A stretch of DNA of 64,000 nucleotides, from contig CM077599.1 of NCBI GenBank assembly GCA_039654915.1, positions 25,419,501 to 25,483,500 on the forward strand. Direction: 5' to 3'. The notes beneath the pieces were generated by a model, which ran no database searches, was not told where the DNA came from, and saw nothing but the letters and a program-made list of their open reading frames with translations. The stretch is from Aquilaria yunnanensis. Its lineage: Eukaryota > Streptophyta > Magnoliopsida > Malvales > Thymelaeaceae. The position numbers and the translations under genes are program-made. Shown piece after piece: positions 1-64,000 of the stretch (within the stretch, counting starts at the first letter, position 1; each line of letters opens with the position of its first letter).

Positions 1-3000
1 TTTTGTGTGAACTTTGTGTGAACGTTGTTCCAGAACTTGTCAGGCAAGTTTTAATGTTTAAAATGAATAGTTGAGATGTAATTAAAGGCTTCAGCAAATC
101 TAAAAAATGATATATTTTTTGAAATATGAGGGAAAAATTATAGGTTATGACAAACAAAAGAGGATGTTTTGTGGTCTTCTCATAAAACTAGTATTTTTTT
201 TTTAGTATTCAAAAGCATTACAAGTATAGGGAACTATATAGTATATTAGGAATATTAAGAAGAAAGTGGTTTTTATATAAAAATTGGAGGACCTCAACTG
301 CATTTTGCTACTACTAGAGACAATGACGCAGATAAAAAGGGGACTAAAAGGTACCCGGCCACTCAAAATTTTTAAAAATTATGTATATTATTTATGTATA
401 TATATAAAGATGAAGGTAAAAAACACCCACCATTTTTACTGTAACCCCCTAATTTTTTAATATTTTTAAAATGAATTCTAACTACTTATTAGGAACCAAA
501 ATTGGAAGAGAGAACGAAACCGCTACTCAAACCCAGGCTACCTATATGGTTTTTTTTGTACTTTACCGGTTAGACTAACTGTAGTATTTATACCCGTCTA
601 AAATGCAAAGTTACCAAGGGTAAAAAAAATCAGTATGTGGTGAATCAGATGTGATGATGGAAGGCATGACGTTGGAGTCAAGATACGTCGTCGTATCAAG
701 AAATGAGGATTGAAGACGAGGTCTGCTGCGTTAACGTGGTGGATGCGAGGCTGAAAAGCATAGAAGCAGAAGGAGACTGGACTTTTCTTTGTGTTTCCTT
801 CCCTCCCCCAAATCACAATCCACAACGTGCTAGTATGCGGATAAAATTTTGCAATTTCTAAAACATCTGTTTATAGGATTTTTTGTCAAAATTTAGAAGT
901 GAACCTTTGAATTCTAACTCATCAGGGTCAGTAGATAACAATCTAACACCTCTGCATTTAGACTGTTGGGCCTCAACCCTGGGTTTGACGCCTAACAGAT
1001 GCTTTTTGAGCTATTTTCTGTTAATTGCAGCTTGTAGCCATGTAGATTTTAAGATGGAAGCAAATTTCCCTATATTTTACTCGGTAGTCTTTTATCTCTT
1101 AATATATACTTTATAAATGCTTCTGAATATAAAAAAAAAAAAATTCATTAGTGAATTTCCTTCATGGTGGTTTAGGTCCAAGTCTGTATTCCTCTCCATT
1201 CTATATCGAAGTGTTTATTTTTTTTTTCCATAATTTTATACAAATGAAATTGATTAGCTATTTTTCATCTAATAGTTATGATAAAAATCTGTATCAATCT
1301 GTACACTATATTTATTAAAAGGAAATCTCCAGCTAGCATTTTCATAAACATTTTGTATCGAATCATGCATAGATTGCAAAGTCTACTTCTTTCAGCACAA
1401 CAATAAGACCAAGTCATCTTCAGAATGTTGGCCGTAACCAAAAAGGTGGGCAAACTTTAACGGCTTTCGATTTCGATGCTTCCCACTAGTTCTGTTAACA
1501 TCTTATAACGTAACATCGTGAATTATTCAAAGCCCTATTATATTAACTAACGCGCTAAGCTAAGCGCTTGGTGAGACGCTAAGAATAGCCGACGCTACTA
1601 CAATACCAAAAGTTTTGGGTTAAAACAACTTTCTCTGGCATGACCCAATTAGGAGCTAATTTAACTCATTTCCTTCACTTGTTCCATAGACGATCGCTTA
1701 GAGTTAATCGCCTCATTTATGAGAGTGAAAAAGCGATCATTATTTCAAAGCTAGTTTTGTGTTTATGGGTTCTCTATTTATGTATGATGATATTTGTTAT
1801 TCCTCAAACTTTAAAATCAAACATTTTTACCACTCCCACAATAAATATAAAAAAAATGCCCTAAACTCCCTTTTTTTTTTTTTGCTCCCAAACTTTCATG
1901 GGTTATAGTTAAGCACCTAGTTTTGTGCTTAAATCCCAAATCCACTATCTTGATCTTTTGCCGATATTTTTTATTTATTAAATTGAATTACCAATAACTT
2001 TGAAACATTTCAATTCTTTTAACTTTTAAATTGATCATGACTTAACTTTTTTAACACATTTTTTTAAAAATATTTATATTTTCACTAATGTACACGCAAT
2101 AAAGTATGGGCCCATGTTTATCTGAAAACAAGTACTAATCAATACTAACGTTGTGACATAATGAACAAACTCATCATTTATCCAAGTTAATTGATTGATA
2201 AAGTAGAAAGCAAGTACTAATCAAAACTAACAATCCTTATGACTGTGTTTGATACATGTTGTTGGATTCGGTCTTGAGAGCAACCCAGCAAGGTAAATAG
2301 GTGGTAAGCCAACCAGTTCAACAGGTTAACGGGCTGGGCCAACCACAATACGTAACAACCTCTGCACATAAGCATGTGCTTCTACTGCTATCCAAAATGC
2401 AACATAATTTCATATTTTTTTTGTACATAGATCATATAATAAGGTATTACTATTTTATATTTTATAACAAAATAATGCATAATTTTAATTTAAGTTAAGT
2501 GCATATTCAATCATTCAAGTTTTAAAATTAAATTCCTAAATATTTCAAAAACATGCCCCAATAATTAACTATTTTTTTAAAAATAAATTCTATAAAGTAC
2601 TAATAATATAACAAAAACATAATAGTCTCTCATGCAACTCAATGATCATTTCTTGCTCAATTTCCCTCCATCTCTCTTTACCTCTTCTAAGCAATTTCTT
2701 TCACACTTTGTCTTTATTCATAGTCGTTTGCGTCCTTTTAAGTTTTTAACTTCTAAGTTTTTTTGTTTATTTTTTTTCAACTTTAGGCTGACTAAACATC
2801 AACCCAAAGTTACAAATCCCACATTGTCAAAAAAAAAAATGCAAAGTCCAAAACACACAAAAATCCATCCAACCAAGGCTGAAACCATCATGCAAATATC
2901 ACAAGTTCACAACCCGAGCTGAAATGTATTTCAGTATAATTAACAGGAATTGTAAGGGAGGGGCAGAAATGAGACCCATCATTTTGAATCGTCGAGCAAA

Positions 3001-3086
3001 ACGATGACAAGATTCTGCCATTGACTTGCATTGTGGCCGTCAGCTTCCGATGTTTTGCCCTAAACGTACTTATAATTTATGGACAG
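1..3086. other. AT-rich intergenic DNA, no gene seen
   Basis: Long A/T runs and stop codons in all frames. The longest open frames here are under 100 codons, low in complexity and resemble nothing I know. No terminal repeats or transposon domains were recognised. Confidence 0.6.
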
Positions 3087-3095
3087 ATTCTGTTG

Positions 3096-4408
3096 GGGTA
3101 AAATCCAAATTTAGTCCCCTAACTTTAAGGGTCATCCTAATGTGGTCCCTTAACTCAAAAATCCACTATTAAAGTCTCCTAACTCAACTCGCGTGTCTTA
3201 TTCTGGTCCCTACCGTCAGTTAAGGCGTTAATTCGGATGGAAATTGCCTACGTGGCACCCCAACTGCCACTTGGCATCCTCTTTTATTACAATAAGTGAC
3301 AAGACTGAAAGGATAATAAAGCTATAGGTAGAATAGACACAGATGAATAATCCTAAGGACCCAAAACATAATTTAACCCAATCTTCTTCTTCTTCCCCAA
3401 TCTTTTTCGTCGATGAGCAACGGCCGCAATCTCCGGCCCCAATCTGGGTCAATCTCCAGCCGCAACGGCACCCACTCCGTAGCCATAGGGCAGTGGTCTT
3501 GCTTAAAGGATAATATCTCGGCCAAGAGGCCGAGCAATGCTGGGCAAGATGCGTCAAGGGGGTTGCTGGGCAAACTGAACAACACACAAATAACCAAAGC
3601 CCAGTCGCTGCCGACGGTTCCCAAGCCACCATCCTTGCTCCGCCTCACGCCGCTTCCACTAAATCGCTGCCATCTTGCCACCGCCTATTGCACAACGTCC
3701 ATCGCCGCCATCTCGCCGCCATCTCGCCACTGTCCAATGCCTACCGCTGACAACTCCTCATCTTTCTCCCGACTGCCTTCCCCCCACCCGTCACCGATTT
3801 CTCCCCTTCCCCTTTGTATCTATTCAATTTCTCCCCTTTCCCGTCTATTCCTCTTCTCATCTCTGTTTCTCCCTCTTCACCGTCCCCGATTTCCCCCTCT
3901 TCCTCGTCCCGATTTCCCCGTCTTCCCCCGTACCAATTTCCCGATCTTCACCATCCCGATTTCCTCTTCTCCCTATTCCCTATCCCGATTTCCCCATCCC
4001 TATTTCCCCTTCTTCTCCCTCTCAATTTCGGGTCGTCAATGTCTACCTTGCCTAGCAAATTTAAACGCCGCCGCCGTCGTATTGCAGGACCGCCATTTGT
4101 TGTCGGAGTTGCGTAGGATGGCCTGGGTTAATGTTGTTTTAGGTCCTTAGAGTTATTTGCTTGTGTTAATTCTACCATGATATATATTATTCTTTCAGTT
4201 TTGTCACTTGTGTTTCATAAAAGAGGAGGCCACGTGGCAGTTGGCGTGCCACATAAGCATTTTCCATCTAAACTAACGATTAAACTAACAGTAGGGACCA
4301 AAATGGGACACACTAGTTAAGTTGGGGGCTTTAATAGTGGATTTTTGAGTTAAGGGACCACATTAGGACGAACCTTAAAGTTAGGGGACTAAATTTGGAT
4401 TTTACCCA
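3096..4408. mobile_element. Mutator-like non-autonomous element with long TIRs
   Basis: The left end (GGGTAAAATCCAAATTTAG) is the inverted complement of the right end, and the similarity runs about 285 bp inward on each side (to about 3381 and from about 4119). A perfect 9-bp direct repeat ATTCTGTTG flanks it at 3087-3095 and 4409-4417, the target-duplication size of Mutator-like elements. The 0.74 kb interior is much richer in C and G than the surroundings and pyrimidine-biased on the + strand, with repeated CGCCGCCATCT-type stretches. It holds overlapping open frames in several frames (for example 3413-4150 +) but no transposase. The interior may be captured host sequence (Pack-MULE-like); I do not recognise the donor. 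Class is well supported by TIR and TSD; the captured-gene idea is inference. Confidence 0.85.
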
Positions 4409-4417
4409 ATTCTGTTG

Positions 4418-5313
4418 CTACCCATAAATTTCTTTAAGAACAAACGTAAAATAAGTGAGTAGAACTCTAAAAGTAGATCCAAACTCTTCATCATATATCT
4501 TTACGATGATGACTCTTTTTCCATAACTAAACTCATTTAGTTTTTTTTTTTTTTTTGATATTTTTTTTATAGTTAATCCTAAAGGCCCCTTCAATTATGA
4601 GAACTTTAAAATGATAATAGTTCCATGTCATGAAAACAACTCGTCATCCATCAAATTAGAAATTAGGGTCAATTGCACTTTCTCATCTGAGATTTGTTGA
4701 TAATTGCATTTTATATACAGATTTGGAAATCTACTTTTTAACTTTTTTTTTCTTTTTTTTTTCTTTTTGCCAAACTTCAATAGAGACGAGTAAAATATTA
4801 CATCTATATGGATGAAAAAATTTGAAAATTTAAATTATCTATTATTTTTTTAAAAAATTAAATAAATTATATTCATTAGAAGACAGTCATTGAATATTTT
4901 AGATTAAAATATGAAAAGTTGGTTTCCAATGCTTAATAAAAATAATAGAGTAAGAGGTCGGTGTAAGTTTCAAAATCTGGGGGCGAAAGTGTAGGTAGTG
5001 TAAAACGTCAACGAAACAATGATTCACACTGGGAAATTAACTCCAACAAGTCACAAGATAACTAATAATAAAATAAAGCTGGCAAGTTCAATTTTTCATC
5101 CCCTTTGTTGCTTGTGGGCTCAACCTTTTTTTTTTATTTTTTATAATGTGGTCGCAACTTTCAATAACAAACTCACGTGTCTTGAATTTTCGGCCAGAGC
5201 TCCCACCTCAACATCATATAAAATGCTTATATTATTTCAGTAATCAACTATTATTATAATAATACAGTTATAAAAATAGTAATAATATAGTCCCGTAGTC
5301 GCCGACGAAGACC
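4418..5313. other. AT-rich intergenic DNA
   Basis: No coding signal, no terminal repeats recognised; poly-T and poly-A runs. Confidence 0.6.
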
Positions 5314-5322
5314 TTTCCTTTA

Positions 5323-6537
5323 ATGGAAAATTACAAAAACTCCTCAGTTTAGTGAAACTTATAGTTTTATTTTTATTGTTTTAAATATCCACACTTACCC
5401 TTCATCAACTTAATAGTCACCATTACCACCAAAAAAGAAAAAATATCTAACTTTACCCTCCTACATTTTTTTCATAAAAAATTTACCCCCAACTATTAAA
5501 GCCATTTCAAATCCAACTCCAAATATGCTAACATTTCTTTCTCCCTCTAAACATGTTCCATTCTCTGCTAAATTTCTAGCTTCTGGTTCCCGTCCTCGTC
5601 CTTGTCATAATTGTTCCTACACAAATGTCAACAGACATCTCACCGTCCTCATCCTAGACAATTGTTGCTCATCGCCATGCAAATCCTCTGCTTCTATAGT
5701 CTTCTCCCTTTGCCTCTGTCGTCTTCGAGCACCTCACCCACCTTACCATAAACGGCGTCATGAATCACCTAGATCTGTCGTAGCAACCTCACACACAAAG
5801 AGTGTCGCAAATCGGCCAGATTTGGCCCTATGAAGAGGATTTATAGTTTGGTACAAGAAACGGATGGACTATTCTAGTCTGATTTCGAGATGGATGATTT
5901 TGGGTCTTGTCAAAGATTCATTCGAGGCGTGGTTCCATTTATCATCCTCACTTTTGTTCCATTCCGGGATAGCTCCAGCTGTAGAACTGAAACTCAGCCC
6001 AAGCCGATGCGTGCCACCTTGATGAATGCCGCCTGATGAGCATTTCACCAAGGAAGGTTTGGCCCCCACCAACCCCTCATGTTTCTCTAGTCAGCCATTG
6101 TCTGTCTCCATTGCTTGCCGTCGCCAATCAGCCATCATATAGCCGAATGATGAATTGACTCATAAATAGACCTGTATAAGTGGGTTATAATCGACGAATT
6201 AGCCGCTCGATCATTGGAAGCGATTAACAGAAAGAGGAGTTGAAAGAATTGATCTTCTTCCTTATCATAGAATTTGATTAGGAAACGGGTTTGTGGGTGA
6301 TTTTATTTTTTAGATTAATTAGCTTGATTTGAAAGGATTTTAATAGTTTGGGGAATAGTTTTTATAGAAAAAAAGCTAGGGGAGCAAGTCTGATATTTTT
6401 CTCATTTTTGTGGTAGTAGTCATTAACGAGTCATTAACGATGTTAACTTTATAAGAGATAAGTGTAAATATTTAAAACGGTGAGAACAAAACTATAAGTT
6501 TCACCAAACCTTAATTGGGGGGTTTTCTTAATTTTCT
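5323..6537. mobile_element. Mutator-like element with TIRs
   Basis: The left end (ATGGAAAATTACAAAAACTC, continuing through GTGAAACTTATAGTTTT and TTTTAAATATCCACACTTA) is matched in inverted orientation by the right end (about 6410-6537). Flanks carry a near-perfect 9-bp repeat (TTTCCTTTA at 5314-5322, CTTTCTTTA at 6538-6546). The interior is richer in C and G and has an open frame at 5525-5833 (+) with no recognisable domain, so it may be captured sequence. No transposase is present. Confidence 0.7.
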
Positions 6538-6546
6538 CTTTCTTTA

Positions 6547-9009
6547 ACGTTGTGGGTGACCCGCTTCACTGTTACTCCCCGAAGCTGATCATACAAATTA
6601 CAGTGCCATAAATGCTTCGAAGACATCAGAATTTTCGTACCATAAAAGCGCACACAAATTTTTATTTTTATTTTTTTTATTAATTTTTATTACTTTTTTG
6701 AAGGAAGAGAAAAAGAAGCATAACAAAGAATTGCTTGCCATTGGCCAAAATCCACAATTCACCCCTAAACTTGACTAGAACAAACACATAACCCCTGTAA
6801 CTTCGATTTAGTACACATCACCCCTTAAACTCGATTGAATCAAATGATTAAGTCCATTTGTGAATTGACATTACTCATGTGCAAACATAGGACTATCTTT
6901 CAAGCATAGCTCTTATCTTATAAGCTTTTCACAACATAGGACCAAAAAATGGCAATTAAGATCAAGTTAACTAATCTCTATAGCATTTCGACAACATCTT
7001 TCAATTTTCCCATGTCGAAATCATAAACTCAGGCTCTTTCCAGCATCTGAATCAAAGGACTCAAATCTCATATTGCACACCTTTATTCAACGTGCTTCAA
7101 CCTCACAAACATAAAACATGAATAAAATTTCATATGTATCATCAAATTTGGTGTGGGTCCATGGTTTCATGATCAAAAGTGAAATCACCCATTTGTAAAT
7201 ATCAAATAAATTATAACCATTTGCCAATGGCATATGCATCCTTGGCCAATTTACTTTAATGCTGATTGCTGCACTCTAGAAATTGTAACCCACGAATAGG
7301 TTGTCGCAAATAATAAAATCTCATGAGTTCGAGTGTCGAACCACAGGGAAGTGAATTATGTAATACAAATTATAGATAAAGAAAGATTTTGTTGCAAGGT
7401 GTGAACAAGTATTGATTAAAAACTCAAATACAAATAAATAGCTAAGGTTAGGGGATCTACTTTTAGTATATCAGTTATAATTAATTTTAGCCTATCTTAT
7501 CATTCAACTAGGATCCACACATAGAGGAGGTCCCAATCAGGAAATTTCGTTAACATTAGTTTTCATTGATCTTAAAATGCCAACACTTGCTAATGGGTTC
7601 AAGTATTCATCGTGTCAACCTTTGTCCACAATAACTCAAGATTCCAATATAGCCGGCTTAGCCACATTCTACAGAATGAATCAAGCAGTTTTTGTATCAA
7701 TGATTTGACTATGATGAATCAAGACTACCACTTAACAATGAGGGAAGTTAAATAGATTAAGAAAAAAATACCGTTAATATTGTGATCCATTCAAATCAAT
7801 CATAATCTTTTTACCAAAAGCTTCATCCTTTCACCTTAGCAAAAGAAAGATTAGTTAGCCATGATAAAAGTAAACAACATGTATATAGATGGAATGAACA
7901 TGGACTGAAAGATCAAAGGAAGAACAAGAAGGAGAACGAGAAAACATTTGAACGGAGCTTCAATATTGAAATCAAGAACAAAACCAAAAGGGAAAAGCTA
8001 ACTTTGATACAAAAACATAAATGAGGCCTAAGAAATGGCATGCCTTCACCCTCCCCCCAAGGTGCCTATTTATAGAGTTTTGGAGTAGGTGAAATGGTAA
8101 AATAGTAAAATGTAGGTAAATACAAATCAACAAAGGCGGGCTGCAACTTGTTTTAATTTTTTGACAATTGTAGACATTGAATCAGCTCTTACTCAAAGCA
8201 TGGAACTTGTAGATCTCTTCCTTATATTCAAATTGATAGCTTGCTCATTCAAATCGGATATCTGTAACTCAAGTTATGATTTTTCTACCAAAACTGTTCT
8301 TCAGCATACGAAAGAATAAATGGTCTCATCTATAATCAGATTTCAACAATGGAAATGATCAAATTAGCTTTCAGAATAAAGCAGAGTTAAAGATCTATGT
8401 GTTGGCTTTTAAATGAATTTGGAATTACTTAGTTCTGATATCTACAGCTCTAGATATGATTTTTCTTGTGAAGGGTGGTGCAAATGATGATTTTTCCTAT
8501 GTAAAAAAAATAATAATTATTTAATATTAATAAATAGTGAAAATGCATACGAACAGTAAAATATGTGTATGAATAGTAATTGGTGAATAGTAACCCGATA
8601 GAAAAAATATTCAGAATAGAAAAAATTAATCATACTCAAAGTGTATAATAATTATTTAAACTTTTAATAGCAATACACTTATGAGTATTTATCACTGATT
8701 GAAAAATATTGTTTCATTGAAACCTAAATTTTCTAGATATTGTTGTTGCTAGCAATGGATAAATGAGTTTGTGACTTGGTTCCAATAATAGGATTTTGGC
8801 CGAATACTGGAAGATTGCCAAGTTTTCAAATAAGAGATAAAATAAAGGTTATCTAGTTTCGGGGCTATTAATGCTCTCCACAATAGCCTTACATCATCCA
8901 TGTAACACACTTGCAGCATGCTATCTCTTTCAGGAGTCAAAAAGAAGTTGAGACTCAACCAAGGAAGGTACCAAGCAATCATAAGTGGATGAAAAGAAAC
9001 ATTGCTTAA
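6547..9009. other. Intergenic / decayed repeat DNA
   Basis: No gene. Around 6750-6860 there is a Mutator-TIR-like stretch (AATTCACCCCTAAACTTG and similar) without an obvious partner. Around 7290-7350 the sequence resembles leader or LTR-adjacent DNA of Ty3/gypsy elements (TTCGAGTGTCGAACCACAGGG). Both are only suggestive. Confidence 0.4.
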
Positions 9010-9800
9010 AGTGACATCTTTCAAGCCTACCCTTCATTTCCCACAAAAGTTTGGAAAGAAGAAGGATGAATAGAACTTTAGGGAATTCTTGGAGTTTTTC
9101 AAGAACCTCCGTCTCCACATACCTCTCTTAGAAGCCATCACATAAATGCCAAAATGGTTAAAGTTCTTAAAGGATGAGTTAGCCAAAAAGAGGAAATTTA
9201 AAGAGTTTGAGACAATGTTCCTAATATATTATTGTAGTGCGATAGTGCAAAGAAAGATTCCGCCAAAATTACAAGACTCCGTGAGCTTCAATATTCCTTA
9301 CACCATTAGGTACACCACCTTTTAGAATGTATTATATGACTTAGGCTCTAGTGTGAATTCAATTCTACTCTACATTGTCAAAAATCTTGGGTTGGAAGTA
9401 AGATAGTTATATATGACATTACAATTAGTGGATAAGTCTTTAGTGTATTTTTTGGGGGATGATTGAGGATGTGTTGGTGAAGGTTGGTTATTTGATTATC
9501 CTTATAGGATTTTGTTGTGCTAGATATAAATAAGAATGAAAAATGCCTCTAACCTTCGATAGACCCTTCCTGGCTACCATCAATGCCAATATTGAAGTTA
9601 AAGAGGCAACTTCATACTTAGGGTGAAAAATCTAGAAGTGGAATCCAACATGTTTCCATCTAAAGCAAACACTCGGCCCAAAATAGGAACTCATATAGTT
9701 GAAGATCCAAATGTGATGACCATTGATGAAACCCTTGATGTGGTTGTTGAAAACTCTCTCAAGTCCCAACTAGATACGGTGGAGGAACAATCCAAGTGAA
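9010..9800 (+). pseudogene. Athila-type Ty3/gypsy gag-protease relic
   Basis: Translating the + strand with a few frame jumps and stops gives a run typical of the gag-to-protease region of Athila-lineage retrotransposons: a basic stretch followed by FKNLRLHIPLLEAI, MPKWLKFLKDELAKKRKF, CSAIVQRKIPPKLQDSVSF, the protease active-site region YDLGSSVNSILLYIVKNLGL, a decayed IIEDVLVKVG segment and DRPFLATINANIEV. The retropepsin D-[ST]-G-type motif is altered to D-L-G-S-S here. No LTR, primer site or downstream pol in this orientation was recognised; the relic stops near a Tat relic of opposite orientation. Family assignment is from pattern memory. Confidence 0.75.
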
Positions 9801-10399
9801 AAAAAATGATATAACTTTAAGCAACTTATTAACAAAGTGAAGGATGGTAATATGAAAAGGAAAAACAATACGAAGATGATGGATATCCAAAAAAGAAAAA
9901 GGAAACCAAGCAATGAACTATGGCACATTAGGATGCATGGAAGAAACTTTATTATTGGAAGGAACCTTACACATTGGAGGCCAACAAGCTATATCACCAA
10001 CCAAAGTGCCAACTTTTGAGTTGATTATCTACAAGCATAACATCAAGCAACATTTAGCCTTGTGATGTAAGCGCTTTATTTTAACCTACGCTCTATTTCT
10101 TAGAATATGTCAGGCTTTTGTGTGGATAATGTTTTTTTAATTGAGATGTATTATCTTAATTTGTTGTCTTAGCATGTTTGTTATGTCAAAAGTTTTTTAA
10201 GATTATACTAGATTTTATCTCATGAATTTGTTAATTATTGCCAAGAACACATTTTCATATTTTGTTCTTGGATGATTAGTCCTTTGTCGGATAAAAATTC
10301 ACATTAATTCATATTACAAGTGATGTAATATGTGGTGCTCTGTTCAAAATATTTTTTAAAGCAATATACATTATAGATATTTTTTAATTCGTTTCCTCT

Positions 10400-12784
10400 T
10401 AGTCAACCTACCGATATGCTCCACGTCTCACTCCTTATCTCACTTTATCTATGCATTCCTATTTTCGGTACCTTTTCATTCACTTTGGTATTTTTGGTTG
10501 CTTTTATTTTTCTAAGCACTAGCTCACCTACTTTGAACCTCTTTAGTTAGGTCTACAAATTGTAATACCTTTTAGTTTTTTGAGCATGCATGACCAAGGT
10601 GGTGGAGTTTCTAATATGTAGTCCCTTAAAGAACTTATTGACCCATACTCCTAAAAATTGTGGCCCATTATTGCTCATTAGTTCTCAAGGTTTGCTGAGT
10701 TTATATATGTTGTCTTTAAAGATGAAATTGATCATCACTTATTCTTTTCCCTATCCAAGGCTTTGCCTCTACCCATTTGGTAAAATATCCCACTGTCTAC
10801 CACCACTCATCACCTTTGGCCAACTTCACAGGGAAATGGGCCAAGAATATCTATTTCTCATTTCACAAATGACTACTTGAGATTAGTGTTAAATTCTTAA
10901 ATTGTGCTCGGGACACATCGACAAATCACTAGAACTTGTCACATTTTTGCACACAAGTCATTATTTTAACTCATATTGTAGGTTAAAAGTACTCATTTCT
11001 CCTCAATTTCTAGAAAAAGGCCATTGGCCTTTAATGGTTTCCATAAATGCCTTATGCAACTCAATAATTGTGTATTTCAGCCTTAAAATGTTTTAAACAC
11101 CCAATGTAAGGATCAAATCCTAAGTTCTTCTCGTACAAATTTTTTCCTAGGGAAAGGTGATACCACACCGATCTAATGCTAATCTACTCAGCTTCTTTAT
11201 ATATTTGGGGAGCATATATTTCCCAAGATACACTATTATAGGGTCAATCTAGCTTGGTTCATGGTTTTGGCCCTAGAATAGATGTGGTTGTTTAGAATGA
11301 AAATTTTAATTGGTCCCCGACAAAACTAGTGGCAAGAAAATCTAAGCAAGTTCCTGATCCAGCTAGGGCATTTGCTTTCCAATTCTTGGTTCTCAAAATT
11401 TTAAAAAATTTTGCTTGGTGAAGGTCCTCATCATTACTTTGACTTCTTATAGGTACCTTTCCATGATATCCTCTCTAGTTGCACATTCTTCGATCGTCTA
11501 ATCAACAACTAACTTATAGTCTACCTGACTTCTAGCAAATCTGCCCCTGTGGCCTTAGGTTTTCTCGTATCCTCGAACATATATTTGTAATCGGCTTGAT
11601 TCTCCATGGCCAGGAACAATAAATGAATGGTATAGGCAGCTTAGTTTCTTTTGGATCCTCTAACAAGTCTCCTACACCTGAGAATGCCTTATTGATTTTA
11701 ATAGTCCACATGTGGTCCATGTCTCTATTTTAGCAAGGACTTCGCTAATGGTGCTGGAACAGACAAAGTTGGCCAGCACTTAGAACTTAATGGCAGTCTT
11801 GGATGTATAATGTATGTTAAACTTGGTTAGCTCTATACACCAATAAAAAATCCACCCTAACAACTAGGGCTTACTTAGCACTACTTTCAAGGTAAGATTT
11901 TATGATGATTGAAATTTGATGTGATTGGAAGTATGCCTATAGTGTATGAGCTCAGGTGACCATTATCAACACGATCTTTTCTACCACAAGATAGCTTAGT
12001 TTGATGCCTTGAAATACTTTACTTATAAAGTATATTGAGAGTAAGTCTTTTATTATTCTTTGACAAGGGCAACTACTCCAAATTTCTAGAAACCAAAAAG
12101 TCAATGCTTACCAAGAAGAGGGTAGTGTAATACGGGCAACTTGACTAAATGCTTTTTTATCATCTAAACTGTATAATCATAACCTACCTACCACTTATAC
12201 CTTTTATTCTTGAGTAATTTAAAGAGTGAAAGACACATGACCAATCAGTTAGAAAGGAACATTCCTAAGGGTATCATGCATCTAAGCAATTGGTGGAACA
12301 TATTTAGATTATTGGGCAACTTATTTACAATGAGGCCTCAAAATTTTTTGAAAGCTTCCCAGACCCAACCCTGAAAGTTCATATTTGGGTTTAGCTTCAT
12401 TTGCAACTTTTAAATCCTTAAAGGTCTCTCCTAGGTCAATTATGTGTTCTGCCTTCTTCTTTCTCTTCATCAAGATGTCATCCACGTAAACTTCCATGAT
12501 GTGACCGATTTATTCTTCAAACACCTCATTGACCAATCTCTCATAGGTTGCACCAGCATTTTGTTAGCCAAAAAACATCATTTTATGCCTGAACATAGTA
12601 GGTTCTATAACAAAGGCTATCTTCTCAACATCCTCGGGTTCCATGAAAATCTAGATGTAATCATTGTATGCATCCATAAAGTTGAAGAGCTCATAGCAGG
12701 ACATGGCATCAACCAACATGTCAATTTAGAGGAATAAGTTGCTATTTTTAAGGCACGCTTTGTTCATATTGGTGAACTCAATGT
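10400..12784 (-). pseudogene. Tat-type Ty3/gypsy pol relic: reverse transcriptase (C-terminal half), RNase H, integrase
   Basis: Reading the minus strand from 12784 downward gives reverse transcriptase: VYIEFTNMNKACLK, IDMLVDAMSCYELFNFMDAY, NAGATYERLVNEVFEE and the catalytic VYVDDIL motif (near 12470-12500), with scattered stops. RNase H-like remains lie at about 11550-11740 (WTIKINKAFSGVGDLLEDP, then a frameshifted segment). An integrase core relic lies at about 10500-10950 (EIDILGPFPCEVGQ, then decayed VVVDSGIFYQMGRGKALD). Order RT-RNase H-integrase fits Ty3/gypsy. The N-terminal part of the same reverse transcriptase resumes at about 18058, after a CACTA insertion. Many stops and frameshifts: not functional. 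No LTRs for this copy were located. Confidence 0.8.
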
Positions 12785-13544
12785 ATACACTACAAGGAAG
12801 ATATAAAATAGCCATTGCAGTTTTAATAGGAACTCAATCAAAAAATGCCAAAAAGGGGACTGAAGTTCAACTAAAAATTGTAGTGGCAATATTCCTAGTC
12901 TTTTCGGGATGGTGACTAAGGCTTAACTACAACTAATCAGTCCCCTTTCCATAATGCCTGTTTTAGCCATAGTGACTAAAGTTATCAGTTGATAACCCTA
13001 ATGTTTTACTTAAATTTCATTGTTTAAAAATTGAAATGGTATTAATATTAAATTGAAATGAAATTGGTATTAGAGTTACACCCAATTCGTTTTAACTTTA
13101 GTTAATTGACTACAAAATGACTTTTTCTTATTTTTACATCTTTTTTACTTGAAACTAATTTTAATTAAAAGCCAATATTATATAGCTACAATAACCAATT
13201 GAAAATATAATTTTTATAATCTTACTAAATTTTTATGAATTTTTCTAGTTTTAATTCTTAAAAAAAAATTCATAAAAATTTAACAACATCCTAAAAATTT
13301 ATTTTCAAATTGATTATTACATCTACATAACATTGAATTTCAAATGAAATTGGTTTCACGTAAAAAAGATGAAAAAGTTAAAAAAGTTAGTTGATTTTAG
13401 ACAAAACGAATTGGCCTTTAATGTTTAGCATTAATACAAATTTAATTGCTTTAATATTACATTAGTATTAATTAGTTTTAAATAGAATAATAAAATAAAG
13501 AAACAAAAATTGAAATGAAATGCAATTATATTTAACACAAATTT

Positions 13545-14944
13545 AATGGCTAAAGTCCACTAGGGGTAACTTAACTTATTGTTTTATCCTAAATGGGTAC
13601 CTAATCCTTAGATTTGTCTTATTGAACTACTTAAACTTATATAGTGCATCCTAATTGGGTACTTTTTGTCAATTTGACCATTACATTGGATAGAAAATGC
13701 TTACATGACATTAAATAACACTAAAATAAATTTAAAATAACAACTATTGTCCTTAAATTTTTCAATCACTAATTTCAGCATCTAAACTTCCACTAAAATT
13801 AATTCTATTGTCCCTCTGTTCCAACCCACATGGGCATTTATTAGAACATCTAGCGTGTGTTTCAACATCTTATCCTTCAAATAAGCAACCAATTCAAAGA
13901 ACCAAATCACCTTTTCCAGTTTTAAATCCAAGGCACATACAACAACAACATTTAGTTCAACAAAAGAAAATCGAACACCAATCGACACAAGCAGTTTTTC
14001 AACTTGATTTGCCGATTCCAAAAGGCATACAAGGTATTGACAATGAGGGATTGAAAATGGACAAGGAGTTCTGACAAGATCGAATGAACTAAGAGTTCTT
14101 ATTAGGATGGCCAGTGTGATCACTCAATTGATTTCGCTTAACCTAGTCAGACGTCTTCCAATTTCACATTTTTCAATCAACCTCTGTAGCCCGATAGGTG
14201 GGAATTTGCTGGCAAAAATATCGGTCATGTTGACAGGAAATAGAGGATTGTGGTGCCACTGGTGAGGGTTATAATAGTGAACGAGAAATAGAGAAAATTG
14301 TCGCATTTAGTTAGAAGAAGAATTAGGCAAATTTGATGTCACATTAAGGCCATCACATCTCGCTTTTCTCCTTTGACTACCTCTGCCACCATAGCCTTCG
14401 CATCTTACTCGAAATCGCCTCTAGCTTCCCCATGTGTCTCTCTCGATAGTGTCAGATCTAGGTGACATTTCGGCCTTATGCTCCAAAGCAACTTGAGGCC
14501 ACCGGGAAATAAGAGGCATTAAGAGAGTTTAGTCTAACAGTTGTGAAGATGATGGGAGAACGGTGGTGTTACTATGGCTAAGGCTGCACAGGTAGTGGTT
14601 CTAAGAAGAGAGGAGGACTAGTTGATAGTGGAGGACAAGGTTGGGTTTTTTTTTTTTTTGGATTTCATTGATCGAGTGGGTATGGGAGGTGGATCTAGAA
14701 GTTTAAGATTAAAATTAGTAATTGAAAATAGTTTAAGGCCCAAAATTGTTATTTTATGATTTACTTTAATATTATTTAATGTCACATCAGCATTTTTTTA
14801 TCAGATTTATGGGTAAAATTGACAAAAAATATTCAGTTGCGATGCACTATATGCCTTTATGTAGTTTGATATAACAAATTTAAAAATTAGGTACCCATTT
14901 GGGATAAAAAAAAATAAGTTAATATACTTCCGATGGACTTTACC
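13545..14944. mobile_element. TIR element (Mutator-like) nested in the CACTA element
   Basis: Left TIR (GGCTAAAGTCCACTAGGGGT, through TTATCCTAAATGGGTACC) is matched by the inverted right end (GGTACCCATTTGGGATAAA through GATGGACTTTACC). An 8-bp direct repeat ACAAATTT lies outside at 13537-13544 and 14945-14952 (8 of 9 if extended). Interior 13.78-14.65 kb is less AT-rich with open frames at 13782-14123 (-) and 13808-14074 (+); neither shows a domain I know. Possibly captured sequence. The exact end bases are uncertain by a few nucleotides. Confidence 0.65.
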
Positions 14945-15268
14945 ACAAATTTGACACATACAATTGATAATGAATCAATTCAATAATTAACTGCAAATTT
15001 AACACTAATTTAACACTAGCATAACACTTATATAATAATAGAAATTAAATTTTAAATAATAAAAATTACAAATGTTAAATATTATAACAATTAATTTTAA
15101 AATTAACTATCATTTCAAAAACTAACAACCAAATAACCTTTAATAATATGCTAATAAATCACCAACTAACCACAAAACGCGACAACTAACTACAAAATTT
15201 AACAACTAACCATCAACCAACTCTATTGAATACTAAGTATGAATATAAATAATAAAAAATTATAGCAA

Positions 15269-17113
15269 TGTGTTTTTAGGAGTGAACACCAATATATTTA
15301 CATATAGGTCAATTGGACATCTAAAAATAGTCTATAAGAGTTTAAGAGGTTCGGGGAGTACGATTATGCTAAAATAGCTTTATTCTAGTGTCATAAAATT
15401 GGAACTTTATTTTGATTGAAATTCTTGTTTTGCTTGTTATTGAATATTTTAATTAATTTTTCAAACCATATATTCTAATCAAACCACCAGATATGGACCC
15501 TTTAAATATTATTACTAGATTTACTTGTTGTATGTACATTTTCATGTCTCTAAACCATGGATCCCATTAGACCACCCAGATATGGACATATAACTTATTT
15601 TATTTTTATTTCAAAGATTTTATATAATTATCAATCCAAATCATAAATCCTATTAGATCACCCAGATATGTATTTTGAAATTTATTGTTAATTTATTATC
15701 CTAAATTCATCCTAGAATTTTACAAAACCCACATGGAATGAAACTTTTTCTAATTAGTGCGATCTTTGAGAAATTGAGATGCGTTATGTGAATTAAATTA
15801 AAATTAAAATTAATACATTTAAATAATATAAAAGGCTACACATGCTAACCCTAAATCTCTGGGAATATGAGGAATTTGAATGATGCATGCTCAAACAAAC
15901 AAAGTAAATAACAATATAGAAGGAATAAAAAGAAAGTACTGCAGTGACTTATTTGAAAAATAGAGAATGATGAGGACTTGAATGAACGAAAGGAAAAGAT
16001 AGTGGCTAAACAAGGGTTTCACCAAAAAGAGAAGAAGTTTGAATGGGTCAGACGGTTGACTGGTTCAGGTTGCGGGTCTGCTAGCCGGGTAGCTATCGGA
16101 TCTCCTCTGATTCCTTTAGCGGCTGGGGCAATTCGACAGGCGGAGGCTCGGGGTCGGACGGCAATGTCGGGGCATGCGGTGGCGAGGATGACGGACAGCT
16201 GGTGGCCGAGGACCGAGGCTGGACGAAGCGGAGCGTGCCGTGCTCGGACGGCGATGTCGGCAGCGTAAAGGAGCAATTGGATTGACGACGATGGCGATGG
16301 ATTGACGACGGGACGTGTCGGGTAGCTGGGAGTAGCTCCAGGGGCGGCGGCAGGTGGAAGGCAAAGCTTAGGGCTCTAGGGTGAAGGGTTGCGAGAAAAT
16401 AGGGACTAACGATGCAGTTTCACCTTTCTCTGGCTGTAGCTTAAGGTTGCGAATTTTGTTTTGTTATAATAACTCCTATTTAAAGAGCAAGTGTCATGAA
16501 CGTGATTAACAACCAAAATTTGAGATCAAATATTCTCAAAATAGAATTTGTGGAGGTTTAAATCTGGTAGCACGCAATCTGTTCTAAATACTTGTCCAAA
16601 TCCAGAAGAACTCTTAAGTTGTTGATCTTGCCTCTTACTTTATACGAAATTACAATTTAGCACAATACTTTCAGGAATTGTCAAATCAGCCCTAAACTTT
16701 AGGAAGTTGCCATATTTTACCTGAGTTTTGTAAAATTGCCCAATTTACCTTAGATTTGCCTCAAAATTACCAATTTTGGCCAAAACTTCCTAACAACCTT
16801 CAATTCACACACAAACTCTTTCCTTTTTCTTAAACTAACCCCCAAAAACCTCGAGGACCCCTAATTAGTACATAAACTAAATTAATTCCTATTTGGATCC
16901 TAAATGACAATCCTACATTTCTAAATATTTATAGCACAAACAACAATGTAATCCAAATGTGACTAGACCAACTAACCCTAAAATGACAAAAATAACCAAA
17001 ATATCCTAACAATTGACCAAACTACCCCTAGAAAACAAAAATGCTCCTACACTATTTTTTTCTACCCTAGAACTAAACAAAAATTAGTACCTAGACATAT
17101 TTTGGTGTCAACA
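15269..17113 (-). repeat. Old solo LTR related to the giant retrotransposon
   Basis: The stretch is a diverged, shorter (about 1.85 kb) relative of the 3153-bp LTRs at 37604 and 52132. Shared landmarks in the same order: the start with GGAGTG..ACACCAAT, the phrase GTTCGGGGAGTACG, tandem ACCATGGATCC..TTAGACCACCC..GATATGG-type repeats (compare ACCATGGACTCTGCCGAGTC in the giant element), a GC-rich block at about 16050-16400, and the end GGTGTCAACA. The terminal TG..CA is present. Orientation (TGTCAACA at the right) means the parent element lay on the minus strand. No internal region flanks it, so it is a solo LTR. A clear target duplication was not found. Confidence 0.65.
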
Positions 17114-18057
17114 AATATGCTAATATTTCAATAACTAACTACAGAATTTAACAAACAAATACATTAAAATAACACTAAACCTAACTCTAATCACCTCAAA
17201 ATTCTAAAAGTAAAGTTCCAACCAAAAAACTAACTCATGCAACAAGTTAACACTCACATGCATGAAACTATACATCAACAAAAAAGGATGAAAAACACTG
17301 AAAATAAAGAATAAAACGGTACAAATTCACTAATAAAGTGGAGATGAAAGGAAGAATAGCAGCTCCATCATGTCCTTACCTATTGGACAATGAAAACAAG
17401 ACATGAGAGTGTTTAAATGAGAGAATATGTTATTTGAGAGTATGAATCAGGTGAAGGTTGGTTTTAAAGGCGCTAGAAAGGTGGTGATCGCTTTCCAATT
17501 GCTAAGGTCAGTCGCTACAGGTGAGAAGACTTAAAAGCCCTCACATAGCCACCGAACCTTCATCACCCACATGCTTAATATGGATATTTCCTGCTTGAAG
17601 CGACTGACAAGATCAATCCCTTAGTAAACATAGGTAGCAACATACCAAGTCAGTCGAGGTTGCTATGTAGACGATAGCAATTTTTCTCGAATGCAGTCAA
17701 TAAGGTGATAAATGTAGTCATTTTTCAGTGGCTAAGTTCATCCATTTTGTAGGTTTTTTTTATATTGAATAATTATTTGTAAACTCTAAACCCTAAATAC
17801 AATACCTTAAGCCCTAATTCAATATCCTAAATCATAAAAAACATATTTCCCTAAATCTACCTAGCCACTAAAAGGCAACAACAGTTAAATTGGCATCCCC
17901 ATTTCCAACCGATTGGTAGCTACAACTTGGGCCATTGATAGGAGTCATTAACCTAAACAACACTTTTGCACAGCCACTGATTAGTGAATGAGCGCACTAG
18001 TGATTGACTTTTAGTCACTAGTTTCTGTCACTTTCTTGCAAAATTGATGTAATGATA

Positions 18058-18540
18058 TTCTTCAAGTGTCATCCATCTTGGTAGTATTCATGAGTCACTT
18101 GTTCAAGTATCTTTTAGAAACATAATCAAACTAGGCTAACCTTGACAAAAAAGCCCTTAAGTTATGCAATTCTTAAATAATACCACATTAGCAGGCCACA
18201 TCGGGTAGTATACCTTAGTAATGAAGCCAACCGCTAACAACTTATCCACCTCTATTCATTTGGCTTTTTATCACTCTGACATAAAGGTTCATTTCTTTTA
18301 GATAATCGGTTGGGCTTTGGGATCTCCATTTAGTTTATATATGATAATTGTGTAACATGTTAGCAGCTGACCAGGCAAAAACATTTTGGTACTCCTAAAC
18401 AGTGTGATTAGTTCAATTTCCAACTCCAACAGAAGGTCGGTGCTAATTCTGATGATTCCATTTTGACAAGTTCATAGTCACTTTTTCTAGCTTGTTCACT
18501 AGGGAACCTTGCTTCAACTTTTGCTTATCCTTTAGATCAA
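18058..18540 (-). pseudogene. Tat-type Ty3/gypsy reverse transcriptase N-terminus, relic
   Basis: Minus-strand translation gives EYQNVFAWSAANM, the linker typical of the start of plant Ty3/gypsy reverse transcriptase, then decayed proline-rich linker sequence and EVDKLLAVGFITKVYYP, the conserved N-terminal RT block. The continuation is at 12784 and below, after the CACTA insertion. Contains stops and frameshifts. Confidence in the family is good, boundaries are rough. Confidence 0.7.
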
Positions 18541-20689
18541 AATTTTCTAAGGCCAGGGCATCCAAATTGTCCATGGATACATAAGCACAAAACCATTGAA
18601 GATGTTTTTTTCAAAGTTGTCAAAAACAGGTTTCTACCTAGATTCGTTTTGATTATTCTAAAGTCATAAAGTTGTAAGACTTTATAAAAAATACAAAAAA
18701 AAATTGGAGACAAATTATGAAAAATATAAAAAAATTTAAATTGTCTTAAAAAAAGTATCATAAGTATGTAATTTGCACCAAAAATCCTATTCATTTTGTG
18801 CTTAATTTAGTGGAATATGGCAGATTTTTAGGTTAACTAGGGCTTCAGGGGTCGGTCTTGGTGTTTCTGTAGAGGGGAGGCAGGTTTTGGTTTAAGTAAT
18901 TAAAAAATCTGTTTAAATAATTATTTAAGTATTTTATTAAAAATAATAATAGAATTAATTATTTTTTATTTGAATAAAATTGAAGATACTTTGTTACATA
19001 GTTATATTTTTGTTTGGAATATTAAAATATTGAAAATAGTATGTATTTTATACAAAATGTGCCTGATTCTAGGATGAATTGAACATAATAATATTAATAT
19101 TTATGAAAAATGTATTAAATGTTTGTATAAAAAAAAACACTTAAAGCTACTTTAACTCCACCAATGTTAGGAATCACATTTTAATTACATTCGAACAAAT
19201 GCTTCATGAAATGTTACAAAAATGCCAAGTTAAAGAGACATTTTTATTAAATGTCATTTTAACTATTTCTTAATTATGTTTAGCACCATTTGTAAAAAAG
19301 GTCACTAGGAAAACATTACTAGAAACCTATTTTGTTGTAGTGCACGCACTTGGTGCCTTAACTAACAATTTTACAAATGCTAGAAGTATTATGAAACACA
19401 CTAGAGAATAAAGGATTAGAATTGGCATTAGGCCGCGCCTGAATCCTTCTACTACGTAATTACAGCTCCAGTCCCCAGCTTCCGGGAATGTACAATTTAG
19501 TCCCAATATATATTTTTTTATAGGTTTGACCCAATAAGACTAGAGTCATAGAATCTCAATGTTCCTACGTTTTTATGACTAAAAACGCATTTCTACTCGT
19601 TTGTACCCAGAGTTGCGTTTCCATTACGTTTTTAAATATCTTACACCTCTAAAGTCGTAAAAACGTATGTTTTTATGACTTAAAATGAGATTTTAATAAC
19701 CATGGCTTTACTAATAGATCTAGGGGCCCCAGGTCTTACAACCGTTATGGACATTAAAAGTGAGTTCACAGTGTATGTCAAATAAGGTGTTATAAGGAGA
19801 TTAGAAGCTGATGACATTAAAGTCCACCCATGCGATAGCCTGTTTGTTATTCTCCTCATCCCTAGCTAGCTATTTCCCTATGGTGATAAGAAGAGTGATT
19901 ATTCCTTCAATTGGGATAGGTTGACTATTGGCACCATATACTTAGGGATGTCAAGAAATACCTAACCCACCCCTACCGTCCTCGAACCCAGCCATCTAAA
20001 CCCAACTTCAACCTTACCTACAATACAATGTGGAGGGTACGAATTTAACTAATCCTACTTGACCCTACCCACACAACTCCTAAAACAATACATTTATATT
20101 TAAAATATGATTATATTTCAAAATAAAATTATAATTTAACATAAATTATCACATATTACATCATTTTATGATATTTTTAGTTATTAATTAATTGTAAACA
20201 TACACATTATTTTGAAAATATACATAAAAATATATAAAAAAAAAGTCTTAAAAAATTAAACATGCACCTTCAATAGATTGGCGCAGAACTTGATTACTTG
20301 TAAGGAGGGTTTTGGATTAGCTAAACTCGGCCCAAGCCTAGCCTGTTAACATTTTTACATATACTAGGTTGGTGCAAAGCCTCAGGAAAGCTCGAACATC
20401 TACGTTCATCCAATCTAGAGTAAAATTGAACTTATATGTCCATCAATATCCTCTTTACCTGGAAGACGATTATTACCTGGAACACTATGTGATACTTATG
20501 AAGTTGCGGGAAGAGTGTGAAGTGATGATCCAACAATAAGATTAATACCCATAAAAAACGTGGGATCTTAGTAGTTGAGTAAATGTAGAGAGATTGTTCA
20601 TCTTTGGTGGGCCTATCTAAAAACATGCGAATCAGCAGTTGACTACCTTCATTCATTGCCACTAATTGGACTAATGTATTAGCTACCTC
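18541..20689. other. Decayed retrotransposon interior, no intact gene
   Basis: AT-rich, with poly-A and poly-T runs. A CACTA-like right end (TTTTGTTGTAGTG) sits near 19331-19343 without an evident partner. The stretch at about 19950-20060 and 20270-20350 looks like a small decayed repeat with inverted ends. Expected protease and gag sequence between RT and the zinc-knuckle linker is unrecognisable. Confidence 0.35.
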
Positions 20690-20860
20690 CTGTTGGCTTT
20701 GGCCGGCTACTCGGGAGCTTATTACAATTTCCTTAATGAGCTGTCCTAACTTGCCTCACTTTATTGGTTTTATGATTGCATTTTTCAACTCCTAACAATT
20801 CTTTTGCATTATGAGGAGTAGCTCAAACTGATTGATGATGGTCAAACTAGTGTTTTAAGG
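20690..20860 (-). pseudogene. Tat-type gag C-terminal (zinc-knuckle linker) relic
   Basis: Minus-strand translation contains NCXELKNAIIKPIKXGKLGQLIKE (X marks stops), which matches the conserved stretch after the CCHC knuckle of Tat-lineage gag (…C-x-L-K-x-x-I-E-x-L-I-R-x-G-x-L…). It lies upstream, in the sense of the element, of the RT relic at 18058-18540, as expected for one gag-pol element. Confidence 0.5.
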
Positions 20861-22359
20861 TGTGGTCCTTTATGCCGAACTTGACTTGTTGAGAGTAACG
20901 GGCCAAATCTAGAAAGTAGTTAGCATGAGGTAATAATTTGCTCATCTTAGGGCTACTTGTGGGTGTTAACCATCCTTATTTGAGGTGTGGGCTCTAGGGA
21001 TGATAGAGGTTCCTAGCATCATGAACTAGTTGAGGTGCCAAGTTACCGCATAAGATGTTTGTGGCCTACAAGCAGTGGTGATCTCAAAGGTCAGTGACAT
21101 CCTATAGGTCTAGTCAATCTCATAAAATGTGGGGAGCCTATACACTGTGGTGCTAGATGATATTGGTGGCCCATGGACTATAGTTCCGCAGGAAAATGGT
21201 GGGCCATAAACTATGGTCCCAGAATGCAGTGGTAACATGAAAGTACATACAACCCTATACGATGTTTGTGGCTTTTGGACTTGTCTCGGAGGACAAGATC
21301 GACTATGCCAAAATGGTTGTTCCCAAAGTAGAGTTGGCTCTTAAGATTTCCAAGGTCTAAAGATTAATGATTGTCATTGTTTTGTTCTATATTTACTTAA
21401 AAGGTTTTTTTTATACTAATATGCATGAACATGATAGGGGTATGAAGCATGGGAAAGGGAATGTCCTTACTAATCACCTTGTTTGTCAAGAGCTTCAGAA
21501 AAGGTGTGCCATTTCTTGCTAGGTTGGTGTATTAAGTATCTAACCGATAGGGTAGAAGCCTCAGCTGAGCTCATGCTTCCTAGGTTCATCGAGGCATATG
21601 GTAATGAGAGGTCTCAAGTTAAGGCTCCTAGTTATGGATATAGCAATTGAAGTTGACAAATCTATTGTGTAATTCATGGGTAGATAATTTTTTGGGCTTT
21701 CCATTACTCTTCCCACTGGTGCACCAATATTAATTCCTAATGTGCGAGGTCCTAGTTAAATAGGGAGCTCGGGTATGAAAATGCAAGTATGAGGCAGGTC
21801 AGGTCTGCCAATCTTCCTTAGTTTTAGAATCCAACCACTAGGGGTGGTGGGTGAAACACCTACTAGACACTCTAATGCCTAACTTGGAAAAGAATTTACA
21901 TGGTTAATGGAAATTAAGGGCTAATAAGTACAAAATGAAGAGGAATAGGCAATTATAGGTTTTGGGATATACGAGGCTCCTCAGGTTTGGTAAGAAGACA
22001 ACACTTATGTGGACTAGATAGTGTTCCCAGGGGTGGCACATGTACTATATCTTTTTACCTTATGACGGGCGTGCAAAGTCGCATTGGGTTCAATTATAAG
22101 GGAATTTGCTTAGCTATATTAAGCTTGGTTGGTAGATGTCCACAGATTTCCTCCAAGTTTCTTATTTTGAAGAATTCTAAAAATGCCCAAAATGTTTAAG
22201 GGTCAGGGACTTGAAAAAAAGATAAACCAATATATTAATATGAAACAATATGATAAGGTTGCAGACCCAATATTTCATTTCTTAGGCACTAAAAAATGTA
22301 GTTGCCACAAATGCGTAAGGTGATTAAAAACTACTTAATTTTGCTCCTTTCCTGGGATA
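20861..22359. other. Unassigned repeat-like DNA
   Basis: Moderate GC, no open frame longer than 70 codons, short internal repeats around TGTTTGTGGC (21060 and 21260). Probably leader or gag-proximal DNA of the decayed Tat element; inference only. Confidence 0.35.
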
Positions 22360-24030
22360 TTAGAATAATTATAAACCTATAAATGGTTAAATTCTGATGG
22401 CAAGGTTTAGATCGGGAGGGTGGAATATATTTTTACAATAGGTTTTTTATTTTACTTCTTAAGGGGCATGGTGGTTTGCATATTCTTGACATGAAAATAT
22501 TTAATCAAGCCCTCATTGCCAAATCTTTTTGGAGAATCATGCATAACAACTTTAGCTCATTGGTGTGTTGTGTTCTACAAGCTAAGTATGGTAGAAAGAA
22601 ATCTCTTTAGAAGGTAGGTATGGGCTCTAACCTTACTATGGTGTAGAAAAGCTTACTCATTAGGCACGATTTCTTAAAGCAGAAATTACGTTGGAAAATT
22701 GGTGATGGTAAATTAGTAGATGTTTGGTGAGATTACCGAATTCCTGGCTTTCCCCTAGATAAGCTTGTTAATCACAAGTGTAATCCAACTGATCCTAGAT
22801 CTCTTTCTAGACTAGTTATTAGAATCAAAGATCTTTTTACTGCCAACTTAACCTTATGGAATATTCCATTATTATACTCAATTTTTTTTTTCTAAAAAAA
22901 TGGTGTGGGCAATTATGAAAAGAACTAGGCGAACAGATGAGGGATTAAGTGATTGGCCAATATGGGAAAGGGCTGAAGATGGGGTATTCACGACAAAGAA
23001 AGGCTATGTTGCTCAGCTTCAAAGCATCTCACATAATTTGAGTTCCTCAATTATCCACAATATTAATAAGTTTCTGAAAAGGTTGTGGGCCTCAAGTGTT
23101 CTAGAAAAATATAAAACCTTTATTTTGAAGTGCATTAGTAATGCTTTACCAACTATATCTAAGCTTCTTAAGTGGGGTATTCTAATTTTAGCCTGTTGCC
23201 CACATTGTGATGCCTTGGAAGAAGATATAACACACTTATTTGTGCTTTGTCCAATAGTTAAAAGTGTGTAAGATAACATCCCTGTTATTGCTCAACCTAA
23301 ACTTAATGAGGACTTCCTTCAATGGCTAATTTGAAACCTACCAAACAATTGGACTTAGTAATCAGAAACTAGGGACTATATTATCATTACTCTTTGGAGC
23401 TTATGGGTCGTCGCAACTCTAAGGTCTTCCAAAATACTAGTACGGACTCAAATCAGATCATTCAAAATAGTGATATCCTCATCCATGAAACAAGGCCAGT
23501 AGCTCAACACAAGCGTCATATCATTAGATCATTTCTTCCTAGACCTTCTCCTCGTACTAAATGCTGGGTTAATAATGTAACCTTTTCCCAACCAATAATC
23601 TTTCAAGTTGATGGAGCTTGGAATCTTAGGACAAGGATGGGTGCAATAGCCTGGTCTTTTTGAGATCCCTTATCTACATCGTCTCATGATTTCTCCTGCT
23701 TCCTTAAAGAAAACCCATCTATAATTTGTAAGGAGATTAAAGCTATTATTGCTATAATGAAGGAAGCTAGTTTGTATGGCATGAATAAATTTACTATTTT
23801 AATAGATTGTTTGGTCGGGTTCCTTCAGATTGTAGATTATAGCTCCACTATTTGGACGCGACAAAGGATATTAATAAGATTCATTAGATGGTTAACCAAT
23901 TTAAGAGTCTCAATAATGGTGGTCTGCTGATCTGTAGTAGATTACACACACCAATTGAAGTCTATGAGTCTTAGGTTGGCTTATTTTGTGTAATTTGTTC
24001 TTCATTGTTTCTTTCCTTTCTTACTAAAAA
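22360..24030 (+). pseudogene. 5'-truncated L1-like LINE: RT tail, zinc-binding RT-associated domain, RNase H
   Basis: The + strand encodes, with stops and frameshifts, the C-terminal part of a plant non-LTR retrotransposon ORF2: MKIFNQALIAKSFWRIMHN and VCCVLQAKYGRKKSL (region after the RT), then a zinc-binding RT-associated domain (GVFTTKKGYVAQLQ, LWASSVLEKYKTFILKCISN, CCPHCDALEEDITHLFVLCP) at about 22900-23270, then an RNase H-like domain start (QVDGAWNLRTRMGAIAW) near 23600-23660. A short A-run at about 24025 may be the remnant of the poly-A tail. 5' truncation is typical for LINE insertion. Not functional. Confidence 0.85.
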
Positions 24031-24089
24031 AAAAACTAAATTTGAGTTTCAGTTAAATGTAAAATTTTGTATGATATGTATTAAACTAC

Positions 24090-25200
24090 ACCAAAACATA
24101 AGATTGGAGACAGATAATTGGGAACAAATGTGATATTTGCCTCCAATCTGTATATTTAGAGACAAATATTTATTTGCTTATAAATCTAGAAGAATTTGTC
24201 TCTAATACTGAATAAAATTTTAAGAAAAAATACATTTAGGGACAAATAAAATAAATGACTCTAATATCCAATCATTTGTCTCTAAATATGTGACCTCTTA
24301 TGGATATGTTACCATAAGAACATGTATATCTGTCTCAAAAAGAACTAAAATGCAAGTGAATTCAATATTGTTAAGAAGTGACACCATTTCGTATGGTTTA
24401 TTGTATGAAAATTTGTTTTTCGCAAACCTTCACTTTATTTTATACATCTAAAGAAAAAAGAAAAAACATAAATTTAATTTTTCTGGTGTTTTTTTGGCGC
24501 CCTGTTTAGTTTTCTTTCTGCCTTTATGTGGGGCATTGATTAGAACTTGTTGAAAAAAAATTATAATTTTCCCCCCTATATTTAAAGGAAATATGAAATA
24601 AATGGTAATAGGACTTTGCTTTATTTAGCATATAAAAAAATTGTAATAAGTATGAATACTTCAAAAAATGAAAATCAAAGCATAAAGAATATATAAGACA
24701 ACACACGATTAAGGTATCAAGTGTCATGGAAATAAGTGACATTTGAAAATTTAATTAAACAAATAAAAAATAAATAAATAATTGTTTGAAATAAAAGAAT
24801 AAGCAAAATAGATAATAAAAGAATTCAGTTCAAGCAATAGCTACGCACAATAGGCTTGATGGTTAGAATGCTAATGTATTATTAGGAATATAGATTTGGG
24901 GTCCTGGGTTCAAAACTCAAAAAGGCTAAAAGGCTTGAGAAAAATCAGTGTTGTTTTTCTCCTTATCCATTTCTTTTTTCTTTGGTGGCGTAAATAATTT
25001 TATTTCTAACAACAAATAGATGTGTCGTCTAAATTACTATAGGTGAATAATATAATAGTTCCTAATTTATTTTTTTAAGAGAAAAAAATAATTGTTTCCT
25101 ATTTGTCTCTAAACATTTTTGGCAACACTTATTGAAGACAATTATGTATTTGTCTCTAAAATTTTTAGAGACAAATAAATGGCATATAAAAACAAGTTTT
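24090..25200. mobile_element. CACTA-like non-autonomous element
   Basis: Starts with ACTACACCAAAACATAAGAT, similar to CACTA termini, and carries at least seven copies in both orientations of the motif GAGACAAAT / ATTTGTCTC near its two ends (24150-24290 and 25095-25180), the typical subterminal-repeat pattern. The right terminus is decayed (AAGTTTTTGTG). No transposase. End coordinates are approximate. Confidence 0.45.
24845..24960 (+). repeat. Possible tRNA-derived SINE fragment
   Basis: Contains a box A-like GGCTTGATGGTTAGAATG and a box B-like GGGTTCAAAACTC about 65 bp apart. It cannot be folded into a proper tRNA by eye, so it is more likely a SINE head than a tRNA gene. Confidence 0.3.
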
Positions 25201-26151
25201 TGTGTCTCTAAAACCTAGTTATAAAATTTATTTTTATAAAGTTATTGCTAGATCTTTTCCTTGTTTGGAAGTCCTATTACCATGTATTTCATATTTTCCT
25301 TAAAATATAGTGGGGAATATTTATTTTTAGTCCTAAAATGAGTTCTACATTTTAAGGAAAATATAAAAACTTTAGTTTGTAAAGTTTATTTTTATAAAGT
25401 TATTGCAGATCTTTTCCTTGTTATCTGCTAGATATAGCTACTCACATAAGTAACAGACAGAGGATTTAAAAGAAAAAGGTGCAGAAAGCTTACTTTGGAG
25501 CCAGGTGGCAGCGAGTGACCTGCTCCACGGGCCACAAGCAATCAATGTACCGAGACAAATCATGAGAAAGGCGGTAAAATGCACTATTAATTCCTCATCC
25601 TGAATTGGCTCCACTTTGATTATATATTGGTTTTAAATCTTTATAACGTGTTCTATATTGCTCTCTAAGCTTAGGGATGAGTGATTTGACACATGTAAAT
25701 AATTTATAAAAAAAAAAATTGATGGATGAAATGGTCAAGTGATTTTTAAAAATTATAATAATACATTTTAAAATTTATTAGAAGAAGGTTATTGAATACT
25801 TTAAATTTATCAACTCTCATTTAATTGTTTGAAATCAACTTTTTAAATTCAAATTCAATAGCTGTCTTCTATTATTTAATATGTGTCATGATTTGTTTTA
25901 TAGTTAAATGAACCATTTAAAAAATAAAAAAATTATTTGTAAATCAGATTTTTATATCAACTCAACCTTACTTATGAGTGAGAACCAATATGTAAAAAAT
26001 TATAAAAAATTAAGACCAATAGATAACAAAATCATAATTTGGGACCAAGGAGAATTAAAGGTTTATGACTATTGGTGCTTTTAACCCTGAGAAAAATAGA
26101 TCTGAGGCCCAAGATTTAGTCATGTACATGAAGTACAGATGAGGGAACGTT
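25201..26151. other. AT-rich intergenic DNA with a direct repeat
   Basis: A roughly 40-bp direct repeat (TTTATTTTTATAAAGTTATT followed by GCAGATCTTTTCCTTGTT with small changes) occurs at about 25220-25262 and 25384-25423. Between them is TTTTTAGTCCTAAAATGAGT, a copy of the TIR start of the element at 26152. No gene. Confidence 0.5.
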
Positions 26152-27086
26152 GGGTAAAATGCATTTTTAGTCCTAAAATGTGTTCTACATTTTTGTTTAA
26201 ATGATTTTCATTTTTGACTATTGATATATAAGAATAAGTTTGAAACCAATATTCATGTTGTAATTGAAAGAGATTTAGATAAATATAGTTAAAAAGTTAA
26301 ATGAGTATTAAATTTATGAATAAGAATAAAGGTTTTAGATACAATGATTTTAAATTATTTCTCATCGATAATAAGTACTTATATATAACCATAATCAAAT
26401 ACTTAAAGATTTGTTATTATTTTAGAAAAACATAGAGTATGACTCCAAAAGATATACATAACATCAATTGTACAAAAAGTATAGATACAAACATAAGGTT
26501 TTGAATCATAAGTAGTAATTGTTAGCGTAATAAATTAAGTTTATCACTTCTATTGGTCATGAAATATTAACTACTAAGCATCTAACTCGATCTAAAATTA
26601 AATAAGTACAATTAAACATAAAAGTATATCTTTTCAACCAATATTGTGAAATCGTAAAGTCCTTAAAATTCTAAAAATTTTAGGAGTTGAATTATGATTT
26701 TACAAAATTCTACTCAAACTAAGATTTTACCTTAAACCAAATCATTTTTCATATTATAAATTGTAAAATGGTAAGATTTTTATATTTGATTCGGAATTTT
26801 GATGACCTTGGGTTCATTAACTTATATAAAATTATTTAATAGTTTACATTTATTGAAAGTAGTCACCAAATAGTTTAAATTGTAATTTAAAAAATGTGAT
26901 CAGTTCTAGAGCTAACAGCTTTCACATTTACATAGTTTTAGGACTCATTTAAAAAAAAACTAAAAATTTTTAAAACTAATTGTTTATGTAGTTGTAAAGT
27001 TTTAGTGCTCAATTAAAAAATGGAAAAGTATTATGACTGAAATAGAAAAGCACGCAAAATATTAGGACTGAAAATGCATTTTACGG
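26152..27086. mobile_element. TIR element, probably Mutator-like MITE
   Basis: Left end GGGTAAAATGCATTTTTAGT and right end, inverted, GTAAAATGCATTTTCAGTCC match over about 30 bp before decaying. Interior is very AT-rich and non-coding. No clear target duplication. It ends about 325 bp before the NAC gene start codon, so it may contribute to that gene's upstream region. Confidence 0.5.
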
Positions 27087-27319
27087 ACTGGAGCGTAACT
27101 GGGAGGAAAAGTGAAAGGTGCTGACTGCTTCAAAACATAATTTCATTGGACAGCGATTAACCACATCTTGCCAAGAGGAATACCATTACAGGGTGGACAA
27201 ACCATTGCCTTCTATCTGCATAACCGCGTGGAAGTCCCCACCAACCTAAGGGCTCCTCAAATTTTCCAAATTCACTCGGCGTCTCTCTGCTTCCTGTTTC
27301 CATCAAGCCCAGCTTCACG

Positions 27320-27333
27320 TATATATATATAAG
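27320..27333 (+). promoter_or_regulatory. TATA box of the NAC gene
   Basis: An alternating TATATATATATAAG stretch lies about 80 bp before the NAC start codon, a normal plant TATA-to-ATG distance. The AT repeat could also be chance in this AT-rich DNA. Confidence 0.55.
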
Positions 27334-27411
27334 TATGGGGTCTTCAGGACTTTCAAGAGCGTACGAACAAAGATCTACAAACAAGAAAATAAACTCAAAG
27401 AGCTTTCTTTA

Positions 27412-28371
27412 ATGGAGGAGTTGCTGGTAGGCTTCCGCTTTTATCCGACAGAGGAAGAGCTTGTTTCGTTCTATCTCCGCAACATGTTAGATGGGCAACG
27501 ACAGGGCATGCAACGTGTTATACCTGTCGTGGACATATGCAACCTCGAGCCATGGCAACTACCAGGTACGTATACTGCCTTCGGATCCTTCACTTTTCAC
27601 AACCATGCAATTTATACGCAAATTTAGGTAAATCAAAGATTGACTAACCTGTTCCCAATGTTGCATGTTTCAGAGCTTGCTGGAGAGATTTGCCGAGGAG
27701 ACCCTGAGCAGTGGTTCTTCTTTACACAAAGGCAAGAAAGAGAAGCTCGTGGGGCGAGGCCCAGCCGAACTACTGCTGCTGGGTACTGGAAAGCTACAGG
27801 GTCACCCAGCTACGTCTTCTCGTCCGACAGCCGGGTGATTGCAGTGAAGAAAACCATGGTCTTTTACGAGGGGAAAGCTCCCAAGGGTAAGAAAACCAAA
27901 TGGAAGATGCATGAGTATAGAGCCATTGAAGCAACAGCCAACCCAGCTGATCCTTCTGCTCCCAAGGTGCTTGAAATATAACAGACTCATTTTGGACTTA
28001 AACCCATTGACAAGCCGTACGTATTCTAGCTATTTTCCATCACTTTTCATTTCTTTATGCAGTTCATACAGTTGAGGCATGAATTCAGCTTGTGCCGAGT
28101 CTATGTGGTATCAGGCAGCTTTGCAGCATTTGATAGGCGCCCGCAGGAATCTGTATCTCGTATACCACAAATTCTGGATGCTGCTGCAACATCTTCTTCT
28201 CAGATTGCCACAGTGATGGAGAGGACCAGTTCATCATCAAGAACTTCACCCACCGCCACCAGGTTGGACAATTCTGATCTCCCAGAAACCCGTGAAGGTG
28301 GCATTTGGGAAATGGTTGATGATCTAAAAGAGCCTACATGGGAATGGCCGGAAGAACTGGACTGGCCTTGA
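27412..28371 (+). CDS. NAC090-like: NAC domain transcription factor, NAC090-like
   Basis: Three exons by GT-AG reading: 27412-27565, 27674-27966, 28063-28371, giving 251 residues; introns are 108 and 96 bp. The N-terminal NAC domain covers about residues 1-160: subdomain A ([19 protein letters not shown]), B ([16 protein letters not shown]), C ([32 protein letters not shown]), D ([30 protein letters not shown]) and E ([10 protein letters not shown]). The variant [10 protein letters not shown] instead of FRFHPTDEEL, the RQEREARG stretch and the acidic, tryptophan-rich C-terminus ending EWPEELDWP point to the NAC090/NAC061 subgroup. NAC090 of Arabidopsis is a nuclear regulator linked to salicylic-acid and ROS control of leaf senescence (established for the family, inferred here). 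The C-terminal 90 residues are Ser/Thr-rich and end in an acidic-aromatic tail, a likely transcription-regulation region. No disabling change seen; this is the only clear host gene in the window. Confidence 0.95.
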
Positions 28372-30061
28372 CCAAGATATATATAGGCTAGGACAGATGC
28401 CATTAACGAGTAGATCATTAATTAAAGAATCAGAGAAAATGAGTAAATAGTAGCAGTATATTTTGTTCCTCTCCCCAATCACTTCAAAGGGCCCTGTCGA
28501 CGTAAGTAAAATCATAAATTATTGTATCATGTTTAGGATTATTCTTTTCAAGATGTTTAAGCCCGGGAAAATAAAGTGTTAACCAGTTAATAAAAAGGAG
28601 ACTTGCTAATATGTCTGGATTTACTTGTTTTTAAAGTGTGGTCTTCTTGGACCTCTCCGATCAGCTGGTCTCGAGAGTCTCGAACCTGGAAGCGTGTACG
28701 AGGAATTGAAACATAATAAAACCCAATGAAACCTAACAACAACAGTTCAAAAGCAAAACCCGCTCAACTTTCAAGCTACTTAATTATTCTCATCATAAGG
28801 TCACAGCATCAACATGCAAGAGGAAAATCAAATTTAACACAGGAGTCAACTTGGCTCTATATTGCAAGTCATGCCGGCCCCTCCTGCTGCCACCACAACA
28901 AAAGTAGGTTTTGGCAACAGGGCACAGTGATCGATCAAGCGGTTGAGAAGCTTTCCGTCGCAAAAAGTGAGTTGTGGTTCCCCATGAGAAGGACCGACTG
29001 GCCTTTTCATTTTTCATTTAGTAATCCCAGCTCAGCAGATCGTAATTTTAACGTTTATGGTGCTTTAAGAGGCTGGATATATACGATCGGAGAAAATATC
29101 CTACTTGGATTCTGGTGTCAATTCATTCAGATCGATCGAGCTATTCATCATGGAGAATGAACATTGGGATGGATCTAATTTACTCGGATCCATATTTAAC
29201 TTACTTAATGCTTCATTTGGTTAACAAGGCTCCGCAATGACACATTTTAGATGATAATCCGGCCTAAAACTTTAAAATTAATTCATTTTAATTTAAGTTA
29301 ATCTAATTTAAAATTATTTATTTTTATTTTTATTTTTTTTAATGTTTGGAATCAATTTCATTTATAAGCTAACATTACAAGGCTCAACAACGACACATTT
29401 TATTAGATAATAACTTATGGAAGTTGTTTTATTAAGGCGGGTGTTTGACTTATAAAGGTACAATCAATATAACAGAATTATTGTAAGAAACTTCTTTCCA
29501 AGAGAATGCACACAATCTATCACAATAACTTTTTATTCCCATCGAAATTTGTAAATATGAAGCTTAAGACTGGTAAAAGTAAAAAAGCAAAAAACAATAA
29601 CTCAAGTTAAAGAAAAGCCCAAGAGAAGCGCCTTTCTCAATAATCCTAGTCAGTTTCAGCCAATGTTGTTATAGTGAAGCGTAAAGAAAATTGGCCAAGC
29701 CACAGAGTGATGGTTCAATTGGTTCAACTGGTTGGATTATTGGCCCAAATCCTTTAAGATATGCTGGTTGTGTTGATATTTAAGATATTGTTGCTTATGC
29801 ATTACTAGAAAATGTGGAAGATGAACCATTTTTATGTCGGGAGGCAATGCAAAGCAAGAAAGTATCAAAATGCTTATGCAATTCCTTGAAAATAACCGGA
29901 CTTCGGAGCTGGTATGATTGCAAAAAGTGTTAAACCAACTGCGTACAAATGGATTTTCTAAAAAAATTCTCAATAGAAATATATAGTGGCCTTCGTCCAT
30001 TCATTTTACTTTTAGCTGACAATCCTATGAAGTAAACAATGCCACTCAGTTTACATCTAAT
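28372..30061. other. Downstream intergenic DNA of the NAC gene
   Basis: The NAC 3' untranslated region probably lies in the first few hundred bases. A 144-codon open frame at 28726-29160 (+) sits in a mid-GC stretch but has no recognisable domain and its codon use looks non-coding; I do not call it a gene. A transcribed non-coding RNA cannot be excluded. Confidence 0.4.
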
Positions 30062-30276
30062 GTTCCCAACCATTTGCTAAAGTGGTTAAGGGATATGAGT
30101 GAAAGTTTAGAGTTCGAATCTCGCTTCCATCAATTCTCTCATAATATCATTATATGTTGGTTCAACAGCTTTTCAAATTCTAAAAATGAAGGCATTAATT
30201 CCTTCTACTATATAAATAGTACCTCTTCACCTTATAACTTATAACATGCTTCTGAGTAAAAAATAAATAAATAAAC
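30062..30276 (+). repeat. tRNA-derived SINE
   Basis: Box A-like TTGCTAAAGTGGTTAAGG and box B-like GAGTTCGAATCTCG are correctly spaced for a tRNA-derived polymerase III promoter. The 3' end TGCTTCTGAGTAAAAAATAAATA matches the tail of the copy at 36096-36254 (TGCTTCCGAGTACCAAAAAA). An imperfect flanking repeat (ACATCTAATGTTCC / ACATCCAATACTCC) may be the target duplication. Confidence 0.65.
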
Positions 30277-30289
30277 ACATCCAATACTC

Positions 30290-31885
30290 CAAGCCAAAAA
30301 GAAAACTTCATATTTATGTAATTAAGAAAATAAAAATAACAATCCTCCGCCGTTTCCATCGTTTGACCGAACCAAACATAAGTTAAAATGAAAATTCAAG
30401 GCAATTATCAACAATAATACATTCCCTTCCTGGTAAATTACCTCACAGATTTAGGGCAATTAAAACACAGTACCCTTTGGTCCATGTATAGATACACAAA
30501 TTTCAAACTAACCTTCTAAGGAAGAATATTTTCATTGTCATGTTATATGCAGAATGCATACCCAATTTGTGATCTTAGATTTCACGTTGGATTTAGAGAA
30601 GACTCGACCTAAAAGGATGACCTACATATTGAAAGTAAAAAAAAAAAATAAATAAATAAGAAAATATTTAAAACAAAGTTTGTGATGGTGGTGAGAATCG
30701 AGGACTGACCTATTTTCAATATACATAGATTTCATGAAATAATATTGACAATTGAGTACAGCAGTGAGAAGTCAAGCCATGCACAGAAAGGTACAAATTC
30801 TTCCACACGTTTCTAAAATATGATCAGTAACATTTCAGCCTTTTCATGATAGGAAGAAAGCTGAGTCAATTCGTCAAGCCAATATTTTTTGTATTGAATC
30901 ATTCGGCTTGGTGTGGAGACTAAAAAAGGAAGAAAAATGATTGTGTTGTTTTTATTTTTAATTTTAATTTTTTTACACGTAAATTAAGAAAATTAAAAAA
31001 AATATATAAATATTAAAATAATAGTTTAAAAGGTAACATAATAAAATAATTTATTAAATATAAAAATATTATAAAAATTTAAAACTACCTATAATAGAAT
31101 ATATTGCAATAATTTTAAGATAAAAGAAGTACAAAATGTCCGGAGAAGAAAAATTTGCCCCTCGTTGAAGCTCAACTTTGACATTTTATAAAGGTATATA
31201 TTTTCTACAAGTGGGCGTCAGAGCCATGCTAAGGTATACGCCTTAAGTGTTGGTCCAGCATTCTCGCTAATTCTGACTCTTAACAGATAAGACTAAATGC
31301 AGAAACTCGAGACGTCAAAAACCTCTACAGGTTGGTCTTTTCTCAACATTGATTTTCAAAGCTACTCAACAATTGAATTGGATGAACTTTTTTCAAGTAT
31401 TGACATAATACTCATCCTACGGTTTGTCCCTGCAAGTCGTTTGAACTCATGACTTGCGGTCTTGCTTTTGACATGTTATCCCTTGAGGTTTGATTAAAAA
31501 AACAGTTTTGTCTCATTTTATTCCAAAAATCTACGCTTTATCACGAGCACTATTTTACGGTGTCTGTTAATTGCTGACTTAATTGAATTTGAAATCCTCA
31601 TTCAACTGTTAAATATATGTCATTCAGTAAATCAATTTTTTTATTTCGGTTTAAATGTAAAAAAGAGAATCAGGGTGGAAGTGTAGGGTCTAGGAACAAA
31701 GTGCTTAACTTGTACTTCCCCTCAAACTTTGGGTGGGTTTTTGTGTATCACCTTTTTGAGGGGATAGCGGCGGCGAGACAAATTGAGGTGGGATGCCCAC
31801 CATTCATTACACTTGAGTGGAAACAGACCTTAGAGACAGATGACAAGGGGGATGTCCTATCATATAAAGAAGGCTACAGTGGTTA
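30290..31885. other. AT-rich intergenic DNA
   Basis: No gene or transposon domain. An open frame at 31617-31895 runs into the next element's target duplication and has no recognisable domain. Confidence 0.5.
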
Positions 31886-31895
31886 TAAATTATAG

Positions 31896-33277
31896 GGAAG
31901 TTTACAAAACCCGCCTCTCAATTTTTCCCTAACCTACACATGCCCCCCTCTTTTTAGAATACCTACAGTTTTCCTCCCTCAAAACATCACATCTGTTAAC
32001 TTATCTGATACGCTAGTGGGTCAAATGCCCTAATTGACCAACAAAATTTTTAATTTATGCAAATCAACCACAAATATTCATCTCATGCTACCTCCAAGCC
32101 ATTTTCGCTACATGTCTGATATATTTCTAATAATGTTTTTCGTTCCTGAATAATTTCTATATTTATAAATTTACTATTAATTTCTAAATCTATAATATAT
32201 TTCCATGTTTATAAACCAAGTTTATGCTTGTGATTAATATTAATATTTACTTTTTAACATCTTATTCATTTTTTAATTAATTCAAGTGGAGAAGTGTCAT
32301 TTTTTATGACAACATATTTTAATTAATTTGATGCATCTTTTGTCACTAATTTGATAGATTTCTTATCTAAATATCTTCAATATCAACTAAACCATATGAT
32401 ATAGCATCGAGCTAGTTATATGGATAGAAGCATATGGGATTTTTATTGGTAGATGGTGACAAATAAAGGGAGTATAACAGGAACTAATCAGCTTAATTAG
32501 TGATAATGGTAATTACAACAAATTTTGAAAGAAAAAACAAAACCTTACTTTCATATATTTATCTTGCACTATGCGGATTTATTATTAGTTTTATTCAATA
32601 TTATTCAAATTAATCAACCAATAATCAATTTGTAGTTAATAGATTTAATTAGAAGACAACAGAAAACTAATACAAACCAACAAATTTGTTCATACAATTT
32701 TTTCTCACACAAAAGAATGATACACGAATCAATATAGTAATTTACAAAGAAAAAGAAGAACTTGATCGTACATTATGTGTTGCTAAAAAATATAGAATGT
32801 GTACATTTCTTTCATATGGTGAGAACTAGTTTTTAAAATAAAATGAAATTAGTTAACATATATTTGTCCTAAAAGATTAGAGTACTTCTTTATTTGAACT
32901 AACTTAAAAATAAATAAGATGTTAAAAGTAAAGATTAATATTAATAACAAGTATGAACTTTGTTTATAAACATGAAAATGCATTATAGATTTAAAAATTA
33001 TTTGTGAATTTATGAATATAGAAATAATTTAGAAATAGAAAATTTATTAAAAGTACATCATATATTTTGGGGAAAATGGATTTGAAGTCGCATAAAATGA
33101 ATATTGTGGTTAGTTTGCACAATTTGTAAATCTTGTTGGATAATCAGGGCATTAGGCCAACCATCATAAAAGTCAAGATGACAGATGTGACATTTTAAGA
33201 AAATAAAATGTAGGTTTTACAAAATAGAAGAAATAAGTGTAGATTATGCCAAACATATGGGTTTTTGTAAATTTTCC
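31896..33277. mobile_element. Fold-back-type element with very long inverted repeats
   Basis: The left end (GGAAGTTTACAAAACCCGCC) and inverted right end (GGAAAATTTACAAAAACCCA) match, and inverted similarity continues far inward (for example ATTAATATTAATATTTACTTT and AACATCTTATTC-type stretches at about 32240 recur inverted at about 32930), so most of the element is one imperfect palindrome centred near 32600. A perfect 10-bp repeat TAAATTATAG flanks it (31886-31895 and 33278-33287). This fits a Mutator-like element with 9-10 bp duplications. Non-coding. Confidence 0.85.
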
Positions 33278-33967
33278 TAAATTATAGAGACAAACTAGCC
33301 GATCTTTCAAAAAAAAAAAAAAGAAAGAAAGAAAAATAAATTATGAGCAACTCAGTGGTTACTTGTTAGGTCCTCTTTTTGTACATTTAGATGCGTTTTT
33401 TTTCCCGGATACATCAGGAGGGGGCAGGTAAGGGATTGAAACCTATGCCACAGAGTAAAGAGTCACAAGCCTATCTTTCTCTTCGAGAAAAAGAGACCCA
33501 AGAATCAGAAGAGCTAATTAAGCAGAGGGAAACTTTCCCTTTCATCCATGAATTCTTCCCAGAAGCCAAAGCAATCAGAAATTCTAACGCAAACAAGACA
33601 AACACAAGACATGACATTCAACATCGATCAAACCACCAAAACAGAAGGCGACAGTTATCATTTTGTAGTACCTTATAACTTAGTCCTGTCCCTCCCGGCG
33701 TTGAAACGGAAGTTGTTGCGAAGCAGGAGCTGAGCAGTGGTAGCCGCCAGACCACCTCTTCGCTTTGAGACTTCTGTCATTGTCAGATACCCACCATTGC
33801 CAGCTCACGGCCTCTCACTTCTTTGTCCTTTTCATCCTCCTTAAATTCGAACCTATCCGAGCGAAACAATAACGAAAATCATAGGAGTATCATTTTATTT
33901 TTTCAATCTCCGCCAAAAACAATCAACCACACAGTTACAGTTACAGAAAAGCTAACTAGAAAATTAC

Positions 33968-34290
33968 CTACGCAGTAAGCCCAGTTGGGCATTTTCTGCG
34001 AAGCAGCGACGTCTGAATTAGCAAAAAGGTATTGAAATAGGGAAAGTGAATTTATCTTTGTTACCGAGAATTGGCAGATGTCGTGGAGAGAGATGATAGC
34101 GGATGACGAGCGAGGAACGGCGAATGAGATAAAGAGAGGCGGAGGCGTGCCCTCGAGGTGTGTGTGCCGGTGACTCTGTCGACGAACGAATACGATTGGC
34201 TGACGCGGGAGAGAAATTTCTATAGTAGACTTGGACGGAAGAGAACTGGTCTGTACTGTTGAGGTGCCTTGGAATTTTCCTCCACATTTT
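33968..34290 (-). other. Possible 5' end of a broken gene: untranslated exon plus first coding exon
   Basis: On the minus strand a CT- and CG-richer stretch (34065-34290) looks like a 5' untranslated exon and ends at a GT (TTCTCG|GTAACA). A 69-bp stretch follows with a good acceptor (GCTTCGCAG at 33996) and then AAAATGCCC, a start codon in good context, coding only MPNWAYCV before another donor (GTAATTTTC at 33967). No continuation was recognised before the element ending at 33277. It could be the orphaned head of a gene, or chance splice-like sequence. Confidence 0.25.
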
Positions 34291-34330
34291 GTTACGTCCT
34301 AATGGTGCGGAATTTTAGTTATTTTCATTC

Positions 34331-35663
34331 GCCTAAAGACATTTTTAGTTCTTAAACTCTGAATCACCTGGACACTTAAACTCTTGAATATCAATTTAGT
34401 CCAACTCATCCCATCAACTTACTAAAATGAGACACTCAAGCTCTTTCCTTCCATGTGTTCATTAAAACCATTAACATCGTTTTTGCTTTGTTGGATGTTG
34501 GTAGTCCCTTACATTTATTTTTTTTTTGTTCTTTTTCATCCATAAACTCATAAAATTCGTGATTCTCTTCTCAACATTCTGAAAGGCCAAAATGTCCCTC
34601 CAAGAAACCCAACATTGTATTTCTTCACAGTCCCTCTGCATAATTGAGGCTGAGTGAGGGTTCAGAAAGTGTAAGATTGGCGCCAACAAGTATAGGCAAG
34701 GGACATTTGAGATGGGGAGATTCATCTACCAAATGGAGAAATTAGAGGAGAAATAGAGGAAAACAAAAAGCTTTTCCAGCGAGGTAAGTGCTTTTGTGAG
34801 AGAGGCTTTTATGGCTCGTCCAATGACTAGTAAAGCAGGGGTGTTTGTTCAAAGACCAATGAAGAGAAATCTTTAGATTTAAGTACTTTGGCAAACAACC
34901 AAAACAGAGGATTTTGAACCGATGGAACATTTTGTCTCCTTGGCCATTGGTTTCTACAAAAACGGCCTCTACAATAGCATTTTCCACTTCATTCTCCAAA
35001 GAAGCCCCATTCACAGCAGCGACCAAAATTCATTTTTCTCATCGCCAATGGCTTATCTAGTTTGCCCATCTGTGCCACCGATCCTAAACTCGTGATCTTG
35101 GCCATCCAATGGACCCCTAAGAATGATGTCAAATCAATGTTGTAAGAAGGTAAATTGAAAGCCCCAATTGCAGCCACCGATTCTTAGAAGAGGGGGTTGA
35201 TTCCTCGGTGAAAACAATCAAGAAAACCACCTCTGATTTAGTGAACTTCCTATCAATCATCAAGAAGACCTCTCCGTAAGCTTTGTGTCCATGCCTTGTT
35301 GTTAAGTTGTTCATTCTTAAGTAAGAGTTCAAGCATATTCGAGTACCAGAACTCATCGTCGACATGGAAGGACACATAGAGGTAAAAAAGGATTCGCTTC
35401 ATGTTTGGAAGGATTTGGACAAACTTTATGAGGTTAAAGACAAAAATGGAAAAAAAAAATAAAGTTAGGAAACTTTCAACACATTTTACCCAACAAAGCA
35501 GATGTGGCGTTATAGATTTTCATGAGCACATGATCAACACGGGGAAGGGAAGAGCTTAAGTGTACCAATTTACCGAGTTGATGGGGTGAGTTGAATCGAG
35601 CTAATGTTTATGTGGTTAAGTGTTCAAGTTAGTAGAGCTTGAGGACTAAAAAAGAATTTAGGC
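34331..35663. mobile_element. Mutator-like element with possible captured sequence
   Basis: The left end (GCCTAAAGACATTTTTAGTT … GGACACTTAAAC) is matched by the inverted right end (GCCTAAATTCTTTTTTAGTC … GAACACTTAACC). The interior 34480-35400 has overlapping minus-strand open frames (34742-35026, 34989-35177, 35129-35377) that look like pieces of one frameshifted reading frame, with no domain I can name. The outer 9-bp flanks are only loosely similar, so the target duplication is not clear. Confidence 0.65.
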
Positions 35664-36081
35664 CTTTTTATTTAGAAGTGATATGTAAAGACTAATTTTC
35701 TAGACATCACAATGACAACCAAACCAATTTTGTTGACGTATAATGTACCTTAACTATTATGTCAAAGGATGAAGAAAATTGTACATTGTTAGTTAGACAA
35801 GCAATCAAAAAAACTTAGGTCCATTCCTTTTGGAATCTAAAAATTTTATTAAGAATTTATTATATTTAGCTTCATTAATTTTTTTTTTGTTCAGAATAAG
35901 CTAATACTTTCTCTATCTAATTTTAAGAAAGTAATTATTTTCTTACAAAACTTTTTTCCGTCCCAACTTGAAAACATAGAAAATTTAATAAAAGCATTAA
36001 TTATTTTTAAAATAATTTTTTAGTTTCTTTAATTGTAAAGGGGTTTTTTTTCCGTGGAAGAGGGCAATCATTAAAGAACAA
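35664..36081. other. AT-rich intergenic DNA
   Basis: No gene or repeat recognised. Confidence 0.5.
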
Positions 36082-36095
36082 AAACTACAACATGG

Positions 36096-36254
36096 TCCCA
36101 GCCTTTGAGTATAGTGGTAGGAACACCAGGCCACCTAGTAGCCCACTCGGATTTGAGGTGTGCCATCCCCACTCTCCCATACTTTTACTCCTAATTGTTT
36201 TACCTATTCCTATACCTGCTTCCGAGTACCAAAAAAAATAAAAATAATAAAAAT
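36096..36254 (+). repeat. SINE with clear target duplication
   Basis: A 14-bp perfect direct repeat AAACTACAACATGG flanks the unit (36082-36095 and 36255-36268). The unit ends with TGCTTCCGAGTACC followed by an A-rich tail (AAAAAAAATAAAAATAATAA). The tail region matches the SINE at 30062-30276, so both appear to be one family. The tRNA-like head is decayed here (AGTATAGTGGTAGGAAC). Confidence 0.75.
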
Positions 36255-36851
36255 AAACTACAACATGGGGGCTTTCCCATTGTCCTCAGCCTATCAGAAG
36301 GCGGCTTAACTACTAACTTAGAACCTACATCCGTGCTCCAAGTTAGAGCTGGAACAAAAGCCATTGGGTCCATTACAACTTACAAGCAAGACCTAATTTG
36401 TCCTTTTCAGTTAAATTAAAAAAAAATGAAGGGCAATGATAAAAATATGACGCAAGTTTAGCCACGGGTGCCGCTAACTTAGTGAGCCGTCCTCTATTCG
36501 CCTTCCTCGGTTAATCCGCACCAAGGAGTCAAGGACTTGCATTCAACAACAATGATTTGTAAGGATAGGTTGGGAATAGAGTTATTTAAAACCAAATTAC
36601 AAAGTTTTTTTACAATCAAACTCTACCGTAAGAAAGATTCCTCCCATGTGTTCAGCCATTCTCAGGCTTTTCAAAAGACCCAAAAATTCGCACATGAAAA
36701 GGTTAGAATCTCCAATTTTTATAAATTACGAAGTTTCAATTGTTATCGTTGTTTTAAATCTCGTACTAGATATCATATTATTTTTTCAACAATACAATAC
36801 AGTATTGATACCATATCACTGTGTTTCGGATGCACTAGCTGTATATTATAT

Positions 36852-36854
<3 letters not shown>

Positions 36855-36886
<32 letters not shown>
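36855..36886. repeat. (AC)16 microsatellite
   Basis: Sixteen perfect AC dinucleotides. It creates an artefactual His-Thr tail in an overlapping open frame at 36537-36890. Confidence 0.95.
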
Positions 36887-36888
<2 letters not shown>

Positions 36889-36889
<1 letters not shown>

Positions 36890-37598
36890 AACATATAAAA
36901 TATAACAGCTATTGAAAGTGTGTGGGTTTAAAGTGTATATAATGTGTATTTAAATTTTTTTAATCATAAATATATATTTATAGAATAAAATATAATTTTA
37001 TAGGACATAGAAGAAATAAAAATACAAAATTTTTGAAATACCAAAAAATTTTTGTTATACAAGCATTCTTTTTATTTAAAAATATAAAAAAACTAAAAAC
37101 ATAATTTAAAAAAGCTGCATTCAAGATGACCAAGTTGTTAGATACTAGCTGACATAGTCTAGTATGAAGGATAGAACAAGACACACCATTCTTGTACCCC
37201 TTTTTGACCGGTACGGCCGGTATAAAATGATACTTGACCAGTATAACATGAGATTTAAAACCATGATTAGTATATAAGTTAAGTGAAAAAATAGTTATAA
37301 AATAGTTTCTCCATTCTTAAAAAAATAAAATATATTCCTGTTTTAGTCATCCTAAAGAGGATGAAACATTTCCTTTCTTAGAAAGTTTTTAACATAAAAA
37401 ACTGAATCTTACCTTTTTTAATCTTCATTAGAACCCCAAAAAGAATCTTTGTTTTTTGTAATCATCATTTAAACTCTTACTACACAACCAAAAAAAGAAT
37501 CTTTTTTAATTTTAATTTCAAGGAAAAAAATGAAAAAAAATCATAAAATACATACATATTAATATCGATATCAAGAGAAATATATCATCCTTTATGGG
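36889..37598. other. AT-rich intergenic DNA
   Basis: No gene recognised; this is the pre-insertion flank of the giant retrotransposon. Confidence 0.5.
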
Positions 37599-37603
37599 AT
37601 AGG
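37599..37603. repeat. Target-site duplication (left), ATAGG
   Basis: ATAGG directly before the LTR start TGTGGCAACG. The identical pentamer follows the other LTR at 55285-55289. Confidence 0.9.
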
Positions 37604-40600
37604 TGTGGCAACGTGCGGGCCGTTTCTGGAGTCGCCACCAATCGGTTTCACCTAGGTCGATTGGTCACCTTAAAATTGGTCTGCGAGAGTTCGGGGATCG
37701 GGAGTACGGTTACGTTAAAACAACTTTGTTAAAACGCCCAAAAATTGGCACCTTAGTTGATTTTAATTTTGTTTTGCTTTGCTTTTAAATAATTCTCAGT
37801 TAATTTTCAAAATTAGAAATTTTAACTGGATTAGTCGAAATGTGGATTTTTAAATTAATTAATTTGTATGAAATTTTATACTTCCGAACCATGGACTCTG
37901 CCGAGTCATTTGAACACGGAAGATTTTTGATTCCGAACCATGGACTCTGCCGAGTCATTTGGACACGGAATTTGGTGAACTTTTAAATAACTTAATCCAT
38001 ATCGTAAATATGGATTTTTATCTTTGTGTTTATTTATATTCAATTAAAAAAAAAGTTGATATTTTCCAAACCGTAGATCCTGCCGGATCATCCGGATATG
38101 GAAATTAATAAAATTTAATTTAACTATTAAATTTTTGTAGCATCAATATTTTAAAGTCTACGGTTAACTAAAATAATTTGATCCATAATTTCTAAAATTT
38201 AGAGCAATTCTTTAGATAAAATTTTTTTATTGATATTAAAAAAAAATTAGAGTTTAATAAGAGATGAAAAATTTTAATAAATTATTATTTTTTTATAACG
38301 AAGAAAATATGTATAAGTTCAAAGCACATATAATTTTTTTAATAATATAACGTAAAGAAAAATCCAACTCAAAATTAAAATAAAATAAAATAATTTTATT
38401 ACTTATAATAAAAAATTATTTTAATGCTAGATTTATATAATTAAATTCCTGCAATAACATATGGTTCACGTAAAGGTAGAGTGAGCAAAACAAACAAATA
38501 AGAAAATAAAATAAAATAAAATAAAAAATAATATATTAATAGACCAGACATAGTGCAGCAAGATAATTAGTTACGAAAATTGGTTAATCACAATTTGTCC
38601 CATAATAATTAGATAAAATTACATTTTTACCCTCATATTTCAGAAATATAAACTTTACCTCTTTACTTTTTAAGACAACTGATAGTAACTTTTTTAAAAT
38701 TTTAATTTTTAATGTTACGGTAGCTATATTTTTTAATTTCAATTAATTTTTAGTTAAGGGACATTTCAAATTATAAATTTTTTAATATGAAAACTACAGT
38801 ATTATTGTTTATGTCAATTAACCAAAAATACCACAAAGATTGAAATTAACTGAAAATAGATAATACAATCTAAATTAAAATTTTAGAGGTTATTATCAAA
38901 ATGTATTAAAAAGATTTAGCGGCAAACTATATATTTTTAAAATAAGAGGGGTGAAAATGTAATTTTACATAAAACCTTAAGAATAAATTGTAATTACTGC
39001 AATAAAATATGTACAAGAACGAGTCTTTTATAAAAAAACTTATATAGATATTTACAATTATAGCCTTATCAATATTTAGTTACTAAAAATCACATATGGA
39101 AAGATTTCACCACGCAAGTCTTTTGATGTATAAGTATATTGCAATGTACGTATGTAGATGGTCCATATTAGTATACAAGTATGTATGTTTCACAACAATA
39201 TAAATATTTATTTATTTATTTATTTTGATATTCTGAATAATCCAAGTTTATAAAGAGAGATATTTTTTATTTATATCAATGCTGATAGCATTCCGGTCAG
39301 GCATTAAAACCATATAAAAATAATTCCGATTATTAGAGGGTCGAAACAAACCAAGGATAAACAAAGAAAGGACAAACAATAAATATAAACAAAAAAACTT
39401 GCTGTCCATGCTTAATCTGCAAAGAAAACAACATTAGTGACTTGGATGGATAAAATAAGGAAGATCAAGGACTAAACGAGGGTTTTACCCAAAAAAAATT
39501 TTGACTTTTTCAACGTCTGTTATCTTCTTTGTTTTTTTGTTTCTTTCGTTTTTGTTTCTGACGATAGGGGCGACGTAGCGAGGCGGAGGTAGGCGACGGT
39601 GCGCGCGAGGAGGGGCAGCAGGGAGGCAACTTGACGGCAGGGGGCATGACGCGGAGAGCAGAGGGCGCGACGAGGTGACTGAGAGCAGGAGGAGGGGACC
39701 TAGGCGCGGAGGAGCCCGAAACGTGGGCGCGGCACGGCGGAACACGAAGCGAAGAGCAGAGGGCGCGACTGGAGCTGACGGGAGCACGGCGGCAGGCGAG
39801 CAGCAAGGGAGATCGGAGGTGAGCGACGGGAGCAGAGGCGAACGGAGGAGCTGAGAGGCGGTGGTGGCGTCGGCTGGAGTGGAGGCACGCGGAAGCGTCG
39901 GGCAGCAGGGGAGAAGGCTGGAATTACGACAGCACGGAGGTCGTGACGGATCTCGGCGACAACGGCGTGGCGGACGTGGGAACGTGACAGGGAGCTATGG
40001 AGGTGGACGAAAAAATGCGTCAGTCGAGGGAGAGAGCCTCCAGAGAGAATCCAGAGGAGGGGGAAGAGTCGGGCACCAGAGTGGAGTGTCGGCAGGGGAA
40101 GCGAGGAGAGGGAGAGAGAGTTACCAGAGCGAGACAGCGAAGAGAGAGAGTGCTGAAAGGGTGAGAGAGAGAGGGGAGCAAAGGAGAGAGAGAGAGTTTG
40201 CGAGAAGAGAGAGAGAGAAGGAGAAAACAGAGAGGGAGAAGGAGAGCAGATGAGAGAAGGAGAGCGTGAGAGTTCGCGAGAGAAGTGAGAGAGGTTCAGA
40301 GCTCAGATGTGTGTGTGTGTGTTTGAGTCTGTGGGAGAGAGAAGAAAGAGAGAGAAGCGTAGCAGAGAGCTCGCCCCCAAGGAGAAGCTGAGCCAGCCCC
40401 CCGTTTAATAATCCCCCTCAGAAGGATCGAGAAGGGAGATATTTTTAATTTTTTATTATTATTTATTTATTTTATTATATATATATATTTTTTATTACAT
40501 ATATATTTTTGATTCGATTTGATTTGATTTTTAACTAATTAATTTTTTTAATTAATTAATAATAATTTTTTTTAAACACACACAAACAGATATATATATT

Positions 40601-40756
40601 ATTATATTTTGACTAAACTTATAAAACAAAAATGCCCCCTCCTAAATTAATTTTTATCAATAAATATATAATATTATTTTTAATTTAATTAATTAATATT
40701 TTTTTAATTAATTAATAATTTTTTTTATGAAGGTCGGACGAAATTGGGTGTCAACA
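37604..40756 (-). repeat. 3' LTR (element sense) of the giant retrotransposon
   Basis: Matches 52132-55284 throughout; by eye I find only two differences, both single-base length changes in T-runs (near 38331 and 40700). On the plus strand it starts TGTGGCAACG and ends GGTGTCAACA. A GC-rich block at about 39560-40400 grades into GA-rich simple repeats. Open frames there (39485-39787, 39510-39806, 39700-39888 on minus; 39861-40253 on plus) overlap in many frames, are low-complexity and are not credible genes. Confidence 0.95.
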
Positions 40757-40770
40757 GCTGCCCCCCTTTG
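40757..40770 (-). other. Polypurine tract
   Basis: Sense strand CAAAGGGGGGCAGC immediately before the 3' LTR start TGTTGACACC. This is the expected primer site for plus-strand DNA synthesis and matches the form seen in Tat/Ogre elements. Confidence 0.85.
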
Positions 40771-40859
40771 CATGCTTCATGGGACATGATGTATGCAAAG
40801 TAGTTACCAAATTTCGTCCGGCTTAGCTAGGCATTGAGAACCTTCTCGCCGCCTAAACT

Positions 40860-42790
40860 ATGTGGTTAAGGAAAATTTTTTAGAGCCTCTGCGATAAGAA
40901 CTCTCCTATCGTTGAAGGGAAAATTTGATAATTTTGAGGTTAAGGGTCCTACCTTAGAACCTCGACGATAGGAACTCTCCTATCGTTTGAAGGAAAATTG
41001 TTTGAATGAGGTTAAGGGTCCTACCTTAGAACCTCGACGATAAGAACTCTCCTATCGTTTGAAGGAAAATTGTTTGAATGAGGTTAAGGGTCCTACCTTA
41101 GAACCTCGACGATAGGAACTCTCCTATCGTTTGAAGTAAAATTGATTGTTTTGAGGTTAAGGGTCCTACCTTAGAACCTCGACGATAGGAACTCTTCTAT
41201 CGTTTGAAGTAAAATTGATTGTTTTGAGGTTAAGGGTCCTACCTTAGAACCTCGACGATAGGAACTCTCCTATCGTTTGAAGGAAAATTGATGATTTTGA
41301 GGTTAAGGGTCCTACCTTAGAACCTCGACGATAGGAACTCTCCTATCGTTTGAAGGAAAATTGATGATTTTGAGGTTAAGGGCCCTACCTTAGAACCTCG
41401 ACGATAGGAACTCTCCTATCGTTTGAAGGAAAATTGATGATTTTGAGGTTAAGGGTCCTACCTTAGAACCTCGACGATAGGAACTCTCCTATCGTTTGAA
41501 GTAAAATTGATTGTTTTGAGGTTAAGGGCCCTACCTTAGAACCTCGACGATAGGAACTCTCCTATCGTTTGAAGGAAAATTGATGATTTTGAGGTTAAGG
41601 GTCCTACCTTAGAACCTCGACGATAGGAATTCTCCTATCGTTTGAAGGAAAATTGATGATTTTGAGGTTAAGGGCCCTACCTTAGAACCTTGACGATAGG
41701 AAAGGTTCTATCGTTGTAAGATGGACTGAATGATTGATTGTTTGTTTGAGGTTTAAGGAAAGGTCCTTAGAACCTCTAACGATAGGAAAGGTTCTATCGT
41801 TGTAAGATGGACTGAATGATTGATTGTTTGTTTGAGGTTTAAGGAAAGGTCCTTAGAACCTCTAACGATAGGAAAGGTTCTATCGTTGTAAGATGGACTG
41901 AATGATTGATTGTTTGTTTGAGGTTTAAGGAATGGTCATTAGAACCTCTAACGATAGGAAAGGTTCTATCGTTGTAAGATGGACTGAATGATTGATTGTT
42001 TGTTTGAGGTTTAAGGAAAGGTCCTTACAACCTCTAACGATAGGAAAGGTTCTATCGTTGTAAGATGGACTGAATGATTGATTGTTTGAGGTTAAGGAAC
42101 TCTCCTTAGAACCTCGACGATAGGAACTCTCCTATCGTTGCAAGTTTGAGGTTAAGGGCCCTACCTTAGAACCTCTGCGATAAGAACTCTCTTATCGTTT
42201 GAAGAAAAATTGATGATTGATTGTTTGAGGTTTAAGGAACTCTCCTTAGAACCTCGAAGATAGGAACCCTCCTATCGTTGAAAGTTTGAGGTTAAGGGCC
42301 CTACCTTAGAACCTCTGCGATAAGAACTCTCTTATCGTTTGAAGAAAAATTGATGATTGATTGTTTGAGGTTTAAGGAACTCTCCTTAGAACCTCGACGA
42401 TAGAAACTCTTCTATCGTTGAAAGTTTGAGGTTAAGGGCCCTACCTTAGAACCTCTACGATAAGAACTCTCTTATCGTTTAAAGAAAAATTGATGATTTT
42501 GAGGTTAAGGGTCCTACCTTAGATCCTCGACGATAGGAACTCTCCTATCGTTTGAAGGAAGATTAATGATTTTGAGGTTAAGGGTCCTACCTTAGAACCT
42601 CGACGATAGGAACTCTCCTATCGTTTGAAGGAAAATTGATTGTTTTGAGGTTAAGGGTCCTACCTTAGAACCTCGACGATAGGAACTCTCCTATCGTTTG
42701 AAGGAAAATTGATGATTTTGAGGTTAAGGGTCCTACCTTAGAACCTCGATGATAGGAACTTTCCTATCGTTGAAAATTTGATTGAATAAG
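40860..42790. repeat. Tandem array of about 26 hairpin-forming repeats in the 3' region of the retrotransposon
   Basis: Units of about 73 bp (with a variant of about 86 bp at 41690-42090) share GAGGTTAAGG, CCTTAGAACCTC and a short palindrome. The main palindrome is CGATAGGA / ACTC loop / TCCTATCG. Variants keep pairing: CGATAAGA with TCTTATCG (near 42176, 42317, 42460) and CGATAGAA with TTCTATCG (near 42400). The second type is ACGATAG … CTATCGT around a GAAAGGTT loop. Some units have a single mismatch. Tandem arrays just upstream of the 3' LTR are known for Tat/Ogre elements and can seed satellites. Function of the hairpins is unknown. Confidence 0.9.
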
Positions 42791-43333
42791 GCTTAAGGAA
42801 CTCTCCTTAGAACCTCGAGCAAAATTTATATGAAAGCAATTAGAATTGGAATAATTTTCTTCGAAAGTGTGAATTTGCATAATAGGCGAATGCGAAACTT
42901 TAGATTTCGATAAAATGAGTGAATCTTGATGATGACAATATCGCTAACAAATTATGTAAAGGGAACGGATGTTTGGAATCAATATCCAAGGTTCATCTAA
43001 TATTTTCTTCAGTAAATGTAGATTCGCTTGAGAGATATGTCATCCAAATAAGGTTGAAGCTTAACTACCCCAAAATGTTATGCCTAGTAGACCTAATAGG
43101 ATGCGTCTCAAGAGTAATAAAAATTACTCTTTACTCAGCCATTCCAACCTAAAGGCATTGTCCCATGGTTTTAATATCAGCATGGACGAAACTATCTTAT
43201 AAGATAACGAAATTCCCTGAAAAGAAAAACTGAAACGCGAAAGAAAATGCTGATAATAAAACTAAAGGACAAAAAAAACGGATCAGATCGCTTCTTTCTT
43301 CCACAATATTTCAACAGGGTTAGTAGAGGACTA
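42791..43333. other. 3' flank of the LOG gene
   Basis: Sense-strand trailer between LOG and the hairpin array. No further gene. LOG transcripts would end here or read on into the 3' LTR, which should contain the element's polyadenylation signal. Confidence 0.5.
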
Positions 43334-43963
43334 TTATGGGATCGAACTGTTCGGGAAAGACTGTCGCGTCCAGTCTATCTGAATCATTGCTGGATCTGGT
43401 TCAGGAACAAAAGCTTGTATTTTATCTAGCAATTCTTCAGCAGTTGTTGCGGATATTATGATTCGCTGTGCCACTCTTGATATAAAATTCTTCTGCATAG
43501 CATAATCCATAAAAGCTATCGGACCTGTAAAGAAATTGTTAACATTTAAAAGCCCAATGGGTTTCTTATGCAAATTAAGTTGGGCCATGGAAGCAATTTG
43601 AAAGACTTCTCCCAATGTGCCAAAACCACCTGGTAGAGCGATAAAAGCATCAGCATTTAAAAGCATTTGTAACACACGCTCTTGTAAATTTTTAACCACT
43701 AATTCTTCTCCAATCGTGCCCCCAGAAATAAATTTCAGAGGTCCAGGGATAATGCCCAGAACTTGACTTCCTCCTAGAGATGCTGCTGATGCTACACCTC
43801 CCATTAATCCGACACTACCTCCTCCATAAACTAAATGTATTTTTCGCTCAGCTAATACTCTACCCAAATGGTTGGCTGCTTTTAAATACTCTTCATCTTT
43901 TCCTGGAAAAGCCCCAGAAAATACACAAATACTTCGGGATTTACGAGTTGGGGTTTTCTCCAT
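43334..43963 (-). CDS. LOG-like: LOG-type cytokinin riboside 5'-monophosphate phosphoribohydrolase, intronless, retrotransposon-borne
   Basis: 209 residues from the ATG at 43963. LOG enzymes cleave cytokinin riboside monophosphates to active free-base cytokinins and ribose 5-phosphate in the cytosol. Visible: SICVFSGAFPGKDEEY at residues 11-26, the glycine-rich YGGGSVGLMGGVA at 46-58, QERVLQM at 94-100 keeping the conserved Arg but not the usual following Lys, the signature PGGFGTLGE at 111-119 with the catalytic-region Glu, and KPIGLLNVNNFF at 134-145. Length fits the family (about 200-230). Plant LOG genes normally have several introns; this one has none, so it may be a retrocopy or an old transfer. 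The open frame extends 20 codons upstream to 44023, but that part overlaps the TATA box, so I choose 43963. It lies in sense orientation inside the retrotransposon, downstream of the virus-like genes, with its own promoter. Enzyme activity is inferred; the changed QERV segment leaves some doubt about substrate. Confidence 0.93.
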   Translation of the reverse strand: MEKTPTRKSRSICVFSGAFPGKDEEYLKAANHLGRVLAERKIHLVYGGGSVGLMGGVASAASLGGSQVLGIIPGPLKFISGGTIGEELVVKNLQERVLQMLLNADAFIALPGGFGTLGEVFQIASMAQLNLHKKPIGLLNVNNFFTGPIAFMDYAMQKNFISRVAQRIIISATTAEELLDKIQAFVPEPDPAMIQIDWTRQSFPNSSIP

Positions 43964-43993
43964 TCCTATCCTTACCCTTGTGAGAAAAGAGGA

Positions 43994-44004
43994 TATATTT
44001 ATAG
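43994..44004 (-). promoter_or_regulatory. TATA box of the LOG gene
   Basis: Sense strand CTATAAATATA, about 31 bp upstream of the start codon. This predicts a very short 5' leader. The same type of box (CTATAAATG) precedes the two intact virus-like genes. Confidence 0.7.
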
Positions 44005-44039
44005 AGATGAAGAGATAAGGCAATAATTTTATTTTTCAA

Positions 44040-44525
44040 GAATGGATACATTATTGCCAGCTATTCATAGTAGTCACGGGTATGACTCTGGTCAGGTATG
44101 GGTACACTATCGTTAAAAGAGGAGGAAAATTTTCAAAATAGCTGCTAGCATGTACAGTAGTTGCGACTGTAGCTTATGTCAGGAGTAGGTACATGATTGT
44201 CGGATGAGAAGGAAAATTTCAAAAGTGGCAGGTATATACAGTAGTCATAATTATAGCTCATGTCAGGAGTGGGTACATTATGGGAGGAAAATTTCAAAAG
44301 CGTCAGCTAGCATGTACAGTATCGTGACTATGCCTTATGTCAAGAGTGGATACATTATTGCTGAAAGAGGAGGAAAATTTCAAAAGCGACAGCTAGCACG
44401 TACAGTAATCGTGACTTTGGTTCATGTCAGGAGTGGATACATTATTACCAAAAGGGGAGGAAAATTTCAAAAGCGACAGCTAGCACGTACAGTAATCGTG
44501 ACCTTGTTCCGTCTTCTACTGGCTT
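44040..44525 (-). promoter_or_regulatory. Tandem repeats in the LOG upstream region (promoter module)
   Basis: About six units of roughly 58-88 bp. On the plus strand each has an anchor like GGATACATTATTGCC, then AGAGGAGGAAAATTTCAAAA, CAGCTAGCACGTACAGTA, TCGTGAC and TCATGTCAGGAGTGG. Single copies of the same module (AAGTACATTATTGCC with its neighbours) lie upstream of the virus-like copies at about 45249 and 46080. So LOG and the virus-like genes have related upstream sequence, amplified in front of LOG. Confidence 0.75.
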
Positions 44526-44552
44526 TGCGTCCAGTAACGGCTTCAATGCTTT

Positions 44553-45101
44553 CTATGAATCAGTGATTTGCATCTCATCTAGCTTTTTCACAAACTGGCA
44601 AACAGGGTCGTTTAGGGTCAGATTCCCAAGACTGTAACGTTCTCGTTCTTTTTGGAGAATTATCCATAATCCAACAACCTCAAATTGCACTATTCCGCAA
44701 GAATGCGCTTCAAGAACCTCTCGGATATCTTCCAGAGATTCCTTACGCAAGCCATTCTTGATGAATTTTATTCTATCATTACGATTTCTGGTGATCACTC
44801 CTGGAGAACGACATTTATTGCCGCAAATCCACCATCCACAATTGTGACAGACGCCTAGCCTCTTTGCTCTTCTCTTTTTGGCATAAACGCTTTTACCAAA
44901 GCCGGGCATACGGGGAAAGAACGCATCTGGAACTTCACCAGCCGAACGAACTTTAGCTTCGATTAGCCACCGCACATTATCAGGAATGCCTTTGTGCATA
45001 AATAGTCGGAATCGTTCACATCTAGCTTGATAAACCTTTTTAAGAACATTTATTGGGAAAGAAGGGAAATATTTTCGTAGAGCGGAAAGAGAAGGCTCCA
45101 T
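44553..45101 (-). CDS. Virus-like nucleic-acid-binding protein (Betaflexiviridae NABP-like), copy 1, intact
   Basis: 182 residues from the ATG at 45101, the start that aligns with copy 2 (an in-frame ATG five codons upstream at 45116 is possible). Residues 66-82 (PGFGKSVYAKKRRAKRL) form an arginine/lysine-rich stretch followed directly by a zinc-finger-like C-x2-C-x4-C-x3-C (Cys 85, 88, 93, 97). The combination G-x-S-x-[YF]-A-[KR]3-R-[AR]-[KR] plus adjacent cysteines, then a block like DRIKFIKNG, is the hallmark of the small cysteine-rich nucleic-acid-binding proteins of vitiviruses and carlaviruses. In those viruses the protein binds nucleic acid and in several cases suppresses RNA silencing. 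This copy is longer: an extra N-terminal 65 residues (RKYFPSFPINVLKKVYQARC, NVRWLIEAKV) and a C-terminal 60. It is intronless, has a TATA box, and lies inside the retrotransposon in sense orientation. Family assignment is from motif pattern, not a search. Confidence 0.8.
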   Translation of the reverse strand: MEPSLSALRKYFPSFPINVLKKVYQARCERFRLFMHKGIPDNVRWLIEAKVRSAGEVPDAFFPRMPGFGKSVYAKKRRAKRLGVCHNCGWWICGNKCRSPGVITRNRNDRIKFIKNGLRKESLEDIREVLEAHSCGIVQFEVVGLWIILQKERERYSLGNLTLNDPVCQFVKKLDEMQITDS

Positions 45102-45208
45102 TGATGAATGAGGCATTTAAGAGAAAAAGAAAGAAATTAGTGATTGTAGGAAATGGAAATAACTGAATTTGGGAGTTATGGAGTACCGTATCCAGAAGGA
45201 AGAACACG

Positions 45209-45217
45209 CATTTATAG
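45209..45217 (-). promoter_or_regulatory. TATA box of NABP-like copy 1
   Basis: Sense strand CTATAAATG about 108 bp before the start codon, in a stretch shared with copy 2 (GAACACGCATTTATAG on the plus strand). Confidence 0.65.
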
Positions 45218-45365
45218 TGATGAAAGGATAATGCGTTTATTACACTTACGGAAGTAAGTACATTATTGCCAAAAGAAAAGACAAATGACAACTTAAATGT
45301 ACAGCAATCATGACTGTCGTTCTCATCTTCTACCGATTTATGTCCATTAATGACTTTAATGCCAT

Positions 45366-45914
45366 CTATGAATCGGGGACTCGCTTCTCATCCAGTTTTC
45401 TTACAAACTGGCAAACAGGATCGTTTAAAGTCAGATTCCCAAGACTGTAACGGTCTTGTTCTTTACAGAAAGTTATCCATAAATCGATAATTTCATATTG
45501 CACAAATGCGCAAGAATGCGCTTCAAGAGTCCCCCGGATATCCTCCAGAGATTCATTACGCAGGCCACTCTTGATAAATTTTCTTTTATCTTCGCGATTT
45601 TTGGTAATCATCCCTGTGGACCGGCATTTAGTGTCGCAAATCCATCTTCCGCAATTATGACAAACACCTAGCCTCTTTGCTCTTCGCTTCTTGGCATAAG
45701 CGCTTTTACCAAAGCCGGGCATACGGGGAAAGAACGCTTCTGGAACTTCACCAGCTGAACGAACCTTAGCTTCAATTAGCCACCGCACATTGTCAGGAAT
45801 GCCTTTGTGCATAAAGACTCTAATCCTTTCACATCTAGCTTGGTAAATCATTTTAAGAACATTTATTGGGATGGAAGGAAAGTATTTTCGCATGGCGGAA
45901 AGAGTAGAATCCAT
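45366..45914 (-). CDS. Virus-like nucleic-acid-binding protein (Betaflexiviridae NABP-like), copy 2, intact
   Basis: 182 residues, colinear with copy 1 and by eye about 78% identical (around 40 substitutions, no gaps). The basic stretch KKRRAKR, the four cysteines (CHNCG … C … C), the N-terminal NVRWLIEAKVRSAGEVP block and the C-terminal RYSLGNLTLNDPVCQFV block are unchanged, while many changes are conservative (Ile/Val, Lys/Arg, Asp/Glu). That pattern suggests selection on the protein after duplication. Upstream is a TATA box (46034-46042) and the module shared with copy 1 and LOG. Spacing between starts of copies 1 and 2 is 813 bp, so each is a promoter-plus-ORF unit. Nucleic-acid binding is inferred; whether it acts on RNA silencing, on element RNA packaging, or on host transcription is unknown. 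Confidence 0.8.
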   Translation of the reverse strand: MDSTLSAMRKYFPSIPINVLKMIYQARCERIRVFMHKGIPDNVRWLIEAKVRSAGEVPEAFFPRMPGFGKSAYAKKRRAKRLGVCHNCGRWICDTKCRSTGMITKNREDKRKFIKSGLRNESLEDIRGTLEAHSCAFVQYEIIDLWITFCKEQDRYSLGNLTLNDPVCQFVRKLDEKRVPDS

Positions 45915-46033
45915 TGATAAAAGAAGAATTTGAGAGAAGAGATGAAGAAATCAGTTATTGTAGGAAACTGAAATAACCGATTATGAGAGTCAGAGAGTAT
46001 TACATCCGCTACTTAACCGGAAAGAAGAACACG

Positions 46034-46042
46034 CATTTATAG
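46034..46042 (-). promoter_or_regulatory. TATA box of NABP-like copy 2
   Basis: Sense strand CTATAAATG about 120 bp before the copy 2 start codon, in the same context as for copy 1. Confidence 0.65.
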
Positions 46043-46202
46043 CGATGAAAGGATAACGTGTTAATTACGCTTACAGGAACAAGTACATTATTATCCAAAG
46101 GTAATGCAAATTTTTCAAATATGACAAATCGTATGTACAATAATTGTGATTGTGGCTCACATCTTCCACTGGCTTTACGTCCAGTAACGGCATTAACGGC
46201 TT

Positions 46203-46754
46203 CTATGAGTCGAGGATTTGCTTGCCATCCAGTTTTCTTACAAGCTGGCAAACAAGGTCGTTTACAGTCAGATTCTCGGGACTGTATCGTTCTCGTTCTT
46301 CATGAAAAATGCTCCATAAACCAAGAAGTTCATGTTGCACGGATCCACAAGAATGCGTCTCAAGAGTCAATTGGATATCATCTAACGAGTCCTTACTCAG
46401 GCCATTCTTAATGAATCGTATTTTATCTTCTCGATTATCAGAGATCATTCCTAAAGAACGACATTTAGTATTACAAGTCCACCTACCACATTTATGGCAG
46501 ACTTGTAATCTTTTCGCTTATCTTTTTCTGGCATAAGAGCTTTTGCCTACACCAGGCATGTGAGACACAAATGCCTCTGGGATTTCACCTGCCAGACGAA
46601 CCTTAGCTTCAATTAACCACCGTACATCTTCAGGTATTCCTTTGTGCATCAGAGCTCTTAATCGTTCGCAGCGAACTCGGTAGATCTTTTTTTTTAGGAT
46701 TTTTATTGGGAGAGAAGGGAAATACTTTGGCAAGGCGGAAAAAGTAGGATCCAT
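46203..46754 (-). pseudogene. Virus-like nucleic-acid-binding protein copy 3, broken by one nonsense codon
   Basis: Same reading frame throughout as copies 1 and 2, with one extra codon in a lysine run near the N-terminus. A TAA at 46518-46520 stands at codon 79, where the other copies have an arginine codon inside the basic stretch, so the product would end before the cysteine cluster. The cysteines (CHKCGRWTC … C) remain readable after the stop. The upstream side keeps the shared GGAGTACCGTATCC motif, but homology fades at about 46870 and no TATA box is visible, so it has probably lost its promoter too. It is the most diverged copy. Confidence 0.85.
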
Positions 46755-46904
46755 TTTCTAGGAGGAAGTAAAAGAAAGAAGGGTTAAAGGAATCAGTTAT
46801 TATGGGCAACTGAGAGAACCGACTTGAGAGTCACGGAGTACCGTATCCGCCGTTTAACCGGAAAAGTAGATCCTACTTCATTTTGATAGATTTTTTTTTT
46901 TTTC

Positions 46905-47260
46905 GTTGATCCAGTCCTCGATTATTGAATCTTTTGTCCGCTTTTGACAAAGTTTCAACGACAATATTTCTTGATGTCTACCTTATCTTTGACCACAGAT
47001 ATCTCTTATCTTGGATGCTGCTAAGCTGGCATCAATCCTATCCTTCCAGGTGTAGTCTCGATTATTGAATCAATTTCCATGCTTTTGACAATATTGTCTA
47101 CTTTATAGTTTTTTTGATATCTGCCTTATCCTTGGCTATAGCTATCTCTTATCTTGGATACTACTAGCTGATGTCAATCCTGTCCTTCCAGGTGTAGTCT
47201 CGATTATTGAATCGATTGCCAGGCTTTTGACATCTTGTCTACCTTATCCTTGAATTCCTG
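46905..47260. repeat. Three tandem repeats of about 125 bp
   Basis: Each unit contains CTCGATTATTGAATC, CTTTTGACA, a CTACCTTAT-type stretch, ATCTCTTATCTTGGAT and (first two) CCTTCCAGGTGTAGT. Non-coding spacer of the retrotransposon. Confidence 0.75.
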
Positions 47261-48204
47261 ATGCGGGTTAGTCCTGCATATTAGCTGTGTATCCAGTGAT
47301 AGATTGGTAAGAGCTGATGACATTGAGACCTCAGCTTATATTGCTGTAGCTGTGCCGTGGATGTGCTTCCCATTTGGTCCTTGTTATGTAAAGGCTATGT
47401 ATGCATGATATGAAATGCATGAATGCAGAGCATGTGTAACTGATGTTTTTTTTTTAATGGATCTGGTCCTTCATGTCTTTGCTTTACTGGATCTTCTTTG
47501 TGATGGCCTTCTTGGACTATCATTGAATCTCTTTATGCTTTCCAGCTTTTGTTCGCTGCCTCAAAAGCCCAACTCTTTTCAAAATCCCATTTTTTTGACT
47601 TGTTCTTGAATTTTTGGCCTCAATTTCTTTAAAGTTGGCCCGCCTCATAATTTATATCTCTTTCGGGTACTCATCCATTTTCATGGATTTGATACCATCA
47701 AAGGCTTATCTTCCAATGTCTCTTTGCCCATTTTCTTGTGGCCGTGCCGACACTTACTTATTCCCAAGTTATAGTCTGAATGATTGCTCTTCCTTGAGCT
47801 CAAGTTTTGATCCATAAGACTTGCCCCCTTGTCTATTGAACTTCTTTGTTGGCAGTACTCCTCTTACGCTTCGTAGAGACTACTTTGCCCCCCTGAATAT
47901 GGTATTTATGTGGATAAAAGGTATCACCTCACCTTTAACAGAAGGTCGAGCATTTCTAGACCTTTGTGATGGCACTTGATCGTAAATCTCTCTTACAAGA
48001 ACCACATCTTCTTAAAGAAAGTCTCAAGCTATCTCCTCACTTTTAAGTCTACACACATTAATGAATAATGGTTTGGCCTTAAAGAAAAACTTTCATCAAT
48101 TTGCAAAGCTTGACAAAGTAATTTACGGTCTTTATTTTTAATTAAAATATCCTGCCACTCTTCCCTTTCCAACTCAAAGACATAAACTGTGCAAGGCAAT
48201 AAGG
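47261..48204. other. Retrotransposon spacer with extra polypurine-tract-like motifs
   Basis: No credible gene. Sense-strand G-runs similar to the true polypurine tract occur at about 47822-47830 (AAGGGGGCAA) and 47884-47893 (AGGGGGGCAAA), and another at about 48619-48627. They may be leftovers of earlier recombination with other element 3' ends. Open frames here are short and unrecognised (for example 48029-48220 -). Confidence 0.45.
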
Positions 48205-48545
48205 TATAAACATGATTCACAAGGATAGCCTTTTAGCTGAATGAGGATGATATCGAGAGGTAACTGTTAGGCGTGAGGAAAATTAAGTTTGAATGTTTTT
48301 TTTTTTGTAGCAGTCTTTTAGCTGAATGAGAATAATATTAAGAGGTAAATATTAGGTCTGAGTAAAGTTAAGTTTGAGTGGTGTGAAAGAAGGGTCTTTT
48401 AATACTACTCGTGAGCAGTATTAAATAAGGTTGAAACATGATTCACAATGATAGTCTTTTAACTGAATGAGGATGTTCGGTTTGAGGAAAGTTAAGTTTA
48501 AGTGGTGTGGAAGAAGAGTCTTTTAATACTACTCGTGAGCATATC
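48205..48545. repeat. Degenerate tandem repeats of about 90-150 bp
   Basis: Repeated ACATGATTCACAA, CTTTTAGCTGAATGAGGATG, AAAGTTAAGTTTGAGTGG and TCTTTTAATACTACTCGTGAG blocks. Confidence 0.65.
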
Positions 48546-48719
48546 TGATTACGGTGAAAAATTCAATAGTGAAGACCTCAAACTTGCCACCTTTTTCAGA
48601 AAGTTAGACCTCATCTGTTGCCCCCCAACTATCATAATCTTTATGTATGCTTGGTTTGAGGGTTGCTTTTGTCTTCTAGACCGCCTTTGCAGGTTTTCAG
48701 TCTAGAATCCATAACTCAC

Positions 48720-49150
48720 TTTTTTTCTTTTTTTTTTTTTTTTTTTTTTTCTAGTTTGAGCCCCTTTTCCTTTTTTTTTTTTTTTGTTTCCCTTTTTCTT
48801 TTTTTGTAAGCTATGGTGATGACATACTTGATAACTCTCTTGAAGTGAGATGACTCAAGTGGCCTTGCTTGCTCGTGCTTGTTCTCAGTCCTTTTTGGTT
48901 TTGAATTTTCCCTTGTTGGCTTTTTGGTGGAAGGGATGAACTTTTTCCTTTTCGGAGTTTTTGTTACAAAGAACCGAGATCATAGCCTTCTTGAAATGAG
49001 ATGATTCAAGTGGCCTTACTTGCTTGTGTTTGCTCTCAGTCTCGCTTTTTTGGTTTTGAATTTTCCCTTGTTGGCTTTTTGATGGAAGGGATGAACTTTT
49101 TCTTTTTTTTTTTTTTTTTGGAGTTTGTGTTGCAGAGAACTGAGAACCTT
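48720..49150. repeat. Poly-T tracts and a two-copy repeat of about 170 bp
   Basis: Long T-runs at 48720-48800 and 49105-49120 (A-runs in sense). A unit with GAGATGACTCAAGTGGCCTT, GTTTTGAATTTTCCCTTGTT and GAAGGGATGAACTTTTTC appears at about 48843 and again at about 48997. The minus-strand open frame 48885-49166 is a lysine/serine-rich artefact of this repeat. Confidence 0.7.
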
Positions 49151-49394
49151 TGCTTGTGTTGAGCATTCATGAGAATTGAGAGACCATTAAAGCCATTTAA
49201 TATGAGAGCTAACTTCTTTGGATTTGGAAGCTAACCCCGGACTTCTTGCAAGGATGTTGATAACCACTGTGAATTCCTTTTGAGGGTTGAGGTGCAACGT
49301 TTGAAATCCTTCTTACTAGATTTGGCAGCACTTTCAAGATCACTACTATCAAATTTTCCTTAACTTTTTATTTTCACCCACGAGTAGTATCATT

Positions 49395-49720
49395 TAGAAA
49401 GCAAAGTATGATGGCAATAATGGATAGTATAATGGAAATGAGTGAGAGATGGATGTAAAAATGGAATTTTTGGTAAGAAGTGGTGGAATGTGTAGGTGTA
49501 ATAATTGAATTTTTGGTAAAAATTGGTAGAATGTGTAGATGTAATAATGGAATTAAAAAGTGGTAGAATGCACACGCAACATCTTTTTGTTAGAGAACAA
49601 AAAGAATTACCGGTTGTCGAAAAAGTAAAGTGTGATAGCAATAATGGATAGTATAATGGCAAAGAGTGTAAAAATGGAAAGTAGTAGAATGCACGCATCA
49701 CATCTTTTTGTTGTACCAGA
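49395..49720. repeat. Short degenerate repeats
   Basis: Repeated GCAATAATGGATAGTATAATGG, GGAATTTTTGGTAA, AGTGGTAGAATGCAC and CATCTTTTTGTT segments. Confidence 0.6.
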
Positions 49721-49849
49721 AAAAGAATAGCAGGTGTCCATTTAACAAAGACTACACCCTAGATTCTGGACTAAATCTAGGAGATTTTTACTATTAAATT
49801 ACTTTTGCAAGTTTTCAAAGATACAAGTTTATTCAAAGGATTCCCTGTC

Positions 49850-51185
49850 ATTCAAAAGTATGTGCGGACTATTAGGTCAGATCTGACTTGGAGTCCTTCC
49901 AAAATCAATGTAATTCCAGCTCGAAATCTTCACTTTCATTTACCAATCACATCATGGCCTAGGAATTTAAACTCGACCAACTATTGGACCTTGAGTTTTA
50001 GTGCCACACAATGCCCAATTGAACATTTTATATTTGGCGTTTGGGTCATTCCAACTTGGAAGAGGAGGCTACTTGATCTTTGTTACCGTTGGTATGGGTG
50101 GTAGCAGGTTTGTAACTTGTGAAAATTGAATCGACTTGAGTAGCCTTTCTTCCCATGAGTGGTATGTGGCACTGATGAGGGAGCCTTGAAGATTACAGTC
50201 TCAATAGGATATCCTTTCACTTGTAACTTGAGTGGTATTGGATCATAGGACTTGGAGATGATGTTTTGGATAGCTCCGGTTCTTTCATTGAAACATCCTT
50301 CAATTGAAGAATCGACCAGCTTTTCTGTTTTGATTCCAAATTCGATCTTTTCTCCAGATAAGACCACATTTGAAAAGCTACTTGAAGTGTTCCCAACTAG
50401 TTTTTCATGAAATGGTCTATTTAATGCCTGGGTAAACAGGGTGATCAATTCTCTTTCTATCATAGATGGTTAAACTTGTGCGGCTAAGTGTCTCCACCTT
50501 TATGCGTATTCCTTAAAGGTCTCTTGTTCCTTCTTCTCTATATTCTGGAGAATTTGGTGATCTAGGGGTAAGTCTATAACATGCTCACAGTTACTGATTG
50601 AGAGCTTAAACGAGGTCATTCCAGGCTTTGATGTTTCTCAGACCTTGACTTAGATACCATTGTAGTGCTGACTTTATAAGATTTTTTTTGAAAAAGTGCT
50701 ATCAACACTTTCTCGTCTCTTGTGAGTGGTTGTATTTTCCTTAGAAACAGCGTAATATAATTGATGGGATAACTTATTCCATCATATTTCACAAAGTCAG
50801 GTATCTTAAAGTATGAGGGAATCACAACATCTGGTATCAAGCAAAGATTGTTCATCAAAAGAGATAAAGTGCCTCTTTCAATGGTCCGCAGTCTCTTTTC
50901 TATGATCTTGAGTTTTTTTAGTATTCTCTTCTTCTTTAAGCAGGAGCTTCTTTTCTTCAAAAATTGGACTGTGCCTTAGATGAATGATATCAGATAGACC
51001 TGAGTCATGAAAGAGCTTCTCTTGAACTGAGACCTGTTCTGAGTGAATTGGGGAGGATAGGTTAGATCTTGTGGGTCATTGACGGGGACTTGGGTCGCTA
51101 ACTCCATTAACTGTTTCATTTGCTCAGCCATACTTTCTATATTGGACTTCATATCTATGAGACGTCCTTTGGTTTGTTCTGCCAT
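49850..51185 (-). pseudogene. Decayed Ty3/gypsy (Tat-type) gag
   Basis: Minus-strand translation in shifting frames gives an N-terminal stretch (MKSNIESMAEQMKQLMELAT), the gag core IPSYFKIPDFVKYDGIS and LFLRKIQPLTRDEKVLIALF, EKKEQETFKEYA followed by RWRHLAAQV, then MIERELITLFTQALNRPFHE and VGNTSSSFSNVVLSGEKIEF. Near 49950 the linker GHCVALKLKVQ is still readable. At least two stops and several frameshifts make it non-coding. This fixes the element's sense strand and its Ty3/gypsy Tat affiliation. No protease or RT follows. Confidence 0.85.
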
Positions 51186-52110
51186 TAATCTTATTTGGAG
51201 CCGAGCTGGATATCGGTGTTGATGGCCAATTTTACCGTTTCTAAAGTGAGATTCATTTTATTAAACTTTATATGCAATTGATTGATGTGATGGATGTATG
51301 TAATACAAAATGAGATTATGTTTTTATCAGACTTTGTATGCACATGATTGATGTAATGGATGCATGCAATAAGTGAGTTTGATTATCAACTATCGTAGAA
51401 CTTCGAGATTTTTAGTTGTCATTTAGAAAGATCAAAAGTTATTACAGTTTGGTGCGTGGTTTTGATGCATGACGAAAAATTGTACAAAACAGAAGTATAA
51501 CAAAAGAATAACAAGGTTAACAACGAGTTAGATATCAATTAATAACACATGAACTATTACGAAAAGAAGTCTGAGCCATAAATATAAAACACAAAGAAAC
51601 CCAAGGATAAGGTAACAAAAATGGCATAACAATAACATGCTTATAGTGTTGGTAAATGGTAGAAATTCTATGGTCAGTTCTATGGTTAAGTGGGGAATTC
51701 TATATGCATAAGGTGGCTTATCAAAAAGGCCAGGGATAGTTCCCGAATCCCGTCACTAAATTATAGTGACAGCCCGATTCCTTACCCTCTAGGGTTAATG
51801 TAAGGAATGGATTAATTCGAGTCGTAGCTTTTCGTGGGCCCATGCAGAGACTAACCGTCTCAGAAGGCAATACACTACTTTGCTACTTTGAAACCGGTGA
51901 AGGCTTGGAGACCGTGGCCTCACAAGGACAGCAACACCAATTCCGCTTAGAAAGAATCGTGTTTGATTTAAGGAAGCTCGGGTATAGAGCTTCATTTTGT
52001 GAATGCATTATGCATGTTTAGAATAAGTAAATATAACATATAAATTCACATAAAAATAAACAAAACAGAACAAAATAAATCAACTTTTAGGCTTGACTCA
52101 CTAACCAGGG
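51186..52110 (-). other. Retrotransposon leader (between primer site and gag)
   Basis: Non-coding leader of about 0.9 kb; contains a direct repeat (TTATGCATGATTGATGTAATGG-type stretch near 51280 and 51340). Long leaders are usual in Tat/Ogre elements. Confidence 0.6.
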
Positions 52111-52128
52111 TCCCCAGTGGAGTCGCCA
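52111..52128 (-). other. Primer-binding site
   Basis: Sense strand TGGCGACTCCACTGGGGA, three bases inside the 5' LTR. This form is the tRNA-Arg-type primer site described for Ogre/Tat elements. Confidence 0.85.
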
Positions 52129-52131
52129 AGC

Positions 52132-55100
52132 TGTGGCAACGTGCGGGCCGTTTCTGGAGTCGCCACCAATCGGTTTCACCTAGGTCGATTGGTCACCTTA
52201 AAATTGGTCTGCGAGAGTTCGGGGATCGGGAGTACGGTTACGTTAAAACAACTTTGTTAAAACGCCCAAAAATTGGCACCTTAGTTGATTTTAATTTTGT
52301 TTTGCTTTGCTTTTAAATAATTCTCAGTTAATTTTCAAAATTAGAAATTTTAACTGGATTAGTCGAAATGTGGATTTTTAAATTAATTAATTTGTATGAA
52401 ATTTTATACTTCCGAACCATGGACTCTGCCGAGTCATTTGAACACGGAAGATTTTTGATTCCGAACCATGGACTCTGCCGAGTCATTTGGACACGGAATT
52501 TGGTGAACTTTTAAATAACTTAATCCATATCGTAAATATGGATTTTTATCTTTGTGTTTATTTATATTCAATTAAAAAAAAAGTTGATATTTTCCAAACC
52601 GTAGATCCTGCCGGATCATCCGGATATGGAAATTAATAAAATTTAATTTAACTATTAAATTTTTGTAGCATCAATATTTTAAAGTCTACGGTTAACTAAA
52701 ATAATTTGATCCATAATTTCTAAAATTTAGAGCAATTCTTTAGATAAAATTTTTTTATTGATATTAAAAAAAAATTAGAGTTTAATAAGAGATGAAAAAT
52801 TTTAATAAATTATTATTTTTTTATAACGAAGAAAATATGTATAAGTTCAAAGCACATATAATTTTTTTTAATAATATAACGTAAAGAAAAATCCAACTCA
52901 AAATTAAAATAAAATAAAATAATTTTATTACTTATAATAAAAAATTATTTTAATGCTAGATTTATATAATTAAATTCCTGCAATAACATATGGTTCACGT
53001 AAAGGTAGAGTGAGCAAAACAAACAAATAAGAAAATAAAATAAAATAAAATAAAAAATAATATATTAATAGACCAGACATAGTGCAGCAAGATAATTAGT
53101 TACGAAAATTGGTTAATCACAATTTGTCCCATAATAATTAGATAAAATTACATTTTTACCCTCATATTTCAGAAATATAAACTTTACCTCTTTACTTTTT
53201 AAGACAACTGATAGTAACTTTTTTAAAATTTTAATTTTTAATGTTACGGTAGCTATATTTTTTAATTTCAATTAATTTTTAGTTAAGGGACATTTCAAAT
53301 TATAAATTTTTTAATATGAAAACTACAGTATTATTGTTTATGTCAATTAACCAAAAATACCACAAAGATTGAAATTAACTGAAAATAGATAATACAATCT
53401 AAATTAAAATTTTAGAGGTTATTATCAAAATGTATTAAAAAGATTTAGCGGCAAACTATATATTTTTAAAATAAGAGGGGTGAAAATGTAATTTTACATA
53501 AAACCTTAAGAATAAATTGTAATTACTGCAATAAAATATGTACAAGAACGAGTCTTTTATAAAAAAACTTATATAGATATTTACAATTATAGCCTTATCA
53601 ATATTTAGTTACTAAAAATCACATATGGAAAGATTTCACCACGCAAGTCTTTTGATGTATAAGTATATTGCAATGTACGTATGTAGATGGTCCATATTAG
53701 TATACAAGTATGTATGTTTCACAACAATATAAATATTTATTTATTTATTTATTTTGATATTCTGAATAATCCAAGTTTATAAAGAGAGATATTTTTTATT
53801 TATATCAATGCTGATAGCATTCCGGTCAGGCATTAAAACCATATAAAAATAATTCCGATTATTAGAGGGTCGAAACAAACCAAGGATAAACAAAGAAAGG
53901 ACAAACAATAAATATAAACAAAAAAACTTGCTGTCCATGCTTAATCTGCAAAGAAAACAACATTAGTGACTTGGATGGATAAAATAAGGAAGATCAAGGA
54001 CTAAACGAGGGTTTTACCCAAAAAAAATTTTGACTTTTTCAACGTCTGTTATCTTCTTTGTTTTTTTGTTTCTTTCGTTTTTGTTTCTGACGATAGGGGC
54101 GACGTAGCGAGGCGGAGGTAGGCGACGGTGCGCGCGAGGAGGGGCAGCAGGGAGGCAACTTGACGGCAGGGGGCATGACGCGGAGAGCAGAGGGCGCGAC
54201 GAGGTGACTGAGAGCAGGAGGAGGGGACCTAGGCGCGGAGGAGCCCGAAACGTGGGCGCGGCACGGCGGAACACGAAGCGAAGAGCAGAGGGCGCGACTG
54301 GAGCTGACGGGAGCACGGCGGCAGGCGAGCAGCAAGGGAGATCGGAGGTGAGCGACGGGAGCAGAGGCGAACGGAGGAGCTGAGAGGCGGTGGTGGCGTC
54401 GGCTGGAGTGGAGGCACGCGGAAGCGTCGGGCAGCAGGGGAGAAGGCTGGAATTACGACAGCACGGAGGTCGTGACGGATCTCGGCGACAACGGCGTGGC
54501 GGACGTGGGAACGTGACAGGGAGCTATGGAGGTGGACGAAAAAATGCGTCAGTCGAGGGAGAGAGCCTCCAGAGAGAATCCAGAGGAGGGGGAAGAGTCG
54601 GGCACCAGAGTGGAGTGTCGGCAGGGGAAGCGAGGAGAGGGAGAGAGAGTTACCAGAGCGAGACAGCGAAGAGAGAGAGTGCTGAAAGGGTGAGAGAGAG
54701 AGGGGAGCAAAGGAGAGAGAGAGAGTTTGCGAGAAGAGAGAGAGAGAAGGAGAAAACAGAGAGGGAGAAGGAGAGCAGATGAGAGAAGGAGAGCGTGAGA
54801 GTTCGCGAGAGAAGTGAGAGAGGTTCAGAGCTCAGATGTGTGTGTGTGTGTTTGAGTCTGTGGGAGAGAGAAGAAAGAGAGAGAAGCGTAGCAGAGAGCT
54901 CGCCCCCAAGGAGAAGCTGAGCCAGCCCCCCGTTTAATAATCCCCCTCAGAAGGATCGAGAAGGGAGATATTTTTAATTTTTTATTATTATTTATTTATT
55001 TTATTATATATATATATTTTTTATTACATATATATTTTTGATTCGATTTGATTTGATTTTTAACTAATTAATTTTTTTAATTAATTAATAATAATTTTTT

Positions 55101-55284
55101 TTAAACACACACAAACAGATATATATATTATTATATTTTGACTAAACTTATAAAACAAAAATGCCCCCTCCTAAATTAATTTTTATCAATAAATATATAA
55201 TATTATTTTTAATTTAATTAATTAATATTTTTTAATTAATTAATAATTTTTTTTATGAAGGTCGGACGAAATTGGGTGTCAACA
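52132..55284 (-). repeat. 5' LTR (element sense) of the giant retrotransposon
   Basis: Sense strand starts TGTTGACACCCAATTTCGTC and ends CGTTGCCACA. The CT-rich sense block (about 54,930 down to 54,700) follows an AT-rich stretch with TATATATATA near 55001-55012, so the element promoter and start site probably lie there (inference). Same non-gene open frames as the other LTR (54014-54316, 54039-54335, 54229-54417 minus; 54390-54782 plus). Confidence 0.95.
55001..55014 (-). promoter_or_regulatory. Putative TATA box of the retrotransposon promoter
   Basis: TATATATATATA in the AT-rich part of the LTR, in sense about 50 bp before a change to GC/CT-rich sequence. Position is plausible for the U3/R boundary but other AT repeats lie nearby. 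Confidence 0.35.
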
Positions 55285-55289
55285 ATAGG
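55285..55289. repeat. Target-site duplication (right), ATAGG
   Basis: Identical to 37599-37603 on the other side. Confidence 0.9.
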
Positions 55290-56930
55290 GAGTGAAGAAT
55301 TATGCACTCAATAATTTATTATTTAATCTCTCCCAAGATCAGCCCTATTACAATTATTTTTATGTTAGGTTGAGCTTTTTTTTTTTGTTTTCTATTAATG
55401 TTTGATAAGAATTTCTAAAATGAATTATCATGGATTATTTTTATAAGTGATGATTATTTTTTTTAAATTATATACCAATTATCACTCTACACTTTAAGAA
55501 GTTCTGAAATTACACTTAAAGTATTTTTTGTTACTTTTTTATTTTTAAGGCTAAGAAAGGGGATAATTTATAAAAATTAATTAATTAGTAAAAAAAATAT
55601 GATGCAACGTATTATAGGTAAAATGTAATATTAGTTTTCAAATGGTATTATGTTTAGATAAAAAATATAATGAAAATAATGTACTTTTGAAAATTAAAAA
55701 TAATAATAATTATAGCCAGCCAACTAGGTTTTATTTTTTTTTCTCTGTTTTTTTTAGTACTCTGAAGCATATGTCTGTGTGTGTGTGGTTGTATAAAAGA
55801 GGAAAGGGGAACTCGAACTGACACTGTGGATTTGGAGCCGATGTCCCTCTCGGCCGAGTCAAGTTCATATGGGTTTTATTTGAGTTGAACATTAACAACC
55901 CATTACTTTTCCCGTACACAGAAATTTTGCAATTTATGAGTAAAAGATGTCTTTGATTTTCAGAGAAAGAGGAATGCACTGAAGTATAATTGAACCTATG
56001 TTATTAATAAAGAAGTTATGTGGGTTAAATGTATATGTGGTCCCTAGTCTTTAAATATTGTTGCACTTTCATCCCTAATGTTCACTTTTTTTCACTCTTA
56101 TCCTTAACATGACTAAAACATTTCATTTTTGTGTCTTTTTAAATGGAAAATTGGTTGATGAAAGATGCCACATCAACCCAAAAATTGTTGGAAAAGTTAT
56201 AGGTTTAGTCCTTGAAAAACTCTTTACCCCAGAAGCACTCAAAACTTGCTACTATGACAATCCATCCACCATCTGCCAATAACACCATCTCCTACCACCT
56301 TCGGCCCACCACCTATGCTCTTGGAAGTTGTCATCACACTTTCAATGAAACATAACCCATGGATCCTACCAAAATAGTCGTTGTTCAAAGAATCAAATGA
56401 GACAATTTGATCACGATGCTTCAACTACCTCCTTCATCTTGGCGTCATTCACCTCTACATCTAGGCTAGTTGTTCTCACCCAATGATGACTCTCGAGTGT
56501 CGCCCAACGACTAGTAACACCAAAATAAGGGGTTGAAGTTGAGTGAAACCCCCATTGCCATAACTCTTCCTTCGATCTGGCACTGTACTTCATCACTGGT
56601 TGCCATGAATAGATTGTATTTTTTGGTGGCAGGAATCGAAGCTGGGTCGTTTGAGGTATTGACAGATGAGAGTTGTTTTTGTGACTGGGTAGGTGGTTAT
56701 CATCATCGTTGTTGATTTTGCTGCTATTTGTGGTGATTTTTTCATCAGAAGCAATGAGATTGGCGTCACTTATGGGTTCAATTATTTAAGGACTTGTTGC
56801 CATTCAGAGGTTTGGCAGAGGAAGTGGCAATGCCCATGGTAGATTGGCAGCCATGGGTTTGGAGGAGAGGAAGGAGATTGATGGTTAGGCATAAGATTTG
56901 TGTATAGGAAATGCCCTAATTTTCCCATCA
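55290..56930. other. Intergenic DNA, possible start of a captured-sequence element
   Basis: AT-rich to about 56030. From about 56035 the sequence (GTGGTCCCTAGTCTTTAAAT, CTAAAACATTTCATTTTTGT) resembles Mutator-like TIR sequence and shows weak inverted similarity to about 57420-57510. The GC-richer interior (56230-56900) has short unrecognised open frames. Confidence 0.35.
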
Positions 56931-57249
56931 AACATGTTTGATAAAATGCCTAAAAGAAGGGATACGTTTTTACTATGAGTGGTTTTGTTGGTCCTGATGG
57001 GCCTTATTAAAGAAGAAATGTTGATATTCTTGATTTGGAGAGGGTGATTGATGGCGTAAATTTCGTGTTGAATAAATGATTAGTTCTAGCATGGGTATGA
57101 ATGAGTTCCACATTTCTAATGAAGTTCTTAAGGATGTTACCAGTGGGGAATTGTCGAAATTTGTATGTCAACATGATAGTGTGAGAAAGATTTTTTAGAT
57201 GACCCTTGAAATTGATATTGTTTCATGGAACACTTTGATTGCAGGTTCC
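56931..57249 (+). pseudogene. Pentatricopeptide-repeat (PPR) gene fragment
   Basis: The + strand, with frameshifts, gives NMFDKMPKR followed by a frame-shifted RDTFTMSGFVG-like piece, and at the end VRKIF-stop-MTLEIDIVSWNTLIAG. Both match the PPR pattern (…VFDKMPKRD…; …DIVSWNTLIAG…) of plant organelle RNA-binding proteins. Only about two repeats are left. The fragment may sit inside a Mutator-like element. No promoter or full repeat array. Confidence 0.6.
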
Positions 57250-57519
57250 TAACAAGTGGCAGATCCGGTGTAAGCAAAGGATGAGGGCATGGGGAGGTTG
57301 GTGAATTTAGTGAGGAAAAGGAATGATCATGGAGGATGGTTTAGAGGGATGAAGATGGTAGTCAAATTGACAAAATAAGAAGTTTTAGGGTTTTTAGAGG
57401 AAGAGAACAAGTTATAAAAGGGTCAAAGTGGGATTTTTCCTATAATTTTTGTCCATCATAACATCTTCTGTCCAAAGAAGAAAAAAAATGAAACATTTTA
57501 GGGTCAGTTCTTTTCCAAT

Positions 57520-59580
57520 TAATCAGATTAATTGGTCAAAATTTTAGTTCCGGTCAAAAGTAGGAGTTAGTTGAGTAAGTAGGGCTGGGGCTGAGGTTTC
57601 TCAAAATTACAGCAAGTGCCATGGCCAATTAAAGTCCCTCCTGGTTTGCTTCGCCAGACAGCTGCGTTTTATTTTCTTCTTGTCTGTGTTCACGACCTTT
57701 CCTTCCCCCACACCTTGTCCTCTAGGTGCACTGTAGCTGGTAGAGATACAGCTCCCCCACATTGGATTTGACCTTTCCTTTTGCTGCATCCATCCGGCGT
57801 TCATCTTTTTCACGGTTATGAGCTCGCCCTCCGATCGATCCACCATTAAGCTCATCCTCCCTTTATTCTAGCATTTTAGCCATCTAACCACCCATCATAG
57901 GGTCTGTTCTAGGTTCCGTCTACTAGAGGTAGCTGGACAATACTCTTAAAAGTTGATTTCCCTCTATTCGTCATCTTCATCGCCTGTCATTGAATTAAGC
58001 TCCCCCCTCCCCTCCAGCCTACTGTTTAAGCTCACTTATTAATTAATAAACCTTACATTTGAGAATGTTTGCATATTGTTTTGGTCTACCCATGCACTTT
58101 ATCCCAGGTTCATAATTTTGTAATTGGTATTGATGATTCCATGAAGACCTAAACATGTTTTGGCTTTAGAACAACTTCACCCGTCTTTTAATTATTATTA
58201 ATACAAATTTCATATCCAAGGGAAGCGTATAGATTTAAAACCATATTACTTAGAAATCAATCCAAGAAATTGAGTAGTCATACTAATAATATAAGAAACT
58301 ACCAAAAAACTATATTTGAATGAATTATCTTTCCAAATTGAAGCAACTAGATCTAAAACCATCAATCTTGGTACTCCAGGTAAATTCAAATAACAAGACA
58401 CTCCTTAATTTGAAACATCCACCAAACCATTTTTATCGTACATTTTTACAGTTAAAAAAAAATTCCTTTAGTTAAATATTAACTTGGAATATTTCTAAAC
58501 ATATTTCTCCATGGTTGCAAGTTATGAATGGGATGGAAAACTAGTTTAGACTCTATATACCCTCAATCAGGCACTAAGACACCGAGGTTAAACATATGTA
58601 TTCATTGTTAGACTTTGAGAATAAATTTTATGTCAACGAATTAAGTAGGCATTCAGACACTAAGGATAGACATATTAGCACCAACATTTGAAAAATAAAA
58701 TAAAAAGTGTCAGTAACAAATGCATTCTAAAATTTTATGTCACCCAAAAATTAGCACTTTCTAACAAAAAACTATTCCCTTTAAAAGTACTAGATAAAAT
58801 TATATGGTTACTCAAAGTCTATGAAATGTTACAATTATCTTCCCTAAATGGTAAATTTAATTTTTTTTAAAAAAAATACAAACTCCCTTCATCTTTCTCC
58901 CAGTGCCTTTTGCAGCCTACTCCACTTTGACAAAATATACCAACACACATAAGCAATACACTTCTGAAGTTCTAAATGCTAATTACATTTGCTCAACCAA
59001 ATTACTTCAATTATTTTTTCTTGTACACTAGATGTATGCTGTACCACTAAGATAGATCATTTTCACATGATCTCCACCAACTACAGTGCACCCTATAACG
59101 CATATTGTTTCCTTGTTTAGGAATAATGTATTGAATGCTAATTACTGATTCTAACATTCTTTTTGCTTCATAACCAATTGCAGGTGCAAGCTTGCATCCG
59201 GTAAAGGTTTGGGCTAGAGCTATGGTTATCAGAAGAGATGAACCGTGCAATAGTATATTTGGAAACCTGTTCTAGTGCGTGTTTTTATTGGTTATTTTAT
59301 AGGGTCAGTTTAGGAGTTGTTGTTCATGCATTTCCATGCTTGTACATCACATGTTGCGTATATATATTGTTAGTTGTGTAGTGTTGTTATGTATATTTAT
59401 TTGTTCTCTGAACCAAATAGTTCATGTCCTATATATCAATAATGGTTAGTCTGATGGTAATGTAACAATTGGGGTATTCTAGTCAATGAGTCGACAAGTT
59501 GATTCCTAGGCTTCTGGATAATTATCGATGTGTTCTACCAGCGCGAAGTGTGATCGTGCTTTCTAGGACCAGGTAGCAAC
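57520..59580. other. Intergenic DNA, no gene seen
   Basis: Mid-GC around 57600-57860 with an unrecognised minus-strand open frame of 82 codons; otherwise AT-rich. No terminal repeats recognised. Confidence 0.45.
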
Positions 59581-59589
59581 AGTTGCATT

Positions 59590-60720
59590 TTGTCGTATCG
59601 CTACTGGTGTCGTCCAAAAAGGACTTGTTGAAGGCGGCCATCCATCTAGGATAGGATGAGAGATTATCGAAGCACAATTCTAGGCTGAGATTGGGCGGCC
59701 CTATACTGTTGGCCAGTTCAAGAACAAGTGACCACTTTTGAAGAAGTAGTACAACGCTTGGAAGCGACTACTTGGTGCAACCGCTGTTTTGGGTTGAGAC
59801 CCTAACATAGGAACCATTGTTGCAAATGATGCTTGGTGGGTTGCGTGTATACAGGTAACTTATGAAGATTTTTTTTTTGTTATGGTTATTCATGCCTTTT
59901 TATTAACCTATCATTTTTATGTTGGATTTATTTGCTTTGTCATATAGACATTCTGTATGATATGCACCTCATTTGGCTATGGTTTTCTCATGCTAAACAA
60001 TCCAGATGTTGCCGCCATCAAATACAAGCAAACCACTAATTGGGTGGATTTGGAGAGTATGTTCTCGCTAGTGAATGATTTTTCACGCCGTGGACTTACT
60101 TCCCAGCCACCTATTGGGCCAAATAGAGTCCATGGGCCAGTCGACCGTGATGGGACCTCATCACCATTATCCCTTTGTGTAAGCTCATGTAGTCCACCAC
60201 CTACCTAGAATGTGACTACTTCACCACCAGCTACACAAAATGTAACTGTTAGCCCACGTATGTTGTAAGCTACAAGGAGAGTCACTGCTATAGATCTTGT
60301 TACTGCCGGATGTAATAATGACACTCCAATTTTTCCTCTCATTGCCTTATACTACACTACACTTCTGCATCCAGTGCTTTAAGAAGGTCAGCATAGCTTG
60401 AAATATATGCTCTTACAAAAAATCGTGGTGGCTTTTCATCATCTGGAAAATGCCATAGGGCTCGTTCCCCTGACCACAGGGTGGCCATCACTGAATGGTT
60501 CCCATTGCCGAAGGATAGTTAGGGCTGGATTGATTTGGCATCGGTTACATCTCTTTAGTCCTAGCATGACACCAGTATTACTAGATGTTTGGAGGTTATG
60601 TCATCTCTACTTGGTATTGTCAAGGGTGATAAGACCTGGATTGATGCATCTTTCATGTTTATGTCAGATAAAAGGCTTTGGGAGTACTTCATAAATGGTT
60701 GTCACACATCGAAAATCAAG
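59590..60720 (+). pseudogene. Myb/SANT-like protein of a PIF/Harbinger transposon, decayed
   Basis: Translation with stops gives IGRPYTVGQFKNK, AWKRLLGATAVLG and TIVANDAWWVACIQ, the plant Myb/SANT-like domain that accompanies PIF/Harbinger transposases (Q-[LF]-K-N-K-W … W-K-x-L-L … G-T-I-x-A-x-x-x-W-W). A splice donor follows (ACAG|GTAACT at 59855) and a likely acceptor at about 59947. The next part reads GFLMLNNPDVAAIKYKQTTN. A later part (about 60540-60720) resembles the C-terminal end of these proteins. Many stops; not functional. Confidence 0.7.
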
Positions 60721-61439
60721 GTGTTATGGCTTTGAGTAGAGATTCCACGACAAAAGAGGCTGGGCAAGCTTTGAGTTCAATATGGGTTAATGTCACAATG
60801 TTGAGACGTAGAATCATGTTGTCTCATGTTTATTTTTTCCTTTGTTGGGTGTAACACAGTTAATGTATGGAGAATGTTGCACCTTGAGAATATGTGTGTG
60901 GACTTGAATTGTAATGCCTATATGGCACTTGTGCTTTTTTACTCTTGGTTGTTTTACTTAAGTCCTGTACCAGTTTAGGAGTTTTTTATAAATATCATTA
61001 TGCAGCTTCCAAGTTCACATGCATGTGCATTCATTATTCTTCTTTTTCTTTAAGATTTTAATTAGTAAATATTGATTATGCACCATGTTAAGGTATGGAC
61101 GGTGGCATCGTTGTATGAGCTGATGGGGTCCTGATGAGCCCGGATGCTGTTGGGATTGATGTTAATATACCTTGGGGCACTTTTTTCCACTCCACCAACA
61201 ACACCCCCAAGGTCTCACTAACCCATATAACCAATGTAAAGACAACATCTACATCACTGACTAGTGTTTCTTTCTGGTTTACCAATTCTTTTAAGTTTGG
61301 GTCAGTCATCTCACCAACTAGATGAGCGGCGTCAACCACCTACGTCAGATGCTAGAAGCTGATTATAGGAATCCAGTACACGTTGCACCTATTATCGAGT
61401 GAGAATGAATTCTACGTGTGAGTGCGTATGACTAGATAA

Positions 61440-62485
61440 TGTTTTTGGGATCTCTACACCAACTTATGGCATAGACATGCCTTAAGAAGAACGCGTTACA
61501 TTTCAACATATAAGGGTTTGGCCATGTTTTTTACAGTGCTTGCATATAGTTAGAAGTATCAAGACGTCAGGCAAATTTTTGGCATTCTACAGATGCCATT
61601 TGCTGCTGGTTTCGAAAGGTCTTCGATTCAGTTGTTTCGCATGCTGAATCAATCATTCTCTTAGATGACTCTTCATTTAGATCTCCACACCAATATATTC
61701 TTACTCATTGGGGTTGGTGCATTCTTAGGGGCAATTGATGTGGTGGATGGGACGCATATTTATGGAATATACGGTGGACTTGAAAAGGAGTACTATCGGG
61801 TTACATATGGGAACACATTTTAAAACATCATCGTGGTCATGAATTTTGACATGTACTTCACCCATGTATTCACTAGTATGCCTGGTAGTAGGCATGATAG
61901 TCTCATCCTCCACACATGCCTTAACCAATCGGGGTCCAGATTTCCACGCACCTTTCTTAGTGAGTGGCATGTGACATGTCTCACATAATAGTTATTGTCT
62001 CATTTATGAGCTATAACCTAACATCTCTTTCACAAATTAAAATGCAGGATGTTATTACTTGGTGGATTCCGGGTATCCGAACATAGAGGGATTTTTAGAA
62101 CCTTATTAATGGGATAGATACCATCATAGTGACTTCGGTGGACGCCGCCCAAGTGGATACTAGGAAATATTCAATTGGGCACATGCATCATTTAGAAATG
62201 TAGTGGAACGTGTAATTGGGGGTGTGAAGGGAAAATTTCCAATATTACTTCGGCTACGACGCTTTGACCCAGAAGTCTAGAAACAATTTGTCGTAGCATG
62301 TTGTGCATTGTACAACTACATTTGACGTCATGAGTCTGAGGATCCGAAGCAATTAGCTTACAACACAAATGGATCATATGCTTATAACATGGCGCACCCA
62401 GATGCAAAATAGTTAGAAGAAGAAGATCTACAGGCGAAGACATACTTATGGCATAAACATGTGATGAGATTGCAACTTCTGTAAC
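61440..62485 (+). pseudogene. PIF/Harbinger transposase (DDE nuclease), decayed
   Basis: The + strand encodes, with several stops and frame jumps, the HARBI1-type nuclease: VVDGTHIYGIYGG (first catalytic Asp region), MNFDMYFTHVFTSMPGSRHD (second Asp in the HD pair), CYYLVDSGYPNIEGFLEPY, then FNWAHASFRNVVERVIGGVK with the catalytic Glu, and KQFVVACCALYNYI. Together with the Myb/SANT-like relic upstream in the same orientation it forms the two-gene layout of PIF/Harbinger elements. Terminal inverted repeats were not identified. Confidence 0.8.
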
Positions 62486-64000
62486 AGTAGCATACAATGT
62501 AAGACGTGGAGGGCATTAGTTCACTGGGAGCTAGTTCGTTGGGAGCTTTAGTGTTGTGAGCTAGTTTGTTGGATACTTTAGTGTTGTTACATGACTCTTC
62601 AATAGTGTTGTTTTATTGTTTATGACATATTTGGTGCTAATTAATTGGCTAAAAAGTATATTTATTGACATGATAGCCCTTGGCCTTGCCTAGGAAGCTT
62701 ATGAGAGCTAGTCTCACGGTGGTTACAATTGGTTAGTTATATATGTGCGCAAATTAAAATTTCATGGTACTGGTTGATTAACCTAGAATATACAAGATGT
62801 ATGTTCTTTATGCTTTGAATTGAATAGAAAGGAAATCGTAAAACATTTACTTGGCCAAGGTACTTTTCATAGAAAATGAGTTCAAATAGCCAAAGCATAC
62901 GAAATCAACATTTGTATGATTAAAACTACACATAACAACTATGTGAGGGCATTCAACAAAAAGTAGACTATTGCTCCTTACCCAAGAGCAACCCTAGAGT
63001 CTAAGACTCAAAATATAGACATGGAGGCAACTAGGCGAATAATATACACAAGCCTCTACTGAGTTCTTTCAATTAACTCCCGCTTTAGAGATGAGTCACA
63101 GTGGCGAGTTGCAAAATTCTATCCATGTGTTGCTTGGCTCTATAGCTAAGAAAACACTATAGTTAACATTATTACTTAACCAACAACCAACCAATGAAGA
63201 CTAGAATCATAAAGATTCTCAAAGCAAAGTACTTGCAACAACAGGCTACCACAACAACCCTTAGCGTTATCGGGGCCTAACAACGTTAGAATTTGCACAA
63301 CATAAACTAGTGAGTGAGAATTCAAGAATTTTTACTAAGGGGTCTTCACTTGCAAGAAAGATACTAAGGGCAACACATATATGACATATGTAATCACCTG
63401 TGAGCTCATACAAGTTAAGGCTAAACTTATGGGCATAGGTTTTAGTCCCTTGGGACTTGTCCTCACCTAGTCCTTGAACAACAGGGCAAAGTTTCGTCTA
63501 CTGGTAAACATAGCTTACTAGCTTAACCAATGAGAATTCATTAGTCGAGACTCCATTATGTTGTACAGGGGCATTATGGTGGGACTAATGTCGACTAGGC
63601 CTTAAAGATCTTCTAGGTGCACTAAGGTTTCACATCAAAACCTTGTGCTAGATGGCACGACTAGGCCACCGATGGTACTAAACATTTCACCCAAGTTAGT
63701 GATACCTTATTTGTGGCCCTTTATTAACTAGTTTTCTTGTTTATGGTAAAAGTGACCATAAACCTCAAGAAAAATCCTAGGTCTCGGAGGAGTTTAGGAT
63801 GCCTCAGAGTACCCCTAGAATACTTTAACCTCTAAGTACCCTAAGCACCCCCTTTAGCCTCCCCTCGAACTATTTAGCAAAGTTGGAAATTTTTTCGTCG
63901 CTGCAATTATCAACTTGCTGGAAGTTTTCGTGGTGTTAGCGATACATCACCAACACCTGCGATGCCTAGAAATTCCCAGTTTTGTTGCTATCACCTTAGA
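62486..64000. other. Intergenic DNA, no gene seen
   Basis: No open frame of note. The first few hundred bases may be the tail of the Harbinger element. Nothing else recognised. Confidence 0.5.

Follow-up and report, generated by a model that had tools for sequence, protein, structure and literature searches.

Extra open reading frames (ORFs) are well known in plant LTR retrotransposons, mostly without known function, and these elements are known for capturing genes. Within the Ty3/gypsy (OTA) elements, the Tat clade, to which Ogre belongs, is marked by an additional RNase H (aRH). Ogre elements carry GAG-PR and RT-RH-INT in two ORFs with a short (intron) region between them, and the primer binding site (PBS) of this lineage is complementary to tRNA-Arg. 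According to the part of PMC6317226 cited here, an aRH between RH and INT is common to Ogre and Retand, and a plant mobile domain (PMD) ORF is present in 57% of Ogre elements; Neumann et al. there set a minimum of 250 codons for extra ORFs, a threshold under which genes as short as those described below would be missed. Retand elements have LTRs of 315–1,194 bp in the tabulated clusters and, in 97% of clusters, an antisense ORF with a TRP28 domain between pol and the 3' LTR (PMC11963269).

LOG genes within plant LTR retrotransposons are already known and are not new. A YgdH/LOG domain has been reported in Citrus and Populus LTR retrotransposons, a finding called consistent with Steinbauerova et al. 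2011 (PMC9289625, section 12). These elements resemble the one described here in having a LOG-type domain inside a Ty3/gypsy element with RT; they differ in that section 12 of that paper has no nucleic-acid-binding protein (NABP) cassette, test of selection on LOG or pol-less derivative, and the words "nucleic acid binding" have 0 occurrences in its main text. The Phalaenopsis Tat/Ogre-like elements with an AlkB/2-ODD m6A demethylase, as presented in the cited portion of PMC9289625, are likewise giant Tat-clade elements whose added enzyme is retained and copied; the enzyme is a different one and they are described with gag-pol, whereas the present cargo also survives in pol-less copies. The NABPs (cysteine-rich proteins) of carlaviruses have a basic stretch followed by a zinc-finger core, and the CRP of the carlavirus CVB is described, in the section of PMC12172455 drawn on here, as a transcription factor that induces hyperplasia and as a weak silencing suppressor. 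The initial annotation held the pairing of LOG with viral NABP genes to be unreported; LOG alone is published (PMC9289625), and among open-licence PMC papers we found no report of an NABP partner of a retrotransposon LOG.

A single young insertion without pol

The window, by which we mean the whole stretch of DNA analysed, is 64,000 nt of Aquilaria yunnanensis (GCA_039654915.1, CM077599.1, positions 25,419,501–25,483,500, forward strand). Positions 37604–55284 are a single, very young, pol-less LTR retrotransposon copy on the minus strand, with the following structural features.

37599..37603, strand not assigned: left target-site duplication (TSD) ATAGG, adjoining the element
37604..40756, minus: 3' LTR, near-identical to the other LTR
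40757..40769, minus: polypurine tract (PPT) region AAAGGGGGGCAGC, adjoining the 3' LTR
40880..42818, minus: 3' tandem array built of 73/86/140-bp units, in which a 22-base palindrome (9-base arms) occurs 26 times
46900..49760, minus: non-coding stretch containing short repeats, found whole or in part in 9/9 further copies
49741..49816, minus: 76-bp remnant of the gag-PR ORF end and the sequence beyond it, where the alignment stops in 10/10 pol-less copies
50327..51300, minus: decayed gag-PR relic, 73% DNA identity to the intact L049 gag-PR ORF, frames broken
51663..52131, minus: leader, 92% identity to the leader of a pol-bearing copy
52110..52128, minus: PBS TGGCGACTCCACTGGGGAC, 3 bases after the 5' LTR
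52132..55284, minus: 5' LTR, 3,153 bp, near-identical to the other LTR
55285..55289, strand not assigned: right TSD ATAGG, adjoining the element

The two LTRs differ by 0 substitutions and two 1-base indels over 3,154 aligned columns, and ATAGG stands on both flanks, which bears out the reading of the initial annotation that they belong to one recent insertion. It was also right that the primer site (TGGCGACTCCACTGGGGAC) and polypurine tract (AAAGGGGGGCAGC) lie where they are expected, on the minus strand, so that paired LTRs, TSD, PBS and PPT are each correctly placed. The PBS presumably fits the 3' end of a plant tRNA-Arg. An Rfam search of the window and of the related copies L049 and L050 gave nothing at gathering score. 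Among the antisense ORFs of the interior, one of the longest two matches DUF1836 at 1.6e-4, below its cut-off.

The gag gene had been called decayed, and alignment with the 1,159-residue gag-PR ORF, intact in a related copy, agrees: over the first 354 residues of that ORF the window gag has about 59–69% protein identity, broken frames and 4 stops. By itself it matches Retrotrans_gag only marginally (Pfam, E 0.029), and one piece of it gave 8 candidates in the protein database, none of them significant. RT, RNase H and integrase are absent from the stop-to-stop pieces of the interior (Pfam) and from 45000–52300 (tblastn). The copy is thus non-autonomous, as first proposed, with a broken gag and no pol in the stretches tested, yet its type is mobile, as the young TSD-flanked copies indicate. 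In the palindrome of the 3' array the covariation score was reached in 14/500 shuffles and the count of double-change pairs in 73/500; these paired changes are only suggestive.

LOG and NABP genes

Four sense-orientation ORFs, three of them intact, had been noted in the interior; LOG, NABP1 and NABP2 are indeed open and NABP3 has an in-frame stop.

43334..43963, minus: LOG, single-exon, 209 aa, cytokinin riboside 5'-monophosphate phosphoribohydrolase-like
43991..44004, minus: TATA-like sequence before LOG, 41 bases upstream of the ATG in 29/29 full-LOG loci
44116..44502, minus: 87-bp tandem repeats upstream of LOG, putative enhancer
44553..45116, minus: NABP1, intact, 187 aa, carlavirus-NABP-like zinc-finger protein
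45205..45217, minus: TATA-like CTATAAATGCGTG before NABP1, in 15/15 other copies with the whole stretch
45366..45914, minus: NABP2, intact, 182 aa, carlavirus-NABP-like zinc-finger protein
46030..46042, minus: TATA-like CTATAAATGCGTG before NABP2, with TATAAAT at most 200 bases upstream in 16/16 other copies
46203..46757, minus: NABP3, pseudogene, in-frame stop

The LOG protein scores well above the cut-offs of PF03641 (1.1e-28, 100 vs 27 bits) and TIGR00730 (145 vs 96 bits) and lies under that of the NCBIfam equivalog NF058542 (95 vs 300 bits); it matches Arabidopsis 2a33 at 3.4e-50. Its R96 is conserved, an arginine of LOG proteins that we take to be catalytic. The active-site motif PGGxGTxxE (named in PMC11593424) is kept as PGGFGTLGE. 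A C-terminal LxLxL is present in 101/120 LOG relatives among the matches listed and absent from the LOG of the element family, which may therefore have been stripped of part of a function. Among 19 copies, 2 have a broken LOG, and in K15, a pol-bearing copy, the gene stops ~12 codons early; it is open and full length in 150/150 scored (the best 150 of 3,662 candidates). The 87-bp repeats that precede LOG recur in part upstream of NABP1 and of NABP2.

NABP1 matches the profiles Viral_NABP (26.6 bits, gathering score 23) and Carla_C4 (21.9 bits, gathering score 20.9), and NABP2 matches them with 25.5 and 24.7 bits, also over the gathering score; these alignments are partial, covering 29–80 residues of the basic/zinc-finger core only. 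Each profile is matched by 58/63 aligned proteins (E<=0.001). The NABPs are basic, and the motif C-x2-C-x4-C-x3-C is found in 17/17 NABP1 copies and 15/16 NABP2 copies. They share the order of basic stretch and zinc-finger core with the carlavirus proteins, but they are 182–187 aa long, extend far beyond the match at both the N and the C terminus, and are borne by a retrotransposon and not by an RNA virus. NABP1 is open and full length in 150/150 scored, 140 of them identical in protein (the best 150 of 8,238 candidates), with TTG in place of the window's first NABP1 codon in K4, K5 and K9. NABP2 is broken in 1/16 copies and missing from K9, and NABP3, whose intact relative is P0002, is full length in 1/9 copies. 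The AlphaFold model of NABP1 (mean pLDDT 58.5) is too poor for use, and a search for NABP in IMG/VR viral contigs gave 7 pattern matches, 0 confirmed.

An abundant Ogre-type family

Each of nine further copies matched by their LTRs has a perfect 5-bp TSD of its own, different from all the others, and the two LTRs of a copy differ by 0–5 substitutions. The PBS is at the same place in all nine (one base differs in K2, K4 and K5) and the full gene order is kept in eight, the exception being K9; the NABP genes number three in 9/10 copies compared (counting the broken one) and two in K9. Other full copies with the same order and different 5-bp duplications, which the initial annotation proposed to look for, are thus found. 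A unique interior is excluded by the many NABP1 and LOG copies and by 1,505 exact occurrences of a LOG 30-mer in 842 Mb (752+753; control 0). An RT 30-mer occurs 327 times (168+159; control 0).

L049 and L050 contain gag-PR, pol and cargo within one copy, and LOG lies 7.0–7.9 kb downstream of 14/15 RT sites in the first 30.6 Mb of C1 (0.02 expected). The fuller form of this abundant, Ogre-type family consists of ORF1, gag-PR, RT-RNaseH-aRH-INT and the cargo cassette (LOG and NABP genes), which sits toward the 3' side of the element. The window type has lost ORF1 and pol through shared deletions; their breakpoints are common to 10/10 pol-less copies, in which the search for pol covered just the 5' pieces. 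The original description of cargo "instead of pol" is accordingly correct for the window copy and ruled out for the family by L049/L050 and the RT–LOG linkage, and "a non-autonomous family with acquired cargo" fits that copy but not a family that includes a pol-bearing cargo form.

The window copy has no pol, and its assignment to the Tat/Ogre lineage is supported through L049. In L049 the pol domains RT_RNaseH (415–517) and RVT_3 (582–692) place an aRH between RH and INT, the ORFs 2407–5886 (gag-PR) and 6089–9523 (RT-RH-INT) are separated by a ~200-base gap, and a G-patch is present. Its ORF1, upstream of gag, matches DUF7745 (4.5e-55) and, just below the cut-off of 34.9 bits, PMD (3.2e-8, 33.6 bits). 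The aRH position, the ORF layout and the G-patch are Ogre-like characters, ORF1 may be PMD-like, and further Ogre-like characters are the 5-bp TSDs, the 2.8–3.2 kb LTRs and the 3' tandem array of the family's copies; the family differs from Ogre in its added LOG and NABP genes with their own TATA-like sequences and in the retention of this cargo by pol-less copies. The Retand lineage is ruled out by the 3,153-bp LTRs and by the lack of any TRP28 (PF04195) match in the interior's two longest antisense ORFs.

To judge from the sequences, pol-less and pol-bearing forms either have their cargo in common or exchange it: K15, which has pol, encodes an identical NABP1 protein despite a 27% difference in gag, and of the top 15 NABP1 copies within the first 30.6 Mb of C1, 8 are inside RT-bearing copies. 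The NABP–LOG pair is not confined to Aquilaria yunnanensis, and in a protein search NABP runs into LOG in four Citrus and Acer gene models. Linkage of NABP and LOG sought through equal-sized contigs (118/120 listed LOG relatives) showed no clear excess, with 3 long ones (2128, 4511, 8723) vs 0.14 expected and 5 short ones vs 2.7 expected.

Selection on the cargo

The selection test was made on LTR-chosen copies only. Between diverged copies dN/dS is 0.08–0.31 for LOG, NABP1 and NABP2, at dS values of about 0.04–0.23, 0.10–0.15 and 0.40–0.50, respectively, and the pooled ratios are 0.133, 0.219 and 0.363. For the window against K4 the binomial P values are 8e-12 (LOG), 8e-5 (NABP1) and 3e-7 (NABP2); the LOG pairs of the window with K2 (P 0.03) and K9 (P 0.005) are weaker. 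In the same copies that keep LOG, NABP1 and NABP2, gag and NABP3 are broken. Purifying selection appears to act on the three cargo genes while gag and NABP3 decay, and since the two forms share or exchange cargo, the selection observed in copies without pol may in part have been exerted in pol-bearing ones.

Possible reasons for keeping the cargo

The explanation that we favour, and consider somewhat better than an even bet, is that pol-less Ogre-type copies are mobilised in trans and keep LOG and NABP because this cargo pays in cis. Pol-bearing copies would move window-type copies in trans, and the cargo would be expressed from its own promoters. LOG would free active cytokinin within the cell that carries the copy, and NABP would enter the nucleus and there control transcription, suppress silencing or do both, in the manner of a carlavirus protein. 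Their joint effect could be to promote division or a state like that of a meristem, or to relax silencing, and new insertions would thereby get into more cells, the germ line included. Pol would be dispensable because it works in trans, and the cargo would not. A bolder form, which we put forward tentatively as it is rather unlikely, likens the element to an Agrobacterium T-DNA resident in the chromosome, one that selfishly programmes growth; its zinc-finger core would come from a pool shared with flexiviral NABPs. Here the hormone-activating enzyme and the viral-type factor would keep the carrying cell dividing or meristematic, each gene would have its own promoter, NABP itself might bind the common upstream repeats, and the payoff in cis would be so strong that copies shed pol and not the hormone gene; the core may have passed from element to virus and not the reverse.

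A doubtful but serious alternative to payoff in cis is that the cargo serves the replication cycle, with NABP as chaperone, packaging factor or silencing suppressor and LOG as a metabolic or moonlighting helper, selection acting on the RNA and particle and not on growth of the host cell. The basic NABPs with their conserved cysteine motif would suit such a role, as would the silencing suppression by carlavirus NABPs in the cited part of PMC12172455; pol-less copies lack a working gag and pol-bearing copies also hold the cargo. A freely trans-acting factor, however, should be as dispensable as pol in pol-less copies, and help with replication alone leaves a cytokinin-activating enzyme with a retained active-site motif unexplained.

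It is improbable that LOG and NABP are passive passengers, caught by chance and intact merely through the recency of the burst. Capture of this kind is common in plant LTR elements, the LTR pairs are nearly identical, the youngest copies hold few changes by which to judge selection, and cargo function is so far inferred; yet the low dN/dS between diverged copies, with gag and NABP3 broken in the same copies, and the same gene pair in Citrus and Acer models speak against it. Still less probable is a domesticated cargo that benefits the plant and is kept through host selection: purifying selection and the host nature of cytokinin activation are in keeping with it, but the 1,505 LOG 30-mer sites and young LTRs point to selection at the level of the element, and so many redundant copies are not readily reachable by host selection. 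That host genes merely lie between two separate elements or within an assembly duplication is refuted, no point having been found in its support, by the TSD, PBS and PPT, which frame one unit with the cargo inside it as originally argued, and by nine more copies with a like interior and different TSDs.

Significance

In this family hormone-type and virus-type genes travel together in very many copies and stay under selection in those, the window type among them, that have ceased to encode their own means of movement, which makes it directly testable why retrotransposons retain extra genes. The question raised is whether an element gains in transmission by activating cytokinin or by making a nuclear protein of viral type. 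The family bears on the origin of the carlavirus NABP genes, and is a candidate natural system for a transposable element that manipulates plant development.

Insertion structure and age

The element in the window lies on the minus strand, and paired alignment places its long terminal repeats (LTRs) as follows:

37604-40756, minus strand, 3' LTR
52132-55284, minus strand, 5' LTR

The order on that strand is 5' LTR, GCT, primer binding site (PBS) TGGCGACTCCACTGGGGAC, leader, gag relic, non-coding region, NABP3 (broken), NABP2, NABP1, LOG, tandem array, polypurine tract and 3' LTR, and the cargo (the cytokinin-activating enzyme gene LOG and the carlavirus-NABP-like zinc-finger genes) is all in the element's sense orientation. 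The near-identical LTRs, the ATAGG at both ends, and the PBS and polypurine tract in their proper places bear out the initial annotation's claim of one framed insertion. The insertion is recent; its LTRs differ by no substitutions and two single-base indels over the 3,154 columns compared, and at rates of 1.3e-8 to 3e-9 substitutions per site per year zero substitutions give a 95% upper bound of 37,000-159,000 years.

The PBS core TGGCGACTCC occurs a second time some 30 bases away from the PBS, immediately within the LTR end (window 52156-52165 and 37628-37637), and LTR positions 1011-1364 form an internal inverted repeat of about 350 bases, 69% identical to its reverse complement. Elsewhere in the window, a zf-RVT match at 22852-23268 (plus strand) is probably a LINE-type reverse transcriptase remnant, and a NAM/NAC transcription factor first exon at 27250-27624 (plus strand), about 10 kb from the insertion, is probably part of a host gene.

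Copies in the genome

An LTR query of the source genome (842,125,765 bases in 345 contigs, the window being on C7) gave 5,296 candidates, of which 40 were scored; many are paired, 13-21 kb apart. Nine paired copies, K1-K9, were chosen by LTR match, and the search for further copies with the same gene order and different target-site duplications (TSDs) was rewarded: LOG, NABP genes, non-coding region and leader stand in the window's order in all nine (K9 has NABP1 and NABP3, with NABP2 missing), and each has a perfect 5-bp TSD (ATAAT, AAACC, ATGGT, AATAA, ATGGG, ATCAT, AACAA, GAATC, GGCCT) different from the others and from ATAGG. Their LTR pairs carry 0, 0, 1, 2, 5, 0, 0, 0 and 0 substitutions.

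A 30-base LOG stretch has 1,505 exact occurrences in the genome (reversed control 0); if each site belonged to a 17.7-kb element, the family would occupy 26.6 Mb or 3.2% of the genome, an illustration and not a measurement. Every one of the best 150 of 8,238 NABP1 candidates is full length and open, and 140 encode an identical protein; the best 150 of 3,662 LOG candidates are likewise all open over their full length. As lists of best matches, these show abundance and not the fraction intact. Three copies on contig C2 with same-strand NABP1 (24037338, 24058644, 24079878) and LOG (24038491, 24059797, 24081031) at a spacing of about 21.3 kb are a tandem array of elements; reverse transcriptase (RT) sites lie within this region at 24053027 and 24074261. 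At loci L005-L007 (C1:85352917-85361920) a span of about 6 kb holds three LTRs, one of them inverted, together with inner LTR fragments, a rearranged or nested cluster.

The form with pol

Copy K15 (C3, about 80222908-80246052), read in part, has a pol-bearing piece, L049. Its ORF1 matches DUF7745 (4.5e-55), with PMD just below cut-off; its gag-PR matches Retrotrans_gag (5.7e-12) plus G-patch; and, after about 200 bases, a single pol ORF holds RT, RNase H, a second RNase H (RVT_3), zinc-binding and integrase core domains. The order of the domains and the split into two ORFs agree with the description of Ogre in PMC6317226, in keeping with the Tat/Ogre-type assignment first proposed. K15 NABP1 encodes a protein identical to that of the window copy, its LOG is 97.9% identical in DNA with a frame that stops about 12 codons early, and it has the same array. 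The family's fuller form thus carries pol and cargo together, and the window copy is a member of that Ogre-type family.

A 30-base RT stretch from L049 has 327 exact occurrences in the genome (168+159; control 0). The RT and LOG lists are both complete for the first 30.6 Mb of C1, and there 14 of 15 RT sites are followed on the same strand by a LOG site 7.0-7.9 kb downstream, against 0.02 expected. These are 14 of the 100 LOG sites there, the other 86 of which may be pol-less or have a changed RT, and 8 of the 15 NABP1 matches there (from the best 150 of 8,238) are in RT-bearing copies.

Compared with L049, each of the ten pol-less copies (the window copy and K1-K9) can be aligned as far as leader position 532 and again from about 2449-2459, and the L049-matching fragment ends at 5942-5945 in each; the gag relic is longer in seven (to about 3449; 3353 in K8) and shorter in three. 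There are 3 to 5 stops in eight relics; K4 and K5 have short relics with no stops, disrupted instead by a deletion and a change of frame. The gag of the window copy is decayed, as first described. No ORF1 or pol match is present in the 5' pieces (5' LTR side to NABP genes) of the ten. Of the initial proposal of cargo instead of pol, the absence of pol from the window's 5' piece stands, but family copies carry both. Replacement of pol by cargo in the family is ruled out by K15 and the LOG-linked RT sites.

Cargo proteins and selection

LOG is a single open frame of 209 amino acids that matches PF03641 (1.1e-28), TIGR00730 (145 bits; cut-off 96) and the Arabidopsis structure 2a33 (3.4e-50), and retains the PGGxGTxxE motif, named in PMC11593424, as PGGFGTLGE. 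Both NABP1 (187 aa) and NABP2 (182 aa) pass the gathering thresholds for Viral_NABP and Carla_C4 in alignments of the basic and zinc-finger core only; each profile is matched by 58 of 63 aligned proteins at E<=0.001. In a 27-row tree, support of 100/98 unites NABP1, NABP2 and the relatives P0001 and P0002, of which P0002 is NABP3's intact relative, so the NABP multiplication looks local; NABP1 and NABP2 differ by dS 0.467 and dN 0.114 (ratio 0.245).

The cargo has been under selection. An open LOG is present in 17 of 19 copies (those of K5 and L037 are broken), an open NABP1 in 17 of 17 (ten loci having been chosen by intact NABP1, and K2 and K6 being split between pieces) and an open NABP2 in 15 of 16 (broken in L036; that of K8 runs off its piece); NABP3 is full length in one of nine, that of K2 ending about ten codons early. 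Among LTR-chosen copies, window included, pooled nonsynonymous/synonymous ratios are 0.133 for LOG (9 copies), 0.219 for NABP1 (8) and 0.363 for NABP2 (7), from non-independent pairs with broken copies dropped before counting. Window versus K4 gives nonsynonymous:synonymous counts of 9:29, 14:17 and 39:36, respectively (binomial P 8e-12, 8e-5 and 3e-7); LOG is weaker in other pairs (P 0.03 with K2, 0.005 with K9). The mosaic identities of L029 (LOG and NABP1 99.5%, NABP2 82%) and the identical K15 NABP1 suggest exchange between subfamilies, so some of the selection seen here may have operated in pol-bearing copies.

Upstream regions and the 3' array

The stretches upstream of NABP1 and NABP2 are 71% identical, with CTATAAATGCGTG, and blocks of them recur 5' of LOG, with E values of 2e-6 and 4e-15 when four sequences are compared. 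The 200 bases upstream of NABP1 include TATAAAT in 15 of 15 other copies with the whole stretch (two are cut), as do those upstream of NABP2 in 16 of 16, and a TATA-like sequence lies 41 bases ahead of the LOG start codon in all 29 full-LOG loci, which include the window copy and at least two pairs from the same copy. An 87-bp unit is repeated upstream of LOG, with 1 to 7 repeat cores per whole stretch and none in the cut piece L025. These regions are putative promoters.

In the 3' array, the palindrome ACGATAGGA-ACTC-TCCTATCGT is repeated 26 times across window 40891-42770. Such palindromes are found in all nine of K1-K9 (295, 225 with perfect arms); paired changes are present, the shuffle test for covariation is only suggestive, and RNA of one unit has a fold z of -3.7.

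Relatives in other plants

The named plants among the 120 NABP relatives listed are Xanthoceras, Populus, Acer, Citrus and Parasponia, and those among the 120 of 7,846 LOG relatives listed are Xanthoceras, Reevesia, Paulownia, Populus, Diplodiscus and Parasponia. Thirty-five of the listed LOG clusters are Reevesia's, spread on 16 chromosomes as expected of a dispersed family. In gene models P0078, P0098, P0101 (Citrus) and P0119 (Acer) NABP continues into LOG, in the same order as in the window, and P0118 (Citrus) seems to be similar. LxLxL, an EAR-like motif, occurs within the last 25 residues of 101 of the 120 LOG relatives (P0121-P0240), in 100 after a basic residue by a loose pattern; the window family's LOG differs in lacking it.

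PMC9289625 gives a YgdH/LOG domain in Citrus sinensis, C. clementina and Populus trichocarpa elements, found in consensus sequences built around RT, which it calls in line with Steinbauerova et al. 2011. PMC6317226 counts extra ORFs solely from 250 codons up. "Lonely guy" and "cytokinin" do not occur in the main text of PMC11963269 and PMC7264820, nor does "nucleic acid binding" in PMC3136472, which describes an endogenous flexivirus replicase; the literature searched gave no report of NABP genes in retrotransposons.

Possible function of the cargo

LOG is presumably an active enzyme and the cargo expressed, pol-less copies would move in trans, and the element would benefit. The likeliest reading is that the cargo would act in cis by altering the host cell, through hormone activation and a nuclear zinc-finger protein; its main rival is that the cargo helps the RNA or particles of the element itself. 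The abundance of pol-bearing copies in the genome, and their carrying the cargo (327 RT sites; 14 of 15 LOG-linked in the first 30.6 Mb of C1), reinforce the anatomy and leave the odds on function unchanged.
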